This document shows, in pieces, positions 1-64,000 of a stretch of 64,000 nucleotides of DNA. Within the stretch, counting starts at the first letter, position 1. The number at the start of each line of letters is the position of its first letter. The stretch comes from Pontibacter litorisediminis (GTDB lineage: Bacteria; Bacteroidota; Bacteroidia; Cytophagales; Hymenobacteraceae), in contig NZ_JARDUA010000004.1 of NCBI RefSeq assembly GCF_029360645.1, positions 248,001 to 312,000 on the forward strand. Direction: 5' to 3'. The notes beneath the pieces are model-generated. The model saw only the letters and a list, made by a program, of their open reading frames with translations, ran no database searches and had not been told where the DNA came from. The position numbers and the translations under genes are program-made.

Positions 1-1
1 C

Positions 2-421
2 AACCTGAAGGATTCAGGCGTAGATTTCGTATGCGCAGATATTCCAGAAGCCAATACCCTGACGATAGGCATTTTCGCAGTGATGGCGCAGCACGAAAGG
101 GAAATGATTAGCAAGCGTACCAAGGAAGCGTTAGCTGCAAAGAAGCTTCGTGAACCAGACTGGCAGGCTGGCACACCCGCCAACCTGACGGCAGAAGCCA
201 CAAGGCGTAGCGTGCAGGTGCGTCAGCAAAACGCCCTGACAAACGAGAACAACGTGAAGGCCGCAGCGCTGGCGCAGTCCATGAAAAAGGAAGGATACAC
301 ACTAACAGCCATCGCCACGGCACTGAACAAAAAAGGCTTTAAAACGCGAAGGGGCAAAATGTTCATAGCCAAATCCGTTCAGCGCCTACTTGAAAAGGAC
401 TTTGACCTAATAACCGTTTAG
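2..421 (+). CDS. Serine recombinase (resolvase/invertase family), 5' end outside window
   Basis: The window opens inside this gene; the frame is open from base 2 and ends at a TAG, giving the last 139 residues. Residues about 15-45 match the end of the resolvase catalytic domain: a hydrophobic strand (LTIGIFAVMAQ) and then the long E helix signature with HEREMISKRTKEAL. The C-terminal part has the usual 'IA-x2-LN-x2-G-x-x-T-x-RG' pattern (AIATALNKKGFKTRRG) of the small DNA-binding domain, ending in VQRLLEKD. The catalytic serine would lie upstream of the window, so activity cannot be judged. Its size fits a resolvase or invertase rather than a large serine integrase. It belongs to the mobile element that also carries a tyrosine integrase at 5711-6970, so it may be a resolution or cargo-inversion enzyme rather than the element's integrase. 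Confidence 0.85.
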   Translation, partial: NLKDSGVDFVCADIPEANTLTIGIFAVMAQHEREMISKRTKEALAAKKLREPDWQAGTPANLTAEATRRSVQVRQQNALTNENNVKAAALAQSMKKEGYTLTAIATALNKKGFKTRRGKMFIAKSVQRLLEKDFDLITV

Positions 422-441
422 CCAATTTTAAATATAAAAAC

Positions 442-762
442 ATGAAGAGATTTAGCGAGTTGGTGACCGAGAGTACACCGCAACTGGACATAGCGGCAAG
501 GGCGTGGTGTGACGAGCAGGTAAAGCACTTGTCAGAAGCAAGTCGGTTAGAGTGGGCACAGGCACGATGGGCAAAGAACGACCTAAACCACCTAGATGGT
601 TTAAGCCTGACCAACTACTTTCAGAAAAACGAACTGGATGGAGAGCACAGCTACAGCGAATTTCTGACCGCCGTAAACATTGCGTGCGCAGACTTCTACT
701 ACGCCAACGGCGGCGAAATGAGTGAAGAAATCAAGCGCTTTAGCCAGAAGATGGGTCATTAA
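442..762 (+). CDS. Small hypothetical protein (106 aa) of the mobile element
   Basis: An ATG-started frame of 106 codons, 20 bp after the recombinase stop and in the same direction. I do not recognise a family. The protein is soluble, acidic to neutral and predicted helical, with aromatic-rich stretches (ADFYYANGG) and no signal peptide or membrane segment. A TTTAAAT box lies at 427-433, nine bases upstream of the ATG; the same box precedes the next two genes. Tight packing with the neighbours, matching direction and clean codon structure argue that it is real. It could be an accessory or regulatory protein of the element. Confidence 0.65.
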   Translation: MKRFSELVTESTPQLDIAARAWCDEQVKHLSEASRLEWAQARWAKNDLNHLDGLSLTNYFQKNELDGEHSYSEFLTAVNIACADFYYANGGEMSEEIKRFSQKMGH

Positions 763-793
763 TTCCTCAAACCAACTTTAAATCTTAAAATTC

Positions 794-1126
794 ATGGCAA
801 AAAAAATCACACCCAAGGAAATTGATTTTTTCACCACGTACTACGTGGCGGCAAGAACGTGGCATGGATTGCTTTTTGGGCAATTGTCCTGTGGGAAAAT
901 GGGGGACTTTGGTGATGTGTCTAGAATAGTTTTTGCAAAGAACCCAGATGACGTGGACGAGCACACCTATGACAACATACTGGTTGTCTTTAAGACCGAA
1001 AAAGGGCTGCACAACTGGCGCTTGAAGCACTACCCAGAGACAATACCCGTTCCGAAGCCAGAGAAACCAAAGCTGGTGACCATAGGCAGTGGCCCGAATA
1101 AGTTGGTTATTTCCAGCATCCTTTAA
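794..1126 (+). CDS. Small hypothetical protein (110 aa) of the mobile element
   Basis: An ATG-started frame of 110 codons, 31 bp after the previous stop. No family recognised. The sequence has a mixed alpha/beta look (VSRIVFAKNP, YDNILVVFKTEKG) and a proline- and lysine-rich segment near residues 84-92 (PVPKPEKPK), with no signal peptide or membrane span. A TTTAAAT box is at 777-783, ten bases before the start codon. It forms a short co-directional run with the genes at 442 and 1141, so they are probably co-transcribed. Confidence 0.65.
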   Translation: MAKKITPKEIDFFTTYYVAARTWHGLLFGQLSCGKMGDFGDVSRIVFAKNPDDVDEHTYDNILVVFKTEKGLHNWRLKHYPETIPVPKPEKPKLVTIGSGPNKLVISSIL

Positions 1127-1140
1127 ATTGCCGCTCCAGC

Positions 1141-1422
1141 ATGAAGTCTTTTACCGAACTAACGCCCTGCCAGAAATTTCTCCGTCAAAACCTAGCCCGC
1201 GTCATCGTCTACGGCGGCTTTATTGTGGCCTTGTACATTGGCATGAAAAAAATCGCAGACTTTCAGGGCGAGAAGCGGGAGCAGTATAATCGCATTGAGG
1301 ATACAATGATGAACTACTACAGCGAAACAAAGGGGCAAATGGACACGGTAGGCATGGCTGATTACATGCAGGAGCGTCTTTCCCCTGACGATTACAAGGC
1401 ATGGCAGCAGGAGGACAAATAA
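1141..1422 (+). CDS. Small single-span membrane protein (93 aa), unknown function
   Basis: An ATG-started 93-residue protein, 14 bp after the preceding stop. One hydrophobic segment is visible at about residues 20-36 (ARVIVYGGFIVALYIGM), flanked by basic residues on both sides; the remaining 55 residues are polar and charged, with a helical pattern (EQYNRIEDTMMNYYSETKG). This suggests a small inner-membrane protein with a cytoplasmic or periplasmic helical tail. The start is supported by a TTTAAAT box at 1122-1128 that overlaps the preceding stop codon. No family recognised. Confidence 0.65.
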   Translation: MKSFTELTPCQKFLRQNLARVIVYGGFIVALYIGMKKIADFQGEKREQYNRIEDTMMNYYSETKGQMDTVGMADYMQERLSPDDYKAWQQEDK

Positions 1423-1859
1423 GCCCCTTTGCAGCTACTTTAAATACTCTCCTGTGATTTCTGTCGCCAACATTGAAAAAGTGCCTACAACGGCCTTAAA
1501 CAGCCTAAAACAAGGTTTGTTCCAGCCGCTCTCATAGCTCCTTAACACCGCAGTTCTGCCTCTTTAGCCTGTCGTTGCCGCACCAGCTAAAAGCCCCCTT
1601 CCTTATATTGCTTTATTTGCATTTAGTTGCACGGTATGCCGACCCGCAGTTTAAGCTTTCGCAGGTTATTTAAATAGTTGACATAAAGCCACACGGATAG
1701 CTCTCTCCCCACCAATAATTTTGGCGCAAGTGCCTGTAACCGGCATTACAGGAGGCTATAGCAGATTAAAAATGCATTTTTATAGAGTAGAAGGCATTTA
1801 AGTATATATTTGAACTTTTGAATATAAAATGCTTCTTTTTTTGGAAAAAAAATAACAAT
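1423..1859 (+). promoter_or_regulatory. Gene-free stretch with palindromes upstream of the protease gene
   Basis: No convincing coding frame. It holds TTTAAAT boxes at 1439-1445 and 1669-1675, a hairpin CCTGTAA-CCGGCA-TTACAGG at about 1733-1752, and a perfect 16-bp palindrome TAAAAATGCATTTTTA at 1767-1782, about 80 bp before the protease ATG. The palindrome could be an operator or promoter element for the protease gene. There is no Shine-Dalgarno sequence; the start is preceded by an A-rich tract, common in Bacteroidota. Confidence 0.45.
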
Positions 1860-2651
1860 ATGAGAAACGTAACAGATACACATTTAACCTTTTCAGTTTT
1901 AATCTCTTTAGGTTCATCAAGTGGTTCAGGTTTCCTGTATAATTCAGGTAAGTATATTTATTTAGTGACTGCAAGACATGTTCTATATAATGATGAAAGA
2001 GATTTAAGGGAAAAAGAGATTGAGATAACTTGTCAGACTGTTAATTTAAATAGTGATGATGTAAATATGTACAGACTAAATCTAGATAAGTTAGAATCAA
2101 CCTGTCATAGGAATAGAGATGTGGCTATTGTTAAATTTGCTGCTGTTAAGAAACCTTCAGAAGAAGGTAAAAACGGTAAGCTAAGACTCCTTTCAGGAGC
2201 CGAAAAAACTGTTGCTGCTCCAACAGGTCCAGTTGTTGCTTCAGAAATAAACATAGGTAAGTTTCATGAGGTTATGGTTTCCAATGATGTATATCTCTTC
2301 GGCTACCCTGTATCGATTGGGTTGCCAAGAAGTCCTCAATTTGACCCAAATAAGCCATTGTTAAGGAAAGGTGTTGTCGCTAACGTTCACTCTTCTGCTC
2401 AAACAATAATTTTAGATTGCCCTGCTTATGGTGGTAATAGCGGAGGCCCAGTAGTACAAATAATACATGAGCCTAAGAAAACAATGAAAATTATTGGAGT
2501 AGTTTCGCAGTACATACCATTCGTTCAACATTGGAGAAATGACAGAGATAAGCTCGTGCATACAGAACACTTAAATTCTGGCTACTCAGTTGCTACCTCT
2601 TTTAATCCAATTTTGGAGTTGATTGAAAGTGTAGAACTAGCTAAGGTTTAA
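1860..2651 (+). CDS. Trypsin-like serine protease (chymotrypsin fold), AT-rich cargo gene
   Basis: Counting from the ATG at 1860 the protein has 263 residues; an in-frame TTG at 1818 would add 14 lysine/phenylalanine-rich residues and is less likely. The trypsin-like triad is readable: His40 in TARHVL, Asp87 in RDVAIVKF and Ser194 in GGNSGGPVV, with the GNSGGP motif intact. The N-terminus (SSSGSGFLY) matches the first strands of HtrA-like protease cores. No PDZ domain, signal peptide or membrane segment is seen, so it is probably a stand-alone cytoplasmic protease. Base composition is far more AT-rich than even the surrounding element, and the gene is flanked by gene-free stretches, which suggests a separately acquired cargo. 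Stand-alone trypsin-like proteases are known as effectors in several anti-phage systems, but nothing here proves that role. Confidence 0.85.
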   Translation: MRNVTDTHLTFSVLISLGSSSGSGFLYNSGKYIYLVTARHVLYNDERDLREKEIEITCQTVNLNSDDVNMYRLNLDKLESTCHRNRDVAIVKFAAVKKPSEEGKNGKLRLLSGAEKTVAAPTGPVVASEINIGKFHEVMVSNDVYLFGYPVSIGLPRSPQFDPNKPLLRKGVVANVHSSAQTIILDCPAYGGNSGGPVVQIIHEPKKTMKIIGVVSQYIPFVQHWRNDRDKLVHTEHLNSGYSVATSFNPILELIESVELAKV

Positions 2652-3120
2652 GTAGTGTTTATAATTGTCTATAGACACATGTTTAACAGCGAGTTAACCA
2701 ACGGAGAGGCAGCATAAGCTTTCATTACTTTTCTAGTATAGAAATGCAGAAGGAAAGGAAATTGAATTGATAGCGATAGAAGTAAGTTTACCTATCAGGA
2801 AAAGTAAGAAAACCTTCTGCATCAAAATTCAACCTTTATGCTTAGTCTGTGCCTTGCCTACGGCTGCACAATTGGTGGTACTACATGAAACCACCGCCTG
2901 AACACGCCTTTTGAAGCCGTAAGTTACAGCCGCAGAACAAGGCATTTAAAGCCGTTTTAAGCACCTCCTGACGCAGCCAATGAAGTACTTTAAGAGTGGC
3001 AACAGAGTGGCTTAAAACGGCTTATTTTGCTCTTAAACAGGCTGTATTTATACGCTGTTACAGCGGCAGTAATAGACGTACAGCCTACCCCTTCCTCGCT
3101 AATTTTAAATTTAAAATTCC
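2652..3120. repeat. Gene-free stretch rich in inverted repeats, possible replication or control region
   Basis: No gene is supported. The stretch has a perfect 12-bp inverted repeat GCCGTTTTAAGC (2951-2962) and GCTTAAAACGGC (3010-3021) around a 47-bp spacer, a short palindrome CGCTGTTACAGCG (3053-3065), and an 18-bp perfect AT palindrome at 3101-3118 (AATTTTAAATTTAAAATT) directly beyond the stop codon of the polymerase-like gene. The last could act as a bidirectional transcription stop. Its position beside the polymerase-like gene makes an origin of replication conceivable, but this is inference. Confidence 0.5.
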
Positions 3121-4740
3121 CTACGCCGCTCGCGCCATTTTAGACTCCAGATTCTCAGGGCACAGCAGCTTCACCGTCAGGTTCGGCACAGCCCCGATGT
3201 ATCTTTCAAACTCCTCCTCCATGACCCGCTTCAGGTAAAGCTCGTTTCCCTCCGTGGTCATAAGGCTGTCATGTATGGTAAACAGCGGCAGGTCTGGCCG
3301 CTCGGTTTTGACGCGCTCGCAAACCTTGCTCAAGATAACATAGGCTTCCACTGATTGCAGCAGGCAGGCCAGCAGCGCGTTGTTGCCTTCCTTTATTTTC
3401 TCAAACACTCGGTAAATGGTGGGGAAGCACGACCTGAACGTGTCCTTTGCCAACACGCGACTTTCTCTGGAGTTTCGCTCTTTAAGCGTTCGCGGCTCGG
3501 CCATGTCTTCCTCGTTTTTGGAGAAGAGGATGGTAAACACCACCTTTTTCATGTCGTCACGTTGTATGTTCTCCCTTCCTGTCCTGTTCCTGTACTCCTC
3601 TAACAGGTACTCATATACTCCCCCGCTAATGACAAGGTCTCTGTATCTCTCTAACTCTTCTCTGTCTATGTCTCCTACTAAATCTCGAAACATAACGAGG
3701 GAAGACGTGTTGTGTAGACGTTGGTAGGTATGGTGTGTGTACAGACCTTCCGTGTGTTGTTGTGTGAAGGACATAGGCACCTGTGTTATGGGTGTGTTGC
3801 AATAGGTCGTGTTATCAGTACTTGTTAACAGGACATTAGAAGATATAGAAAAATTTGTCTCGCAAACGCCTCCCTCCTTGCCCTCCCAAAACGCCCTGTT
3901 TAAAATCGCAAGGCTGAAGAACGGCTGGCTGTTCTTCACGTCTATTTCAACAAGCCTTTTCCCGTCATAGGTCAGGAAATTGCGAAACTCCCTTTTCAAG
4001 TTGCTTAACGAGGTATGCACCCTGCCCGCCTTCTCGTCCACTTTAAAGAAGTACACCTGCTCCGAAACGCGCACTGCTGCCTGAAGCGTGCTGAAGTACT
4101 TGTGTATAGCCTTCTCGCGGCGCGTCAGCTTAACCCTGTCAAGGTCTTGCTGGCTGCGCCTGGAACGGTTCACCTCCTTTATCCTTCCCTTTAGCCTGCT
4201 GTGGCTGTCGTCATACACCCTTACCTTGTCTTTCAGCATAGTCTTGTGCAGGTACTCCCTAACCGCTTCTATGTCAAGCTCCAGTTTCCCGCGCAGGTAC
4301 CAGTCAAGGAGGTGTGCGTGTGGCTTGCACCTGTCATCCAGCAGGACTTTTGCAATGGCCTTTTCGTTGGCCTTTTTTACGCGGGCAGTGAAGCCCTTTA
4401 AAAGTTCTATCTCCCTAAAGCCGCCCCTGTAGTGGCTTGTAAGGCGGTATTTTCTGGACGTTTCCCCGACGATGTACTGGGCGTTTTCCTCAAACACGCC
4501 CGTTCTTGTTAAGTAGTTTAAATAAGTTTTATAGTTGTTGCCAATGGTATTCTTCAATGCCACTGAGTTGATTGGCACAAACCCGCCCCATGCCTGCAAG
4601 TCCTTGTTGTTGGCAGGAATGGAGACGATTAGGCTAACCACGTATAGGAGCTTGTCTTTCTTGAACTTGGTTATCTCTGTAGGAGGGTATGCGGCAGTGT
4701 GCTGGTCTACGTCAAAGTTTGACGGGATAAAGTAAATCAT
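3121..4740 (-). CDS. Polymerase-like protein with family A palm motifs and an N-terminal winged-helix-like region
   Basis: Counted from the ATG at 4740 the protein has 539 residues (a TTG at 4755 would add five). The C-terminal half carries, in order, the hallmarks of family A polymerases: AGRVHTSLSNL around residue 240 (compare TGRLSSSDPNLQ in Pol I), motif A as VEIDVKNSQP with Asp267, motif B as R394-x3-K398-x7-FS (Pol I: R-x3-K-x7-YG), and motif C as TIHDSL with His490-Asp491. Motifs A and B are separated by more residues than in Pol I, with a low-complexity polar insert near residues 286-347. Residues about 50-110 (VPINSVALKNTIG, then KYRLT) look like a winged helix. No exonuclease motifs are seen. 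Known homologues of this type are usually annotated hypothetical; I infer a replication protein of the element. The divergence of motif A (D-x-K-N-S instead of D-x-S-x-x-E) leaves the exact chemistry open. Confidence 0.7.
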   Translation of the reverse strand: MIYFIPSNFDVDQHTAAYPPTEITKFKKDKLLYVVSLIVSIPANNKDLQAWGGFVPINSVALKNTIGNNYKTYLNYLTRTGVFEENAQYIVGETSRKYRLTSHYRGGFREIELLKGFTARVKKANEKAIAKVLLDDRCKPHAHLLDWYLRGKLELDIEAVREYLHKTMLKDKVRVYDDSHSRLKGRIKEVNRSRRSQQDLDRVKLTRREKAIHKYFSTLQAAVRVSEQVYFFKVDEKAGRVHTSLSNLKREFRNFLTYDGKRLVEIDVKNSQPFFSLAILNRAFWEGKEGGVCETNFSISSNVLLTSTDNTTYCNTPITQVPMSFTQQHTEGLYTHHTYQRLHNTSSLVMFRDLVGDIDREELERYRDLVISGGVYEYLLEEYRNRTGRENIQRDDMKKVVFTILFSKNEEDMAEPRTLKERNSRESRVLAKDTFRSCFPTIYRVFEKIKEGNNALLACLLQSVEAYVILSKVCERVKTERPDLPLFTIHDSLMTTEGNELYLKRVMEEEFERYIGAVPNLTVKLLCPENLESKMARAA

Positions 4741-4820
4741 AATCTCTCCGCTCAATCAATCTGCCCACGTCCAACGTCTCTGGAATCGCACTGTCATCGT
4801 GTTAAATAATTTAATGGGCA

Positions 4821-5144
4821 CTAGTTGTACATGGCGTGCATTTCCTTTGCACGCTCAATTTCTTCATGGACGAAGACAGCCCCGTTATAGCCTAGCAGTT
4901 TGTGCTCCTTAAGAAAGCCGCTCTTCACCAGTCTCTTCAGTGCAGCTGGTGTTATATCAGCGTATACACAGGCCTGCGGTCTTGTTAGCGGGCACTTGAA
5001 AGTGTCGTTTGGTTCTATTTCTGTGGCTGTATGGAGTTGCCACACCCCGTCAGGGTATTGAGCATTGATAATGATTTTTCTGTACACCATGTAATAGGGT
5101 GTAGCTTTGAGCTGGGACAAAATGTTTGTAGATGTCGTGTTCAT
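4821..5144 (-). CDS. Small DNA-binding protein (107 aa), winged-helix/excisionase-like
   Basis: An ATG-started 107-residue protein. The C-terminal half reads as a helix-turn-helix with wing: RPQACVYADITPAALKRLVKSGFL followed by a short hairpin (YNGAVFV) and a last helix (HEEIERAKEM), the order seen in MerR-like and excisionase-like domains. The N-terminal half has no recognised fold. It lies between the polymerase-like gene and a second HTH gene, all on the minus strand. An AT-rich palindromic box (TTAAATTATTTAA, about 5155-5167) lies 11 bp upstream of its start and similar boxes occur before the neighbouring genes, which may be common control sites. Confidence 0.6.
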   Translation of the reverse strand: MNTTSTNILSQLKATPYYMVYRKIIINAQYPDGVWQLHTATEIEPNDTFKCPLTRPQACVYADITPAALKRLVKSGFLKEHKLLGYNGAVFVHEEIERAKEMHAMYN

Positions 5145-5176
5145 GTGTTGGTCGTTAAATTATTTAATGAAATATG

Positions 5177-5482
5177 TTAGTTAAGCTGCTTTTGGCTCTT
5201 TAGCGCATGTACTAATTCAGAGGCGAAGTAGTGGTAGCCCCTAACGCCTTTCCATTTGTGTCTTGGGATAGCCCCAGATTCTGCCAAATCTCTAAGGACA
5301 GGCACGCTAATATTTAAAAACGCGGCTGCTTCTTCGGTCGTAAGCGGCTTTTCTACGCCCGTATTCCCTAATGAAGGAAGCTTTGTGCTCATGTAATTAT
5401 CTACCGCGTTTGAAATCGCGTTTGAAAAGCCGTGAATTATGTCGGCAAGGGTAATAGTGTTCAGGTCAACAAGATTTACCAT
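5177..5482 (-). CDS. Excisionase-family helix-turn-helix protein (101 aa)
   Basis: The C-terminal part (TTEEAAAFLNISVPVLRDLAESG, then a RGYHYF wing and a final helix) is a clear HTH_17/excisionase-type winged helix: T-x-E-E-A-A-x-x-L is the family opening. The frame is open further upstream to 5605, but the ATG at 5482 is preferred: the preceding residues are unlike the family, and the AT-rich box AATTAAATTATTTAATT sits at about 5500-5516, just upstream. Proteins of this kind next to a tyrosine integrase act as recombination directionality factors or as regulators. Length and context fit either role. Confidence 0.75.
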   Translation of the reverse strand: MVNLVDLNTITLADIIHGFSNAISNAVDNYMSTKLPSLGNTGVEKPLTTEEAAAFLNISVPVLRDLAESGAIPRHKWKGVRGYHYFASELVHALKSQKQLN

Positions 5483-5675
5483 GTTGGTCAAGGTTAAAAA
5501 AATTAAATTATTTAATTGGTTTAAGGTGCCCGTAGGCGAGGATATGAACGTGAGGTCAGCCCGGGTGAAAACGCTGTAAACGCTTTTTATTCTGTCATTT
5601 AACAATCACAATGCAAAGGTATGGCGAGAGACCACAAATGGCGGCAGGTTTTCTGAGAAATTTTGGAAAGTCCAA

Positions 5676-5699
5676 AAAAAGGGGCCGAAGCCCCTTTTT
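5676..5699 (-). terminator. Terminator of the integrase gene
   Basis: A hairpin with stem AAAAAGGGGC/GCCCCTTTTT and a CGAA loop, 12 bp beyond the integrase stop, with a T run on the minus strand. It separates the integrase from the HTH gene at 5177-5482, so the latter needs its own promoter. Confidence 0.8.
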
Positions 5700-5710
5700 C
5701 CTTAAATAAC

Positions 5711-6970
5711 TTAAGCAGCCCAGTGCTTGTTTACCTCCGCATCTATGTGCTTCTGGTTCTTTGCCAGGTACCTCATCAGCATTCTGTGGTCTTTATGACC
5801 TGTCACACCTCTAATAGCTAGTTCTGTCATGCCCTTTTCTGAAGAGAGGGTGCAATAAGACCTTCTTGCGGTGTGGCTGGATATGAACTGGTATTTGGGG
5901 CCAGCTTTCTCAATTCGCTTATTACCGCGATTAAATACTTTAACGGTGTGTTCATCAATCTTGGCGAGCTGACAAACGTCTTTAATATACCTATTAAACG
6001 GCTGGTTCTTGAGGTCAGGGAATACTAGACTTGTGGGAGCGCCTTTTTGTTGCTGCTCCAGCACCCTTTTCGCTTCACCAACTATCTGCACCTTCATTTC
6101 CTCTGTGCGGCTAGCTTTCGTTTGGAAGAGGTGCCAGTAAATTTTTCCGTCAGTTGTATACTTAATGTTGCTCCATGTGAGCGTTCGCACGTCTTCAAAG
6201 CGTTGCGCAGTATAAAGTTGGAACAAGAACTTATCCCTGATTCTTGCAAGGTGTGGTTTACTATCCAGATTTAAGGTAGCCAGTCTCTCTACTTCCGCCT
6301 CTTCCAGAGCAATTACTTTAGTAGGTTCTCTATCTGTCTTAAAATCTTGGAAGGCGGGATTGCTGTGATATCCATGCTTCATCGCCCACTTCATGTACGT
6401 TTTAAGGCTTCCAATATTTTTACCTACAGTGGTGTTGTTCTGTAAAAGAACGGTATTTAAAAAGTGCCTAAACCGTACCTCAAACGAAGTGCTTATAGAT
6501 TCAAAAGTAACTTTGTATTTGCAGTCGACCTCAAACTGCTTCAGTTGCTTTATGAGGGTATTGTCTCGCTGTATTGTTTTAGGGTCTAGCCTTAGCTTTC
6601 TTTCCTCTAGGAACTCAGTATGCCTTTCAAAAAAGTCTTTTATGTCTGCTTCATGTTTAAGGTCATTATGCCCTGAAATAAACTGCTTGATTGTTTCTGG
6701 GCTCGGGATAATTCCTAAGCTGGTATAATGGCGGTAGCATTCATGCACCTTTTCCTCTATCTCTAAAAGTTTGCTTTTGTACTCCGCATAATCTCCAAAG
6801 CTAGCCTTGGGGAAAGATTTCTTATCGTCCCAATTAGAGGGTAGGATAGAAATTCCAGAAGATACGCGAATTCGTTCGCCGTAGCGGAAGTTGACCATGA
6901 TTAAAGCTGGCTTGGCTTTCTCTTTTCCTGCTGCCTTCTTAAGCCAGAAAGTCACGTTTGGTTTTTTCAT
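5711..6970 (-). CDS. Tyrosine recombinase / integrase of the mobile element
   Basis: A 419-residue Bacteroidota-type integrase. Residues 1-95 form the arm-binding domain (strand-rich, with the typical GERIRVSSGISILPSNWD), about 105-210 the SAM-like core-binding domain, and about 220-419 the catalytic domain. The catalytic set is complete: Arg257 in QRFEDVRTLTW, Lys285 in QTKASR, His366-x2-Arg369 in HTARRS, His392 in GHKDHRM and the nucleophile Tyr401 in MRYLA. The ATG at 6970 is the first good start and a gene-free AT-rich stretch of 350 bp lies upstream. The gene reads away from the putative attachment site at about 7178-7215, the usual arrangement for integrating elements. It is probably the enzyme that inserted this element. 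Confidence 0.95.
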   Translation of the reverse strand: MKKPNVTFWLKKAAGKEKAKPALIMVNFRYGERIRVSSGISILPSNWDDKKSFPKASFGDYAEYKSKLLEIEEKVHECYRHYTSLGIIPSPETIKQFISGHNDLKHEADIKDFFERHTEFLEERKLRLDPKTIQRDNTLIKQLKQFEVDCKYKVTFESISTSFEVRFRHFLNTVLLQNNTTVGKNIGSLKTYMKWAMKHGYHSNPAFQDFKTDREPTKVIALEEAEVERLATLNLDSKPHLARIRDKFLFQLYTAQRFEDVRTLTWSNIKYTTDGKIYWHLFQTKASRTEEMKVQIVGEAKRVLEQQQKGAPTSLVFPDLKNQPFNRYIKDVCQLAKIDEHTVKVFNRGNKRIEKAGPKYQFISSHTARRSYCTLSSEKGMTELAIRGVTGHKDHRMLMRYLAKNQKHIDAEVNKHWAA

Positions 6971-7177
6971 TGTAAATGTTCATTTATGGTGCAAAATTAT
7001 CCGCGGGGGTGCAGTTGAAACTATCATTGACCATATTTTTGAAAAGACCAATCAAGGTGACCAAAAGGTGACCAAAATCGCTTTAACACCTTTCAAATGT
7101 TTTCACCACCTTTTATCCAAAACTGTTTGTTTTAGCTTCTTAAATCTAATTTGGGGTAATTACTGCAAAGCAGGTAT

Positions 7178-7215
7178 AACTTTCAGTAGTCTTGTCCCCG
7201 CTACCTCAGAAAAAC
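7178..7215 (+). other. Putative right attachment site: remnant of a tRNA 3' end
   Basis: The stretch AGTCTTGTCCCCGCTACC can be read as the 3' half of a T arm plus acceptor strand (stem CTTGT, acceptor CCCCGCT, then A-CC), resembling the 3' end of a methionine tRNA. No 5' part of a tRNA is present upstream, where the sequence is AT-rich element DNA. It is followed immediately by a terminator hairpin. This is the pattern left when an element inserts into a tRNA 3' end, leaving the intact tRNA at the far end, outside this window. The exact core is uncertain. Confidence 0.4.
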
Positions 7216-7244
7216 GCCTGATTCAGAAATGAGTCAGGCGTTTT
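7211..7244. terminator. Bidirectional terminator at the element/chromosome boundary
   Basis: A 14-bp stem (AAAACGCCTGATTC with GAGTCAGGCGTTTT, one G-T pair) around a six-base loop, with A and T runs on the two sides so that it can work both ways. It would stop the GH5 operon coming from the right and, if the attachment-site reading is correct, was originally the terminator of the tRNA gene. Confidence 0.8.
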
Positions 7245-7322
7245 GTTTTTATGCGGCCATTTTCGCTTCTGCGCCTCTCCAGCTACTGCCGCTCTTTCTA
7301 AGTATAAGTATTCGATGTAACT

Positions 7323-8858
7323 CTATACTTGCTCCGGCCGCACGGCCACAGCCACGTCCGTGGCAACGGGAGGTAAGTGCAGTAGCAAGTATGCACCGGA
7401 AGTGTGGCGGACAACCTCGGAGGTAACTATCTTGCCCTCCAGGGTATCCCAGTAAGTTACCCTATATGCACCCTGGTTCATGCCCGGCACCTGTACCTCT
7501 GCCGCAAGCGGCTCAGCTCCCCGGTCTATGGTCGCCAGCACATCTTCTCCTTGCACGTAGTTATCTGCGCGAAGCAGCCATAGCAGAGCCTGTCTTTCAT
7601 CGGCACAGGCAAACAGCACAAAGGAAGGGCTGCTGACTTTGGCTTCGTAGTTCAGGTTCTTTCTCCGGAAGTTTTTCCAATCGAGCAGCTTTACGAACGC
7701 AGCCATACTTTTCTGGGCGCGGCGCATGCCGTGGGTGAGGCAGTGCGGGTGGCGGTTGGGCCAGCGCATGCCGCCGCCCGCAGCACCCGAGGCCAGGTGT
7801 GCCCACTGTATGTGCCGGAAATATTCATCATCGAAATACTCTGGAAAAATGATGTGCCTGTCCTTGAAGGCATGAATAGGGCCGTGCTCGCTATCGAAGA
7901 AAGGACGGTTACCCTGCAGGTGTTCCAGTGCCTCCCGCACCAGGCGCCCCGCTACAATGGCGGACCACAAAGTATCCTTAGGGTTGTTGATCGTGGCGGC
8001 GTCGTAAAAGTGGGTGCTGGCAAAATCGAGCATCGGGTGCCGGAAAATAACGTCGGCCACTGCCGGGTGCTCATCCAGCACAGGGCCGTAAAGCGAAACC
8101 GTCTGCGGATGGCAGCGCCCGTACAGCCGCTGCTCTTCCTGCCGCAGGTGCTGGCTCAGCTCCTGTACAAAGTCAGCAAATACCTCTGTTCTATCGCCGG
8201 CGTGGGCGGGGTGTATCTCGTTCCAGAGGTCCCAGGCAAAGAGCACACCGCTGCCGCCCCACCTCTCAGCTACGAAGCTTAGCCGGTTCTTGACGGCCCG
8301 TAGCGTGTCGGGGCAGAGGAGCCATTCAGAGCGGTCCTTGCAGGGGCCCCCGTTCAGGTGGCTGTAGGGGTGGTGTTTCCATTTGATCCACATCCAGAAA
8401 GTATCCACCGGGGTCAGTAAAATACGGATGTTATACTTGGCGCAGAGGCGGAACAGGTCGTCCCAAAGCTGGACCATACTTGGGTTAAAGGTGCCGGCCG
8501 GCTTTTCGAAGTAGCGGTGTTGCCCCTGCGCGTACTCCAGCATCAGACGCAGGCAGGTCACCCCATGTGCTGCCAGCCATGCCAGGTGCCCTTCTACCTG
8601 CTGCAGGTTCTTTCGCCGGAAGAGGCCTGCAAAGTCAGGCCAGGTGATGGCGTCGTTCTGGCCGATAGGCGTCCAGTCCTCACCGGTCTCCGTCATAAAA
8701 TAGGGCGCATCCGGGGCCACCTGTACCCAGGGAAGATCCTGCTCTAGCTTAAAAGCGGGCAGTTCCTTTCTTTTTGCTGTAGCGGCCTTGCCGGATTTTG
8801 ACAGGCTGCTTTCGTCAATGTTGGCCCCAGTGTGCTGCTGTTGCTCAGTGAACTCCAT
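7323..8858 (-). CDS. Glycoside hydrolase, GH5-like (clan GH-A) family
   Basis: A 511-residue protein with a TIM-barrel glycosidase pattern. Visible landmarks are HGVTCLRLML (strand 2), LTPVDTFW (strand 3), FAWDLWNEIHP with the general acid/base Glu214 after Asn213 (strand 4), STHFYD with His283, and FFDSEHGP with the nucleophile Glu324 (strand 7). After the barrel, a C-terminal strand-rich region of about 100 residues looks like the small beta domain common in this clan. No signal peptide is evident; the first 35 residues are polar. The start overlaps the end of the UDP-galactopyranose mutase gene by 14 bp, so the two are translationally linked. A role in trimming or remodelling the polysaccharide made by this operon is inferred. 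The substrate cannot be told from sequence alone. Confidence 0.85.
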   Translation of the reverse strand: MEFTEQQQHTGANIDESSLSKSGKAATAKRKELPAFKLEQDLPWVQVAPDAPYFMTETGEDWTPIGQNDAITWPDFAGLFRRKNLQQVEGHLAWLAAHGVTCLRLMLEYAQGQHRYFEKPAGTFNPSMVQLWDDLFRLCAKYNIRILLTPVDTFWMWIKWKHHPYSHLNGGPCKDRSEWLLCPDTLRAVKNRLSFVAERWGGSGVLFAWDLWNEIHPAHAGDRTEVFADFVQELSQHLRQEEQRLYGRCHPQTVSLYGPVLDEHPAVADVIFRHPMLDFASTHFYDAATINNPKDTLWSAIVAGRLVREALEHLQGNRPFFDSEHGPIHAFKDRHIIFPEYFDDEYFRHIQWAHLASGAAGGGMRWPNRHPHCLTHGMRRAQKSMAAFVKLLDWKNFRRKNLNYEAKVSSPSFVLFACADERQALLWLLRADNYVQGEDVLATIDRGAEPLAAEVQVPGMNQGAYRVTYWDTLEGKIVTSEVVRHTSGAYLLLHLPPVATDVAVAVRPEQV

Positions 8859-10035
8859 TTTTTGGAATGTTTCTTATACTTCCGTTCAATGCTTTTCCCG
8901 CTCCATTCAGTTGCTGAGGCGCGTTTACAACGGCCTGAGCCAGTTTTTCTGCCGATAGCTTCTTAAAGAGCGTGAGTGCCTGCGCCACGACCTGGTCCAT
9001 GTTATAATATTTGTAAGTGGCCAGCCGGCCCACGAAGTGCACACCAGGAGTGGCATCCGCCAGTTTCTTATACCTGTTGTAGGTCTCGGCGTTCTCAGGG
9101 CGCGGCACGGGGTAGTATGGGTCGCCTTCGGCCTGCGGGTACTCATACACAATGCTGGTCTTGGGGTGCTGCTGCCCGGTCAGGTACTTAAACTCCGTGA
9201 TGCGGGTATAGGCGTGCTCGTTTGGGTAGTTGACGACGGCGGCAGGCAGGTGCACCGGCTTGTCCAGCGTTTCATGCCTGAACTCCAGCGAGCGGTACGG
9301 CAGCCTGCCGTAGCGGTAGCCAAAGTACTCGTCCACCGGCCCGGTATAGATCATCTCCCGGAACGGGATCATGTCCGCGATATCCTGATAATCCGTGTTA
9401 AGCATGATCTTGATGTTGGGGTGCGCCAGGAGCTTTTCAAACATGGCGGTATACCCGTACAGCGGCATGGCCTGGTAGGTGTCGGTAAAGTAGCGGTCGT
9501 CGCGGTTGGTGCGCACCGGTACCCGGGCGGTCACCGACTTATCCAGCTCCGAAGGGTCCATGCCCCACTGCTTGCGCGTGTAGTTGCGGAAGAACTTCTC
9601 GTACAGCTCCCGCCCCACCCTGCTCACCACCACGTCCTCCGAGGTGCGTACCGGCGCTATGTCCTCTGCCACGGACTTAAAGAAATTGTCTGCATCAAAG
9701 GCCGTCAGGCTGAGGCCGTATAGTTTGTTGATCGTATCCAGGTTGATCGGGATGGGCACCAGCTGCCCGTCCACGCTGGCTAGCACCCGGTGCTCGTACG
9801 GGCGCCAGGCCGTGAACTGCGACAGATACTCGAATACCTCTTTGGAATTGGTGTGGAAGATGTGCGGGCCATACTTGTGCACCAGTATCCCTTCCTCGTT
9901 GTAGTGGTCGTAAGCGTTGCCGGCAATGTGGTTGCGCTTATCAAGGATCAGCACCTTTTTATGCAGCTGCGAGGCCAGTCGCTCAGCCAGTACGCTCCCG
10001 GCAAAGCCTGTGCCCACGATCAGGTAATCAAACAT
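8845..10035 (-). CDS. glf: UDP-galactopyranose mutase
   Basis: A 396-residue flavoprotein that interconverts UDP-galactopyranose and UDP-galactofuranose in the cytoplasm, supplying galactofuranose for surface glycans. The N-terminus has the FAD-binding Rossmann motif GTGFAG (residues 8-13), followed by the family signature KRNHIAGNAYD and GPHIFHTN. Further family landmarks are PIPINLDTINKLYG and YTRKQWGMDP, then R-x-N-R-DDRYF, which contain substrate-binding arginines. Length is normal for bacterial Glf (about 370-400). A purine-rich GGGAGG lies just before the start. It sits 15 bp after the glycosyltransferase gene and overlaps the GH5-like gene, forming a three-gene minus-strand operon. Confidence 0.96.
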   Translation of the reverse strand: MFDYLIVGTGFAGSVLAERLASQLHKKVLILDKRNHIAGNAYDHYNEEGILVHKYGPHIFHTNSKEVFEYLSQFTAWRPYEHRVLASVDGQLVPIPINLDTINKLYGLSLTAFDADNFFKSVAEDIAPVRTSEDVVVSRVGRELYEKFFRNYTRKQWGMDPSELDKSVTARVPVRTNRDDRYFTDTYQAMPLYGYTAMFEKLLAHPNIKIMLNTDYQDIADMIPFREMIYTGPVDEYFGYRYGRLPYRSLEFRHETLDKPVHLPAAVVNYPNEHAYTRITEFKYLTGQQHPKTSIVYEYPQAEGDPYYPVPRPENAETYNRYKKLADATPGVHFVGRLATYKYYNMDQVVAQALTLFKKLSAEKLAQAVVNAPQQLNGAGKALNGSIRNIPKNGVH

Positions 10036-10050
10036 ACTTCCTCCCTTCCT

Positions 10051-11283
10051 TTAGATACGGTCCTTATTCTCCATTGCCTGTGCCATCAGTTCCACCATGC
10101 CACGCCAAGTCTGGTCCCAGGACATGTCGCGCATAAAGCAGCTCACCTTTTGCTGCCACGCATCGTTGTGCTGCTGTGTTAGCGCTGCCTCCACGGCCTG
10201 CACGAATTCTGCGGCCGAGCCAGCAATGTGCACCAGGCCCTCCTCACCGTAAGGGCGCACCACATCCCGGATGGGGGTAGACACCACGGGCTTGCCTGCC
10301 GCCAGGTACTCAGGCGTCTTGGTGGGGCTGATGAAAGCAGTGGACTCATTGAGGGCAAAGGGTAGCAGGGCCACCTGCCAACCGCTGATGTAAGCCGGAA
10401 GCTCCTGGTACGACTTGCCTCCCAGGTAGTGGATGTTGGGGCGCTGCGGCAGTGTGGCAGGGTCTATCTTCACCACCGGTCCAACCATCACAAGCTGCCA
10501 GTCCTGGCGGGCATCGGCCAGGGTGGCCAGCAGCTCAAGGTCCATGCGCTCATCTATCACCCCGAAAAAACCCAGCCGTGGCTCCGGTATAGGTTCCTGG
10601 TCGGCGGGTGGGGGTAGTGGCTTTTTGGCCTGTGCAAAATGGCCCTTGTCGATGCTGCTGGGAAAGGCCTTTACGGCAGGGTGCTGCTTGCGCTTGGCCT
10701 CGTACAGGCGCTGGCCTCCTGTAAATACAAGGTCGGCCCGTTTAAAAAGCTCTAGTTCCAGCTCCTTCAGGCGGGGCGGGGCAAATTTAAAAGCCGATAG
10801 CTCGTCCATGCAATCGTACACGGTGAGGGCGGGCCGCAGGTGGTTGGTAAAGGCGAGGGCCATGGGGGTATAGTACCATAGAACAGGATGCTCCAGCCGG
10901 TGTTCCGCTAGCAGTTGGTCCAGGAGGTGGCGCTGTGCTGCCTCAATTTGCGCTTCCTGCAGGCCATGTGGCAGGTGCGGCACCGCCAGCAGCATGTTTT
11001 CTCCTCTGGAGGAAGTATGTAGGTAGGGTTTCTGAGTATCTGTAAACACCGGTTCCTCCACAAAAAACAGGCGTCCGTAACGGGCAAAGCGGGAGAGCAG
11101 GTGCTGTGGCCGCTGGTACACAAAATCCCAGCGCAGGTGCGAGAGGCACACGATACCTGGGAGCTGTTGCAGAAACCTGTCCGTTCTATTTTGCTTCAGG
11201 CTGGCCTGGCTTTCGTGAGTAGCTGGCGGGAGGGTAGCGGCTGTCTTGCCTCCTACGTGTGGATCAGGCGTTTCTTTAAACAT
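10051..11283 (-). CDS. Glycosyltransferase (GT-B fold, GT4-like)
   Basis: A 410-residue protein. The first 35 residues are polar and probably disordered. The N-terminal Rossmann half contains GIVCLSHLRWDFVYQRPQHL, a motif seen in bacterial glycosyltransferases that begin by naming a substrate-binding loop. The C-terminal half has RLGFFGVIDERMD and the donor-binding region ISPTKTPEYLAAGKPVVSTP, typical of GT-B enzymes using nucleotide sugars. No membrane segment. It is the first gene of the operon with glf and the GH5-like gene and may transfer galactofuranose or another sugar during surface polysaccharide assembly. Acceptor and donor are unknown. Confidence 0.88.
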   Translation of the reverse strand: MFKETPDPHVGGKTAATLPPATHESQASLKQNRTDRFLQQLPGIVCLSHLRWDFVYQRPQHLLSRFARYGRLFFVEEPVFTDTQKPYLHTSSRGENMLLAVPHLPHGLQEAQIEAAQRHLLDQLLAEHRLEHPVLWYYTPMALAFTNHLRPALTVYDCMDELSAFKFAPPRLKELELELFKRADLVFTGGQRLYEAKRKQHPAVKAFPSSIDKGHFAQAKKPLPPPADQEPIPEPRLGFFGVIDERMDLELLATLADARQDWQLVMVGPVVKIDPATLPQRPNIHYLGGKSYQELPAYISGWQVALLPFALNESTAFISPTKTPEYLAAGKPVVSTPIRDVVRPYGEEGLVHIAGSAAEFVQAVEAALTQQHNDAWQQKVSCFMRDMSWDQTWRGMVELMAQAMENKDRI

Positions 11284-11554
11284 GAGTTTGTTTCCTTTAG
11301 AGTATATGGGTGCTTTCCAGGTGCAGCTACAGGAGCAGGTGCTACTACTGCCCGGTTGTTTTAGTACGCTTTTTATAGAGAAAGGTCAAGGTGTAAAGTA
11401 AAAAAATACAATTTATGCCAGGTGTTGCTTTGCAGCCTGCATCCCTTTAGGCAGGCTTAGGGAAAGCGGGGACGATAACCTGTGGCAAAAGGCGGGATAA
11501 TTGGCTAGCTTTGGCTAAAGATTTTATACTTAGAGACAGCGGTAGAGCGTGCAG

Positions 11555-12271
11555 ATGTCCGAAAAAGGAGAACAGCGGGAGAGGGAAAGCAAGGGAATAG
11601 GTGTGCAAAATGAACGCTCGTTGCACGCGGCCCTGAAACTATGGTATGCGCAGCCAGACGATAGGTTTGAAGTGCCCTTAAACGGCTTTTATATTGACCT
11701 GGTGCGGGGAGAGCAGTTGGTAGAGATCCAGACACGCAATTTCGCCGCCATCCGGCAGAAGCTGCAGGCGTTGGTGCAGGAGCACCGGGTACACCTCCTG
11801 CACCCGGTAACTTTCGAGAAGTGGGTGTTGCAGGTGGATGCAGCGGGCACCGGCGTCAAGTCACGGCGCAAGTCTCCGTACCGGGGCAAGCTGACAGACA
11901 TCTTTGAGGAGTTGGTTCGCATACCGGAGCTAATAAAGCACGAGAACTTCTCGATAGAGTTCCCCCTGATCCGGGAGGAGGAGGTACGTTGCCGTGACGG
12001 CAAGGGCAGCAAGTACAGGAAGCGGGAAAGTATAAAAGACCGAAAGCTGCTGGAGGTGGTAAGCAGCCATCGCTTCACAAAAGCTGAGGACTTTCTGCGG
12101 TTCATCCCCCAGGACTTGCCCCGCCCTTTTTCAAACAAAGCCCTTTCCGCTGCGCTTACCCTTCCCCTCCACCGGTGCCGCCAGATCACCTACTGCCTGC
12201 GTAAAATGGAGGTGATTGAGGTTGTAGGGAAGCAGAAAAATGAGCTTCTGTTTAATATTCCAGGCAGTTAA
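11555..12271 (+). CDS. Hypothetical protein (238 aa), possible nuclease-like N-terminal fold
   Basis: The ATG at 11555 is preferred to the GTG at 11549, which adds only two residues. The gene is divergent from the glycosyltransferase operon. Residues about 35-70 read FEVPLNGFYIDLVRGEQLVEIQTRNF: an acidic residue followed about 13 residues later by an E-x-Q pair, resembling the core of PD-(D/E)xK nuclease folds but with Gln for Lys. The C-terminal part (KALSAALTLPLHRCRQITYCLRKMEVIEVVG) looks like a winged helix. A DNA-related function is suggested, but I do not recognise a characterised family. Confidence 0.75.
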   Translation: MSEKGEQRERESKGIGVQNERSLHAALKLWYAQPDDRFEVPLNGFYIDLVRGEQLVEIQTRNFAAIRQKLQALVQEHRVHLLHPVTFEKWVLQVDAAGTGVKSRRKSPYRGKLTDIFEELVRIPELIKHENFSIEFPLIREEEVRCRDGKGSKYRKRESIKDRKLLEVVSSHRFTKAEDFLRFIPQDLPRPFSNKALSAALTLPLHRCRQITYCLRKMEVIEVVGKQKNELLFNIPGS

Positions 12272-12716
12272 GCTGCCCTACTGTCTCCCTTCCCTATTTT
12301 AAACTAAAAGGCACAGCTCTTGCGCTGTTGCCCTCCCCTGCAGCGCTAACCCCATGCTTTAAAAGAACTGGTTCAAGGGTGAGCCAGGCTCTTTGCTTTT
12401 GATCTCTTCCGGGCGCTCATATCTTGACTGCCTGTGCCCTGCGCAATTTTCAGAATACCAATCCGTTATACTTTTAAGCATTATAAAAAACAAAGAAGGC
12501 GTGTAACCTTTTACAGGTTTTGCCACTAGAGGTATAGGGCGGCATGGTGCCTGTTTTCTGCCATTGCTGCCTCCAAGCACCTGTTTCTCTCTCTTTCCCG
12601 GTGGTTTAACTGTAGCTATTGGGCCGGTACATAGCCAAGTGCTTACGTATCTAATATATATGATTTTCGTAATACAAAAACTCTGAGCCTATAGATCACC
12701 CTTAACTCCTACCTAG
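12272..12716. other. Gene-free stretch of 445 bp before the first T9SS cargo gene
   Basis: Contains one AAGTATA-type word (TATACTT at 12467-12473) and an AT-rich zone at about 12650-12680 that probably includes the promoter of the gene at 12717. No RNA gene, strong hairpin or convincing coding frame is seen; a frame of 73 codons on the minus strand has no coding character. Confidence 0.5.
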
Positions 12717-15700
12717 ATGCACCTTCTGTTACAAAGGCATTTGTTTCTTAGCTTGCTCTCTTTGCTGCTGCTTTGCCATGTGGGCTGGGCGCAGTGCCCT
12801 ACCGCTATAACTGTAAATGGGCGCACCGTACTTTGCGAGGGAGAGACAACAGAGCTATCGGCGCCTGAAGGTGATGGCCTTAGCTACCAATGGATTAAAG
12901 ACGGTGCAGATTTAACCGGGCAAGTGGGGCGAACGCTGCAGGTAAGCGAATCCGGGTCTTATCAGGTGCGGGTAACAGGCAGCACCTGCGACACGAACAC
13001 CTCCAGCGAGCGCGTCATAACGGTTAATCCGCTTCCCATCACTCCTGCCTATACGGTTTCCCCTGCCCCGGCACCCAACAACCCTGTGTGCTCCGGCGAT
13101 GAGCTTACCTTCTCCTTGAATTTCCCGGCAGAGCCAGGCGTAACCTATACCTGGGATTTCGGGGATGGCAGCACCGCAAGAGGGGCAACAGTAACGCACA
13201 CGTACACGTCTACCGGTGTGGGGGCAGAGTCCTTTCCTGTAACAGTTACTGCCACCAGTGCGGCTGGCTGCGAAGTAAACTCTGCGCCTAGAGACGTGGT
13301 GGTGAACCGCCTGCCTGAAATCAGCTTTTCAGAAGAGTCTAATTTCCAGGTGTGCTTGCCGGATTCTATAGAAGATAGTGAGATTGAAGTCTTCGCTATC
13401 TTGAACAACGAAGTGGCAGAGCCTTCCCTTTCCGACATCCGCACCTACTTTGTGGACTGGGGAAACGGTGATCCGGAGCAGCAGTACAGCCGTGGCGATT
13501 TTCCTGTTTCCAACCCCACCGCATACGACTCTATCAAAACCTACCCCATTACCATCCGTGCCATCGCCGGGAACGGCTGCGAGGCAACTTTCACGCAGGA
13601 TTTTAATGTGAGCAAAGAGCCTAAGGCAAACTTTTCTATTGCGGAGAAGAAGCGGGTGGAGGAAGAGCAGCAGCCGCCCTGCGTGCCTATTATCGTCACC
13701 TTGGCCGATAGCGCCACGGGTGGCGGCCTGTCTTACAAGTGGTCGGTGCAGCCGGAGCAGGGTTGGACCTTCGAGACAGGTGACTCCGCCTCTGCCGAGC
13801 CAAGCATCCGGTTCACGCAATCCGGGGTGTACACCATTGAGCAGATCGTGACCAACGGCTGTGAGTCCGATACCACCTCCCAAGGTATAGTAGTGGGCTG
13901 GCCGCAGGTGCAGTTGCCACCAAGCGTTACCGTCTGCGGTCCCACTGAGATAGACTACAGCAGCAGCGGCCCGGGAGGAGGGTTCGGCGGCGGTTTGTTC
14001 GTGGACAAGAACCTGGGGGAGAACATCACCGTCAGGCTCACGATTACGGGCCCTGTCAGCACGACGCGCACCTTTAACTCTGATGTGTTCCAGTACCGGC
14101 ACCAGTTTACGCAGCCCGGCAGGTATACCGTATCCTTGGAGGCCATAAATGAATGTGGCAGCTCCAATGCCATTTACCAGGGGCAACCGGCGCCTGTGCA
14201 GGAGGTGGTGATACTGCAGCAGCCGGCCGCGCCTATTGTCCAGACACCGGTCACGGCCTGCGAAGGCGATATGGTGGAGCTCACTCCTTCAGGGCCGGGG
14301 CCCATATTTGCCTGGTTCGATGTTAACGATCCGGCTGCAGCCCCCGTGTTTACAGGGCCAACCTTTACGACTCCGTCCTTAACAAACGACATCACCTTTT
14401 ATGTAGCGGCCATAGACACGGCGAACGGTGTGGTCTGCATCAGCGACTTTACGCCCATACCCATCACGGTAGTGCCCGCTATTGCGGATAACACCATCGA
14501 GGTGCAGGGAGAGCAGGTGCGGAGCCTGTGTAAGGGTGCCGTGCCACCTACCATAACCGGCTCCACGCCTTCTGGCGGGGCACCGGGCGCCGCGCCGCGC
14601 TACCGGTGGGAGGTCAGCACCACCAGCCCCACTGCCGGCTTTGCGGCGGCTCCCGGTACGAACAATACCAAAGACTACACGCCGACACAGGCTGTCTCGG
14701 GTGATACCTGGTTCAGGCGTGTGGTATTTTCCGGTAATTGTGGCGAGAACATCAGTAACGTCGTGTCGATCATCGCCGTGGATCCGGTGCCAGCCAGTGC
14801 CAACACCATCACCGCTGAGCCCACCCAGGTCTGCGAAGGCGACACTCCCGGCCAACTAATTGGTTCGGAGCCAACGGGCGGTGGCGGCAGGCCATATACG
14901 TTCCTGTGGGAGGTGAGCACAACCGGGCCCGACGAAGGCTTTGCGGCAGCCCCAGGTGCAAATGACGACGTGAACTACACCATACCGGCCGGTGCGCTGC
15001 AGCAGGGCGAGACGTGGTTCCGCAGGGCGGTTACCTCTGGCGGCTGTACCTCCTACTCGGATGCTATCAGGTTTGTGCTTTACCCGAGGCTAGAAAACAA
15101 CGAGATCAGTGCGGAGCAGACGCAGGTATGCATTGGCACTGCCTCGCCTATACTTAACGGCACCGAGCCAACGGGCGGCAGCGGCAGCTACACGTACCTG
15201 TGGCAAAGCAGCACCACCGGGCCAGATACCGGTTTCAGAAATGCTGCCGGCACAAACACCGGTCAGAATTACTCTCCGGGTATACTTACCGCTACCACCT
15301 GGTTCCGCCGCGTGGTAAGCTCAGGCTCCTGCGGGGCCGATACTTCTGACGCGCTGGAGATAAGGGTGGCTCCTGCCCTGCGCAATAACACCATCACGGC
15401 CGCGCAGCCGGATGTGTGCCAGTCGCAGGAGCCGCCGCAGATAACCGGCAGCTCGCCAACCGACGGCGCCGGGGGCTACACGTACCTCTGGGAGAGCAGC
15501 ACAGTTGGCCCGGATGCAGGCTTCGTGGAGGCCGCAGGCACGAACACAGGCCAGAACTACCAACCCGCCGCACTCAGCCGCGATACCTGGTTCCGAAGGG
15601 TCGTGTTCTCCGGCGGCTGCTCCGATACCTCTAACGTGGCCAGTATAAGCGTGCTTCCGTTGCCGGAGGCCCCTACGCTGGCAGTAAACAATGCCACCGC

Positions 15701-16406
15701 CTGCTTCGGCGAATCCGTTACGCTGGCAGTTGCCAATGCCAACGGCTTTGAGTACAGGTGGTATACTTCGTCTACAGGCGGTAACCCGGTGTTTATAGGG
15801 GCAGAGTTCCCGCTGGATAACGTAACCCAGTCGGCCACCTACTATGTGGAGGCCGTGAACAGCCAGCAGTGCGCCAGCGCTGTGCGGACTCCGGCCACGG
15901 TAACTGTGGTGGTTGCTGAGGCCGGCGCAGGCGAGGATGTGACCATTATACAAGGGCAGCCGGTAGAGCTGCGCGGCTCCGGCGGCGCAACCTACCTGTG
16001 GGAGCCAGCTACTGGCCTCAACGACCCAACGCTGCAGAACCCGGTGGCCAGGCCGCAGGAGACAACCACTTACACTGTGACTGTGACCACTGCCGAGGGC
16101 TGCGTGGATACAGCAAGTGTAACGGTAGAAGTCATCCCGGCCGTTGAAGTGCCGAACGCCTTCTCCCCGAACGGCGACAACGTGAACGAGGTGTGGGAGA
16201 TCAAGAACTATGAGAATTACCCGGACATGCGGGTGGAGGTATTTAACCGCTGGGGCAACAAGATCTTTAGCTCCAAAGGCTACGGCGTGCCGTGGGACGG
16301 CACCTACAACGGCAAGGAGCTGCCTGTGGCCACCTACTATTACCTCATCTACCTGCGCAGCACCAACGAGGAGCCGCTCTCCGGGAACGTCACCATTATC
16401 CGTTAA
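12717..16406 (+). CDS. Giant secreted surface protein with PKD/Ig-like domains and T9SS type B sorting domain
   Basis: A 1229-residue exported protein. Residues 1-25 are a Sec signal peptide (hydrophobic core SLLSLLLLC, then GWAQ). It continues with an Ig-like segment (SYQWIKDG), a PKD domain (YTWDFGDGS at about residues 143-151), further Ig/PKD modules, and four tandem modules of about 97 residues at about 585-980, each with a central YxWExSTTGPDxGF-like strand and a WFRRVV-SG-C ending. Another Ig-like module follows. The last 85 residues are a type B C-terminal domain (VPNAFSPNGDNVNEVW, then EVFNRWGNKIF and WDG), the gliding-motility-associated signal that sends proteins through the type IX system and to the cell surface. 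A PorP/SprF gene follows three bases after the stop, the usual partner for type B cargo. Likely an adhesin or matrix protein; the ligand is unknown. Confidence 0.93.
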   Translation: MHLLLQRHLFLSLLSLLLLCHVGWAQCPTAITVNGRTVLCEGETTELSAPEGDGLSYQWIKDGADLTGQVGRTLQVSESGSYQVRVTGSTCDTNTSSERVITVNPLPITPAYTVSPAPAPNNPVCSGDELTFSLNFPAEPGVTYTWDFGDGSTARGATVTHTYTSTGVGAESFPVTVTATSAAGCEVNSAPRDVVVNRLPEISFSEESNFQVCLPDSIEDSEIEVFAILNNEVAEPSLSDIRTYFVDWGNGDPEQQYSRGDFPVSNPTAYDSIKTYPITIRAIAGNGCEATFTQDFNVSKEPKANFSIAEKKRVEEEQQPPCVPIIVTLADSATGGGLSYKWSVQPEQGWTFETGDSASAEPSIRFTQSGVYTIEQIVTNGCESDTTSQGIVVGWPQVQLPPSVTVCGPTEIDYSSSGPGGGFGGGLFVDKNLGENITVRLTITGPVSTTRTFNSDVFQYRHQFTQPGRYTVSLEAINECGSSNAIYQGQPAPVQEVVILQQPAAPIVQTPVTACEGDMVELTPSGPGPIFAWFDVNDPAAAPVFTGPTFTTPSLTNDITFYVAAIDTANGVVCISDFTPIPITVVPAIADNTIEVQGEQVRSLCKGAVPPTITGSTPSGGAPGAAPRYRWEVSTTSPTAGFAAAPGTNNTKDYTPTQAVSGDTWFRRVVFSGNCGENISNVVSIIAVDPVPASANTITAEPTQVCEGDTPGQLIGSEPTGGGGRPYTFLWEVSTTGPDEGFAAAPGANDDVNYTIPAGALQQGETWFRRAVTSGGCTSYSDAIRFVLYPRLENNEISAEQTQVCIGTASPILNGTEPTGGSGSYTYLWQSSTTGPDTGFRNAAGTNTGQNYSPGILTATTWFRRVVSSGSCGADTSDALEIRVAPALRNNTITAAQPDVCQSQEPPQITGSSPTDGAGGYTYLWESSTVGPDAGFVEAAGTNTGQNYQPAALSRDTWFRRVVFSGGCSDTSNVASISVLPLPEAPTLAVNNATACFGESVTLAVANANGFEYRWYTSSTGGNPVFIGAEFPLDNVTQSATYYVEAVNSQQCASAVRTPATVTVVVAEAGAGEDVTIIQGQPVELRGSGGATYLWEPATGLNDPTLQNPVARPQETTTYTVTVTTAEGCVDTASVTVEVIPAVEVPNAFSPNGDNVNEVWEIKNYENYPDMRVEVFNRWGNKIFSSKGYGVPWDGTYNGKELPVATYYYLIYLRSTNEEPLSGNVTIIR
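14470..15660 (+). repeat. Four tandem coding repeats of about 290-300 bp in the surface protein
   Basis: Four modules start near 14470, 14790, 15085 and 15372. Similarity is visible at DNA level, for example in the segments around the TGGTTCCGCCGCGTGGT-like block that ends each one. Copies 3 and 4 share the longest identical runs, which points to recent duplication or gene conversion. Confidence 0.8.
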
Positions 16407-16409
16407 CAC

Positions 16410-17369
16410 ATGACCAAGCCGCTTATACTTATACTTTCGCTTCTGGCCGTGGCCATGCAGGCTATGGGGCAGCAACGGCCGCAGTATAGCCAGTACATGC
16501 TCAATAACTACCTGCTCAACCCAGCCATATCCGGTATAGAGGATTATGCCGATATCCGGCTGAGCCACCGGCGGCAATGGGTGGGGATTGATGGGGCCCC
16601 GAGCACCTATTACCTATCGGTGCACACGCCCCTGAACAAGGGCGCTGCCGGTAACAAGTACCATAAGGCGCTGGCCCATCACGGGGTAGGGGCGATTCTG
16701 CACACAGACAAGACCGGGCCGCTGCGACGCACGGGACTCAGCGTCTCCTACGCTTACCACCTGCCGCTCACTACAAGTTTAAATTTATCCGGAGGCGTAT
16801 CCACGGGCCTTATCCGCAATGCCATCAACGCCAACGACCTCGACTTCTCCAACGATAACGACCCGCTGCTGGCGGGTGGCAACATCAACAACACGGTGCT
16901 GGACCTGAACCTGGGGCTGTGGCTCTACTCACGTAACTTCTCGGTGGGTGTAGCAGGGGCGCAGCTGCTGGAAGATGCGGGCAGCTTTAACGCAGACAGG
17001 CGCAACGAGGCTGTGCTGCCCCTGCAGCGGCACTATTTTATCACAGGCAGCTACCGCCTGGAGCCAACTGAAAGTATAGACGTGATCCCGTCGGTGATGG
17101 TGAAGATAGCCGAACCCAGCCCTGCCTCTATTGATGCCAGCCTGCGGGTGATGTACGCCGAGCGCTTTTGGGTGGGTGGCGCCTATCGCCACGACGATGC
17201 CTTAACGGCCATGGTAGGAGTGTACATCAGCCCCCTGCTAGACCTTTCCTACTCCTACGATTTTACCACCTCTGAGCTGAACAGAGTAAGTGCCGGTACC
17301 CATGAGGTGGTGCTTGGTTTCAAGCTCCTCAACAACAACCGCATCATCTGCCCGCAGTGGGTGTGGTAA
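16410..17369 (+). CDS. PorP/SprF family outer-membrane protein (T9SS partner)
   Basis: A 319-residue protein with signal peptide (LILILSLLAVAMQAMGQ) and the family opening QRPQYSQYMLNNYLLNPA, followed by the repeated strand pattern of a 14-stranded outer-membrane barrel (GIDGAPSTYYLSVH, LSVSYAYHLPL, AERFWVGGAYRHDDALTAMVG, LDLSYSYDFTTS). Family members attach type B T9SS cargo at the surface and are needed for gliding or for secretion of the neighbouring cargo. It lies three bases after the cargo gene, and a strong terminator follows at 17401, so the two form an operon. Confidence 0.95.
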   Translation: MTKPLILILSLLAVAMQAMGQQRPQYSQYMLNNYLLNPAISGIEDYADIRLSHRRQWVGIDGAPSTYYLSVHTPLNKGAAGNKYHKALAHHGVGAILHTDKTGPLRRTGLSVSYAYHLPLTTSLNLSGGVSTGLIRNAINANDLDFSNDNDPLLAGGNINNTVLDLNLGLWLYSRNFSVGVAGAQLLEDAGSFNADRRNEAVLPLQRHYFITGSYRLEPTESIDVIPSVMVKIAEPSPASIDASLRVMYAERFWVGGAYRHDDALTAMVGVYISPLLDLSYSYDFTTSELNRVSAGTHEVVLGFKLLNNNRIICPQWVW

Positions 17370-17400
17370 GTATAACCTAAACCTGTTTTTACCTTTCCTG

Positions 17401-17446
17401 AACTGCCCCGGCAGCTGCTTTCCCAGCTGCCGGGGCAGTTTGTTTT
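17401..17446 (+). terminator. Strong rho-independent terminator
   Basis: A perfect 17-bp stem AACTGCCCCGGCAGCTG with a six-base loop, followed by TGTTTT. It closes the first cargo/PorP operon. Confidence 0.92.
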
Positions 17447-17897
17447 ATCCAATATGCAAGCGCCGAAAAAAGTTGCCACATCCTATATGTGATGTTACCT
17501 CGGAGACCGGGATAAGGCGACAGCGCATAAATGCAAAAAGTTAAAAAGAGGCGGTTAGTGCCAGAGATGGTCAAACCATACCTTTGGCGCAAGCTTACAT
17601 AGTATTATTTATATAAATGAATATTATTAGAGAATGAAAATGTTTAAACTTTTTAGTGAAACTTGCATTGTACCAAAAATTGTGAAATTTTAGGAGTATT
17701 ATAGAGGGGAATTGTAGGGTGCTGTTTTAATAATTTTTCTATGTAATTTTTATAGTCTATTATTGCACCTGAAAAACTGACTCAGAGAGTTAAGCTGCCC
17801 GGAAGTTGTTGATTTAGTACAATGTAGTGTGATGATGCAGAACTCAATGTTTCACCTTAACCCAAGAAGTATATAAGGAATTTTTACAAATAACTGA
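17447..17897. other. Gene-free AT-rich stretch, promoter region of the second cargo gene
   Basis: Notably AT-rich from about 17600 to 17760 (runs such as TTATTTATATAAATG), unlike the flanking genes. No frame, hairpin or RNA gene stands out. It presumably holds the promoter for the gene at 17898; I cannot place a convincing TAnnTTTG box. Confidence 0.4.
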
Positions 17898-20800
17898 ATG
17901 AGAAGCTGGTTAGAAAAAGTCATACTCCTGGTAGTGTGCTTTTGCGTAGTTGCTGCTGGGGCCGTTGCCCAGACGGCACCTACGCTTGGTGCTATGTATG
18001 AGTTTGGCGCCTTGGCATCGCAAAGTGTATCTAACACTGGCAAAACTGTGGTTCAGGGGAAGGTAGGGGTTGCAACTGGTAACATTACCGGGTTTTTGCC
18101 AGATGGTGAAGGCACGGCCGTGCGAGGCGTCCACAGAAACCAGGAGCCTGCCAAGCAGGCTGTCACCGATGCCTTGGCAGCGATGAGCTACATGGCTGGG
18201 CTAACTGCCAAGGGGACGATTTCCGGCAACCTTAGCGGGGTAACCATTACTCCCGGCGTGTATGATACGGATGGACCTGCTACGTTAAGTGATGGGGCAA
18301 TTCTGAAATTAGACGGTGGAACCGAGCAAAATCCGGTGTTCATTATCCGGGTTAAAGGAGACCTGACTATAGGGCAGGTAGAAAAGTATGAGCTGAAGAA
18401 TGCAGTAGGCATTAACCTGTTCTGGTTGGTAGAAGGAAACGTTATCGTGCGAAGCGGGGGGTCCGCCCGGGGTAACATCTTCTCTACAGGTAACATCACC
18501 ATGAACCATAACGCTCGGTTGAGGGGACGAATAGCTGCCCCTAAGACCGGTGGTGCCATATCCCTTGAAAGTAGTTCCCTTATTCACCCAACAGATCTCG
18601 CCACGACACTCACTCTTCTTCCCAGTGCAAGTGGCGACGATAAGTACGCCTTTGGAGAAAAATTAACCTACATCATAAAAGTTCGGAACAACGGGCCAGT
18701 AAATGCCCCTAATGTTAAAATTCCGCTGGGGCAGCTGATAGGTACACGCCTGGGCCATTCTTCTTCGATGCCGGAGAGAACCTCCTACGATGCTACCAGT
18801 AATGCCATTGTTGTGTCAGAACTGCAGTACCAGGAAGAAGTAACAATTACAATTGAGGCCCGGGCCGATCAGGCAGGCCCCTGGACCAGCTTAGTCAAAG
18901 CCTCCTGGCAGGACCTAGATGAGGTTGGGTTCAACGACACCGGCCTTGTGGATTTTTGTGTGCTGCTCTCTGAGACAAGTGAGATTGTCGGCCCAACAGA
19001 GGTGTGTCGAGGCGATGTTACTACCTACAACATAGAAAAGGTGGCTGGTGCCACTTATTATGAGTGGACCGCATCCAATGGGCTAGCGGTAAAAGTGCTT
19101 GGTACAGCCGGTGAGGCACTGGCTGTAGAGGTAACTGTATCGGAAACGCATGAATTCCCGGGCAGTGCAGCATGGGTTACAGTGACACCCGGGAATAACT
19201 GCGGCCCAGGGCCATCCAGAACGATCTACATAAGTGTTCAATCAGACAAGCCCGCGCAACCAGGCCCCATCACCGGCCCGGGCGCTATTTGCCGGGGCGC
19301 TGGTGCCAGCTTAACGTACAGCATTGCACCTGTGGCAAATGCCACCTCTTATACCTGGACGCTCCCAAACGGATGGACCTTCGCCTCAGGGCAGGGCTCT
19401 ACGATGACCGGAGAGAACCTGACGGAGGTTGTGGTAAACCCGGGAGACAACAGCGGCACTATTACCGTTATCGCCTCTAACGCCTGCGGTGAGAGCGAGC
19501 CCCGAACCAAGTATGTGCAGGTAGATGATGCCACGCCAGACGCGCCAACCAGTATCACGGGTACGCAGCAGGGCTGTGTGGATACCGTCGTGCCTTATGA
19601 AGTGAATGAAGTGCCCACAGCAACGGAGTACCTTTGGGAAGTTCCGTCGGAGGGCGGCTGGGATATTGTTTCTGGCAACGGAACCAGAAACGTGATGATA
19701 AGGGTCGGTTCAACGCCCGGCAACATCACTGTAAGGGCGAAAAACGGATGCGGCGTTAGTGAGCCTTTCTCCAAATTTGTTGAGCCTGTCACCTCGCCAA
19801 GCCCTGCACCAGGGCCAATAACAGGCGATATTTATACTTGCGTGAACCAAACCGGTCTGGAGTACTCTGTTGAGGAGGTGCCAACTGCCCTGTGGTACGA
19901 GTGGAGCCTTCCGGACGGATGGGAGATCGTAAGCGGGCATAACACCAACAAGATCATCGTGAATGCCAAAGCTAATGGAGGAGAAATCTCTGTAGTGGCA
20001 TGGAACGACTGTGGCAAGAGTGACCCTAGCACCCTAACCGTTATACCTACAGAAGATGTGCCGCAGCAGCTAGGTCCCATTTCGGGTGGGCAGTACAGCT
20101 GTGTGGGCAAAACCACCACCTACAGCGTTGAAGAAGCTGCCGGGGTTAACTTTTATCAGTGGGAAGTTCCGGTCAATGGCGGCTGGGCAATCGTAAGCGG
20201 GCAGGGCACAACCAGTATAGAGGTATTGGCAGGTTCTACGAGTGGTAAGATAACCGTAACTGCCGTTAACGGTTGCGGCAGCGGTGCAACCAGTACATTG
20301 GATGTTGTGCCACAAACTGCGCCTCCTGCTGCCCCCACGCCAATCATCGGCCCTACAGAAGTCTGCGAGGGAAAGGCTGGCTACGAGTTCCGGGTGAACC
20401 CGGTGGTAGGGGTGAATTATTATGAGTGGAGCGTGCCGGAGGGTTGGCTCATTACCGAGGGCCATGGAACGGAACGCATCATCGTAACAGCCGGCTCAGA
20501 AGCAGGCACAGTGACGGTAAAGGGTGAGAACGACTGCGGTGTAGGAGCTGAAGCGAGTCTAACAGTGACCGTGGTGCCATCGCCGCCAGACCAGCCGGGA
20601 GATATCACAGGTCCGCCATCAGTATGCGTTGGCCAGCAGAATGTGGAGTTCTCTATTGAGCCAGTAGCCTTTGCCTCTTCCTACATATGGTCCGTTGGCG
20701 AGGATAATGGTTGGGTGATTATATCGGGACAGGGAACCACCAAAATCGTTGTGAATGCCGGTTCTGCGCCTACAATTGTGAGTGTAAGAGCCGTTAACGC

Positions 20801-22925
20801 CTGCGGCGTGACCGGTGAAACACAGCTGGCCACCATCATGACCAGTGAGCAGCCGGCGATGCCAGGCCCTATTACAGGTGAAACAGTGCCGTGTGCCGGT
20901 GGCACCTATACCTTTAGCATTGGCGAAGTAGAAACAGCTTACAAGTATAACTGGTACTTCCCGGAAGGTTGGAAAGTAATTGAAAATAACGGCACCTCTG
21001 TCACCGTAGAAACGAACGGAACGGGCGGAACAGTAAGAGTTTCTGCAGAAAACGGCTGCGGACCGGGTGGTGAGCAGACACTGCAGGTAGCGCCTAGCAC
21101 CGTGCCGCCGGCAGCTCCGTTGGCTATACTCGGCGATCTGGATGCCTGTGCAGACAAAGAGGCGACATTCTATGTAGAGGAAGTAAACGGAGCATCAGAA
21201 TACATCTGGGAGCTTCCACAAGGTTGGTCTTTCATATCCGGGGAGGGCACAGCCAGAGTAGTATTACAGGTTGGTGCTGTTCCGGGAACCATATCGGTTA
21301 CCACCAAGAACGGGTGCGGTATGGGAGGCTCTGTTTCACGGGAAATCAACCTGAACACTGCACCGCCTGCAGCCCCAGGCCCTATTACAGGAGCACCACT
21401 GGTATGTACAAAAAGCACCTTTACGTATAGCATTGAGCCGGTAAATACAGCCTCCTCATACTTCTGGGAGGTGCCAACCGGCTGGAGAATAGCAAGCGGC
21501 CAAGGCACTACTAGTATAGAAGTGGAAGTTGGTACAACCACAGGTGATGTGGGCAGCGTGTCTGTGACAGCGATCAACAGCTGCGGCAATAGCAGCACTA
21601 CCACGTTAGCGGTAAACGCATCGGATGATACGCCAATTGCCATAGGTGCCATTACAGGTCCATCCACCACCTTCTGTGAGGGTACGGAAGGCCTCACGTA
21701 TAGCATTGAGCCGGTAAACGGGGCTGTCTCTTATGAGTGGGCAGTGCCAACAGGCTGGACCATCACGGCGGGGAGAGGCACCACCAGCATCACCGTAACA
21801 GCAGGCCCTGAAGCAGGGGATGTAACGGTAACTGCCCTGAACGCCTGCGGCAACGGAAGCACTGGCCGCAAGGCGGTCATGTCGCAGACAGTGCCGCTGA
21901 CACCGGCGATCAGCATCGGGCCATTAAACCCTTGCCAGGGCGTGACGACCACCTACAGCGTGTCGGCCAGCGCCACAGGCAACGTGGATACTTATATTTG
22001 GGAAGTGCCGAAGGGCTGGGAGATCGTGTCGGGGCACAATACAAGCACCATCGAGGTAATCGCTAACGGCACTGCAGGCAAGATCAAGGTAACGGCGAAG
22101 AACAGCTGCTCTGAGAGCGGTACTGCTGAGCTGGACGTGGTGCCGTCGCCAGCCTTGCCAGAGACGCCAAGCGCCATCGTAGGAATTCCCGAGGTATGTG
22201 CCGGCGGCACTGTAACCTACTCCGTGCAGAACCCATCAACCGGCGCAACCTACGAGTGGAGCGTGCCGGAGGGATGGGAGATACTGACAGGCCAGGGCGA
22301 GGCTACCATTACGGTAAGAACAGCACCGGGAACAGGAACAATTACCGTGAAAGGAACCAACGGCTGCGGCACTACGGAGCCGGCCTCTCTGGCGGTAGCA
22401 GCAATGGCTGAAGGAGGCGCTACAAGTATAAGAGACCTCAGCACACCATGTGTTGGCCTGAGCTATGAGGTAGACCCGGTACCAGGTGCTACTACCTATA
22501 CCTGGTCTGTGCCGGCCGGTTGGTCAATCATCTCCGGCCAGGGAACCACCAGAATCACGGTTACGGCAGGCATGGGCTCGGGCGATATCTCAGTGGTGGC
22601 CAGCAACGGCGGCTGTACGGACGAGCCGGTGTACCACACGCCGAACCCGACATTTGCGAACAGCGACCTGCACTTCCCGAACGTGTTCTCGCCGAACAAC
22701 GACGGCACGCACGACCTGTGGCAGATCAGCAACATCACCAACTATCCTGACAACGAAGTAACGATCATAAACCGCTGGGGCAACCAGGTGTACCACAGCA
22801 AGTCTTACAAAAACAACTGGGACGGCGCCAACCTGAGCGAGGGCACTTACTTCTATGTGGTGCGCGTGAAGCTCTGCGACGGGCAGGATAAAATGTTTAA
22901 AGGTTACGTGATGATAGTAAGGTAA
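17898..22925 (+). CDS. Ice-binding-like (DUF3494) giant surface protein with 14 PKD-like repeats and T9SS type B sorting domain
   Basis: A 1675-residue exported protein. After a signal peptide (VILLVVCFCVVAAGAVAQ), residues about 27-235 match the DUF3494 ice-binding fold: an LGAMYEFGALAS-V-NTG opening, VVQGKVGV, NLSGVTITPGVY, NPVFIIRVKGDLTI, INLFWLVEGNVIV and LRGRIAAPKTGGAISL, all in family order. Residues about 237-355 resemble a DUF11-type domain (YAFGEKLTYIIKVRNNGP). Fourteen Ig/PKD-like repeats of 80-95 residues follow (pattern: P-x-x-I-x-G-x-x-x-C, YSIEPV, Y-x-W, P-x-G-W-x-I-x-S-G, N-x-C-G). The last 85 residues are a type B sorting domain (FPNVFSPNNDGTHDLW, NRWGNQVY, NNWDG). The layout is that of a long surface-anchored adhesin displaying an ice- or ligand-binding head. 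DUF3494 proteins bind ice in several bacteria, but not all members are proven to. Confidence 0.93.
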   Translation: MRSWLEKVILLVVCFCVVAAGAVAQTAPTLGAMYEFGALASQSVSNTGKTVVQGKVGVATGNITGFLPDGEGTAVRGVHRNQEPAKQAVTDALAAMSYMAGLTAKGTISGNLSGVTITPGVYDTDGPATLSDGAILKLDGGTEQNPVFIIRVKGDLTIGQVEKYELKNAVGINLFWLVEGNVIVRSGGSARGNIFSTGNITMNHNARLRGRIAAPKTGGAISLESSSLIHPTDLATTLTLLPSASGDDKYAFGEKLTYIIKVRNNGPVNAPNVKIPLGQLIGTRLGHSSSMPERTSYDATSNAIVVSELQYQEEVTITIEARADQAGPWTSLVKASWQDLDEVGFNDTGLVDFCVLLSETSEIVGPTEVCRGDVTTYNIEKVAGATYYEWTASNGLAVKVLGTAGEALAVEVTVSETHEFPGSAAWVTVTPGNNCGPGPSRTIYISVQSDKPAQPGPITGPGAICRGAGASLTYSIAPVANATSYTWTLPNGWTFASGQGSTMTGENLTEVVVNPGDNSGTITVIASNACGESEPRTKYVQVDDATPDAPTSITGTQQGCVDTVVPYEVNEVPTATEYLWEVPSEGGWDIVSGNGTRNVMIRVGSTPGNITVRAKNGCGVSEPFSKFVEPVTSPSPAPGPITGDIYTCVNQTGLEYSVEEVPTALWYEWSLPDGWEIVSGHNTNKIIVNAKANGGEISVVAWNDCGKSDPSTLTVIPTEDVPQQLGPISGGQYSCVGKTTTYSVEEAAGVNFYQWEVPVNGGWAIVSGQGTTSIEVLAGSTSGKITVTAVNGCGSGATSTLDVVPQTAPPAAPTPIIGPTEVCEGKAGYEFRVNPVVGVNYYEWSVPEGWLITEGHGTERIIVTAGSEAGTVTVKGENDCGVGAEASLTVTVVPSPPDQPGDITGPPSVCVGQQNVEFSIEPVAFASSYIWSVGEDNGWVIISGQGTTKIVVNAGSAPTIVSVRAVNACGVTGETQLATIMTSEQPAMPGPITGETVPCAGGTYTFSIGEVETAYKYNWYFPEGWKVIENNGTSVTVETNGTGGTVRVSAENGCGPGGEQTLQVAPSTVPPAAPLAILGDLDACADKEATFYVEEVNGASEYIWELPQGWSFISGEGTARVVLQVGAVPGTISVTTKNGCGMGGSVSREINLNTAPPAAPGPITGAPLVCTKSTFTYSIEPVNTASSYFWEVPTGWRIASGQGTTSIEVEVGTTTGDVGSVSVTAINSCGNSSTTTLAVNASDDTPIAIGAITGPSTTFCEGTEGLTYSIEPVNGAVSYEWAVPTGWTITAGRGTTSITVTAGPEAGDVTVTALNACGNGSTGRKAVMSQTVPLTPAISIGPLNPCQGVTTTYSVSASATGNVDTYIWEVPKGWEIVSGHNTSTIEVIANGTAGKIKVTAKNSCSESGTAELDVVPSPALPETPSAIVGIPEVCAGGTVTYSVQNPSTGATYEWSVPEGWEILTGQGEATITVRTAPGTGTITVKGTNGCGTTEPASLAVAAMAEGGATSIRDLSTPCVGLSYEVDPVPGATTYTWSVPAGWSIISGQGTTRITVTAGMGSGDISVVASNGGCTDEPVYHTPNPTFANSDLHFPNVFSPNNDGTHDLWQISNITNYPDNEVTIINRWGNQVYHSKSYKNNWDGANLSEGTYFYVVRVKLCDGQDKMFKGYVMIVR
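18970..22650 (+). repeat. Fourteen tandem PKD/Ig-like coding repeats
   Basis: Repeats of about 240-290 bp, each with a C near the start, a Y-x-W core and a closing N-x-C-G. Sequence between repeats has drifted at DNA level but short blocks such as ACTACTAGTATAGAAGT-like stretches recur. Most repeats keep the cysteine pair, so a disulfide in each module is likely. Confidence 0.85.
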
Positions 22926-22929
22926 GGCG

Positions 22930-23898
22930 ATGGAAACGAACTTGAAGGCAATAAAGAAATTACTCGTGCTGCTAGGCGTAGCGCTGGCCCCGGCCGCCTT
23001 TGCCCAGCAGGCGCCGCAGTACAGCCAGTACATCTTCAATGAGCTGGTGGTAAACCCTGCCTACGCCGGCAGCAAGGAGATTCTGAGCATTAATGGCACC
23101 TACCGCAACCAGTGGACGGGGCTGCCGGGCGCGCCAATCTCCCAGACGCTGAGCGTGGACGGCCCGACCGGCCACCGGAGCCTGGGTTGGGGGGTGCATC
23201 TGTTAAACGATGAGATAGGGGCGCAGAGCCAAACCTCCGTGTACGGTGCCCTTTCCACCCGCATCAAGCTGGACCACTACTCCGACCTGTCGCTGGGTAT
23301 AGCCATAGGGGCCTCGCAGTACGTGCTGGATGGCACGCGCCTGGACCCGGGCAGTGAGATGCCGGATCAGGCTATTCCGGAGGGGCGCGTGGCGCAGGTG
23401 CTGCCAGACCTGAAGATTGGCGCGTTCTACAACACCGAGCGCTTCTACGCAGGCTTCTCGGCGGCCAACCTGGTACCCTTCAAAGATAGCAACACCGACA
23501 TCGCCACGCCGCGTCGCCACTTCTTCCTGTCCAGCGGTTACGTGTTCGACCTGAACCGAGAGGTGCGCCTGAAGCCAAGCATCCTTATCAAGGAGGATTT
23601 CAGGAGCCCGACAGCCGTGGATTTAAACGCGTTTGTGCTGCTGTACAACCGCTTGTGGCTAGGAGCCTCCTACCGTACGGCCGTGCCGATGTTCGTGGAC
23701 CAGCAAATGAAGCAGCTGGACAAGCGGAATGCCGTGGCCCTGATCGCACAAATTTATGCCACGAAAAAACTGCGTATTGGATATTCTTACGATATTAGCC
23801 TCAACGAACTTAAAAACTACTCTAGCCACGAAGTATCAGTGGGCTACTATTTCCTGAAGAAGAAGTATGGCCGTATCCTGACACCTCGAAACCTATAG
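22930..23898 (+). CDS. PorP/SprF family outer-membrane protein (second copy)
   Basis: A 322-residue protein with a signal peptide (LLVLLGVALAPAAFAQ) and the same opening QAPQYSQYIFNELVVNPAYAG as other PorP/SprF members, followed by GTYRNQWTGLPGAPISQTLS. Barrel strands recur through to GYSYDISLNELKNYSSHEVS. It begins five bases after the ice-binding-like gene and precedes the PorE-like gene by 16 bp, so all three are probably one transcript. It is the likely surface-attachment partner of the cargo at 17898-22925. Confidence 0.95.
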   Translation: METNLKAIKKLLVLLGVALAPAAFAQQAPQYSQYIFNELVVNPAYAGSKEILSINGTYRNQWTGLPGAPISQTLSVDGPTGHRSLGWGVHLLNDEIGAQSQTSVYGALSTRIKLDHYSDLSLGIAIGASQYVLDGTRLDPGSEMPDQAIPEGRVAQVLPDLKIGAFYNTERFYAGFSAANLVPFKDSNTDIATPRRHFFLSSGYVFDLNREVRLKPSILIKEDFRSPTAVDLNAFVLLYNRLWLGASYRTAVPMFVDQQMKQLDKRNAVALIAQIYATKKLRIGYSYDISLNELKNYSSHEVSVGYYFLKKKYGRILTPRNL

Positions 23899-23914
23899 TT
23901 TACACCACCCTTAT

Positions 23915-25891
23915 ATGAAGCGTATTTTTACCCTCGCCCTGGTGCTGACGCTACTGGCCATCGGCAGGACCCTGCCTGTGCTGGCACAGAAGGAAATGAA
24001 GCAAGCTGACAAGTACTTTAACAACTTTGAGTTTAGCCTGGCCCTGGAGTCCTACAAAAAGGTGCTGGAGAAAGAGGAGCCTACCCTGAAGGTGGTGCAG
24101 CGCATTGCCGACAGCTACCGCATCCTCAACAACAGCAAGGAAGCAGAGTTCTGGTACGCCCAGGCGGTGGCCTTCCCGGGGGCCGATCCGGCCAACATCT
24201 TCCTGTATGCGGAGGCGGCCAAGCGAAACGCCAACTACAGCAAGGCCAAGCAGCTCTTCCAGGAGTATGCCGAGAAGGTGCCGGAGCAGCGGGAGCTAGC
24301 CCTGCGCCAGGTAGCCTCCTGCGACACGGCCATGAAGTGGATGAAGTATCCCAAGCCTTACGAGATGGCCCAGCTGGAGGCGATTAACTCCGAGAGCGCT
24401 GATTTCGGCCCGGTGCGCACCCAGGACGGGCTCCTTTTCTCCTCCGACAGGCTGAACGACAGCAACAAGCGCAGCAACTGGACCGGCAATGGCTTTATTC
24501 AGATGTATATGGCCGCTAAGGTAACAGACACTACCTGGGCCGACCCGGAGCCGCTACCTACTTCTATCAACACCTCCTACCACAACGGCCCTGCCGATTA
24601 CCTGGAGAAAGACAAAACCCTTTTCTTTACCCGCACGCATGTGGTGAAGAAAAGAGCCGTTCCGGGCAACAACGGAGACCCTACCAGCTGGTTCAAGGGC
24701 AGCGACAACGGCACGCATACCAACCGCCACGGCATCTACATGGCTAAGTTCAACGGCAAAAAGTGGGAGAAGCCACAGGCGTTTAAGTATAACAACACCG
24801 ATGAGTTCTCTATCGGGCACCCCGCCATCACACCCGATGGAAAGGTACTGTACTTTGCGTCGGATATGCCAGGGGGCCACGGCGAGACCGATGTATACTA
24901 CAGCGAACGCCAGGCAGACGGCTCATGGGGCCAGCCGGTGAACGCAGGCCCGGTGATTAACACCAGCGGCCGTGAGAGCTTCGTGAGCCTGGGCGATGAC
25001 GGCAATCTATACTTCTCGTCAGACGGGCACACCGGCATGGGCGGCCTCGACCTGTTTAAGGCGGTGGGCACGCACAAGGCCTGGACCAGCGTAGAGAACC
25101 TGCAGTACCCGCTCAACACCTCGCAGGACGACTTCGGAATACAGGTGGACAGCACCGGCAAGAAAGGGATGCTCTCCTCCAGCCGCTTTTCTGAGAGTGG
25201 CTTCGACGACATCCTGACCTTCCGGGAGTATACGGTGCCCTGTGTGCTGATAGGCAGCGCTGTGGAGAAGCTGGCGCAGGACGGCACGGTAAAGACGCAG
25301 AAACTGCCGGTGGCCAATGCAAGGCTGCAACTGTATGTGGATGGCAGCGATGAGTTTGTAGAGGCACGCTCCGATGAGAAGGGCCGCTTCCACTTCCCAA
25401 TCATGGCAGGCACGAAGTATATTATCAGAGGCAGCAAGCCCGGGTACCTGGAGCAGGCGGTCACGTTTACGCCGGAGTGTCTCTACAAAACCGACTCGGT
25501 GCAGGTAGAGCTGGTGTTTATCCGCAACACGCCAAACGTCCCGATCGTGGTGGAGAACATCTACTATGACCTGGACAAATTCAACATCAAGCCGGAGGCG
25601 GCCAAAGAGCTGGATAAGCTGGTGCAGACGCTGCAGGTAAACCCAATGGTCCGCATTGAACTGAGCTCGCACACCGACAGCCGCCAAACGCACGAGTATA
25701 ACCAAATGCTGTCGCAGCTGCGCGCGCAGTCAGCCGTAGATTACCTGGTGTCCAAAGGCATTAGCCGCGACAGGCTGGTGGCAAAAGGCTATGGGGAAAC
25801 AAGACTGATCAACAAGTGTAAAGACGGCGTGTCCTGCCCTGAGCAGATGCACCAGGAGAACCGCAGAACAGAGTTCAAGATCCTGAAGTAA
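23915..25891 (+). CDS. PorE-like OmpA family protein with TPR, beta-propeller and carboxypeptidase-regulatory domains
   Basis: A 658-residue envelope protein. Residues 1-25 are a signal peptide (LTLLAIG, ending VLAQ). About 28-145 are TPR-like helices (YFNNFEFSLALESYKKVLEKEE), about 155-435 a WD40-like propeller with recurring strands (DGLLFSSDR, DGKVLYFASDMPGG, DGNLYFSSDGH, KKGMLSSSRF), about 445-535 a carboxypeptidase-regulatory-like domain (DEKGRFHFPI, GSKPGY), and about 545-658 an OmpA C-terminal domain (NIYYDLDKFNIKPEA, IELSSHTDSR, QLRAQSAVDYLVSKGI) that binds peptidoglycan. This exact order is that of PorE of the type IX system, which ties the secretion machinery to the cell wall. It closes the second cargo/PorP operon. 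Confidence 0.9.
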   Translation: MKRIFTLALVLTLLAIGRTLPVLAQKEMKQADKYFNNFEFSLALESYKKVLEKEEPTLKVVQRIADSYRILNNSKEAEFWYAQAVAFPGADPANIFLYAEAAKRNANYSKAKQLFQEYAEKVPEQRELALRQVASCDTAMKWMKYPKPYEMAQLEAINSESADFGPVRTQDGLLFSSDRLNDSNKRSNWTGNGFIQMYMAAKVTDTTWADPEPLPTSINTSYHNGPADYLEKDKTLFFTRTHVVKKRAVPGNNGDPTSWFKGSDNGTHTNRHGIYMAKFNGKKWEKPQAFKYNNTDEFSIGHPAITPDGKVLYFASDMPGGHGETDVYYSERQADGSWGQPVNAGPVINTSGRESFVSLGDDGNLYFSSDGHTGMGGLDLFKAVGTHKAWTSVENLQYPLNTSQDDFGIQVDSTGKKGMLSSSRFSESGFDDILTFREYTVPCVLIGSAVEKLAQDGTVKTQKLPVANARLQLYVDGSDEFVEARSDEKGRFHFPIMAGTKYIIRGSKPGYLEQAVTFTPECLYKTDSVQVELVFIRNTPNVPIVVENIYYDLDKFNIKPEAAKELDKLVQTLQVNPMVRIELSSHTDSRQTHEYNQMLSQLRAQSAVDYLVSKGISRDRLVAKGYGETRLINKCKDGVSCPEQMHQENRRTEFKILK

Positions 25892-25908
25892 CAGCAGGAG
25901 CAAGTATA

Positions 25909-25950
25909 AAAAAGGGCCGCAGGAAATTTACCTGCGGCCCTTTTTCTTTT
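25909..25950. terminator. Bidirectional terminator between T9SS cluster and dehydrogenase gene
   Basis: Hairpin AAAAAGGGCCGCAGG with CCTGCGGCCCTTTTT around a short AAATTTA loop. A and T runs on opposite sides serve the converging PorE-like gene and the minus-strand dehydrogenase gene. Confidence 0.9.
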
Positions 25951-26007
25951 GGCAATGGCTTATACTTCAGAAGTCGAATGTGATACCTGCTGCCTTTGAT
26001 TTATACT

Positions 26008-26775
26008 TTACTGCGCCGTCCAGCCGCCGTCGATCGGCAGGCTGGTACCCGTCATCTGGGCCGCAGCCTCGGAGGCCAGAAACAGCGCCAGCTGCGCGAT
26101 AGCCTGCACATCCACGAACTGCTTCACGGGCTGCTTTTTCAGCATCACCTTCTCCTCCACCTCATCCTCCGACATCCCGTGCGCCCGGGCCTGGTCCGCA
26201 ATCTGCGACTCTACGAGCGGGGTCTTTACATAGCCGGGGCAAATGGCGTTGCAGGTGATGTTATACGGAGCCCCCTCCAGCGCCAACACCTTGGTAAGCC
26301 CGGCAATGCCGTGCTTGGCGGCCACGTAGGCCGCCTTAAACTCAGAGGCACGCAACGCGTGGGCCGAGGCAATGTTGATGATGCGGCCAAAGCGCCGTTC
26401 CTGCATCCCCCTCCATACCGCCTTGGATGTATGGAACGAGGAGGAAAGGTTCACGGCAAGTATGGCGTCCCACTTCTCTTCCGGAAACTCCGCCACCGGC
26501 GCCACGTGTTGGATGCCCGCGTTGTTCACCAGCACGTCCACCTGCCCCAGCTCTTGCTCTGCCTGCCGCACCATTTGGCGTATCTGCTCCGGTTGCTGCA
26601 GGTTGGCCGGCGAGAAGTATACTTGCACCCCGTGCTCCTGGGCCAGTTGCTGGGCGAGCTCCTCTCCGTTCTTTTCCAGTCCGTTTACCAGCAGGTTATA
26701 GCCCTGGGCGGCAAAGGCGTTCGCCAGGCCGAGCCCGATGCCGCTGGTGCCGCCAGTTATCAAAACGTTTTTCAT
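26008..26775 (-). CDS. 3-hydroxybutyrate dehydrogenase (SDR family)
   Basis: A 255-residue short-chain dehydrogenase. It carries the NAD-binding motif TGGTSGIGLG (Gly8, Gly12, Gly14), NNAG (84-87), catalytic Ser137 in NIASAHAL, and Tyr150-x3-Lys154 in AYVAAKHG. The family-specific features of D-3-hydroxybutyrate dehydrogenases are present: LNGLEKNGEE-like region after strand 2, NITCNAICPGYVKTPLVE, and a long loop with KVMLKKQPVKQFVDV. The reaction is (R)-3-hydroxybutyrate + NAD to acetoacetate + NADH in the cytoplasm. A hairpin terminator at 26815-26843 separates it from the TonB receptor gene, so it has its own promoter, but the neighbours (transporter, exported hydrolase) fit a hydroxybutyrate use pathway. 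Confidence 0.9.
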   Translation of the reverse strand: MKNVLITGGTSGIGLGLANAFAAQGYNLLVNGLEKNGEELAQQLAQEHGVQVYFSPANLQQPEQIRQMVRQAEQELGQVDVLVNNAGIQHVAPVAEFPEEKWDAILAVNLSSSFHTSKAVWRGMQERRFGRIINIASAHALRASEFKAAYVAAKHGIAGLTKVLALEGAPYNITCNAICPGYVKTPLVESQIADQARAHGMSEDEVEEKVMLKKQPVKQFVDVQAIAQLALFLASEAAAQMTGTSLPIDGGWTAQ

Positions 26776-26814
26776 GTTTATACTTTGTGTTGATGTTGGG
26801 AAAAGCGTAAAAAT

Positions 26815-26843
26815 GCCGAAGCGCCCCGTAAGAGCGCTTCGGC
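26815..26843 (-). terminator. Terminator downstream of the TonB receptor gene
   Basis: Ten-bp stem GCCGAAGCGC / GCGCTTCGGC with a nine-base loop, 35 bp beyond the receptor stop codon and 40 bp before the dehydrogenase start. Confidence 0.8.
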
Positions 26844-26877
26844 GGTCATGTAACCTGTCTAACCTCTCACTCTCATG

Positions 26878-29394
26878 TTAGTATTTGCCGTTGAGCACGC
26901 TCAGGTTCGGCAGCAGCTTTTCGGTCAGGTCGAAGCGGAGCTCGACGGAGTACAGGCGGCCGATCTCCGGCGAGCCCACGTACTCGCGCTGCGCTGAGTC
27001 AAACAGGTTGCTCACGCTGGCGCCCAGCGTCATCCACTCCTTCAGCTTATAGCCGGCGCTCAGGTCCACCGACGTGAAACCGCCCAGCGGGCCATAGTTG
27101 TAGTTGTAAGGCGCCACGCGCTGGTTCTGGTTCTCACGTGCCGCAATCTGCACACCGGAGTAGAAGTCGTACTCTGGCAGGATGCGCACGTTCACAGAGC
27201 CGAAGAACTTCTTGTTGAATAGGTCGCGTGCCGTAAAGTTGAAGTTGTAGCGGTGTTGGGCCGCGTTCAGGCTGCTCTCCGATACAGACACCGTGCCGTC
27301 GCCGTTTGCGTCGTTGTCCAGGTTGTCCTTATCGGTGATGTCAGAGTTGAAATAAGAGTACTTGGCCCCTATGCTGAAGTAGTTGTTCAGGTAGAAGTTG
27401 ATGCCCAGGTCGGTGCCCCACGAGTTCACGTTGCCATAGTTCAGGTAAGTGAGGTAGTAGTTCAGCGCGTTGGCAGCGGTTTCCGTCACATCTTTGTCGC
27501 CTTTACGGATCACGCGCTCCTTGCCAAGTATAGGCGTGATGCCGGTTAGCGGCGAGATAAAGTTCTCTGATTTGGAGTACCAGGTGCTCAGGTCGATGAA
27601 CAGCTTATCGGTAGGCGTGCCTTTGTAACCGAACTCAAGGGTCTGCACCTGCTCCGGCTCCAGTTTGTCGATCATGCGCTCTGCGCCCGTTTCGGTGTTG
27701 CGGATGGTCAGGCCGGCGCCGTTGCCCAGTATGGCCAAAGCACCATTGTTCAGGTAAAACTCCTGGAATTGGATGGATGGCGCGGAGTAGGCGCGGCCCC
27801 AGGTGGCGCGGAAAGTGCCTTTTAGGGCGTTATACGTCAGGGCCGCCTTCGGGCTGAACTGCGAGCCATAGTTGTCGTGGTTATCGTAGCGGGCAGCGCC
27901 CAGGGCTTTAAACTTCTCTGTAATGGCGTACTCTAGCTGCGCCACCACGCCGTACTGGTTCAGGATGATGTCGCCGTCTGCGTCGTCCAGGTAGGTCTGG
28001 CGGCTATAAGCCACGTCGCGCTGGTAGCTCAGGCCGGTGATCAGATCCAGCTTGCCGAAGTTGTTGTTGTACTGCACCTCACCGTTTATGCGGTGGCTCT
28101 TGTCGATGAAGCCCGGGAAGGCAACAGGAAGAGAGCCTTCGCCGATCTCGCCTGGCTTGGCCCCTGTTTTGGAATACTGGGCGGCCTGTGCCTCAGAGTA
28201 GCCGCGTGCGCGCAAAGTATAGTAGTTGGTGGTGCGGGCGTTGATCTGGTAGGTGTCACCGGCATCGTTCCAGGTGCTGTAGAGTTGGGCGAACACGTGC
28301 GGCGATACGTAGCGGCCCTGCAGGTACTGGAAGGTCCAGCCGTTGATCTGGTTGCGTCCGTTGCTGGTCACGCCAATATTATCGCCCTGGCCGTAGCCAT
28401 AGTCCAGGATAATGTCGGTGGTGCTGGTTGGGCTAAAGTATAAAGCAGAGCCGAAGCGCTTCGATTTAAAGCCAAAGTCCACGTCATACTCCGGCAAGGC
28501 ACCCAGCGTGGCGTTGTAAACGGTATCGATGAACTTAAAATCCTGCCCCTCGGTATACTCGCCGGTGATCTTATAGGCAAACTTTTCATTGATAACGGCG
28601 GCATGGCGGGCGCGGGCGCTCAGCACGTCCTGGTTACCGGCCCCTAGGGTTACGGTTGTGCCGGGGTGGCGGCGCGGATCTTTGGTAATGGTGTTGATGA
28701 CGCCGTTGTGCGCGTTAGGGCCGTACAGTGCCGACGAAGGACCTAAGATTACCTCCACCCGCTCAATGTCCTCCTTGATAACGGTGTTATAGAAGCCGGC
28801 TGGCAGGCCGGTGCCACCTGGCAGCATGGAGTTGCGGCCGTCCGTCATCTGGTACATCTTCACGTTAAAGGCATTGTTAAAGCCGCGGGCGTTAATACCC
28901 ACGCCAATTACGCCGGAACGTACCACTTCCACGCCTTGCACCTTGTTCAGTAACTCGCCCACGTTAAAAGAAGGCAGCGCCTCCAGGTCGCGGGAAGAGA
29001 TCACGCTGATAGCGGCCGGAGCCTCTGTCAGCTTCTCGGGGCGGCGCGAGGCCGATACCACCACTTCCTCGCCCATCATGGTAGAGGCTTGCATCGTGAT
29101 GGTGCCGATGTCAGCCGTGCTGCCGTCAGAAACCGTTACCGGCACATCAGGATAAGAGTAACCCATATAAGAAATGCGCAGGTTGTAGCTGCCGGAGGGC
29201 ACGTTCTGGATGATGAAGTCGCCGTTGGAGTCGGTAGCGGCGCCTTTGCTGGTGCCTTTCAGGAGTACCGTGGCACCGATCAGCGCCTCCCGGGTGTCTC
29301 CTCCCACCACTCTACCCTTCACAGCGCCGCTTTGGGCCATGGCCGCCTGTGCCACACAGAGCACCGACAGCAGGAGTAAGTAAATCTTTTTCAT
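26878..29394 (-). CDS. TonB-dependent outer-membrane receptor
   Basis: The start is placed at the ATG at 29394, where a signal peptide begins (MKKIYLLLLSVLCVAQAAMAQ); the frame is open 22 codons further but those are polar. The mature protein of about 815 residues has a carboxypeptidase-regulatory-like domain (GAVKGRVVGGDTREALIGATVLLKG, residues about 23-110), a plug domain (EKLTEAPAAISVISSRDLEALPSFNVGELLNKVQGV, about 125-240) and a 22-strand barrel. The C-terminus ends in the usual aromatic strand region (VELRFDLTEKLLPNL). No SusD-like partner is adjacent, so it is not a classical polysaccharide-utilisation pair. It lies downstream of an SSS symporter and an exported hydrolase, suggesting that it brings in a substrate that the hydrolase cleaves. 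Confidence 0.93.
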   Translation of the reverse strand: MKKIYLLLLSVLCVAQAAMAQSGAVKGRVVGGDTREALIGATVLLKGTSKGAATDSNGDFIIQNVPSGSYNLRISYMGYSYPDVPVTVSDGSTADIGTITMQASTMMGEEVVVSASRRPEKLTEAPAAISVISSRDLEALPSFNVGELLNKVQGVEVVRSGVIGVGINARGFNNAFNVKMYQMTDGRNSMLPGGTGLPAGFYNTVIKEDIERVEVILGPSSALYGPNAHNGVINTITKDPRRHPGTTVTLGAGNQDVLSARARHAAVINEKFAYKITGEYTEGQDFKFIDTVYNATLGALPEYDVDFGFKSKRFGSALYFSPTSTTDIILDYGYGQGDNIGVTSNGRNQINGWTFQYLQGRYVSPHVFAQLYSTWNDAGDTYQINARTTNYYTLRARGYSEAQAAQYSKTGAKPGEIGEGSLPVAFPGFIDKSHRINGEVQYNNNFGKLDLITGLSYQRDVAYSRQTYLDDADGDIILNQYGVVAQLEYAITEKFKALGAARYDNHDNYGSQFSPKAALTYNALKGTFRATWGRAYSAPSIQFQEFYLNNGALAILGNGAGLTIRNTETGAERMIDKLEPEQVQTLEFGYKGTPTDKLFIDLSTWYSKSENFISPLTGITPILGKERVIRKGDKDVTETAANALNYYLTYLNYGNVNSWGTDLGINFYLNNYFSIGAKYSYFNSDITDKDNLDNDANGDGTVSVSESSLNAAQHRYNFNFTARDLFNKKFFGSVNVRILPEYDFYSGVQIAARENQNQRVAPYNYNYGPLGGFTSVDLSAGYKLKEWMTLGASVSNLFDSAQREYVGSPEIGRLYSVELRFDLTEKLLPNLSVLNGKY

Positions 29395-29456
29395 GGTTAG
29401 TAAGGTTAGATGAAATGATGTTTTTGTGTTCTGATTAGTATAGGTATAAGTATAAA

Positions 29457-30440
29457 TCAATCCAGAAACTCGCTTACCGCCTTATTGAAGGCCTCCGGCT
29501 GCTCGAACTGCAGCATGTGCCCGGCCTGCGGCAGCATCACCAGCTGGCTGTTCGGTATCCGCTCTTTCCCGATTTCAGCCACGGCCTGCGTGGTTAGGCT
29601 GGGGTTGAGGTAGCGGTTCGGAATCAGGCTGTCGTTCTCGCCGAACAGGATGAGCGTAGGCGTTTGTAGCTGCGGCAGCCTGTCGTGCACCGGCTCATCC
29701 ACCATGGCGGCCACGCCCTGCGCCACAGCTTTGCTGTAGTCCGGGAACTGCGCCGCCTTCGTCATCTCCACCCGTTCATCAATCATGAATTGCGCGTCAG
29801 CAGGCATCTGGTAGAAGTTTACCTTCACGTTGGCAGCGATCTGCTCGGGGGTAGTCTTGGCGATACTTTCAGGCGTAACGGTGGCTTTAAACAGCTGCTT
29901 CTGCTGCTCGGTGAAAGTCTCCAGCCCGGCGGGAGCGGCTAGTATGAGCTTTTGCACCCGCTCCGGCGCCTGCAGGGCCGCGGTTATGGCAACCTGCCCG
30001 CCCATGGAGTGGCCCACTAATACCGCCTGCTTAATTTTGAGCTTGTCCATCAGGGCCAGCACGGCATCGGCGTAGGCTTTCATGCCCACCTGTGCCTTCT
30101 CTTTGGAGGATTTCCCGTAGCCCGGCAAATCCAGGGCAATGGTGCGGTAGTGCTGGCTCAGTTCTGGGATGTTCTTGTTCCAGGCGGGTAGGTAGCTGCC
30201 CAAGCCATGGATAAGGATAATGGTTTGCGCCCCCTTTCCCTGGTCCACGTAGGCAATGGTCTGGCCGTCCGGCAGTATTACCTGCTGCACCGGGAAGTTA
30301 TACTTCAGGCCTTCAAAAACAGGATCAGCAGTGGTGGTGGCTACCGTCTCAGACTTAGCGGCCGGGGCTTGGCACTGAGCGTTCAGGCTCAGGAGGCCTC
30401 CGAGCAGGAGCGTTAGGTATAGTTTGGCGTTAGTTCTCAT
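29457..30440 (-). CDS. Exported alpha/beta-fold hydrolase
   Basis: A 327-residue protein with signal peptide (LYLTLLLGGLLSLNAQ). The alpha/beta hydrolase landmarks are HG at 78-79 (oxyanion), nucleophile Ser145 in GHSMGG, Asp270 in FGENDSLIP and His308 in QAGHMLQFE, so the triad is complete. Length beyond the core is minimal; the cap region at about 175-245 is helical. The start overlaps the end of the symporter gene by 11 bp and the TonB receptor gene begins 62 bp downstream, so the three are likely co-transcribed. An esterase acting in the periplasm on imported esters is the simplest reading; hydrolysis of hydroxybutyrate oligomers is inferred from the downstream dehydrogenase. Confidence 0.9.
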   Translation of the reverse strand: MRTNAKLYLTLLLGGLLSLNAQCQAPAAKSETVATTTADPVFEGLKYNFPVQQVILPDGQTIAYVDQGKGAQTIILIHGLGSYLPAWNKNIPELSQHYRTIALDLPGYGKSSKEKAQVGMKAYADAVLALMDKLKIKQAVLVGHSMGGQVAITAALQAPERVQKLILAAPAGLETFTEQQKQLFKATVTPESIAKTTPEQIAANVKVNFYQMPADAQFMIDERVEMTKAAQFPDYSKAVAQGVAAMVDEPVHDRLPQLQTPTLILFGENDSLIPNRYLNPSLTTQAVAEIGKERIPNSQLVMLPQAGHMLQFEQPEAFNKAVSEFLD

Positions 30441-31968
30441 ACACGGGTTGGGTTACAGGTGTGGCAGGAGCCTCCACCGGGGCAGGCTTCCTGAAAGTAT
30501 AGTATAAAGAGAATCCGACGATGACAGAGGCCAGTATAGCCAGGGCGGCGGCAATGCCGGGGTTGCGTACCGGGGCATCCATGTATGAGGTGAGGCCGCC
30601 GTAGTATACCGCAAAGTGCACGGCCACCGAGGTGAGCGAAGCCGCCACCGGCGCCACCAGCGGCACCCGCTTCAGGAACATGCCGAACAGTACCGGCACA
30701 AAGGCCGCCGAAAAGTAGGCATACACGCCGTTCTGCGCGAAAATGCCCACGCTCAGGTTCGGGTAAAGCAGCTGGTCAAAAGTTAGCAGTATGGTGACCA
30801 CGGCCAGCGCCACAATCACCAGGCGGTTGATCACTACGCTGCGGGCCTCTACTCTGGGGCCGAATACGGGCGTCAGGATATCGGAGGTGATCGTGATCGA
30901 CAGCGATTGAATCAGCCCCTCTAAGGTGGAGAGCCCTGCCGAGATCAGCCCCAGCACCACCAGCAGCCCAATGTACACCGGAAACTCACTCACCACGTAA
31001 GCCGACATGATGCCGTCTAACGGAATCGCCTCGCCGTTTATACTTAAGTCCGGAAAGGTGATGCGGGCGTAGAGGCCGGCAATGACCACCAGGAAGAACA
31101 AGGCCTCGGTGAGCACCCCTACCAGCAGGTATACATTCACGTCTTTTTCATTCTTGAGCAGCAGCGATTTAGTAATGATGTGCGGCTGGCACACAATGGC
31201 CACCCCGATGATGATCTGGCAGAAGATGATCTCGAAATAGTCGCGGAAGAGGAAGCTCTGTGGGTTGGTGGGCTGTACCAGCAGCGGGTCTATGGCCGCG
31301 AGTTTGTCCAGGAAACCTTTCACTCCGTTGCTGAAGTGCTCGTAGCCGGAGCCCAAAAGTATAAAGGCCACCACCACCATCAGCAGCGCCTGGATCATGT
31401 TGGTATACACCATGGAGTTGGCGCCGCCAAACATCATGTAGCCGAACACAAACACCACAATGCCCACACACACATGCAGCTCGTTTAGGTTTAGCACGCT
31501 GGCCAGCACCTTCGTCAGCCCCACACAGATGAGCACGATAAACGTGATCAGCAGCAGCGACAGAAAAGCAAAGAACATCGCGTAGCCACGGCTTTTGTAT
31601 ACCGAGCCCATCCACTGCGCCATGGTTTGCGCCTTCACGGCCGTGCCCATACTCCGGAAACCCTTAGTAAGTATCACCAGTGATAGCAGCGCGGCAGCCG
31701 GCAAGGCAATGGCCATGGAGATAAAGCCACTCACACCGTACAGCGCCACAAAGCCCGGGTTGATGATGAACGTGGCCGCGCTCGTCATGGAGGCAGCCAG
31801 CGCTAAGCCCACCGCCACCGGCGAGAAGGCCACGCTGCCCAGCGCGTAATCCGAAATAGAACGGATGCGCAGCGCCCCCCGCACCACGAAGAACAGTATA
31901 AGCGCCGCGTAAGCGATGACAAGTATCCAACCAGCCGTTGTAAGTTCAGAAGGGGCTAAGTCGTTCAT
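30430..31968 (-). CDS. Sodium:solute symporter (SSS family)
   Basis: Start at the ATG at 31968 (512 residues); a TTG at 32001 would add 11 residues without membrane character. The protein is a chain of about 13 hydrophobic segments, beginning with TTAGWILVIAYAALILFFVV and the SSS-typical region RIRSISDYALGSVAFSPVAVGLALAASMTSAATFI, which contains residues of the sodium and substrate sites. Further family motifs: GGANSMVYTNMIQALLMV and ISAGLSTLEGLIQSLS. It sits first in a minus-strand operon with the hydrolase and TonB receptor. A monocarboxylate such as 3-hydroxybutyrate or acetate-like substrate is inferred from context. Confidence 0.93.
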   Translation of the reverse strand: MNDLAPSELTTAGWILVIAYAALILFFVVRGALRIRSISDYALGSVAFSPVAVGLALAASMTSAATFIINPGFVALYGVSGFISMAIALPAAALLSLVILTKGFRSMGTAVKAQTMAQWMGSVYKSRGYAMFFAFLSLLLITFIVLICVGLTKVLASVLNLNELHVCVGIVVFVFGYMMFGGANSMVYTNMIQALLMVVVAFILLGSGYEHFSNGVKGFLDKLAAIDPLLVQPTNPQSFLFRDYFEIIFCQIIIGVAIVCQPHIITKSLLLKNEKDVNVYLLVGVLTEALFFLVVIAGLYARITFPDLSINGEAIPLDGIMSAYVVSEFPVYIGLLVVLGLISAGLSTLEGLIQSLSITITSDILTPVFGPRVEARSVVINRLVIVALAVVTILLTFDQLLYPNLSVGIFAQNGVYAYFSAAFVPVLFGMFLKRVPLVAPVAASLTSVAVHFAVYYGGLTSYMDAPVRNPGIAAALAILASVIVGFSLYYTFRKPAPVEAPATPVTQPVYEN

Positions 31969-32001
31969 GGGAGTCGGTGTTATAAGTGTAGCTTTGTCCA
32001 A

Positions 32002-32923
32002 ATAATTTAAGCAATTATCTAAATAGCGCCACGCTTATACTTGCCAACTCAGGATATTTTAAGGTGAAATTGGAAGAGCGTGAGGTGAGGTTTTCTTGCC
32101 GTGAGTGAGTAGTTGCTTATTTTGTGGGTGAGGTTACAGAGGGTGTAATTTTTGTTGCCGCTGCTCTCACAGCTCGTGCTCATTTATACTTGGCAACCTT
32201 CCTGGGGCCAATCTTTTGATTTGTGACTTACTAATGATGTTGAGTCTGAGACTCAACTGGCTTAAAAAGGCATGCCTTATACTTGGGCTATACTTCATAT
32301 TTCTCTGGCGCAAGAAGCGTCCGCTTGTGCCTTTGCTGCTGACTTTTCGCTGGCGCGAGCTTATAGCTCGAGCTTTTTCCTAATGCTACTGCTTCCCTAA
32401 CTTTAACCTAGCTATCCGTGCTAGCTACTGCTGATCCTCCAGTCTTACATACCTACAGTTGCATTTCATACTTTCTGCTCTCTAGCCCGAGAGGGCTCGT
32501 CCTCGGCCATCGCGCTGTCTACATTTCCTGCCCTCGTGCCTCGGGCTGCCTCACTGGCGTTCGGCACCGGAAATCTAGAAGGCGCTCAGCCCAAGGACTG
32601 GGTTCTAGTTCGATAGCCACGGCACTCTGTAGTGTTACCTTTGGAAGGGGGCAGTGGGATTATAATTGTCTGCTGATTCCCCTCCTCGGAGGGGTTAGGG
32701 GTGGGGTTTGCTTTGGCGCCAAAGCTTCACCTCCCTTTCACCAAGATCCTTTCAGGGTGACAAAAGAAAGGCTACACTTGACCTGATATAAGAACAGTTA
32801 GAGCAACGAGAAAATAGAACTCCCCTTCTTGCCCTCTAAAGAGGGCTTCTGCACCCCCAGGAGGAGCCGTTGATCCCGTTGGTTGCTTGGCTCTACAACT
32901 CCTAAACTCTCTAACTCCCAAAC
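32002..32923. repeat. Gene-free gap of 922 bp filled with dispersed repeats (repeat copy A at 32410-32620)
   Basis: No real gene. From left to right: short palindromes of the GGCGC-AG..CT-GTGCC type at 32307-32331 and 32352-32373; copy A of a long repeat family at about 32410-32620 in reverse orientation; a CCCCTCC-GGAGGGG-type repeat at about 32677-32707. Copies B (36174-36400), C (48811-49016) and D (62482-62702) of the long repeat are listed separately. Open frames here that translate into stretches such as SLWVERLV are products of the repeat, not genes. Several AAGTATA-type words are also present (32036, 32185, 32278, 32289). Confidence 0.85.
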
Positions 32924-33685
32924 TCAAAGTATCTGCAGCCGCTTCAGCAGTGCCTCTTTGTGCGTGTTGCCAATAGGAATTTGCTTGCCGCCAATCAGGA
33001 TGTTGTTATCTTCGATGGCCTCGATAGCCGTGAGGCGCACGATGTAGGAGCGGTGCACGCGCATGAAGTCCTTGCTGGGCAGGCGCTGCTCCAGATGCTT
33101 TAGGCTTTGGCTGACGAGGTAGATGTGCTGGGGCGTCTTGATGTTGCAGTAAATATCCTGCGCCTCAGCCCACACAATGTCCTCCAGCGCGACCTTCTCC
33201 AGCCGGTTGCGCACTTTCACAAACAGCGCGTCGTGGAGCAGGTAATTATCGCCTTCGGCTGTGGCAGGCTCCGTGAGCGCAGTATTTATACTTGCCGCCT
33301 GCCCTTGGCGGGCGCTGGCGTTGTATATGGCCACCTCAATGCTGCTTTGCAGGGTCCGGATGTCGAAAGGCTTCACCAGGTAAGCGTGCGGATTAGTTTG
33401 CTTGGCACGGTCGATCGTCTCCTTGTCTGAGAGGGCCGTCATGAAAATGAACGGAATCTGGCTGGACTTGGAAAGTATGGCCGCCGTGTCGATGCCGTCG
33501 AGCTTGCCTTCCAGCGTAATGTCGAGTATGGCAAGGTCCGGGTTGCACTTATGCACCTCCAGCAGCAGTTCCTCGCCGGAGCTCACCATAGCGCACACCT
33601 CATACCCCAGCTCCTCCAGCGAGAAAGCCAGGTTCTGCGCAATCACCACGTCATCCTCTGCGATCAGCAACTTTACCTTTGCCAT
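32924..33685 (-). CDS. LytTR response regulator
   Basis: A 253-residue two-domain regulator. Residues 1-125 are a receiver: acidic pocket Glu10-Asp11-Asp12, phospho-acceptor Asp55 in LAILDITLEG, Thr83 and Lys105 in LVKPFD. Residues about 150-253 form a LytTR DNA-binding domain (FVKVRNRLEKVALEDIVWAEA, YLVSQSLKHLEQRLPSKDFMRVHRSYIVRLTAIEAI, PIGNTHKEALLKRL). It probably acts as a transcription regulator for membrane or metabolism genes. It is divergent from the histidine kinase at 33813, separated by 127 bp, a common arrangement for a partner pair. Confidence 0.95.
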   Translation of the reverse strand: MAKVKLLIAEDDVVIAQNLAFSLEELGYEVCAMVSSGEELLLEVHKCNPDLAILDITLEGKLDGIDTAAILSKSSQIPFIFMTALSDKETIDRAKQTNPHAYLVKPFDIRTLQSSIEVAIYNASARQGQAASINTALTEPATAEGDNYLLHDALFVKVRNRLEKVALEDIVWAEAQDIYCNIKTPQHIYLVSQSLKHLEQRLPSKDFMRVHRSYIVRLTAIEAIEDNNILIGGKQIPIGNTHKEALLKRLQIL

Positions 33686-33812
33686 ACGTTCTGTGGTATA
33701 TTTTTCAAGCTTCAGGAGCTAAACCATATCAATATAGATATTTTAGGCTAGATAAAGAAATCGCCTGCCTCGGCAAGTATGGTTTTATAGGGAGGAATTT
33801 GTAACTTGATAC

Positions 33813-35972
33813 ATGCTTTTGCCGCTCCGCCAGATAAGAATCTTCTTGACTCTCAGCCTGCTACTGCTGCAGGCTGTAGCAAGTATGGCCACGGCTCAGG
33901 CCCCCGATACCGTAGTGCTGCAGCCAGACGCGAGCAAGGAGGTGCTGGTGCCGCTGCAGGTGTACCACGACCAGGGCGGCAAACTGCATTTGCAGCAGGT
34001 GCAGCAAATGTCTTTCTCTCCCCTCGATACACAGGCCACACTACAGGCTGGCAAAACCGTGCACTGGGTGCGGGTGGTGCTGCAGAATGAATCCCGGCAC
34101 GAGATTACCCGCTATCTCTACGCCGGCGATTGGAGCCGGATACAGGTTTATGCTTTAGGTCCGGAGGCAGGTGTGGAGGAGCGACAAACGGGGCAGCTGC
34201 TGCCCATACAAGAGCGTGACGTGCCCCGGAGTAAACCGCTGGTGCGGGTGCAGGTGCCGCCACAAAGCCACGCGTTGTTGTACCTGCGCCTGCAGGGCGA
34301 CATTAACCTGTACAAACCGCAGCGCCTGAGCCTGCAGCTGCAGACGCCGGAGCAAGTGGAGCAGCGTAACAATAACCGGTTGCTGGGGCAGGGGATTTTT
34401 ATGGGCATCATCCTGGTGATGACGCTCTACAACCTGGTGCTATACTTTTCGGTGCGCGACCGCAGCTATTTATACTACGTGCTAGCGCTTCTGGGCACGG
34501 GCTTATACTTTATGTTTTACCATGGCTTCGCGCTGGAGCTGCTCTGGCCCAACGCCCCTTACTGGAACGCCCACAGTTTTGCCTTCATCGTTACGTTTAA
34601 TGGCTTGTTCCGGCTGCTGTTTACTAAAAGCTACCTCAACACCCACCACACCATGCCCCGCTGGGATAAGCTGCTGACGTTGCTCTCGCTGCTATATGCG
34701 CTGCCGGTAGCCATGGGCCTGCTTTCCTTCCTCACCCCGCTGGACCTGCTGCAGGTCTGCGTGGATTTGATTGGGGTGATTGGTGGCGCCGTACTGGTGG
34801 CAATGCTGCTGGTGGGCGCTGCGGCACTGCGGCAGGGCTATCGTCCGGCTTTATACTTTCTTATCGCCAACGTATTCTTTGTGGTGGGTGCGCTGCTGTT
34901 TATATTGAAGGAGACGCATTTGCTGCCCAATACTACCTTTACTGTGTACTCAGCGCAGGTAGGCATGGTAGCGCAGGTGGTGCTGTTCTCGCTGGGTTTG
35001 GCCTACAGGCTGAACACCGTAACAAACGAGCTGGCAGCAGAAGTCCTGGAAAAAGAGCGTCTGGAGCGCGAGAAGGAGACAGAGCGCAAGCGCCTGGTGG
35101 AGCAGCAGAAAAAGGAGCTGGAGGTGACGGTGGCCAATCGCACCGCCGCGCTGCGCCACAAGACGCAGGAGCTGAACGAGACCGTGCATCAGCTAAGGGA
35201 GTCGGAGCACAAGTTGCTGCGCCTTAACCAGCTCAAAGACCGCTTCTTCTCCATCATATCCCACGATCTGCGTACACCGCTGGCTACGCTGGATTCCTTC
35301 CTGAATATCCTGATCAATTTCTCGGATCGCATGAAGCCGGAGCAGATGCAGAAGCTGGCCAACCACACGCAACTCTCGGTGCACAACCTGCAGTCGCTGC
35401 TGGAGAACCTGCTGCAGTGGGCTGCCTCCCAAACCGCCTCCGACCAAAGTATGCGCTTCGAGCCGGAAGTGCTGCCGCTGCATCAGTCCGTGCAGCGCAA
35501 CCTGGAGCTGCTGCAGGATACCGCTGCCGCCAAGCAAGTAAGCTGGCAGGTGCAGCTGCCCGAGGCGCTAAACGTATACGCCGATGCCAACATGCTCGAT
35601 TTCGTGATCCGGAACCTGCTGCACAACGCCATAAAGTTCTCGAATGCAGGCAGCCAAGTGTACCTGCAGGCAAAAGTGAGCAGCGGTATGGCAGAGATAT
35701 CCGTTCGGGACGAGGGCGTGGGCATGACTAACGATGTGCTCCAGTCGCTCTTTCACTCCGAGCATCCGGCTATTACCAGCAAAGGCACCTCCAACGAGAA
35801 AGGCACTGGTCTCGGGCTGCTCCTTTGCCGGCAGTTCGTAGAGCGCTGCGGCGGAAGCATATATGTGCAGAGCGTGCCTGGCCAAGGCAGCCGTTTTTGG
35901 TTTACCCTGCCGTTAGCGCCAGCTCAGCCAACTCCAAACCCGCAGCGGGAGCTGGAGGGGGAGATACTCTAA
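33813..35972 (+). CDS. 7TMR-DISM sensor histidine kinase
   Basis: A 719-residue membrane kinase. A signal peptide (LTLSLLLLQAVASMATAQ) leads to an extracellular 7TMR-DISM domain at about 30-180, with DWSRIQVYALGP. Seven membrane helices at about 187-405 begin at LLGQGIFMGIILVMTLYNLVLYF, including the family FYHGFALELLWP region. A coiled coil of about 60 residues (EKERLEREKETERKRLVEQQKKELE) is followed by HisKA with His about 483 in IISHDLRTPLATL and by the HATPase domain with NLLHNAIKFS, DEGVGM and GTGLGL. There is no receiver. The divergent LytTR regulator is the probable partner, though HisKA/HATPase kinases with a DISM sensor more often pair with other outputs. The ligand is unknown; DISM domains often bind sugars or small signals. 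Confidence 0.95.
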   Translation: MLLPLRQIRIFLTLSLLLLQAVASMATAQAPDTVVLQPDASKEVLVPLQVYHDQGGKLHLQQVQQMSFSPLDTQATLQAGKTVHWVRVVLQNESRHEITRYLYAGDWSRIQVYALGPEAGVEERQTGQLLPIQERDVPRSKPLVRVQVPPQSHALLYLRLQGDINLYKPQRLSLQLQTPEQVEQRNNNRLLGQGIFMGIILVMTLYNLVLYFSVRDRSYLYYVLALLGTGLYFMFYHGFALELLWPNAPYWNAHSFAFIVTFNGLFRLLFTKSYLNTHHTMPRWDKLLTLLSLLYALPVAMGLLSFLTPLDLLQVCVDLIGVIGGAVLVAMLLVGAAALRQGYRPALYFLIANVFFVVGALLFILKETHLLPNTTFTVYSAQVGMVAQVVLFSLGLAYRLNTVTNELAAEVLEKERLEREKETERKRLVEQQKKELEVTVANRTAALRHKTQELNETVHQLRESEHKLLRLNQLKDRFFSIISHDLRTPLATLDSFLNILINFSDRMKPEQMQKLANHTQLSVHNLQSLLENLLQWAASQTASDQSMRFEPEVLPLHQSVQRNLELLQDTAAAKQVSWQVQLPEALNVYADANMLDFVIRNLLHNAIKFSNAGSQVYLQAKVSSGMAEISVRDEGVGMTNDVLQSLFHSEHPAITSKGTSNEKGTGLGLLLCRQFVERCGGSIYVQSVPGQGSRFWFTLPLAPAQPTPNPQRELEGEIL

Positions 35973-36029
35973 CAATTTTTCCAGCCGAGTTCTGCCTCTC
36001 CCCCTGTTGAGGAGTCTGCAGTGCCGTGC

Positions 36030-36400
36030 CCAACCACCCCTGCCCCTCCTTGGCTTTCTCGAGGGCCCCTACCCCCAGGAGGGGAGCTTGTGATTACTGA
36101 TTCTGAAGTATGAGTTCTATAGTTAAAGTATAAACACCCCTATAGTCCCCTTAAGGGGACAGTAGTACTAGCCGTAGCTACCGAACCTGATCCCAGCCTT
36201 TGGGTTGAGCGCCTTCTAGATTTCCGGTGACGAGCGAGAGCGAGGCATTGCGACAGCAAAGGAAATGTAGACAGCGCGATGTCCTTATCGAGGGCCCCTA
36301 CCCCCAAGACGAGCCCTCGCGGGCTGGAGCGAGCCAAAGTAGGAGGTGAAACAGGTAGGTGGTAGGACCGTGGATAAACGGGGGCTAGCAAGGATAGCTC
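36030..36400. repeat. Dispersed repeat copy B and associated hairpins
   Basis: Copy B of the long repeat family lies at about 36174-36400 in forward orientation (GATCCCAGCCTTTGGGTTG near its start, GCTAGCAAGGATAGCT at its end). At 36030-36082 and about 36146-36166 are short G/C palindromes. A 19-base block TCGAGGGCCCCTACCCCCA occurs twice, at 36059-36077 and inside the repeat at 36288-36306. The rest of the gap between the kinase stop and 36400 has no gene. Confidence 0.85.
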
Positions 36401-36503
36401 TTGTGTCAAAATGCAGGAAGCAGAAGCAATAGGAAAGCACGATCTACAACTAGCGTATGAGAAGAGGCATCAGCGGCTAAGGGGAGCACCTTCATTACCA
36501 ACA

Positions 36504-36549
36504 TACGAAAATAATCGTAAATAAATTTCCTGTTACGAAACTATTCGTA
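36504..36549 (+). promoter_or_regulatory. Twin BlaI-type operators upstream of the BlaI-family gene
   Basis: Two 16-bp palindromes, TACGAAAATAATCGTA (36504-36519) and TACGAAACTATTCGTA (36534-36549), are spaced 30 bp centre to centre, about three helix turns, and lie 48-93 bp before the ATG of the repressor gene. Both share TACGA-N6-TCGTA. BlaI-family repressors bind tandem operators of this kind in their own promoter and release them when cleaved. Autoregulation of the operon is therefore very likely. Confidence 0.85.
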
Positions 36550-36596
36550 TATACTTGCAGTACAACATCTCAAGAACGCTTAACTACTTCTACCCT

Positions 36597-36986
36597 ATGA
36601 CCTTACCACAAATCCCAAAACCTACGGAGTCAGAGCTGGAGATACTGCAGGTGCTGTGGCAGCACGGGCCGAGTACCGTGCGCTTCGTGCACGAAGAGCT
36701 CAGCAAAAACAAAGAAGTCGGCTATACCACCACCCTCAAAATCATGCAGCTGATGACGGAGAAAAACATGCTGGAGGCCGACAAGTCTAGCCGCTCGCAT
36801 ATCTTCAAGCCGCTGCTGCAGGAGGAGGACACGCAGCAGCAACTGCTCAGCCGTTTCTTGGACACCGCCTTCCGCGGATCGGCCAGCAAACTGGTGATGC
36901 AGGCACTCGGCAACAGCCGCACATCCAAGGAAGAACTCGATGAAATCAGAAACCTGTTAGATAAACTGGAAGGAGGTACGAAATGA
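36597..36986 (+). CDS. BlaI/MecI/CopY-family transcriptional repressor
   Basis: A 129-residue protein counted from the ATG at 36597; a TTG at 36555 would start inside the operator zone. A winged helix is seen at about residues 5-75 (PTESELEILQVLWQHGPSTVRFVHEELS, then GYTTTLKIMQLMTEKNMLE and SRSHIFKP), and a dimerisation helix follows. The gene overlaps the downstream M56 peptidase gene by four bases (ATGA), so the two are coupled. In the family the repressor dimer blocks transcription until the membrane peptidase cleaves it. Two operators lie upstream. The regulated target outside the operon, if any, cannot be seen. Confidence 0.95.
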   Translation: MTLPQIPKPTESELEILQVLWQHGPSTVRFVHEELSKNKEVGYTTTLKIMQLMTEKNMLEADKSSRSHIFKPLLQEEDTQQQLLSRFLDTAFRGSASKLVMQALGNSRTSKEELDEIRNLLDKLEGGTK

Positions 36987-38935
36987 ACCTAGTAGAAAAC
37001 CTGATGCCGGAGGGACTGGTGAGCGCCCTTGGCTGGACACTGCTGCACGCGCTGTGGCAGGGAGCCTTTGTGGCACTGCTCCTGAGCCTGTCTTTGGTGC
37101 TGCTGCACCGCCATTCGGCCAGAGTTCGCTATGCTGTGGCCAGTTCGGCTATGCTGCTGCAGCTGTTGCTGTCGGTAGGCACGTTCGCAATCTACTTCAG
37201 CAAAGCGGATGCGGTTTTAGCGCCAGCTAGAAGTATGGAGGTGGTGGCTGAGGCGCCGGTTGTAAGTATACATGCCTCGTTCTGGGCAGATCCCTTGGGA
37301 ACGGCGCAGGTGTACTTTGAACAGCACCTGCCGCTGCTGGTAACGCTATGGCTGCTAGGGCTTGTGCTGATGGCCGTGCGTTTTATCGGAGGCCTGGCCT
37401 ACACCCAGCGCCTGCGTAACTACAGAACATCAGAGTTGGGTGAGCAGTGGCAGCAGAAACTAAACCAGCTGCAGAGGCGGCTGGGCATGCAGCAGGCCGT
37501 GCGGCTGGTGGAGTCGGCGCTGGTGCAGGTGCCCATGGCGATAGGCGTGGCCAAGCCGGTGATCCTGCTGCCGATGGGTGCGGTAACGGGCCTGACGCCG
37601 GCGCAGGTGGAAGCCATACTTGCCCACGAACTGGCGCACATCCTCCGCCGGGATTACCTGCTGAACCTGCTGCAGTCGGTGGTGGAGATCCTGTACTTCT
37701 ACCATCCGGCCATGTGGTGGGTGTCTGGGGTGGTGCGGGCCGAGCGCGAGCACTGCTGCGATGATGTGGCCGTTGCCCTCTGCGGCGACTCCCTGACCTA
37801 CGCCCGCGCCCTTACCGAGCTGGAGGCCATGCGCATGCCGGCTGCGCCTGTTATGGCCGTGGCCTTCTCGGGGCAGCGCGGCTCGCTGATCAACCGGATC
37901 AAACGCCTGGTGGGGCAGCCCCTGAAGCCAACCTTTAGTGAGGGGTTCGCCGCTGGCCTGGTGCTGGTAATCGGGCTGCTGGCCGTGTCTTTTGGGGCGG
38001 TGGCCGAGCGGCAGCCGCTGGAGGCGGAGAAGCCAACCCAACCTGAGAAGGAAACGGCAGCGGCGGAAGCCGGAGGCGCGGAGGATACAGGAGGGGCAGA
38101 AAGTTTCATAGCGCAGGATGCCCAGGGCAACAGCCGCAACGTGGTTATCATCACCAATAAAAAAGGAAAGGTGAAAGAGCTGTACGTGGACGGCAAGCGC
38201 ATCCCTAAGAAGGACATCGAGAAGTATAACGACCTTATAGAGCAGCGCCTGCAGGCCACTGCCAATGCACCGAGGGCCACACGGGAGGAGGTGAAAGAGC
38301 TGATAGTGCAGGAGCGCGAGGCGCTGGCAAGAACCAGGCGGGGCACGAGAGAAGAGAGGGTTATTGTGGAGCGTCTTTCAGAGGAGCCCCTGCCTCCCCT
38401 GCCCCCGCTGCCGCCATTGCCGCCCATGCCAGCGCCTCCGGCTCCGCCGGCCCCTCCTGCCCCACCAGCAGGCGCCAGCAAAAAAGAGCAGAAAGCCTAT
38501 GAGCGCGAGATGAAGAAGTATCAGGAGGAGATGGAGCGGCATGCACAGCAGATGCAGCAGGAGGCCAGAAGATTTGAACAGCAAGTGGTGGTACGGCGTA
38601 TAGCCCAAGACAGCCTGAGACACCGAGAGCTTATGATCAGACACGAGGAAAGAGCCGATGAGATGCGGGCCCGCATGGAGGCGCGGCAGCATGAAATGGA
38701 GGCCCGGCGAGCCGAAATGGACTCGCGCAGGGCAGAGATGGAGGAGCGCCGCCATAAACATGCTGAGAATATGCGCCAGATGAAGGATGAGCTGCTGAAG
38801 GATGGCCTGATCGAGAGCGACAGCAGCAACCTGAACATCCAGCTAAATAACGGCGAGTTCTTCATCAACGGTAAAAAGCAGCCGCAGCAAGTGTACGACA
38901 AGTATAAAAAGTGGCTGCACCCGGATAAGGAGTAG
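36983..38935 (+). CDS. M56 (BlaR1-like) membrane zinc peptidase with proline-rich and coiled-coil tail
   Basis: A 650-residue protein. Membrane segments are at about 10-50 and 100-140, and the zinc motif His215-Glu216-x2-His219 lies in AILAHELAHIL with the following YFYHPAMWWVSG. The family signature RAEREHCCDDVAVAL follows. A last hydrophobic span (FAAGLVLVIGLLAVSFGAV) is at about 312-335. The remaining 300 residues are unusual: instead of a penicillin-binding sensor domain there is a hydrophilic region, a run of proline repeats (about residues 468-490) and a long charged coiled coil (EMKKYQEEMERHAQQMQQEA, then RAEMDSRRAEMEERRH). Thus the sensing mechanism differs from BlaR1. A GGAGG stretch precedes the start inside the upstream gene. 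Confidence 0.92.
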   Translation: MNLVENLMPEGLVSALGWTLLHALWQGAFVALLLSLSLVLLHRHSARVRYAVASSAMLLQLLLSVGTFAIYFSKADAVLAPARSMEVVAEAPVVSIHASFWADPLGTAQVYFEQHLPLLVTLWLLGLVLMAVRFIGGLAYTQRLRNYRTSELGEQWQQKLNQLQRRLGMQQAVRLVESALVQVPMAIGVAKPVILLPMGAVTGLTPAQVEAILAHELAHILRRDYLLNLLQSVVEILYFYHPAMWWVSGVVRAEREHCCDDVAVALCGDSLTYARALTELEAMRMPAAPVMAVAFSGQRGSLINRIKRLVGQPLKPTFSEGFAAGLVLVIGLLAVSFGAVAERQPLEAEKPTQPEKETAAAEAGGAEDTGGAESFIAQDAQGNSRNVVIITNKKGKVKELYVDGKRIPKKDIEKYNDLIEQRLQATANAPRATREEVKELIVQEREALARTRRGTREERVIVERLSEEPLPPLPPLPPLPPMPAPPAPPAPPAPPAGASKKEQKAYEREMKKYQEEMERHAQQMQQEARRFEQQVVVRRIAQDSLRHRELMIRHEERADEMRARMEARQHEMEARRAEMDSRRAEMEERRHKHAENMRQMKDELLKDGLIESDSSNLNIQLNNGEFFINGKKQPQQVYDKYKKWLHPDKE

Positions 38936-38964
38936 CTTGTGCCGGCACTATGCAAATTTCGTAA

Positions 38965-39000
38965 TAAAGCCTACCTTTGAGTATCAAAAGGTAGGCTTTA
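38965..39000 (+). terminator. Terminator of the BlaI-M56 operon
   Basis: Fourteen-bp stem TAAAGCCTACCTTT / AAAGGTAGGCTTTA with an eight-base loop, followed after TGC by TTTTT, 30 bp beyond the stop codon. Confidence 0.85.
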
Positions 39001-39136
39001 TGCTTTTTAAGTAGCTGTAAGGCTATAGTTTATACTATGTGCCTACATCCCTTTACGGGTAAAATTGCGTAAGTAGGCGTACCTGCCGCGTGGCTGGCCC
39101 AAAACGTTGTTTTAATTACATCATCACCCATACCCC

Positions 39137-41266
39137 ATGGCTAAAAGATTTCTCTTAACACAGGCACGTCTGCGCGCTGCGCTTTCATTGCTGCTGCTGC
39201 TCCTGCTTTCGGTACACGCCTTTGCCTCCGATACCCAGCACATGATCCCGCTTTCGCTGCAGGAGCGCGTGCAGGGCGCCGAGATGGTGGTGGAGGGCGA
39301 AGTGGTGCGGCAGGAGTCGTTCTGGGATGCCCAGCATGAAAACATCTATACTTCTAACATCATTAAGGTGTACAAAGCCTTTAAAGGCGAGGTGAAGGCT
39401 GAGCTGGTGGAAGTAATTACCGAGGGAGGCACGATAGGCTTGAAAAAGCATGTTTTCTCTACGGCACTTAAGCTAAGGCCGGGGCAGCAGGGCCTGTTCT
39501 TCCTCAGCCGCCAGCAGATGCACCAACGCACCCCGGGCAATCAGTCTGTGAGCACTCGCGCCTACGGCAGCGAACAAGGGTTTGTGCAGTATGACCTGGA
39601 GAGACGGACTGCCCGCGGCGTGTTTGAGAAGTATGGCAGTGTGCAGGAACTGTACGATGCTGTGAGCGGGAAGACGGGGCAGCAGTTCCGCGTCATCTCC
39701 GAGAACCAGAAACTGAAGGCGACCTCTGTGCAGAACGGGCAGCAACAGCAGCAGGGAGTTACCGCACCGATTATCACCAGCTTCTCGCCGCGGGTGGCCA
39801 GCGCAGGCACAGGCGTTGTACTGACTATAAACGGCACCGGCTTTGGCAGCAGCCGCGGCAATGGCTCTGTGGAGTTCAGAAACGCTGACGACGGAGGCCA
39901 GACATTCGTGAAGCCGCTCCCAACAGAGTATATCTCCTGGACCAACACGCAGATCAAGATGTACATCCCTTCGGTGATGCAGGACGAGGGTACGGCTGGC
40001 TCCGGCCCTATCCGTGTAACGACCAGCGATGGTAGTTCTTTTACCTCTGTGGGGGGCATTACGCTGGAGTTCGCCTACTCCAACATCGACTTCGACGACA
40101 AGTCGTTCCGGCCTGTACTTACTGACCAGAATGGCTCCGGCGGCTATACCATACTCTTTGCCGAGAGCATGGAAAGCCGCCTGGCTGCCAAAGAAGGCTT
40201 CAGAAGAGCCGTAAACACTTGGGTGTGCGTCTCAGAGATTAACTGGACCCTGGGTGGCCAAACCACAAAAAACAGCACGGCAGACGATGGATTGTCTATC
40301 GTCCGGTTTGCCTCACAATCAACGGTTGGCGAGTCGGTGCTGGCGCGCACCATTAGCCGCTATGAAGGCTGCGCCAGCCGTGTCACCAACGACACACTGT
40401 TTTGGGTAACTGAGTTCGACATGGAGATCAACAGCGAAATAGACTGGCAGTATGGCCCGGGCGGCCCCGGTAACCGCCAGTTTGATTTTGAGACAGTAAT
40501 GCTGCATGAGCTGGGGCATGCCCACCAGCTTGGCCACGTGAACCTGGACAATGCCGTGATGTTCTACGCCATTGAGTACGCACGCCTGGAGCGTGACCTG
40601 AGCCCACTCGACATACGCGGCGCCCAACTGGTAATGGCGGCCAGCACCAAGGAAAACAGCTGTAGCCAGCCTCCTATGGTGCCGAACCCGAACGGCGAGT
40701 GTAACCTGGCCCCAGAAATACTAACGCTAGAAGCAGCGTTTAACGCGGCAGGCGCTGTGCAGGTAAACTGGATAAGCCGCAATGAGCAGCAGGTGGTCAG
40801 TTATATGTTGCAGCGCAGCCAGGATGGGGTAACCTGGGAGGATGTGGGCTCTGTGGCGGCCAAAGGGCCGAATACCGGCGACCTGAGCTATACTTTCGCG
40901 GACCCGAGCCCGCTGCGCGAGCAGTCTTACTACCGCCTGGAGGTAACGTACAGAAGCGGTGAGGTCAGCTATTCGCCCCGCGTTATAGTGGTCAACCCAG
41001 CTGACTTGCGTGTGCTGCGGTATTTCCCTAACCCGGTTGGAGGGGAGAACACACGGCTTACCCTGCGCTACCTGGTTAGCCGCGGTGCCACTATGCAGGT
41101 GCAGCTCTACAATGCAAAGGGGCAGGCTGTAAGAACGTATGAAATCAGCTTCAGCACCGGCACAAGCGCCTACAGCATCGACCTTGAGGGGCTGGCGGCT
41201 GGCATATACTTCCTGAAGTGGCAGGAAGGCAGCCGTAACGGTACAGAGCGGATTCTGAAGCAATAA
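39137..41266 (+). CDS. Secreted metzincin-like metalloprotease with IPT/TIG domain and T9SS type A sorting domain
   Basis: A 709-residue exported protein. A signal peptide (LSLLLLLLLSVHAFA) is followed by a domain with QGAEMVVEGEVVRQESFWD at about 45-180, an IPT/TIG domain at about 210-305 (ITSFSPRVASAGTGVVLTINGTGFGS), and the protease domain around His457-Glu458-x2-His461 with His467 in HELGHAHQLGH. Metzincins use H-E-x2-H-x2-G-x2-H; here the usual Gly at the third-turn position is Gln, while the third His is kept. A fibronectin-like module (VQVNWISRNEQQVVSYMLQRSQDG) precedes a type A C-terminal sorting domain (LRYFPNPV, then MQVQLYNAKGQAVR and GIYFLKW). The type IX system probably exports it to the surface or medium. 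Confidence 0.92.
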   Translation: MAKRFLLTQARLRAALSLLLLLLLSVHAFASDTQHMIPLSLQERVQGAEMVVEGEVVRQESFWDAQHENIYTSNIIKVYKAFKGEVKAELVEVITEGGTIGLKKHVFSTALKLRPGQQGLFFLSRQQMHQRTPGNQSVSTRAYGSEQGFVQYDLERRTARGVFEKYGSVQELYDAVSGKTGQQFRVISENQKLKATSVQNGQQQQQGVTAPIITSFSPRVASAGTGVVLTINGTGFGSSRGNGSVEFRNADDGGQTFVKPLPTEYISWTNTQIKMYIPSVMQDEGTAGSGPIRVTTSDGSSFTSVGGITLEFAYSNIDFDDKSFRPVLTDQNGSGGYTILFAESMESRLAAKEGFRRAVNTWVCVSEINWTLGGQTTKNSTADDGLSIVRFASQSTVGESVLARTISRYEGCASRVTNDTLFWVTEFDMEINSEIDWQYGPGGPGNRQFDFETVMLHELGHAHQLGHVNLDNAVMFYAIEYARLERDLSPLDIRGAQLVMAASTKENSCSQPPMVPNPNGECNLAPEILTLEAAFNAAGAVQVNWISRNEQQVVSYMLQRSQDGVTWEDVGSVAAKGPNTGDLSYTFADPSPLREQSYYRLEVTYRSGEVSYSPRVIVVNPADLRVLRYFPNPVGGENTRLTLRYLVSRGATMQVQLYNAKGQAVRTYEISFSTGTSAYSIDLEGLAAGIYFLKWQEGSRNGTERILKQ

Positions 41267-41280
41267 TCCTATTTACTGTA

Positions 41281-41324
41281 AAAGCAGCAGCGCCGGAGCC
41301 CAAAAGCTCCGGCGCTGCTGCTTT
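41281..41324. terminator. Bidirectional terminator between metalloprotease and Hsp20 genes
   Basis: Perfect 19-bp stem AAAGCAGCAGCGCCGGAGC with its complement around a CCAAAA loop; A and T runs on the two sides. It serves both converging genes. Confidence 0.92.
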
Positions 41325-41345
41325 TACACTTTCTGCTTTATCCGC

Positions 41346-41816
41346 TCAATCGATCCGGATCTTGTGGCTGGGCTTTTCTTTGTTGCCGCGCTTAGGAACG
41401 GTAACGTGCAGCACCCCGTCCTTGTAGCTGGCCTTTATGTCCTCCTCCTTTACAGCGTCGGGAAGGCGGAAAGAACGGGTGAAAGAGCTGTAGTTGTACT
41501 CGCGACGGGTATAGTTTTCTTGCTCGTCTTTTTTCTCCTCCTCTTTCTCAGAGCTGATCGTTAACATGCCATCGTGCACATCAATGTTGAAGTCTTCTTT
41601 CTGCATGCCCGGTGCGGCCAACTCAATGGCATAGTCCTGCTCGTTCTCGCGGATGTTGGTGGCAGGTACATTGGCCATCATCTGAGGGCCTACACGAGAA
41701 GGGAAGCCCCAAAGGTCTGATTCGAAGAAGCGGTCTACATCGCTGAAGAAGTCAGAGAATACAGAGCGGGTTGGCATCGCATTCCCCCTGTTTCTCCTGG
41801 TCATCATGTTTGCCAT
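41346..41816 (-). CDS. Small heat-shock protein (Hsp20/alpha-crystallin family)
   Basis: A 156-residue chaperone. The N-terminal region (SVFSDFFSDVDRFFESDLW) is the variable flank, followed by an alpha-crystallin domain at about 45-145 (NIRENEQDYAIELAAPGMQKEDFNIDVHDGMLTI, then RSFRLPDAVKEEDIKASYKDGVLHVTVPK). The C-terminal K-x-I-R-I is a variant of the I-x-I tail motif. Family members hold unfolded proteins in the cytoplasm under heat or other stress. A very strong Shine-Dalgarno sequence (AGGAGG, 41824-41829) precedes the start, unusual for this phylum and suggestive of high translation on demand. Confidence 0.97.
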   Translation of the reverse strand: MANMMTRRNRGNAMPTRSVFSDFFSDVDRFFESDLWGFPSRVGPQMMANVPATNIRENEQDYAIELAAPGMQKEDFNIDVHDGMLTISSEKEEEKKDEQENYTRREYNYSSFTRSFRLPDAVKEEDIKASYKDGVLHVTVPKRGNKEKPSHKIRID

Positions 41817-41823
41817 GGCTTTT

Positions 41824-41829
41824 CCTCCT
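41824..41829 (-). promoter_or_regulatory. Strong Shine-Dalgarno sequence of the Hsp20 gene
   Basis: AGGAGG on the minus strand, seven bases before the ATG. Most genes in the window lack such a sequence, so this is an exception that fixes the start. Confidence 0.8.
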
Positions 41830-42766
41830 TTTGTTCTTTAAGTTTAAAATTAGCTTAAACGCATAATGCTTTGGCTTTTATTTTTACGAGTGGCCTGCGT
41901 GCGTGTTGTGTTGTAGGAGTGTTGTTAGCAGGTGTACGCCCGGTACTCACGCAATAAAAAAGCCGCTTAGCCATGCCTGGGCAAGAGCGGCCAAGCACTG
42001 TGGGCTGGTGGAAAAAGCAAAAAGGCAGGCAACATGCAGTTGGGGATACTGTCTGTTGTCTGCCTTTTCAGGAAAGGCACCTGTTATGCCAGGCGTGCGG
42101 TAAGCCCATGGAAGAGACTCGCGCCTGGCTGATGCCGTAGCTGTTGGTTTTAGAGCATTAAGGGCTTTCTAGCTTGGAAAGACTGTGAACGATGGCACAA
42201 ATGTGCACCCCTCATTTCTATAACACAAGGTATTTTAAGGTGCTTTTGTCACATCGGAAAATCGGAGATGGAGAGGGGGTTTTAGGGATGTAAATGTGTT
42301 TCTGGCGCCTAATCGCTCATTACTCTTGTTGGAAAATAAGGCATTTGTCACATGAGCTTTAGAAAAAAGTGCGTCATGACATCGAATTTTATGTGCCGGA
42401 AAAGGCAGAGGAGTGGCAGTTGATGCCTGGCAGGATGACGAGATTTCCCGCCCTGCTGGTTCACCGGGGCTGCACCGCAACCATGTGGAGCTCTACATGA
42501 TTTCCATACACACGCTTCTTCTTCTCCTGCACGCCCTACCGCACCGCTTCGGCTCTTTCTGCCTGGTTCCGATATTTTCCTTACAGGGGGTACTGATTAC
42601 AGTTGTTTATGTTTATTTTGCCACACTGCGTGTGCCTAAGCAGGGAAACCTGCAAACGCTGTCTGGGCTTATGCCTGCTTTGATTGTTTTCCCGCTCTGC
42701 CCGGCTATGGCCCTCTTTGGGAGTATAGTGCCGGCCTGATGCGGAGCTAACTTATACCTGCGAACC
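41830..42766. other. Gene-free gap of about 940 bp with three adjacent hairpins (about 41962-42127)
   Basis: Between the divergent Hsp20 and dGTPase genes. Three hairpins follow one another: about 41962-41991 (GCCGCT...AGCGGC), 42020-42068 (AAAAGGCAG paired with CTGCCTTTT and inner CAACA/TGTTG), and about 42087-42127 (CCAGGCG with CGCCTGG). They could form an untranslated RNA or leader. The rest, 42130-42766, has no recognisable feature and no credible gene. Confidence 0.5.
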
Positions 42767-44155
42767 ATGCCTCAACAAAGATTAAACTGGGATAAGCTTA
42801 TCTCTAAAAAACGCTTCGAGACCAACGACAGGAAGTATACTTCGGATGAGTCGGTGCGCGGCGAGTTCCAGCGCGACTACGACCGCATCGTGTTTTCCTC
42901 AGCTTTCCGGCGGCTGCAGAACAAGACGCAGGTCATGCCCATGCCCGAAAGCGATTTTGTGCACACCCGCCTGACGCACAGCCTGGAGGCCTCGGTGGTG
43001 GGGCGCTCGCTGGGGCGCATCGTGGGCAAAAGCATACTGGAGCGGCACCCGCAGCTGGCGCAGGAGAAAAACATTCAGGAAGCTGATTTTGGGGATGTAG
43101 TGGCCGCGGCCTGCCTGGCCCACGACATTGGCAACCCGCCCTTCGGGCACTCCGGCGAAGATGCCATCTCTGCCTATTTCCTGAGCGATGAGGCACAGGC
43201 ATACCTGCAGAACCTGACAGCCGCCGAAAAAGCGGATCTACGCAACTACGAGGGCAACGCTGCGGGCTTTAGGGTACTGACGTATACGTATCCGGCGCAC
43301 TGCCAATTGCCCGACGGTGTTAGCCACAGTGGCCTCAGCCTGACCTACACCACGCTGGCCACCTTCACGAAGTATCCGAAAGAGTCGCTGCCCAAAGTGG
43401 CCGGCACCAAAAATACCAGTGAGAAGAAGTATGGCTTTTTCCAGACGGAGAAAGGATGGTTTAACACCATTGCCCAGGAGCTGGGGCTGCTGAAGAAAGG
43501 CCAAGACGGGGAAGTGTTTTACCACCGCCACCCACTGGCTTTTCTGGTAGAGGCCGCCGACGACATCTGCTACCGCATCATCGATTTTGAGGATGGCCTG
43601 AAGCTGGGGCTGGTGCCACAGGAACAGGGTATGGACCTCCTTCGCCAGATCCTCAACGACGACCCGAACCGCAAGTCCAGCCTCACCTTCTATGATTGGA
43701 AAGAGGAGATCGGCTACCTGCGCGCCCGCATCATAAACAAATTGATAGAGGAAACCACCGCTATTTTTCTGCAGCACGAAGAGGAAATACTGGCCGGCAC
43801 CTATGATAAGCCGCTGATCAATGAAGTAAGCAGCAAGCCGGTGCTGGACGAGATAAAGGACTTATCTATAAAGCTGATCTACCAGAACCGCCCGGTGCTG
43901 GAAATTGAGGCTGCCGGCTTTGAGGTGCTGGGCGGCCTGCTGGACGCCGGTATAAAAGCCGTGTTCAGGCCAGAGTCGAAGCACCACCGAAAGCTGGGCG
44001 CCCTGATCCCGCCACACTACCTGCAGCTCCCTGACGAGGCAACCGAATATGAGCGCATCATCCACATCTGCGACTTCGTGACTAGCCTCACCGACCAGGC
44101 GGCACTGGGTTTGTACCGCAAAATAAAGGGAATCGAGCTGCCGAGGATGTACTGA
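42767..44155 (+). CDS. dgt: Deoxyguanosinetriphosphate triphosphohydrolase (dGTPase)
   Basis: A 462-residue HD-domain enzyme that hydrolyses dGTP to deoxyguanosine and triphosphate. The family opening RLNWDKLISKKR and FSSAFRRLQNKTQVMPM-DFVHTRLTHSLEAS are present, with metal ligands His71, His119 and Asp120 (CLAHDIGNPPFGHSGE). VEAADDICYRIIDFEDG supplies the fourth acidic ligand. Length is typical for the shorter Dgt branch found in Bacteroidota. Such enzymes control the dNTP pool and can limit phage replication. The CDP-alcohol phosphatidyltransferase gene follows 53 bp downstream. Confidence 0.96.
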   Translation: MPQQRLNWDKLISKKRFETNDRKYTSDESVRGEFQRDYDRIVFSSAFRRLQNKTQVMPMPESDFVHTRLTHSLEASVVGRSLGRIVGKSILERHPQLAQEKNIQEADFGDVVAAACLAHDIGNPPFGHSGEDAISAYFLSDEAQAYLQNLTAAEKADLRNYEGNAAGFRVLTYTYPAHCQLPDGVSHSGLSLTYTTLATFTKYPKESLPKVAGTKNTSEKKYGFFQTEKGWFNTIAQELGLLKKGQDGEVFYHRHPLAFLVEAADDICYRIIDFEDGLKLGLVPQEQGMDLLRQILNDDPNRKSSLTFYDWKEEIGYLRARIINKLIEETTAIFLQHEEEILAGTYDKPLINEVSSKPVLDEIKDLSIKLIYQNRPVLEIEAAGFEVLGGLLDAGIKAVFRPESKHHRKLGALIPPHYLQLPDEATEYERIIHICDFVTSLTDQAALGLYRKIKGIELPRMY

Positions 44156-44208
44156 TAAATCCTTCATAATGATGTCTGCGTATGAGCTAAGTCGTTAAGG
44201 TTCAGCAG

Positions 44209-44790
44209 ATGTCGCAACCAGTGTTCAATTTTGAAAGGTACAAGCCGCAGGACTGGCTTTCGGTTTACCGGTTGCTGGCGGTGCCGGCATTGTTGTACAC
44301 GTTGCTGAACAGGCAGGAGGCGCCTTTCCTGGTGTTGCTGGCTATCAGCCTGGCTACCGATGCCGTGGACGGCCTGCTGGCGCGCCGGCAACGGCAGGAG
44401 AGCCTGCGCGGTGCCAAGCTCGATTCCTGCAGCGACCTGCTCACGGTGCCTTTCATGCTGGCCAGCCTCTTCATCTTTAAACCCAATTTTCTGGAAGAGC
44501 AGGTAGTGCTGCTGAGTGTGCTGGTAGGGCTATACTTCCTGGAGTTGCTGACCTCCATGCTGCGCTACGGCAAACCCAGCAGTTTCCACACCTACCTCGA
44601 TAAAGCCTCTTTCATACTGCTGGGTATCTTCTACTTCTCCCTTTTCCTGTTCGGCTTTGTTGGCTGGCTTTTCTACACTGCCATGGCGCTGGCCATACTT
44701 GGGGAGTTGGAGGAGCTTGTGCTGGTCATGCGGTTGCCCAGGTGGCGAAGTAAGGTTAAAGGCCTTTTCTGGGTGCTGCAGGAGAAGTAG
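44209..44790 (+). CDS. CDP-alcohol phosphatidyltransferase family membrane protein
   Basis: A 193-residue integral membrane enzyme with five to six hydrophobic segments. The family signature D-x2-D-G-x2-A-R-x8-G-x3-D-x3-D is complete: Asp51, Asp54-Gly55, Ala58-Arg59, Gly68, Asp72, Asp76 (segment from ATDAVDG to LDSCSD). These enzymes swap an alcohol for CMP on CDP-diacylglycerol or a similar donor, e.g. in phospholipid synthesis. The acceptor cannot be told here. It is near dgt but no functional link is evident. Confidence 0.9.
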   Translation: MSQPVFNFERYKPQDWLSVYRLLAVPALLYTLLNRQEAPFLVLLAISLATDAVDGLLARRQRQESLRGAKLDSCSDLLTVPFMLASLFIFKPNFLEEQVVLLSVLVGLYFLELLTSMLRYGKPSSFHTYLDKASFILLGIFYFSLFLFGFVGWLFYTAMALAILGELEELVLVMRLPRWRSKVKGLFWVLQEK

Positions 44791-44862
44791 CATGCCCCTG
44801 CTTCCTTTCGTCTAGAAAAAATCGAGGTTCATCTTCCTCCCTCTCTCATCTGTATAATGCGG

Positions 44863-44870
44863 TAGCTTTG
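44863..44870 (+). promoter_or_regulatory. Candidate Bacteroidota promoter (TAnnTTTG) before the M16 peptidase gene
   Basis: TAGCTTTG matches the phylum's -7 consensus TAnnTTTG, about 115 bp before the ATG at 44984. No clear -33 TTG is seen, so confidence is moderate. Confidence 0.45.
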
Positions 44871-44983
44871 CGGTGCGGTAAATTCGTTTCTTAGCCCATT
44901 TTGAATTAATTTTAGACGTTGTAGCACAGCTGCTGCAAGTGGCCTTTGGCCAAATACACCCTTTTTTCAACAAACAAAAACAC

Positions 44984-46321
44984 ATGAAGAGCAAATTTAT
45001 CATCTGCCTTTTGTGGTGCGTTACTAGCCTGTCGGCGATGGCGCAGAGCAATGGCAACAAGATTGAGTTCACGGAGTACACGCTCCCGAACGGCCTGCAC
45101 GTGATCCTGCACCAGGATAAGTCCACACCTAATGTGGCGGTGTCGGTGCTGTACCACGTGGGCTCTAAGAATGAGGTAGAGGGCCGCTCTGGCTTTGCCC
45201 ACTTCTTTGAGCACCTGATGTTTGAGGGCACCGAGAACATCGGCCGCGGCGAGTACAGCTCGCTGGTGCAGAAAGCCGGCGGCGCCCTGAACGCCAACAC
45301 CTCCTTCGATCGCACTTACTATTATGAGCTGCTGCCGTCTAACCAGGTGGAGCTGGGGCTGTGGCTGGAGGCTGAGCGCATGAAGCACGCCAAGGTAGAC
45401 GAAGTGGGCGTGGAGACCCAGCGCAAGGTAGTGCAGGAGGAGAAGCGCGAGCGCATCGACAACCAGCCGTACGGCTCTATGGGCGAGAACGTGTTCTCTA
45501 CAGCCTACACCAAGCACCCATACAAGACCATGCCGATCGGCTCTTTCGAAGACCTGAACGCCGCCAGCATTGAGGAGTTCCGCGACTTTTACAAGACCTT
45601 CTACGTGCCCAACAACGCCACCCTGTCTGTGGCCGGCGACATCAATGTAGAGGAAACCAAGAAGATGATCGAGAAGTACTTTGCGGGCATCCCGAAAGGC
45701 ACTAAAGAGATTCCTCGCCCGAACGTGGAGGAGCCTAAGCAGACAGCGGAGCGCCGCAAAACGGTGTATGACAACATTCAGCTGCCAGCCGTTATCCAGG
45801 CCTACCACATTCCGGCACAAGGTACAGATGATTACTATGCCCTCTCGATGCTGACCACGCTGCTTTCTGGCGGCGAGAGCGCGCGCCTGCCAAAGGCGCT
45901 GGTGGACAAGCAGCAGAAAGCCGTGGCCGCCGCCTCTATCCCTTTCCCTACCGAAGACCCGGGCCTGTTCCTGACCTTCGCTATTGCCAACATGGGTGTG
46001 GAGGTAAACGATCTGGAGCAAGCCATGGATGCCGAGATCGAGCGCGTGAAAACCGAGCCGCTTTCTGACCGCGAGTTCCAGAAGCTGCGCAACCAGGTAG
46101 AGAGCAACTTTGTGCAGCAGAACCGCACGGTGGCCGGTCGTGCCGAGAGCCTGGCCAACTACCATGTATACTTTGGCGATGCTAACCTGATCAACACAGA
46201 GCTGCAGCGTTACCTGAACGTGAAGAAGGAGGACATCCAGCGTGTGGCCAAGGAGTACCTGACCAAGAACAACCGCGTGGTGCTGCACTACCTGCCAAAG
46301 TCAGCGGAAGCAAAAAAGTAG
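44984..46321 (+). CDS. M16 family zinc peptidase (pitrilysin-like), catalytic subunit
   Basis: A 445-residue exported protein counted from the ATG at 44984, where a signal peptide begins (FIICLLWCVTSLSAMAQ); an upstream GTG at 44939 is in frame but not needed. The inverted zinc motif H-x2-E-H is His73-Phe-Phe-Glu76-His77 in GFAHFFEHLMFEGT, and the distal metal-ligand Glu lies in VVQEEKRER. The second half is the usual non-catalytic M16 repeat. It works in the periplasm or at the outer membrane as a peptidase. The next gene encodes an M16 protein without the zinc motif, so the pair probably forms a heterodimer. Confidence 0.93.
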   Translation: MKSKFIICLLWCVTSLSAMAQSNGNKIEFTEYTLPNGLHVILHQDKSTPNVAVSVLYHVGSKNEVEGRSGFAHFFEHLMFEGTENIGRGEYSSLVQKAGGALNANTSFDRTYYYELLPSNQVELGLWLEAERMKHAKVDEVGVETQRKVVQEEKRERIDNQPYGSMGENVFSTAYTKHPYKTMPIGSFEDLNAASIEEFRDFYKTFYVPNNATLSVAGDINVEETKKMIEKYFAGIPKGTKEIPRPNVEEPKQTAERRKTVYDNIQLPAVIQAYHIPAQGTDDYYALSMLTTLLSGGESARLPKALVDKQQKAVAAASIPFPTEDPGLFLTFAIANMGVEVNDLEQAMDAEIERVKTEPLSDREFQKLRNQVESNFVQQNRTVAGRAESLANYHVYFGDANLINTELQRYLNVKKEDIQRVAKEYLTKNNRVVLHYLPKSAEAKK

Positions 46322-46433
46322 AAATTTTAGACAAAGGACTTGATGACAAAAGACAAAGGATATACCATACATCTATAAGGTCTTTTGTCCTTTGTCACAT
46401 AATCTTTTGTCAGGCTAAAATCTTAGAGATATC
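46322..46433. repeat. Short gap with GACAAAGGA/GACAAAAGA words in both orientations
   Basis: Near-repeats GACAAAGGA and GACAAAAGA occur to the left, and their complements (TCCTTTGTC, TCTTTTGTC) to the right, so the stretch can fold into imperfect hairpins. It is similar in style to the word-like repeats in other gaps of this window. Confidence 0.6.
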
Positions 46434-48521
46434 ATGATAAAGAAACTATATAGTACCGCATTGCTGTCGCTGGCGCTGCTGTGTGTCATGCCGGCACAGG
46501 CCCAGCAAACCACCCCGCCGCCTCCGGGTCCTGCGCCTAAAATAGAGCTGGGCGAGTACAAGCACTTCACCCTGAAGAACGGCCTGAAAGTATACGTGGT
46601 GGAGAACCACAAACTGCCGGTGGTATCTATGTCGCTGGTGCTGGACCGCGACCCGATCCTGGAAGGCGAGAAGGCCGGTTATGTGCAGGCTGCCGGCCAG
46701 ATGATGCGCACCGGTACCGCCAACCGCACCAAGGACCAGTTCGATGAGCAGGTAGACTTTATTGGGGCTGACCTAAGCTTCTCCTCTACCGGCTTCAACG
46801 CCTCTTCCATGAAGAAGCACCTGCCCACCCTGCTTGATCTGACTACCGACGCCCTGCTGAACCCGAAGTTCACGCAGGAGGAGCTGGACAAGATCAAAAA
46901 GCAGATGAAGGCGAACCTGGCGCAGGCCAAGGACAACCCGGATGCCATTGCCAGCCGCACCCGCAACCTGGTGCTGTACGGCAAAGATCACCCTTACGGG
47001 GAACTGATGACCGAGCAGACGGTGGATAACTTTACGCTGGAGGACATACAGAAGTACTACAACACCTTTTACAAGCCGAACATCGGTTACCTGGCCGTGG
47101 TGGGCGATGTGACGGAAAAGGAGATGAAGAAGCTCCTGAAGAAGTCGTTTGCCAAGTGGAAGAAAGCTGATGTGCAGGAAGTGAAGTATGACCTGCCGCA
47201 GCAGCCGGAGCAAACGCAGGTGGTGATCGTGGATCGCCCAAGCTCGGTGCAGAGTTCACTTATACTTACCAACCCCGTGGATATGAAGCCGGGTGCGGAG
47301 GATGCGGTGGCAGCCTCCCTGATGAACAACATCCTGGGCGGAGGCATGGATGCCCGCCTGTTCCAGAACCTGCGCGAGACGCACGGCTACACGTACGGCG
47401 CCTATTCTTCCATCAGCTCTGATGAGATCCTGGGCCGCTTTAACGCCAGCGCCAATGTGCGCAACGCCGTTACCGATAGTGCCGTGGTAGAGTTTATGAA
47501 CGAGCTGAGCAAGATCCGCAACGAGCGCGTGAGCGAGGAGGAGCTGCAGGACGCCAAAGCCTACATGATGGGCAGCTTCGGCCGCGGCCTGGAGAACCCG
47601 GCAACGGTGGCGGTTTACGCCATCAACACGGCCCGCTACGGTTTGCCACAGGATTACTACCCGAACTACCTGAAAAAGGTGGAGGCTGTAACGGCAGCAG
47701 ACGTGCAGCGCGTGGCGCAGAAGTACATTAACCCAGACAAGATGTACGTGCTGGCCGTAGGCAACGCCTCTGAGATTGCCGATAAGCTGAAGAAGTTTGA
47801 CAAGGACGACAGCCAGATCACCTACTACAACACGGTGGGTGAGAAAGTAGACCGCGCGGCCATGGGCGTGCCGGCTGGCTTAACGGCCGAGCAGGTGATA
47901 AACGACTATATCAAGGCGATCGGCGGCAAAGCCAACATCGAAAAGCTGAAGGATATCAGCGTCACCAGCAACGCCACCATCCAGGGCATGACGCTGGTGT
48001 TTAAACAGCAGCAGAAAGGCAACGATAAGTTCCTGGTGCAGGTGCTGATGAACAACAACCCGATGCAGCGCGTGATCATCAACGGCGACAAAGGCAAAAT
48101 GGAGGCCCCGATGCAGGGCGTGAACAAGGAGATGACGGCAGAGGAGCTGAAAACGCAGAAGCTGGAGGCAAACCTGTTTCCGGTGCTGCAGTACGAGAAG
48201 CTAGGCATTGAAACCAAGCTGACAGGGGTAGAGGATGTTGACGGTACCCAAGCCTACGCCGTAGAGGTGAAACAGCCGAATGGCCAGAAAGCCACCCATT
48301 ACTTCGCTAAAGATACAGGCCTGCGCCTGAAAGAGGTAAACAGCCTGGAGACGCCTCAGGGCGTAATCACCCAGACCAAAACCTTTGGAAATTATAAAGA
48401 GGTGAATGGCGTGAAGTTCCCATACGTAGTAGAGACAGTGGTTGGCCCGCAGGCAATAAAAGCCGAGGTACAGACTATTGAGGTAAACAAAAACCTGAGC
48501 GACGATACGTTCAAGCTCTAA
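46434..48521 (+). CDS. M16 family peptidase-like protein lacking the zinc motif, with a C-terminal lipoprotein-sorting-like domain
   Basis: A 695-residue exported protein. Signal peptide about 1-23 (LLSLALLCVMPAQAQ), then two M16 domains at about 40-480: the place of the H-x2-E-H motif reads YVQAAGQMMRTGT, so the zinc site is absent and this is the non-catalytic subunit. The glycine-rich region LGGGMDARLFQNLRETHGYTYGAYS is the conserved substrate-binding loop of the partner subunit. Residues about 505-695 (YIKAIGGKANIEKLKDISVT, then YEVEVK-like strands and FKLP-like end) resemble the LolA/outer-membrane lipoprotein-sorting fold. The gene follows the catalytic partner by 112 bp. Confidence 0.88.
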   Translation: MIKKLYSTALLSLALLCVMPAQAQQTTPPPPGPAPKIELGEYKHFTLKNGLKVYVVENHKLPVVSMSLVLDRDPILEGEKAGYVQAAGQMMRTGTANRTKDQFDEQVDFIGADLSFSSTGFNASSMKKHLPTLLDLTTDALLNPKFTQEELDKIKKQMKANLAQAKDNPDAIASRTRNLVLYGKDHPYGELMTEQTVDNFTLEDIQKYYNTFYKPNIGYLAVVGDVTEKEMKKLLKKSFAKWKKADVQEVKYDLPQQPEQTQVVIVDRPSSVQSSLILTNPVDMKPGAEDAVAASLMNNILGGGMDARLFQNLRETHGYTYGAYSSISSDEILGRFNASANVRNAVTDSAVVEFMNELSKIRNERVSEEELQDAKAYMMGSFGRGLENPATVAVYAINTARYGLPQDYYPNYLKKVEAVTAADVQRVAQKYINPDKMYVLAVGNASEIADKLKKFDKDDSQITYYNTVGEKVDRAAMGVPAGLTAEQVINDYIKAIGGKANIEKLKDISVTSNATIQGMTLVFKQQQKGNDKFLVQVLMNNNPMQRVIINGDKGKMEAPMQGVNKEMTAEELKTQKLEANLFPVLQYEKLGIETKLTGVEDVDGTQAYAVEVKQPNGQKATHYFAKDTGLRLKEVNSLETPQGVITQTKTFGNYKEVNGVKFPYVVETVVGPQAIKAEVQTIEVNKNLSDDTFKL

Positions 48522-48545
48522 GGTTTATACTTGCCGATGAAGTAC

Positions 48546-48577
48546 AAAGCGGCTGCCCTAGCTAGGGCAGCCGCTTT
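48546..48577 (+). terminator. Terminator after the M16 pair
   Basis: Perfect 14-bp stem AAAGCGGCTGCCCT / AGGGCAGCCGCTTT with an AGCT loop and a T run, 24 bp beyond the stop codon. Confidence 0.92.
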
Positions 48578-48599
48578 TTTTCTTGGTGCTTACCTGAAA

Positions 48600-49130
48600 A
48601 GGCTTCCCTGGCGCAAGCGTCCGCTTGTGTCTTTATACTTTAGCACAACTGGAATCCTCCGCTGGCGCGGGCTTGCAGCCCGTGTCGCTTTAAATTTCCT
48701 CGCTGTTCCGGACATCCCCGTCTGAAACCGACTCTGCCGCGGATCTTCAGATCCGCGTAAGGCATACTTTGGCTAAACATCCTAGCCACGACTTCCTGCA
48801 ACCCGAGCTAAGCTATCCTTGCTAGCTACTGCTGATCCTCAGCTTTACAAGCGGCTCTTTCCATAGCTGGCTTTGGGGCTCTCCAGCCCGAGAGGGCTCG
48901 TCTTTGGGCATCGCGCTGTGTTCCCTTCCTGCCTCCGCTGCGCTGCGGCTGCCCTTTCAGGGCACCGGAATCTCACAAGGCGCTCAACCCAAAGACTGGG
49001 ATTTGGTTTGATAGCCAGAGCTGATGGAGCTTGAACAGAGCTCCTCCCCTTTGACAAGGAGGGGCAGGGGTGGTTGGACCCGGTGCAGCTGAGTTCTCTC
49101 CCCTACTTTTAGGAGAGGGCCGGGGAGGGG
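48600..49130. repeat. Repeat-filled gap: palindromes and dispersed repeat copy C
   Basis: Palindromes of the GGCGC-AG..CT-GTGCC type are at 48610-48630 and 48664-48686, another (CGCGGATCTTCAGATCCGCG) at 48738-48757. Copy C of the long repeat family lies at 48811-49016 in reverse orientation. A CCCCTTTG-AGGAGGGG-type repeat is at about 49041-49077 and a smaller G/C hairpin at about 49100-49130. No gene is supported. Confidence 0.85.
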
Positions 49131-49135
49131 TCTAT

Positions 49136-50044
49136 CTAAAATAACTCCCCCTGCACCGGCTGCACATACTTCTTCGGCGGCTTTAAATCAAAGCCGCATA
49201 CTTTGTTGAGCTGCTCGATGAGGTAAGTAGCCAGCTCCGGGGCTAGCGTGTTGTCGGGCTCGTGCACGAAAAAGTATAGGTGGCGCAAACCATTGCTAAA
49301 CCACTCCTGCAGGCGCTCTACCCAGGCATCAATGCGGGTATAGTCGGTGGGGTGCAGGCCGTTGCCCACAAACCGGATCATGGCTGATGGCGTGGTGAGG
49401 CGCATGTGCAGCACATCGCGGCGGCCGGCTACATCGGTCAGCACCGTGCCGGCTTTATACTTCTCCAGCACTTCGAAAAGCTCCAGGCTGGCCACGTTGT
49501 CCACAAACCAGCCTTCGTGGCGCAGCTCTACCGTAATGGGTACACTTTCGGGGATGAAAGCAAGGAAAGCCTCCAGGTCGGGCAGTTGGTTAGGCGCAAA
49601 GTAGGGTGGCAGTTGCAGAAAAGCCTCGCCCAGCTTGTCCTCCAATCCGGCAACGGCCGCGCAGAAGGCAGCGGTTACATCCTGGGTGCTGCGCAGGGCG
49701 GCTTCGTGGCTGATGAGCTGTGGGAACTTGGGGCAGAACTTAAAGCCGCGTGGCACCATGTTGCGCCAGCGGTCGATGGTGTCGGGGCTGGGGATGTGGT
49801 AGTGGGTGCTGTTGAGCTCAATGGTGTTGAACTGCTTGCCATACCACAGTAGCGACTCTTTCTCGGGCATGCCGGCTGGGTAGTATTTGCCTACCCAGGC
49901 CTTGTTTACCCACACCGGCAGCCCCACGTATACCTGCGGCTTCAGGTAAGAGCCGGATTGCTGCAGCAGCGGCAGCGTGTCGGGATGGTTGGGGGGCAGC
50001 GTAAAGTCTACGCGGCTGATGTCGGGCAGCTTTCCAAAGTCCAT
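49136..50044 (-). CDS. DUF72 family protein (YecE-like)
   Basis: A 302-residue protein with a TIM-barrel-like pattern: VYVGLPVWVNKAWVGKYYPAG, KQFNTIELNSTHYHIPSPDTIDRWRNMVPRGFKFCPKFPQ, and VELRHEGW, which are the DUF72 landmarks in order. No signal peptide or membrane segment. The family is widespread and its biochemical role is not settled; an endonuclease-like or sugar-phosphate-related fold has been suggested, but I make no claim. It lies alone between repeat-filled gaps. Confidence 0.93.
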   Translation of the reverse strand: MDFGKLPDISRVDFTLPPNHPDTLPLLQQSGSYLKPQVYVGLPVWVNKAWVGKYYPAGMPEKESLLWYGKQFNTIELNSTHYHIPSPDTIDRWRNMVPRGFKFCPKFPQLISHEAALRSTQDVTAAFCAAVAGLEDKLGEAFLQLPPYFAPNQLPDLEAFLAFIPESVPITVELRHEGWFVDNVASLELFEVLEKYKAGTVLTDVAGRRDVLHMRLTTPSAMIRFVGNGLHPTDYTRIDAWVERLQEWFSNGLRHLYFFVHEPDNTLAPELATYLIEQLNKVCGFDLKPPKKYVQPVQGELF

Positions 50045-50355
50045 GGTTTTATGCTTTTAGTTACTATACGTGTAAGCGCAAAATTAGCAGGAGCTGCCGG
50101 AGTGCCTCAGGCCGGATTCACCAAAAATGGGGCGAAAATTGGATCAAATCTCCTTGGCCAGAAGAAAATTTTTAATTATTTTTTATAGGTTATTTTCTAT
50201 GCTTCCAATGTATGAAAATATCGCCATACGTCCTTTAAAAGGCGATTTCTGCATTAGCTGACTTAAGGCAATTTTACCTCTCCAGCCTATATCCCCCTAC
50301 ACCCACGGTGCAATAACGGCGTAAAAGGCCTCGTTTAAAAACAAATTCCGTAATT
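50045..50355. other. Gene-free gap of 311 bp between DUF72 and RlpA-like genes
   Basis: Divergent promoter region. The start of the DUF72 gene has no Shine-Dalgarno sequence. The only site I can assign is the TAnnTTTG box at 50351-50358. No hairpin or RNA gene stands out; AT-rich runs near 50160-50190. Confidence 0.5.
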
Positions 50356-50358
50356 TTG
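50351..50358 (+). promoter_or_regulatory. Promoter (-7 box) of the RlpA-like gene
   Basis: TAATTTTG fits the Bacteroidota consensus TAnnTTTG and lies 24 bp before the ATG at 50383, giving a short leader. The -33 element is weak. Confidence 0.6.
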
Positions 50359-50382
50359 CGGCTTCACCAACTATTAAGTGAT

Positions 50383-50883
50383 ATGATACATAATAGAAAG
50401 TGCTTTATTTTCTCATTAGTCATTTTTCTATTTATCGGCATTGGCCAACCAACTTTTGCACTGAACAACAACTCCGGCCAAGCCAAAGTACAGAAAGGCG
50501 AGGCATCGTGGTACGGCAGTCGTTACCACGGCAGGAAAACCAGCAGCGGCGAGCGCTACAACAAGAACGCCATGACCGCCGCGCACAAAACGCTTCCTTT
50601 CGGCACGAAAGTGAAAGTGACCAACCTCGATAACAACGAATTTGTTATCGTGCGCATCAACGACAGAGGCCCTTTCGTGGGCGATCGCATCATTGATGTG
50701 TCTGAGGCCGCAGCCCGCAAGCTTGATTTCCACAGCGAGGGTATTGGCAACGTGAAAATCGAGGTATTGGAGACCAAGGCTGACCTGGCTTCGGCTGTTG
50801 GGTTCTCATTCAATGCGCCATCCTATGCTAAAAACGAGCTTGATGCCGGTATAGACGCTGGTATCCTGCTAAGCGCGAGGTAA
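50383..50883 (+). CDS. RlpA-like septal ring lytic transglycosylase-family protein (double-psi beta-barrel)
   Basis: A 166-residue exported protein; the ATG at 50383 is chosen over a TTG at 50356 because it directly begins a signal peptide (CFIFSLVIFLFIGIGQPTFA). Residues about 40-130 are the double-psi beta-barrel: QKGEASWYGSRYHGRKTSSGE, MTAAHKTLPFGTKVKVTN, and RINDRGPFVGDRIIDVSEAAA, with the conserved His and Asp of RlpA/expansin-like folds. No SPOR domain follows. Members act on cell-wall peptidoglycan at division sites in some bacteria; in Bacteroidota the role is less clear. Confidence 0.92.
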   Translation: MIHNRKCFIFSLVIFLFIGIGQPTFALNNNSGQAKVQKGEASWYGSRYHGRKTSSGERYNKNAMTAAHKTLPFGTKVKVTNLDNNEFVIVRINDRGPFVGDRIIDVSEAAARKLDFHSEGIGNVKIEVLETKADLASAVGFSFNAPSYAKNELDAGIDAGILLSAR

Positions 50884-50939
50884 GGTGCGATGGCTGTAAC
50901 AGCCTTCCTTTAATTTACTGGATTAAATTACCGCTTTAG

Positions 50940-50969
50940 AAGCGCGGTGCCTGTAGAGGCGCTGCGCTT
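50940..50969 (+). terminator. Terminator of the RlpA-like gene
   Basis: Hairpin AAGCGCGGTGCC / GGCGCTGCGCTT with two imperfect pairs and a six-base loop, followed by TTGTTGTTTTA. Confidence 0.7.
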
Positions 50970-51121
50970 TTGTTGTTTTAGTCTAAAAGTATTCTTGCTT
51001 CATCTATAAAAAGCTGTATTTAAGCTTTTAAGCCGTGGCCATACTTTGAGATATAAAATGGAATTGCTATACTTAGATACCGAAACCTAACTCTTTTAAA
51101 CTTTAACTAACCTGCTATACT

Positions 51122-52768
51122 TTGAAAAGACGAAATTTCCTCGAATTGTCGGCCCTGGGGCTAGGGGGCTTAATGCTGCCTTCCATCCCCGTCTTCGGTA
51201 ACACAGTTTCGCCAGAGCGCTTGCTGGAAACCGTTGACTCGGCCCTCAAAAAGAAGCTCGCCGACGTTGCCCTGAACACAGCCAAGTCCAAGGGTGCCTC
51301 TTATGCCGACGTGCGCATAGGCCGCTACCTGCAGCAGTACGTCTTCACCCGCGAAAAGCAGGTGCAGAATATCGTGAACGCCGAGTCTTACGGCGTGGGC
51401 GTGCGCGTGCTGGCCAACGGTACCTGGGGCTTTGCCGCCACTTCTGATGTAACCGACAAAGGCATTGCCAAAGCTGCTGAGCAGGCTGTGGCCATTGCCA
51501 AGGCCAATGCCAAGCTGCAAAAGGAGCCCGTGAAGCTGGCTCCGGTGAAAGGCTACGGCGAGGTAAGCTGGAGAACGCCTATCGAGAAGAATGCCTTTGA
51601 GGTGCCTGTGGGCGAGAAAGCCGACCTGCTGCTGGCGGCCAACGCCAAGGCAATGGACAACGGAGCCAATTTCGTTAACTCGGCCCTGTTCCAGGTGAAC
51701 GAGCAGAAATACTTTGCCTCTACCGAAGGCTCTTACATCGACCAGGACATCCACCGCATCTGGCCGAACTTTACGGTTACGGCTGTGGATAAGGCCAGCG
51801 GCAAGTTCAGAACCCGCGAGGCGCTGAGCGCTCCGATGGGGATGGGCTGGGAGTATATGGTCCCGAAGGCATCTGAGAAGATAAAAGGTCCGGAAGGCAC
51901 TGGCCTCACCGGCTACCGCTACGCTTACGACATGCTGGAGGATGCGGCTCTGGCCGCCAAGCAAGCCAGGGAAAAGCTGACGGCAAAATCGGTGATGGCA
52001 GGCAAGTATGACCTTATCCTTGATCCAAACCACTTGGGCCTGACAATACACGAATCTGTGGGGCACCCGCTGGAGCTGGACCGCGTGCTGGGTTACGAGG
52101 CTAACTATGCCGGTACCTCATTTGCCACGCTGGATAAGTGGAAGGGCAAGGACTTTAAGTATGGCTCCGACAAAGTGAACATCTTCGCCGATAAAACACA
52201 GCCAGGCTCGCTCGGCTACGTGGGTTGGGACGACGAAGGCGTGAAAACAAAGCAGTGGGACCTGATCAAGAACGGGGTGCTGGTGAACTACCAGGCCATT
52301 CGTGACCAGGCGCACATCATCAATGAGCCGGAGTCGCATGGCTGCTGCTACGCCGACAGCTGGAGCTCCGTGCAGTTCCAGCGTATGCCAAACGTGTCGC
52401 TGGCGCCGGGCAAGGAGAAGAAGAATGTGGATCAGTTGATAAGTGGTGTGGATAAAGGTATCTACATCGCGGGGCGCGGCTCCTACTCTATCGACCAGCA
52501 GCGCTACAACTTCCAGTTTGGCGGTACTACGTTCTATGAGATCAAAGGAGGTAAGATTGTCGGCCCATTGGAGGACGTGGCGTACCAGAGCAATACCCAG
52601 GAATTCTGGAACTCCTGCTCCGACATGTGCGACCAGAGCGACTACCGCCTGTTCGGCTCGTTCTTCGACGGCAAAGGGCAGCCAAGCCAGATCAGTGCGG
52701 TGTCGCACGGCTCTGCCCACACCCGCTTCGATGGCGTGAACGTGATCAACACGGCTAGAAAAATCTAG
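51122..52768 (+). CDS. tldD: TldD-family metalloprotease with twin-arginine signal
   Basis: A 548-residue protein. A TTG start is the only good choice: it begins KRRNFLELSALGLGGLMLP, a twin-arginine signal (RR-x-F-L) with a hydrophobic core, so the enzyme is probably exported folded. The zinc motif is His310-Glu311-x3-His315 in IHESVGHPLELDR, the HExxxH form typical of TldD. The C-terminal domain ends in HTRFDGVNVINTARKI. TldD works with TldE as a heterodimeric protease; in other bacteria it processes peptides such as microcins and CcdA. The partner gene follows at 52910 after a 141-bp repeat-rich gap. Confidence 0.93.
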   Translation: MKRRNFLELSALGLGGLMLPSIPVFGNTVSPERLLETVDSALKKKLADVALNTAKSKGASYADVRIGRYLQQYVFTREKQVQNIVNAESYGVGVRVLANGTWGFAATSDVTDKGIAKAAEQAVAIAKANAKLQKEPVKLAPVKGYGEVSWRTPIEKNAFEVPVGEKADLLLAANAKAMDNGANFVNSALFQVNEQKYFASTEGSYIDQDIHRIWPNFTVTAVDKASGKFRTREALSAPMGMGWEYMVPKASEKIKGPEGTGLTGYRYAYDMLEDAALAAKQAREKLTAKSVMAGKYDLILDPNHLGLTIHESVGHPLELDRVLGYEANYAGTSFATLDKWKGKDFKYGSDKVNIFADKTQPGSLGYVGWDDEGVKTKQWDLIKNGVLVNYQAIRDQAHIINEPESHGCCYADSWSSVQFQRMPNVSLAPGKEKKNVDQLISGVDKGIYIAGRGSYSIDQQRYNFQFGGTTFYEIKGGKIVGPLEDVAYQSNTQEFWNSCSDMCDQSDYRLFGSFFDGKGQPSQISAVSHGSAHTRFDGVNVINTARKI

Positions 52769-52909
52769 CGATTATTAGTTTAGAGTTAAAAGTTAATAGT
52801 TAAGAGTGGCAACAACAGAACTCTTGACTACAGGCGATAGGGAAAGCGGTATCAATCAAAATCCCACATAACTTTTAACTCATAACTCTCAACCCTTAAC
52901 TATCCAAAC
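52769..52909. repeat. Gap with AGTTAA/TAACTTT word repeats in opposite orientations
   Basis: Left side reads with several AGTTA words (TTTAGAGTTAAAAGTTAATAG), right side with complements (TAACTTTTAACTCATAACTCT), so it can fold on itself. Similar word-like tracts occur in other gaps (54301-54330, 56010-56060, 58640-58676, 62340-62390, 32885-32925). Confidence 0.6.
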
Positions 52910-54226
52910 ATGGCAATATTAACGAAAGAAGAAGCTCAGGCGATACTGAAGAAAGCACTGGGTTTTTCGAAGGCTGATGAGTGTGAGATCACGCTCAACG
53001 GCAACACAGGCGGCAACATCCGCTACGCCAGAAACGAGGTATCCACGAGCGGTGCGGAAGAAAACATATCCATGGCGGTGGAGTCGCGATTCGGCAAGCG
53101 TTCCGGAGTGGCCACTATCAATGAGTTCGACGATGCGTCGCTGGAGAAAGTGATTCGCCGCTCGGAGGAGATCGCGCGCCTGGCGCCGGAGAGCCCAGAG
53201 TACGTGGAGTTGCTCGGGCCCCAGCAGTACATCACCACCAAGGCCCATTTCGACTCCACAGCCAAGATAGACCCGGCCTACAGAGCCGAGGCGGCCGCTA
53301 AAAGTATAAAAGCCGCTACCGCCAAAGGCCTGACGGCCGCCGGCTTCCTAGAGCACTACACCAACTTCACGGCCAAGATGAACAACAAGGGCCTGTTCGC
53401 TTATCATCCGTCTACGGTGGTGGACTTCTCGGTGACCATGCGTACCGAAGATGGCACCGGCTCCGGTTACGTAACCCAGGACTTCTCGGATGTGAGCAAG
53501 CTGGACACGGGCAAAGCCTCGCAGATAGCCGCTGATAAAGCCGCTAACTCACGCAACGCCCGTGCACTGGAGCCAGGCAAGTATACCGTTATCCTGGAGC
53601 CAGCCGCTTCGATAGACCTGCTGCAGAACATGTTCTACAACATGGACCAGCGGAACGCTGAGGAGGGCCGCAGCTTCCTGAGCAAGCCAGGCGGCAAGAC
53701 CAAGGTAGGCGAGAAACTGGTGGATGAGCGCATCACGGTATACTCTGACCCAACGCACCTGGAGGTGCCCTCCTCGCCTTTCGCCGGCGATGGCCGTCCG
53801 CAGAAAAAAATCACCTGGATAGACAAAGGTGTGGTGAAGAACCTGTACAACACCCGCTTCTGGGCATCCAACAAAGGGGCTGTCTCCGTACCGCCCCCAG
53901 GCAACATGATCATGGAAGGCGGGAACCAGTCGCTGGAAGATATGATCAAGAGCACCAAGCGCGGCATATTGGTTACGCGCCTGTGGTACATCCGCTCCGT
54001 AGACCCGCAGACGCTGCTCTACACCGGCCTTACCCGCGACGGTACGTTCTACATTGAGAATGGCAAGATCATGTATCCGGTGAAGAACTTCCGCTTTAAC
54101 GAAAGTCCGGTGATCATGCTCAACAACCTGGAGGCGTTGGGCAAGCCGCAGCGTATCAGCGGCAGCCTTATCCCGCCCATGAAGATCCGTGACTTTACGT
54201 TCACGAGCCTTTCGGATGCGGTATAA
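52910..54226 (+). CDS. tldE: TldE/PmbA-family protein, partner of TldD
   Basis: A 438-residue protein of the same fold, lacking HExxxH, as expected of TldE. Family landmarks include KADECEITLNGNTGGNIRYARNEVSTSG at the N-terminus, and KTKVGEKLVDERITVYSDPTHLEVPSSPF and TRLWYIRSVDPQTLLYTGLTRDG-TFYIENGKI in the C-terminal domain. No signal peptide is seen, in contrast to the twin-arginine signal of the TldD gene. If TldD is exported with its partner, TldE may travel along with it; otherwise the two act in different places. This mismatch deserves attention. Confidence 0.92.
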   Translation: MAILTKEEAQAILKKALGFSKADECEITLNGNTGGNIRYARNEVSTSGAEENISMAVESRFGKRSGVATINEFDDASLEKVIRRSEEIARLAPESPEYVELLGPQQYITTKAHFDSTAKIDPAYRAEAAAKSIKAATAKGLTAAGFLEHYTNFTAKMNNKGLFAYHPSTVVDFSVTMRTEDGTGSGYVTQDFSDVSKLDTGKASQIAADKAANSRNARALEPGKYTVILEPAASIDLLQNMFYNMDQRNAEEGRSFLSKPGGKTKVGEKLVDERITVYSDPTHLEVPSSPFAGDGRPQKKITWIDKGVVKNLYNTRFWASNKGAVSVPPPGNMIMEGGNQSLEDMIKSTKRGILVTRLWYIRSVDPQTLLYTGLTRDGTFYIENGKIMYPVKNFRFNESPVIMLNNLEALGKPQRISGSLIPPMKIRDFTFTSLSDAV

Positions 54227-54332
54227 TTGCTGCAGATCTATACTTCGGATGCCGTATGCAGCAGTGCTGTGTGCGGCATCTGTTTTCATACTGTAACGCT
54301 AAACGCTACACATTTAACTCTTAACTCCCCTA

Positions 54333-54950
54333 GTGCAACCCTTCACCTTTGTGCGCCTGCAATACCGCTCTGGCAACTGGGATACCGACCCGCGTATGCC
54401 GAGCAATCTACTGCACTCGCTTATCCAGTACACTACGGTGCCGGTAAACGAGCAGGAGAAGGTGGTGTCGTTGGAGAGCGCGGAGCTGTTTAACTACCCT
54501 TTCAGCTACCTGAGCGGGCACAAGCTGGTGCAGTTTAACCAGAAGGAGCGGCAGAACTTTGAGACCTACGTGAAGAATGGCGGCTTTGTATTTGTAGACG
54601 ACTGCAACCACGACGTTGACGGGCTTTTTGCCAAGTCGTTTGAAGAGCAGATGCGGCAGATATTCGGGACAAATGCGCTGAAAAAGATCCCGAACAACCA
54701 CAAGCTCTACCGCAGCTTCTTCACCTTTGAGGAAGGGCCGCCCACGACCAGCTTTGAGCTAAACGGCTGGGGCGATGACCTGGTGCACGATTACCTGAAG
54801 GCCATCGAGGTAAACGGGCGCATCGCCGTGCTCTACAGCAACAAAGACTATGGCTGTGAGTGGGACTATGACTTTAGAAACAAGCGCTGGCTGGCAGAGG
54901 ATAACACTAAGTTCGGCGTCAACATCATCATGTATGCGCTTACCAGTTAG
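54333..54950 (+). CDS. DUF4159 family protein
   Basis: A 205-residue protein with a GTG start; the family opening FTFVRLQYRSGNWDTDP follows directly, so this start is right and the next ATG at residue 22 would cut into the domain. Core features: KNGGFVFVDDCNHD, FEEQMRQIFG, LYRSFFTFEEGPP and VLYSNKDYGCEWDYD, which form a Rossmann-like DUF4159 fold. No membrane segment. It is the first gene of a Bat-like operon (MoxR, DUF58, BatA-like, DUF4175) found together in many Bacteroidota. The biochemical role is not established. Confidence 0.9.
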   Translation: MQPFTFVRLQYRSGNWDTDPRMPSNLLHSLIQYTTVPVNEQEKVVSLESAELFNYPFSYLSGHKLVQFNQKERQNFETYVKNGGFVFVDDCNHDVDGLFAKSFEEQMRQIFGTNALKKIPNNHKLYRSFFTFEEGPPTTSFELNGWGDDLVHDYLKAIEVNGRIAVLYSNKDYGCEWDYDFRNKRWLAEDNTKFGVNIIMYALTS

Positions 54951-55013
54951 TGTTGCCGACCTCGCAGTGTGCGCAGCTCCTGCGAGTGCCTAACCATACT
55001 ACCTAAGTATAAA

Positions 55014-56009
55014 ATGACTGAACAAGACATAAAACACCTGCTGGCAAAGCTGCCCCGGCTAAAGCAGGAGATACAGAAAGTAATCGTGGGCCAGGAGGAG
55101 GTGCTCGACGAGGTGCTGATTACAATGATGGCCGGCGGGCACGGCCTGCTGGAAGGCGTGCCGGGCCTGGCCAAAACGCTGTTGGTGCGCACGCTCAGCA
55201 ACGCCATGGATCTGGGCTTCCGCAGAATACAGTTCACGCCGGACCTGATGCCCACCGACATTCTGGGTACCGAGGTGCTGGAAGAGGACCATGCCACCGG
55301 CAAGCGCTTTTTCAAGTTCAATGAAGGGCCGATCTTCTCGAACATCGTGCTGGCCGACGAGATAAACCGCACGCCGCCCAAAACGCAGGCGGCGCTGCTG
55401 GAGGCCATGCAGGAGCACGAGGTAACGTATGCCGGTAAAACATACTTCCTGCCCAAGCCTTTCTTCCTGCTGGCCACCCAAAACCCTATTGAGCAGGCCG
55501 GCACTTACCCGCTGCCCGAAGCGCAGCTGGACCGCTTCCTGTTGTTCATCAAAATAAAGTACCCCACCGAGCAGGAGGAGCTAAACATTCTTTCCAGCAC
55601 CACCGGCACAAGGCAGGCACAGGTGCAGCCTGTACTTAGCGGCGACGAGGTAATGCAGCTACGGCAGCTGGTACGTGAGGTAAGCATCAGCGAGGAGCTT
55701 CTCGGGTTTGTGAACCAGTTGGTACGCGCCACCCGCCCCGACAGCACATCTGTAGATTTTGTAAAACAGTATTGCCGCTGGGGAGCAGGCCCGAGAGCCG
55801 GGCAGGCACTTATACTTACCGCCAAAGCCCGGGCGCTGCTGCATGGCCGCTTTGCGGTAACTGCGGAGGATATTAAAACGATGGCTTACCCCGTGCTGCG
55901 CCACCGCGTGCTGGTAAACTTTGCCGCCGAGGCAGAGCGCATCACTCCTGACAAGGTGGTAGACGAGCTGCTGCAAAGTATAAAGCTGCCGAAGGCGGTG
56001 CTGGTGTAG
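55014..56009 (+). CDS. MoxR family AAA+ ATPase
   Basis: Start at the ATG at 55014 (331 residues); an upstream GTG at 54969 adds a non-conserved stretch. The protein has Walker A in EGVPGLAKT, Walker B as VLADEINR with sensor 1 in LATQNPIE, and the arginine-finger region PEAQLDRFL. The MoxR lineage works with von Willebrand A-type partner proteins (here DUF58 and BatA-like) as a chaperone-like system in the cell envelope or stress tolerance. The context matches the usual MoxR-DUF58 pairing. Confidence 0.95.
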   Translation: MTEQDIKHLLAKLPRLKQEIQKVIVGQEEVLDEVLITMMAGGHGLLEGVPGLAKTLLVRTLSNAMDLGFRRIQFTPDLMPTDILGTEVLEEDHATGKRFFKFNEGPIFSNIVLADEINRTPPKTQAALLEAMQEHEVTYAGKTYFLPKPFFLLATQNPIEQAGTYPLPEAQLDRFLLFIKIKYPTEQEELNILSSTTGTRQAQVQPVLSGDEVMQLRQLVREVSISEELLGFVNQLVRATRPDSTSVDFVKQYCRWGAGPRAGQALILTAKARALLHGRFAVTAEDIKTMAYPVLRHRVLVNFAAEAERITPDKVVDELLQSIKLPKAVLV

Positions 56010-56317
56010 GCCCTGCGGGCAATTAAGAATGACGAATTAAGAATTATGAATTGACAAATGGAGTGCGGACAACATGCTCTTTCGGATTTGCAATCCGAAA
56101 ATATGGTACTGCAAGGATTTATAATCCGCACTAGCAAAGGCTAAAGCTACTACCTAATAAGCGGATTGCAAATCCGCTTATTAGGTAGTTCCGGATTGCA
56201 AATCCAGAACAGCAAAATCTGGAACAGCAGTAGAGAAAAACTGGCGCGGGTATCCAATCCGTGACGTAGGGTGGGTGTGAGTCTCCAGACTCGCTTGAAT
56301 AACTAAAGCAGAAACAG
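56010..56317. repeat. Repeat-rich gap with GGATT..AATCC palindromes
   Basis: Palindromes TTCGGATTTGCAATCCGAA (56081-56099), GCGGATTGCAAATCCGC (56161-56177) and a variant at 56191-56206, plus GAGTCTCCAGACTC (56279-56292). The beginning (56020-56060) is a tract of AATTAAGAAT-type words. No gene. Confidence 0.75.
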
Positions 56318-56857
56318 ATGGAAGAGACAGCAACTATAAAGCTGACGGAGGCAAGTACACAGCTCCTGAAGAAGATCGTGGGAGAAAGGATCTGCTACTT
56401 CTTTACCGAAAGTATAAAGGTACACGCTACCGATGGCAAGGTGCTGTACTGGGCGCCGGAGTTTGCACTGGGCCTCACCAAGAACAAGCGCGACCAAAGC
56501 TTTATCAACATCAGCGCCGATTACAGGCTCTCTGACAAGTCCTCTACCACCTACTATACTTTTGAGGTAGAGGAAAGCAATACTCCGCTTCGCTGCGAAA
56601 AGCTGCTGCAATCCGGGCGGCACTCGGAACTAAAGCTGCTGTCGTCGCCGGTGCTGATGATAGAGGTGTACCAGGACTGGAACCAGGAGTTCGACGAAAC
56701 CATACACTATGACGCTGCCATTGTGTTCTACACCGACACCCGAAAGTACATGCTAAAAGTGCGCGAGGAGCTAATCGGTGGTGTGGATATCATACTGGAC
56801 GAAGCGGCTATCGAAGATGAGCTAAGGGATCTGAAGTTGCGGCAGAGTTTGGTGTAG
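56318..56857 (+). CDS. Hypothetical protein (179 aa) in the Bat-like operon
   Basis: An ATG-started frame with the same GC-rich codon style as its neighbours. I do not recognise a family. The sequence looks like a mixed alpha/beta soluble protein with several charged and aromatic segments (YYTFEVEESNTPLRCEKLL, EVYQDWNQEFDETIHYDAAIVFYTD). No signal peptide or membrane segment. It follows a palindrome-rich gap, so it may be a later insertion between MoxR and DUF58. Confidence 0.75.
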   Translation: MEETATIKLTEASTQLLKKIVGERICYFFTESIKVHATDGKVLYWAPEFALGLTKNKRDQSFINISADYRLSDKSSTTYYTFEVEESNTPLRCEKLLQSGRHSELKLLSSPVLMIEVYQDWNQEFDETIHYDAAIVFYTDTRKYMLKVREELIGGVDIILDEAAIEDELRDLKLRQSLV

Positions 56858-56886
56858 GTGGTTATTGGCCCTTTGAGTCTAGAGAA

Positions 56887-57450
56887 ATGGTAATTAATAT
56901 AAATCAGAAGAAGATAGCCTTTGAAGACAAGTACAGAATTTACGTCAATGGCAAACTATCACATTCTGCTTCAACTGAATTGATTAGCTTTCTACCTAGA
57001 CTATACTTATTCAGTAATCAGAGTTCACGTGCTAGGCTCATCATGAAAAAGAGGTGGTCGTGGTTCAATACAAAGTATAGAGTTACTCTTTGGGACGGGA
57101 ATGATATAAATTTTACAACAGTCTCACTCTGGAGATCTCATTACCAATGTCAGGAGGGAGTTAACCTTTATGATATCTATGGACACAAAGGCCGAAAACA
57201 TTCTGTTTACAAAAATGATGTTCAGGTTGCTTGGTGGGATAAAGAAATGGTATCATGGTTTGAAGGCGATAACTACAAGCTAGTTGCTGATGATGATAGT
57301 GATTATGAATTGATTGTAGCTTTCTGCCTGATGCTTGACAATCAAAATAGCAGTAACGACAATGGTAACACAGTAATCATTGACTTTGGAAATATTGGCC
57401 CACAAGCAAAAGAGTTTAATTATGAGTGGAAGGCAAAGCAACTATCATAA
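56887..57450 (+). CDS. AT-rich hypothetical protein (187 aa), possible tubby/LURP-one-like fold
   Basis: An ATG-started frame whose base composition is clearly more AT-rich than the genes on either side, pointing to a foreign origin. Strand-rich pattern with recurring aromatic residues (FEDKYRIYVNGKLSH, KKRWSWFNTKYRVTLWDG, VAWWDKEMVSWFEGDNYKL) resembles LURP-one/tubby C-terminal-like barrels; this is a guess from pattern only. No signal peptide or membrane span. It interrupts the MoxR-DUF58 pairing. Confidence 0.7.
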   Translation: MVININQKKIAFEDKYRIYVNGKLSHSASTELISFLPRLYLFSNQSSRARLIMKKRWSWFNTKYRVTLWDGNDINFTTVSLWRSHYQCQEGVNLYDIYGHKGRKHSVYKNDVQVAWWDKEMVSWFEGDNYKLVADDDSDYELIVAFCLMLDNQNSSNDNGNTVIIDFGNIGPQAKEFNYEWKAKQLS

Positions 57451-57493
57451 TTAGTCTTAACAATCTATAAACCCTGAAAATCCTGATTTACCC

Positions 57494-58387
57494 TTGACCA
57501 CCCACAAATTCATCGACCCGAAGGTACTGGCTACCATAAAAGACCTGCCGCTGTTGGCGAAAACGGTGGTGGAAGGTTTTCTGGCGGGACAAAACCAGAG
57601 TTTGCGGCGTGGGGCAGGGCTGGAGTTTAGCCAGTACCGTAGCTACCAGCCCGGCGACGATCTGCGGCAGCTCGACTGGAAGATGTTTGCCCGCTCCGAC
57701 CGCTACTACATCCGCGAGGCCGAGGTAGACACCAACATCACGGTGCGGTTTATACTGGATGGCAGCGCCTCAATGGCACACGAAGATGTAAACGGCATCA
57801 GCAAAATGGATTATGCACGGTTTCTGGTGGCCTCGCTGGCTTACCTGGCCACGACGCAGGGCGACGCGGTGGGGCTGTACGTGCTGCACGAGAACCAGCT
57901 CATCAACCTGACGCCGCGCTCCGACAACATGCACCTGCAGCGCTTCTGGCACCAGCTGGCCGAGGTAACCCCGCAGGGTAAGTTCCCGGGCATGGAGGTA
58001 GCCGCCAACCTGTTTGCCGACAGGCGGCAGAAGGAGCTAACTGTTTTTCTGTCGGATTTATATGAGCACGAGCACGAGATAAAGAACCTGCTGTACAAGC
58101 TGGGTGCGCAGGGGCACGAACTGCTGCTGGCCCACCTCATGAGCCGCAACGAACTTGACTTCAGCTACACCGGCACCCTCACCTTCGAGGACCTGGAAAC
58201 GGGGCAAACGCTACAGGTGAGCAGTGCTTCGCAAAAGCAAGCCTATTTAGCCAAACAGCAGGAGTGGCTGCAGGATATAGAAAAAGACATGCGCAACCGC
58301 CAGATCGCCTACGACAGGTTTGTAACGGACGAGCCGCTGGACAAGGCGCTAAGGGCTTTCCTGCAAAAGCGGCTGCTTTACGGGTAA
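57494..58387 (+). CDS. DUF58 family protein (vWA-like fold)
   Basis: A 297-residue protein with a TTG start; the conserved opening HKFIDPKVLATIKDLPLLAKTVVEGFLAG begins directly after it, and the next ATG lies at residue 65, so no other start is possible. Core features: GLEFSQYRSYQPGDDLRQLDWKMFARSDRYYIREAE (family signature), and FILDGSASM, the metal-ion-dependent adhesion-like D-x-S-x-S of vWA folds. Works with MoxR. No membrane segment. Confidence 0.92.
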   Translation: MTTHKFIDPKVLATIKDLPLLAKTVVEGFLAGQNQSLRRGAGLEFSQYRSYQPGDDLRQLDWKMFARSDRYYIREAEVDTNITVRFILDGSASMAHEDVNGISKMDYARFLVASLAYLATTQGDAVGLYVLHENQLINLTPRSDNMHLQRFWHQLAEVTPQGKFPGMEVAANLFADRRQKELTVFLSDLYEHEHEIKNLLYKLGAQGHELLLAHLMSRNELDFSYTGTLTFEDLETGQTLQVSSASQKQAYLAKQQEWLQDIEKDMRNRQIAYDRFVTDEPLDKALRAFLQKRLLYG

Positions 58388-58676
58388 TTTAGAATGAGCG
58401 ATTGAGTGACTGAGTGGATGAAATAATATGAAGTACCCAATCATGGCGCGAGCGTCCTCGCTCGTGCCGGCTATAGTTGGGCCTCCGGCCCAGTTGAATT
58501 ACAAACTCAACACCATTGTAAGGCACGAGTTGCAAACTCGCGCCAGCAAAAGGAGATGACAGCAACTATAAAATTTATGCTCTATCAAAAGCAATACTAA
58601 AATTCCCCTCCTTGGAGGGGTTAGGGGTGGGTTAATCGTCCCACAAACTAACAACTAATAACCAACAACTATAAAC
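58388..58676. repeat. Gap with palindromes and a CCCCTCC-type repeat
   Basis: Palindromes GGCGCGAG...CTCGTGCC (58445-58468), TGGGCCTCCGGCCCA (58478-58492) and GGCACGAG...CTCGCGCC (58522-58544), then a CCCCTCCTTGGAGGGG repeat at about 58601-58633. AACAACTA words lead up to the next start. No gene. Confidence 0.85.
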
Positions 58677-60170
58677 TTGACTTTCCTCGCACCATACTGG
58701 CTTTTTGCAGCGTCGGCTATACTTATCCCGATCGCCATTCACCTGTGGAACAAGCGGCAGGGGAAGACAGTGAAGGTGGGTAGTCTGCGCTGGCTGGAGG
58801 CCTCGGCGAGTAACCGCTGGAGCAGTATAAAGCTGAGCAACTTCTGGCTGCTGGTGCTGCGCTGCCTTATACTTATACTTTTAGCGGTGGCGCTGGCGCA
58901 GCCGGTGTGGGAGCGTCAGGCACAAAAGCAGCAGGGGAAAAGAGCAGTGGTCATCGGCGAAGAGCTGCTTTATACTTCCGCCCTTGCCCCTATCAAGCCA
59001 ACCATCGACTCGCTGTTGCAGCGTGGCTATACCTTGCACAGGTATACACCAAACTTAGAGCAGATACCGCAGGAGGCTTGGCAGCAGATTAGCAATCGGA
59101 CACAAGATAGCCTGGTAAGCAGCAAGTATAACTACTGGAGCCTGCTACCGGTCCTGGCAGCAAAGTATAAATCGCCCCAGGATAGCGTGTTGCTCCTTAC
59201 CTCGGATCAGCAGCAGTATTTTGCAGGTACTCGCCCCGAAGCGGTTCCGCAGCACATCCGCTGGATTCCGGTTGCCACAGCCGCAAGTATCACCTGGCTG
59301 CAGGCTGCCACTCAAACCACACCCGATAGCCTGCTGCTTCTACTTGGCCACAGCTCCCGCGAGGGCACGAAGTACAGCAGGTACAGAACAGCCGCATCCG
59401 CACAAAGTATAAACCTGCCCGGCAACCAAAAGCTGCAGCTGCAACGCCAGCAGGACTCGTTACAGGCCACCAGCTCCGGCCATAGCAGCAAGGTAAAAAT
59501 ACAAGCCAAGCCGCTGCAGGTAGCCATACTTGCCGGTGAGGCGCAACAGGCGGAGGTACCCTACCTAAGCGCAGCGTTGCGGACTATCAGCAGCTACACT
59601 GGCTTGCCAATTCAGGTGAAAGCCGATTCCGCACAGGCCGATTGGATTTTCTGGCTGCGTAACGAGCCGCTGCCCCAAAGTATAAACCAACAGGCAAAGC
59701 AGGGGCTGCAGGTGTGGGTGCAGCAGGGGCAGGAGCCACAGCCGGTAAAAACCAGCCTGGCCGGAGCAGGCGGCACAGCTATCCAAGTGCACCAAATCAA
59801 CCAACGCAAGCCACTGCAGCAAAACCAAGTATGGGCGGCAGCAAACGGAGAGCCGCTGCTTTATGCTCAGGAAATTGGCCAGGGCCGAATCTATACTTTC
59901 CGGAGTGGGTTTGCCCCAGCTTGGAGCGAACTGGGGCAGAGCGCGCAACTGCCCGAGCTACTGCTGCCACTGCTTTTGCCGCAACCGCAGGCAACCTACG
60001 ACTACCGCGCGCTAGACGAGCAGCTGCTGCTGCCGGCAACCCGTGTGCAGGCAGCAGCAGCAAGTGCCGACGAAACCACCCGCGAGCCACTGTTAAAGTG
60101 GTTTGTTTTAGCGGCCTTTGTGTTATTTTTAATCGAGAGAATCATTGCCAGCAGGCGCAGCAGTCTATAA
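58677..60170 (+). CDS. BatA-like (aerotolerance regulator N-terminal) membrane protein
   Basis: A 497-residue protein with a TTG start and no alternative ATG before the domain. Two N-terminal membrane segments, LFAASAILIPIAIHLW (with the family NKRQGKTVKVGSLRWLEAS between) and WLLVLRCLILILLAVALAQPVW, form the BatA domain. A long periplasmic or cytoplasmic part follows, and a last membrane segment (WFVLAAFVLFLIERIIA) with RRSS ends the chain. The usual vWA domain is not evident. It lies directly before the DUF4175 gene (next codon), so the two are translationally linked. Confidence 0.88.
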   Translation: MTFLAPYWLFAASAILIPIAIHLWNKRQGKTVKVGSLRWLEASASNRWSSIKLSNFWLLVLRCLILILLAVALAQPVWERQAQKQQGKRAVVIGEELLYTSALAPIKPTIDSLLQRGYTLHRYTPNLEQIPQEAWQQISNRTQDSLVSSKYNYWSLLPVLAAKYKSPQDSVLLLTSDQQQYFAGTRPEAVPQHIRWIPVATAASITWLQAATQTTPDSLLLLLGHSSREGTKYSRYRTAASAQSINLPGNQKLQLQRQQDSLQATSSGHSSKVKIQAKPLQVAILAGEAQQAEVPYLSAALRTISSYTGLPIQVKADSAQADWIFWLRNEPLPQSINQQAKQGLQVWVQQGQEPQPVKTSLAGAGGTAIQVHQINQRKPLQQNQVWAAANGEPLLYAQEIGQGRIYTFRSGFAPAWSELGQSAQLPELLLPLLLPQPQATYDYRALDEQLLLPATRVQAAAASADETTREPLLKWFVLAAFVLFLIERIIASRRSSL

Positions 60171-62339
60171 ATGGCCATACCAGAGAGCATCCATACTTTA
60201 CAGCGGATCCGCCGGCAGTACGTGCAGGCGAAGCTGTGGCTGTATGCCCTGCAGGCGCTAGCGGCAATACTGGTGGCGGTGGCCATACTTTGGCGCTGGA
60301 GGTTCGAGGCCCCTTTGCTGGCTGTAACGGCCTTTGGCATCCTGCTGTCCCCCGTTTTATACTTTATACTTCGCTGGAAATCGGTTTCGATGATTGGCTT
60401 GCAGCACGTAGCGCGCCACCTGAACCGGCAGTACCCGCAACTCGAGGACAGCACCGAACTGCTCCTGCAGGAGCCGCAAAACCTGCTGCAGCGGCTGCAG
60501 CAACAGAAAGTGGCGGCTATCCTTCAGGAGCTTCATCCGGAGAAGGTTTACACGCTGAAAGGCGCGCCCACGTATGTGGCGCTGGGGCTGGCATTGGTGC
60601 TTTCCGTAGGCATTTTATACTTGCCAGCGGCCCCGCTGGCGGCTCTCTCTCCAGATAAAGAAGTGGAGATTGCGTTCCCGGAGGCACCCGCCGCAGTTGC
60701 CGATACCGCTGCGCAGATCCAGAGTATAGACATCGCCATCACACCGCCCCGCTACACGGGCAAGCAAACCTACAAAGCCGAAAGTCCGAACCTGCGCGTG
60801 GAGGAGGGGGCTACCGTTACCTGGCGCATCCGCACCAGCAAACCTGCACAACTGCAGCTGGAGCTGAACGAGCAGCCGGAGCGGTTTAAGCAAAACCAGG
60901 GAGTTTATACTTTCTCGCGCAGCTTCACAGAGCCCGGCCTCTACACCATCAACCTGAACGGACAAAAGTCCGCTTTTTATACCCTGGAGATCATCCCCGA
61001 CGAGGCCCCAGCCATCCAAATCAGCAAGCCGAAAGAGTACACCGAGATCCGGTTGGGCGAGCAGCAGCGGGTAACGCTACAGGCGCAGCTCACCGACGAC
61101 TACGGCATCCGCGAAGCGAACATGGTCGCGACGGTAGCCAAGGGTAGCGGCGAGGCCGTGAAGTTCCGGGAGGAAAAGATCAAACTGAACCTAAGCGGCA
61201 ACAGCCGCAACTACCGTGTCAGCCAAACACTCGACCTGCAACAGCTGGGCATGAGCTTCGGCGATGAGCTATACTTTTACCTGCAGGCCTGGGACAACCA
61301 CCGCGGCTACACCCGCTCCGAAACCTACTTTGTGCAGATCGAGGACACCACCATCGTGGAGGCCGATTTCGACATGACGGCCGGCGTGAACCCGGTACCG
61401 GAGTACTTCCGTAGTCAGCGCCAGATTATCATCGATACGGAGAAGCTGATCAAGGAGCAGAAAAGCATCAGTAAAACAGCGTTTGAGGAGCGTTCTAATA
61501 ACATCGGGGTAGACCAAAAGCTGCTGCGCCTGCGCTATGGCAAGTTCCTGGGCGAGGAGTTTGAGAGCGGCATCGGCCCGGGAGGCGGCATCCCCGAGGG
61601 AGCGGAGGAGCATGAGGAAGAAACGCATTTTGAAGGCGACGGACACGACCACCCGGAGTTCGAGAACCAGAACAGCCCCGAGGCTCTGCTGGACCCTTAC
61701 CTGCACAAGCACGACATGGAAGAGGCCGCCACGATTTTTGAGCCTGCCGTGAAAGCCAAGCTGAAGGGCGCGCTGGCGCAGATGTGGGAGGCGGAGTTGC
61801 GGCTGCGCACGCACAAGCCCAAAGAAGCCCTGCCCTTCGAGTACAAAGCCCTGCGAATGCTGAAGGATGTGCAGCAGTCGCAGCGGGCGTATGTGGCTAA
61901 AACCGGCTTTGAGGCACCACCGCTAAAAGAGCCGGAGCTGCGCCTGACCGGAGAACTAAATAAGATCACGCCGCAGAACGGGCAGCAAAGTATAGACCAG
62001 CAACAGGAGCTACCGCATACACGTGCCACGCTAAGCTGGCTGGCCAAGTATAAACAGACGGGCAAGTATAACCTCGCCGATGCACAGCTGCTGGAAAAGG
62101 CAGGACAAGAGCTGGCGGAGCACGCCCTCAGCAACTCTGGCAAAAATTTAAAAGCGCTGCAGGATGTGCGGCAGCTGATCTCAGAAATAAAAGCAGGCAA
62201 AAAGCTTTGTGTCTCGTGTTTGGAGGCGGCAGAACAAGCCTGGGCGGAGCTACTGCCCCCAGCCAGGCAAACACCACAGCCAGGGCAGGCGGTGCGAAGC
62301 AAGCTGGCGGAGGAGTATAGGAAGCGGTTAGAGAATTAG
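60171..62339 (+). CDS. DUF4175 family membrane protein
   Basis: A 722-residue protein. Three N-terminal membrane segments (LYALQALAAILVAVAILWRW, LLAVTAFGILLSPVLYFIL, YVALGLALVLSVGILYLPAAPLAAL) are separated by a helical loop, followed by a large extracytoplasmic region with strand-rich modules (SIDIAITPPRYTGKQTY, YEIRLGEQQRVTLQAQLTDDYGI) and a helical C-terminal part with a charged acidic stretch around EGAEEHEEETHFEGDG. This is the DUF4175 architecture. It begins immediately after the stop codon of the BatA-like gene. Function unknown; a structural envelope partner of MoxR is likely. Confidence 0.9.
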   Translation: MAIPESIHTLQRIRRQYVQAKLWLYALQALAAILVAVAILWRWRFEAPLLAVTAFGILLSPVLYFILRWKSVSMIGLQHVARHLNRQYPQLEDSTELLLQEPQNLLQRLQQQKVAAILQELHPEKVYTLKGAPTYVALGLALVLSVGILYLPAAPLAALSPDKEVEIAFPEAPAAVADTAAQIQSIDIAITPPRYTGKQTYKAESPNLRVEEGATVTWRIRTSKPAQLQLELNEQPERFKQNQGVYTFSRSFTEPGLYTINLNGQKSAFYTLEIIPDEAPAIQISKPKEYTEIRLGEQQRVTLQAQLTDDYGIREANMVATVAKGSGEAVKFREEKIKLNLSGNSRNYRVSQTLDLQQLGMSFGDELYFYLQAWDNHRGYTRSETYFVQIEDTTIVEADFDMTAGVNPVPEYFRSQRQIIIDTEKLIKEQKSISKTAFEERSNNIGVDQKLLRLRYGKFLGEEFESGIGPGGGIPEGAEEHEEETHFEGDGHDHPEFENQNSPEALLDPYLHKHDMEEAATIFEPAVKAKLKGALAQMWEAELRLRTHKPKEALPFEYKALRMLKDVQQSQRAYVAKTGFEAPPLKEPELRLTGELNKITPQNGQQSIDQQQELPHTRATLSWLAKYKQTGKYNLADAQLLEKAGQELAEHALSNSGKNLKALQDVRQLISEIKAGKKLCVSCLEAAEQAWAELLPPARQTPQPGQAVRSKLAEEYRKRLEN

Positions 62340-62834
62340 AGAGTTTAGGAGTTAGAGAGTTGGGAAGTTAGAAGGTTAGAAAGTTAGGCAGTGCCGGGCC
62401 CAACCACCCCTGCCCCTCCTTGGCTTTTTCGAGGGCCCCTACCCCCAGGAGGGGAGCTATACTTGTTCCATAGCAGAGACAGTGGCTATCGGAATGATCC
62501 CAGCCTTTGGGTTGAGCGCCTTGTAAGATCCGGTGCCACGCTAGTGGCAGCGCCCTGGCGCAGGAGGGAACACAGCGCGATGCCCTTATCGAGGGCCCCT
62601 ACCCCCAAGGCGAGCCCTCTCGGGCTGGAGAGCTCCACTGTTGGAGATGAAACTGTAGGTTTGTGGGAACTAGAGGATCAGCGGTGGCTAGTAAGGATAG
62701 CTTGTATCAAGCAAAGGGAAGCAGTGGCTTTGAAAGTATAAACTGAAGTATAAGAAGGCACAAGCCTGAAGACTTGCGCCATAAAATAATAAAAGGCACA
62801 GCCAAGAGAGAGGCAAAGAAACTATAACACAAGC
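62340..62834. repeat. Repeat-filled gap with dispersed repeat copy D
   Basis: Starts with a tract of GTTAGA words. The block TCGAGGGCCCCTACCCCCA appears at 62429-62447 and again at 62589-62607. Copy D of the long repeat family is at about 62482-62702, forward. A palindrome GGCACAAG...CTTGCGCC lies at 62757-62780. Open frames through here that yield SLWVERLV-like text are not genes. Confidence 0.85.
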
Positions 62835-63335
62835 ATGATTCAGTTCCGCACCCATATCGGCTTACTCCAACACCTCCCCGGTATGCACTACCTGGAAGTG
62901 CCGCAGGAGGTAGTACAGGATTTGGGCACCCTCAACATCCGCCTGATCTGTAAGGTAAACAACACGCTAAACTTTCAGTGCGGGTTGATGGCGCTGGGCG
63001 AGGGCAGAGCCTATATCAGCATCAGTAAAAAGCGCATGCAGCAACTGGGCGTAGCGCTGCACGATGAGGTAACAGTAACACTGGAGAAAGACGACAGCCA
63101 ATACGGCACCGAAATGCCTGCCGAAATGGAGGAGCTGCTGCAGCAGGACGAGGAGGGAAACAGGCGCTTTCTGCTGCTTAAGCCCGGCATGCAGCGCTAC
63201 ATGCTCAACCACGTGTCGGCGGTAAAAAGCCCGCAGCTGCGCGTGGACCGTGCCATCACTTTAATCGAGAACCTGAAAAAGCTGCCGGAGGGCAAGGAGA
63301 ATTTCCGGGCCATGCTGGGCCTGCCCCCACGCTAA
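62835..63335 (+). CDS. DUF1905/YdeI-like protein
   Basis: A 166-residue protein. The N-terminal 90 residues match DUF1905 (YLEVPQEVVQDLG, MALGEGRAYISISKKRMQQLGV, GDEVTVTL-like segment) and the C-terminal part (QRYMLNHVSAVKSPQLRVDRAITLIENLKKL) matches the YdeI/OmpD-associated family, thought to relate to bacteriocin protection in some bacteria. No signal peptide. It lies between repeats and the next operon gene with only nine bases before the latter, so they may be co-transcribed. Confidence 0.85.
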   Translation: MIQFRTHIGLLQHLPGMHYLEVPQEVVQDLGTLNIRLICKVNNTLNFQCGLMALGEGRAYISISKKRMQQLGVALHDEVTVTLEKDDSQYGTEMPAEMEELLQQDEEGNRRFLLLKPGMQRYMLNHVSAVKSPQLRVDRAITLIENLKKLPEGKENFRAMLGLPPR

Positions 63336-63344
63336 TAAAATAAG

Positions 63345-64000
63345 ATGATGCAACTAACCTGGCTTATAGCGATACCTGTGGTCCTGCTGCTCCTGTGGCT
63401 GGCCTGGCGCCGAACTAACCGGCAACGACTGCCGTGGCGGCTGTTGGCTAGCGCTGTGGCCGGAGTGAGCCTGGTGCTGCTGGTGTTTCCGCCCGTTACG
63501 CAGCAGGCCATCAGCCCCGGCACGGCTATACTTTTAACCAAGGGGTTTGAGACGGATTCCCTGGATGCCATGCTGCAAAGGCTGGAAGCAAAACCTACAG
63601 TTTATACTTATAAAACCACTTCGGATAAGGGCGAGGCCATACACTCCCTGCTAGAGTTGCAGCAGCGGCAACCGGGGCTGCAGACAGTGCATTTGCTGGG
63701 CTATGGGTTAGAGGAGGAGGAACTGGAGCAATTAAAGCACCTGCAACTGCTGCCTCACCTCACGCGCGCTCCGGCCGGGGTGCAGGCGGTAAGCTGGCCA
63801 GCAAGTATAAAATTGGGAGAAGCCGTGGAGGTGGCCGGCAAGTATGAATCCGCAGCAGCAAGTATAAAGCTGTACCTGCACGCCGCTGGCAAAGCACAGG
63901 ATTCTGTAGAACTGGCCGCGGATAGCACCCACACCTTCCGCCTCCGCTACACCCCGAAAGTGCCAGGCCGCTATACTTATACTTTACTGGCGAATACCGA
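63345..64000 (+). CDS. Membrane protein of the Bat-like operon, runs past window end
   Basis: Starts at one of two ATGs in a row, nine bases after the previous stop, and stays open to the window end (about 218 codons). Two N-terminal membrane segments (WLIAIPVVLLLLWLAWR and LLASAVAGVSLVLLVFPP) are followed by an extracytoplasmic part with a helical first portion and a strand-rich region (AASIKLYLHAAGKAQDSVELA) resembling an Ig-like or carboxypeptidase-like fold. Probably a second BatA-like or related envelope protein. The C-terminus is outside. Confidence 0.85.
   Translation, partial: MMQLTWLIAIPVVLLLLWLAWRRTNRQRLPWRLLASAVAGVSLVLLVFPPVTQQAISPGTAILLTKGFETDSLDAMLQRLEAKPTVYTYKTTSDKGEAIHSLLELQQRQPGLQTVHLLGYGLEEEELEQLKHLQLLPHLTRAPAGVQAVSWPASIKLGEAVEVAGKYESAAASIKLYLHAAGKAQDSVELAADSTHTFRLRYTPKVPGRYTYTLLANT

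Follow-up and report, generated by a model that had tools for sequence, protein, structure and literature searches.

Among the closest described counterparts of the word analysed here are the DNA uptake sequences (DUS) of the Neisseriaceae, whose reader is a type IV (minor) pilin, and the USS of the Pasteurellaceae, a dense word whose uptake is pilus-dependent and which lies in genes and gaps alike, as does the word of Pontibacter, different in sequence and in phylum. To our knowledge, DUS-like words are known only from these two proteobacterial families, with uptake there by way of type IV pili. Chi, a word common to whole families, is polar in E. coli, and proteins of the DUF5689 family are needed for the transformation of Riemerella anatipestifer. 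For the Neisseriaceae, DUS dialects are described, along with one genome that combines two of them and members of the family that have no obvious DUS (PMC3630211). The word AAGTATA (TATACTT on the opposite strand) of Pontibacter shares with the DUS its thousands of copies, dialects that lie a few bases apart and follow phylogeny, genomes with two dialects and members without the word (PMC3630211), and also an atypical distribution in mobile elements (PMC7371117). It differs from the DUS in belonging to the Bacteroidota, in its shorter length, in its TATA core and in that no clear ATPase of the T2SSE family was found. HIP1 of cyanobacteria is likewise dense and very frequent genome-wide, rare in exceptional relatives, and tied to orphan methyltransferases (PMC4390886); it is a G+C-rich palindrome, whereas the Pontibacter word forms dialects within one genus. 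In Riemerella, also of the Bacteroidota, transformation depends on ComEC and DprA together with an HHH protein of the periplasm (PMC8459023). Riemerella columbina favours self DNA, and candidate 10-mers listed for R. anatipestifer and for this species are of low complexity and A-rich, unlike the Pontibacter word (PMC7965970).

In the window, the 64-kb stretch of DNA analysed here, exact matching located 43 copies of AAGTATA and 59 of TATACTT, 102 altogether, where Markov models of orders 0, 1 and 2 predict 5.0, 4.2 and 6.5. Orders 3, 4 and 5 predict 17.5, 46.0 and 86.2, because the sub-words are themselves made common by the word. The initial annotation had put more than 90 copies at positions 7300-64000 against about 7 by chance, and the exact count bears this out: 99 copies lie there (41 AAGTATA, 58 TATACTT), with 4-7 expected for the window at orders 0-2. 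On the plus strand the word starts at 7300, 12028, 17072, 17368, 17867, 20943, 22424, 24785, 25415, 25902, 26615, 27526, 28215, 28436, 29448, 30495, 31357, 36126, 37264, 38222, 38900, 42833, 46588, 49272, 53302, 53579, 55005, 55976, 56410, 57073, 59124, 59163, 59405, 59678, 61988, 62046, 62064, 62734, 62746, 63803 and 63860. The minus-strand copies, within 7324-63984, start at 7324, 8432, 8875, 11525, 12467, 15149, 15281, 15762, 16424, 16430, 19833, 25008, 25961, 26002, 26618, 26779, 30299, 31039, 32036, 32185, 32278, 32289, 33287, 34441, 34504, 34852, 36550, 39347, 40889, 41205, 42836, 44531, 46167, 47261, 48526, 48634, 49456, 51068, 51116, 54239, 55811, 56555, 57002, 58718, 58868, 58874, 58971, 59892, 60358, 60365, 60616, 60906, 61270, 62458, 63527, 63603, 63972 and 63978. 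The four tandem pairs and two 10-base palindromes claimed earlier are all present. The pairs, all on the minus strand, are spaced by 6 bases at 16424-16436 (16424/16430), 58868-58880 (58868/58874) and 63972-63984 (63972/63978), and by 7 bases at 60358-60371 (60358/60365); the palindrome AAGTATACTT, two inverted words overlapping, occupies 26615-26624 and 42833-42842.

The remaining three copies (1800, 1950 and 6157, as had been claimed for the first 7.2 kb) fall in a word-poor putative mobile element at 1-7299, which holds a tyrosine integrase gene (5711-6970, minus strand) and a segment similar to plasmid recombinase genes (about 11-198). This element makes up 7299 of the window's 64000 bases, so that its share of 3 copies out of 102 is a deficit with P = 0.002. 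Three plasmids carry 41 words in 160 kb, compared to 128 in 120 kb of the chromosomes of the same genomes, and are thus about four-fold poorer in the word.

The excess extends over the whole genome. In the window's own genome (Pontibacter, Bacteroidota), AAGTATAA occurs 3552 times (1815 + 1737) and the reversed word 90 times (52 + 38), and AAGTATAAA occurs 1080 + 987 times compared to 21 + 12 for its control. Among 291 genomes of the order that were searched, an excess of at least 19-fold was confined to Pontibacter, in four of the six genomes of that genus; no comparable excess was seen in the sister-genus DNA examined, and no dialect in 20 kb from each of two other genera of the family (G177, G196). 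Two observations would favour a source in base composition, codon usage or dispersed copies of a transposable element: some codon-type words (CAGCAG, ACCTGC, CAGGTA) are abundant in genomes without the word too, and even in the eight word-less Pontibacter genomes AAGTATAA is 1.3 to 3.7 times as frequent as its reversed control. For the bulk of the excess these sources are refuted: reversed-word controls are low in the genomes with the word, the sister genera show no like excess, the word occurs in all six reading frames, and the flanks, which copies of a repeat would share, are conserved over no more than about two bases. The two explanations that the initial annotation had named as fatal to its claim, composition or codon usage and a single transposable repeat, thus do not account for most of the excess.

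The near-miss spectrum is sharp. AAGTATA reaches 1626 per Mb in 1.14 Mb of DNA of the AAG dialect and 173 per Mb in 0.23 Mb of word-less DNA, and in the same comparison 20 of its 21 single-base neighbours lie at 0.6 to 1.7 times background; the sole enriched one is AAGTATG (642 vs 134). This spectrum bears on the proposal that the word marks where mismatch repair or mutation is biased, with no selection involved. Turnover of sites by substitution and not by insertion agrees with it (alignment gaps affect 3-5% of word sites in seven of the eight identity bins and 12% in the other). However, a bias acting in one step would deplete a single class of near-misses, whereas 20 of the 21 classes are near background and AAGTATG is enriched; all seven positions of the word are conserved, and plasmids should have been converted too. 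We therefore disfavour this proposal and regard it as very improbable.

The word has several spellings within Pontibacter. Among 50 genomes, AAGTATA is the spelling in 20, plus one in which it is weak, AGGTATAG in 12, AACTATAG in four and ATATATAA in one; AAG and AAC spellings occur together in three, a weak GGTATA in one, and no word was detected in eight (G185, G297, G303, G316, G320, G321, G322, G332). In 40 of the 50, the dialect 8-mer has a density of about 0.45 to 1.8 copies per kb. The AGG dialect forms one side of a branch of a ComEC tree (SH-aLRT 99), a quick tree of one protein in which G320 still carries the label of an earlier suspected dialect, AGGTAGAG. That dialect was dropped, and G320 is counted as word-less, because, once a further 20 kb were included, its most frequent 9-mers (AGTTAGAGA and CTCTACCTC among them, at 9 to 11 copies each) resembled a single local repeat array. 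The AAG and AGG words (AAGTATA(A), AGGTATAG) are not palindromes; only the AAC dialect favours one, with 48 overlapping inverted pairs. This has a bearing on the possibility of a methyltransferase-linked iterated word of the HIP1 kind. The density, the genome-wide spread and the orphan methyltransferases of HIP1 (PMC4390886) speak for the parallel, but the non-palindromic AAG and AGG words and the change of spelling within a genus speak against it, and we consider it quite unlikely.

The spelling has shifted between clades (AAGTATAA, AGGTATAG, AACTATAG, ATATATAA), and between the AAG and AGG clades orthologous sites were re-spelled in place. Loci were compared in the stretch at 41122-62768 (plus strand) around the TldD gene (51122-52768) with 27 named Pontibacter records. 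In AAG loci at 80-84% identity, the word is intact at 60% of the aligned sites, and alignment columns score 0.87-0.94 inside the word compared to 0.69-0.86 around it. Conservation between orthologues beyond that of ordinary 7-mers, the check that the initial annotation had proposed, was found in most genomes: target by target, the word is kept at 0.20-0.61 in 19 AAG genomes, compared to 0.16-0.29 for all 7-mers (18 of the 19 above their own control, G291 below), and at 0.55-0.76 compared to 0.24-0.36 in the AGG genomes (12 of 12 above), in counts that reuse the same sites across many genome pairs and are not independent. The AGGTATA sites read AAGTATA in the other clade in 26.4% of cases and are unchanged in 7.4%, whereas other 7-mers are re-spelled in 3.0% and unchanged in 18.9%. 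In the reverse direction, 13.7% of the AAG sites are re-spelled in the AGG clade and 5.9% unchanged, against 3.4% and 15.9%. Re-spelled sites outnumber unchanged ones in 132 of 156 genome pairs from AGG to AAG and in 123 of 156 in reverse, with sites again shared among pairs. Near comEC, sites of the AAC dialect show little re-spelling in genomes of the AAG dialect (14.5% AACTATA, 3.1% AAGTATA). All of these pairwise figures, from the 60% of intact sites onward, draw repeatedly on the same sites. Because an excess confined to the genus among the genomes searched, dialects, re-spelling between two clades, conservation in most genomes, a sharp spectrum and rarity on three plasmids coincide, it is well supported that AAGTATA is a recognised word, kept genome-wide in Pontibacter through selection, biased recombination or drive, and the genome-wide recognition word that was first suspected from the window is thereby upheld.

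The placement of the copies bears on what might recognise them. Over a 400-kb stretch of one genome the strands are balanced (259 vs 241), both in the 240 kb of positive GC skew (153 vs 137) and in the other 160 kb (106 vs 104). In a Chi-like role the word would stop an exonuclease of the RecBCD/AddAB type on self DNA and start recombination, with an enzyme specificity that drifts between clades. Chromosomal abundance and scarcity on the three plasmids fit such a self mark, and the density suffices to protect short fragments. Yet the stretch has no orientation bias, while Chi is polar in E. coli, and Chi is common to whole families while this word changes within one genus. A Chi-like signal is thus unlikely, and the same absence of strand bias in this one stretch led us to reject Chi or KOPS. 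Spacing is near-Poisson in genes and gaps (squared coefficients of variation 1.1 and 1.3). In four pools, convergent and divergent gaps hold 4.2 and 3.1, 4.8 and 3.0, 3.4 and 3.0, and 13.2 and 4.5 words per kb, with genes delimited, as for all coding, gap and phase counts here, by a simple longest-ORF call. In each of the four, divergent gaps were lowest or equal lowest of three gap classes, and a promoter or regulator site was rejected. A binding site of a chromosome-organising protein of the genus, nucleoid-associated or SMC-linked, would agree with the near-Poisson spread, the preference for convergent over divergent gaps, the near-palindrome of the AAC dialect and the scarcity on plasmids; nothing known to us, however, forces such sites to be this exact, dense in coding sequence and missing in eight related species, and we regard this role as improbable as well. 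Within genes, the initial reading of the word as Ser-Ile or Ile-Leu holds for about one third to two fifths of the copies and fails as an exclusive reading. By frame names read off the phase counts, these two frames take 25 of 76 genic copies in the window (13 and 12), 139 of 402 in its own genome and 358 of 829 in other AAG genomes; there Ile-Leu leads all frames with 245 copies, though many of the loci are orthologous.

By analogy with the DUS dialects of the Neisseriaceae, there is about an even chance that the word is a self-DNA tag that acts in the uptake or protection of DNA through a putative reader protein. Such a DNA-binding protein would let the cell tell the DNA of its own kind from foreign DNA, most likely when incoming DNA is taken up or protected during natural transformation via ComEC. 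Word-bearing DNA of kin would enter and recombine at a higher rate, which would spread the word over the chromosome by drive, and newly acquired DNA would be without it. If the specificity of the reader shifted, the words would follow and a new dialect would arise. A word of the DUS type with a reader of another kind is proposed because a profile of the T2SSE/PilB family found no clear type IV pilus assembly ATPase in the 50 genomes. The best match, of 25.9 bits, covered 60 of the 370 profile positions, and three genomes exceeded the cut-off of 24.9 bits, with 31 of the 32-45 first-look candidates scored in most genomes. As these matches are weak and partial, pilins, the known DUS readers, would be without a visible platform; a type IV pilus reader was rejected on this ground, and the reader may rather be some protein of the Bacteroidota transformation machinery. 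The fuller proposal, slightly less probable, is a Pontibacter self-DNA system without type IV pili, in which a putative reader of an 8-base word changed specificity several times within the genus, drove the re-spelling of thousands of sites and raised a species barrier to gene exchange. Reader-driven dialects, if real, would form such a barrier. A dialect-forming word in a phylum with a poorly known outer-membrane step of transformation would offer a direct handle on that machinery, and the 50 genomes, with four clear spellings, three double-spelled members and eight without a detected word, lend themselves as a natural series to the search for the reader and to following how a genome-wide signal changes its spelling.

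Several candidates and gene states were compared with the word in this series. DUF5689 proteins of the Riemerella type match in 22 of the 50 genomes and do not follow the word, and were rejected as readers. Ten proteins scanned from the genes adjoining comEC in the window's own genome (L166) include none that is receptor-like, and the divergence of ComEC, in which the dialect switches do not stand out, is not decisive as a clue to the reader. Domain matches to ComEC, DprA and HHH_3, the transformation proteins of Riemerella (PMC8459023), occur in all 50 genomes, the eight word-less ones included. Whether a genome has the word does not follow from these competence genes, because the word-less genomes keep them open: there is no stop within their ComEC and DprA matches, and the short HHH matches listed are also open. 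In G325, comEC and dprA are interrupted, with stops in two other genes there too, so that an assembly error is possible; its word retention, 0.763, is the best of the 12 AGG genomes. All three genes, comEC, dprA and the short HHH gene, are broken in G309, yet five aligned neighbours of comEC remain open there, a pattern as for one dispensable pathway. Decay of the word after loss of competence is not apparent in this genome, which still carries 2537 copies of AAGTATAA and keeps orthologous words as its kin do, at 0.354 compared to 0.204 for its control 7-mers.

The initial annotation described the word AAGTATA (complement TATACTT) as extremely over-represented in the chromosomal part of the window and almost absent from its mobile-element part, and exact counting bore out both statements. 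The window holds 102 copies (43 AAGTATA and 59 TATACTT), 99 of them at 7300-64000, and Markov models of orders 0-2 predict 4 to 7 window-wide. The expectations at orders 3, 4 and 5 (17.5, 46.0 and 86.2 copies) are high because sub-words of the word itself enter the model. Three of the 102 copies (P = 0.002) fall in the first 7.3 kb, where a tyrosine integrase is encoded and similarity to genes for plasmid recombinases is seen. Flank bias among the 102 copies was limited to the two positions after the seven bases (first position, A 59/102 and G 26/102; second, A 49/102 and C 23/102), which marks AAGTATA as a word rather than as a repeat with flanks. The genus is Pontibacter, since the TldD of the window shares 90-95% identity with that of 27 records so named. 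The over-representation held across its own genome (4.99 Mb in 17 contigs), where AAGTATAA occurs 3552 times vs 90 for the reversed word, a control with the same letters in reverse order.

De novo ranking of 7- and 8-mers drew on three sets: TldD loci from named species, 20-kb samples covering 35 of 50 genus genomes, and the surroundings of comEC (11 to 20 kb) in 50/50. Several spellings emerged, hereafter dialects AAG, AGG, AAC and ATA, and the dialect 8-mers were then counted genome-wide in the 50 genomes. AAGTATAA reached at least 2125 in 23 genomes, namely the 20 AAG genomes and three with two spellings, and at most 1201 in the others, while AGGTATAG ranged from 2823 to 5222 in 12 and did not exceed 833 elsewhere. 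AACTATAG occurred 6288 to 8208 times in five genomes, 2002 and 2617 times in two further ones and 907 times in G334; ATATATAA stood at 3231 vs 381 in G140 only (496 vs 201 in G326). The classes comprise 20 AAG genomes and one weak AAG genome (G305), 12 AGG, four AAC, three with both AAG and AAC (G202, G302, G330), one ATA (G140), one with weak GGTATA (G326) and eight with no dialect detected, in which AAGTATAA is still 1.3 to 3.7x the reversed control; in one of the eight, G322, AACTATA is weakly over-represented (23 in 40 kb). At the TldD loci, P. mucosus, P. chinhatensis, P. cellulosilyticus, P. flavimaris and P. ruber are AAG, P. harenae is weakly so, P. lucknowensis, P. roseus, P. indicus and P. 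ramchanderi are AGG, P. fetidus carries AAC and AAG, and P. pamirensis is without the word. The weak GGTATA excess of G326 is accompanied by CCATACC (59 vs 6.3 in 60 kb) and some ATATATAA, possibly a dialect in transition. An apparent dialect in G320 (loci L209 and L251) proved false, being a local 9-mer array (AGTTAGAGA, CTCTACCTC and others, 9 to 11 copies).

The word is sharply defined. AAGTATA occurs at 1626/Mb in 1.14 Mb of AAG DNA vs 173/Mb in 0.23 Mb of word-less Pontibacter DNA; 20 of its 21 single-base neighbours lie within 0.6-1.7x background, the remaining one being AAGTATG (642 vs 134). For AGGTATA (2133 vs 195), three neighbours exceed twice the background: G at place 1 (480 vs 87), C at place 1 (373 vs 165) and G at place 7 (350 vs 117). 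One-step mutation or repair bias is unable to produce this near-miss spectrum.

Conservation between orthologues, a check proposed in the initial annotation, came out in favor of the word. At orthologous TldD loci of AAG species, 59-60% of aligned words were intact at 76-84% nucleotide identity, with column identity in these bins of 0.86 to 0.94 inside the word vs 0.62 to 0.86 around it; the AGG species retained 47% and 67% in two matching bins. Around comEC, the word was kept above other 7-mers in 18/19 AAG targets (the sole exception being G291, 0.20 vs 0.24) and in 12/12 AGG targets. In word-less targets the AAG word persisted at 0 to 2.6% of sites in seven of eight and at 6% in G303, all below 7-mer controls of 12.5-17.3%; the AGG word persisted at 0 to 9.4% in three of four, and in G322 at 18.8% vs a control of 11.6%. 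Between dialects, AGGTATA sites of 12 AGG loci were paired with their counterparts in 13 AAG loci; of these 2083 site pairs, 26.4% had AAGTATA in the AAG locus and 7.4% had AGGTATA there, compared to 3.0% for the same single change and 18.9% identity in control 7-mers with G at that place. In the reverse direction, 13.7% were re-spelled and 5.9% unchanged (3997 site pairs; controls 3.4% and 15.9%). Thus, the sites remain words while the spelling shifts. Re-spelling was weaker in the AAC comparison near comEC: AAC sites in AAG genomes read AACTATA in 14.5% and AAGTATA in 3.1% (n=750), and AAG sites in AAC genomes read AACTATA in 5.4% (n=428), with AAGTATA outside the 14 commonest states.

On a quick, midpoint-rooted ComEC protein tree of the 50 genomes, with 15 of 47 inner branches open, the AGG genomes form one side of a branch (SH-aLRT 99), and the AAC and two-spelling genomes form one group (support 100; AAC alone, 9). 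AAG requires six changes, and six genomes labelled as having no word require four, at least three of them by starred branches. We infer that AAG is the ancestral spelling and that AGG, AAC and ATA are derived ones, with several losses of the word.

Beyond the genus, AAGTATAAA was counted with the reversed-word control in 291 genomes of the order. The six Pontibacter members gave 84 to 3679 vs 33 to 87, an excess of at least 19-fold in four, the weaker two being G140 (84 vs 34) and G185 (317 vs 87). Most non-Pontibacter genomes were close to the control; the top excess noticed was in G177, of the same family (209 vs 80), and higher ratios occurred at low counts (31 vs 8, 39 vs 13, 10 vs 2). Word ranking, which covered 44 of 80 TldD loci, found no comparable TATA word in the 17 from outside the genus (Hymenobacter, Dyadobacter, Spirosoma, Adhaeribacter, Marivirga and two other Cytophagales), nor in 20 kb from either G177 or G196.

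Three plasmids are poor in words. In G291, G292 and G308, the first 20 kb of contig 2 are fully identical to plasmids from P. actiniarum, P. akesuensis and P. kalidii. Across eight 20-kb stretches from the three contigs, the word was counted 41 times (22 for the reversed control), vs 128 times in six chromosomal 20-kb stretches from the same genomes (P = 4e-18). Eleven other stretches, drawn from contigs of unproven plasmid nature or from genomes lacking the AAG dialect, were excluded, among them contig 6 of G237 (9 words in 20 kb), contig 6 of G302 (53 in 20 kb) and contig 2 of G322, whose chromosome is word-less (9 and 8). On contig 1 of G291 (~1944098-1946633), AGGTATAG recurs every 64-69 bases in at least 39 consecutive copies, an arrangement like that of a CRISPR array with the word of another dialect in its repeat.

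Words are denser in gaps than in genes: 3.4 vs 0.96/kb in a 400-kb stretch of the own genome and 2.8 vs 1.36/kb in the window. Sense and antisense copies number 190:152 and 35:41, respectively, and the strands of the 400-kb stretch 259:241. Convergent gaps are word-denser than divergent gaps in 4/4 pools, slightly in AGG (3.4 vs 3.0; tandem gaps are densest, 4.2) and far more in AAC (13.2 vs 4.5), where overlapping inverted words commonly form a 10-base palindrome (48 pairs).

The initial annotation likened the word to a DNA uptake sequence. The sequence comparisons establish that a word with dialects is maintained genome-wide. One exact word, dialects differing by a few bases, double-dialect genomes, losses and scarcity in mobile DNA together form the pattern of the DNA uptake sequences (DUS) of Neisseriaceae (PMC3630211, PMC7371117). 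The best reading, about as likely as not, is that the word serves self-DNA uptake; its main rivals are a Chi-like signal and a function in chromosome organisation. In Riemerella, also of the Bacteroidota, transformation is described as requiring ComEC, DprA, ComF, RecA, an HHH protein, a DUF1343 protein, a predicted outer-membrane protein and its DUF5689 neighbour (PMC8459023), and R. columbina is described as preferring its own DNA (PMC7965970). ComEC, DprA and HHH_3 matches occur in 50/50 Pontibacter genomes, word-less ones included; the DUF5689 distribution did not match that of the word, and among the candidates scored, matches to the pilus ATPase family were weak and partial. Full-text searches covering few subscription journals returned no report of the word, of natural competence in Pontibacter or of an uptake signal sequence in Hymenobacter; in literature on uptake sequences and natural transformation in Bacteroidetes, and in broader sets judged by the titles and abstract openings listed, the word did not appear either.

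In the single-contig genome G309, comEC (~2771217), dprA (~4158575) and HHH (~2078296) are all broken: ComEC lies in two frames with stops, DprA contains two stops; the short HHH match is split between 87- and 75-aa frames, vs a single frame of 304 to 346 aa in most kin. Five aligned neighbours of comEC have intact frames; a small reading frame carries three stops. The joint breakage suggests that one pathway is being lost, yet G309 retains its words, with no sign of decay at orthologous sites near comEC. In G325, comEC and dprA are interrupted and two nearby genes also carry stops, so an assembly error is possible.

Two further features of the window are of note: a Type IX secretion cluster at 12717-25891, with a CHU_C protein, two PorP/SprF proteins and an OmpA-family protein, and a dGTP triphosphohydrolase-like protein at 42767-44155, with weaker, sub-threshold similarity to anti-phage dGTPases.
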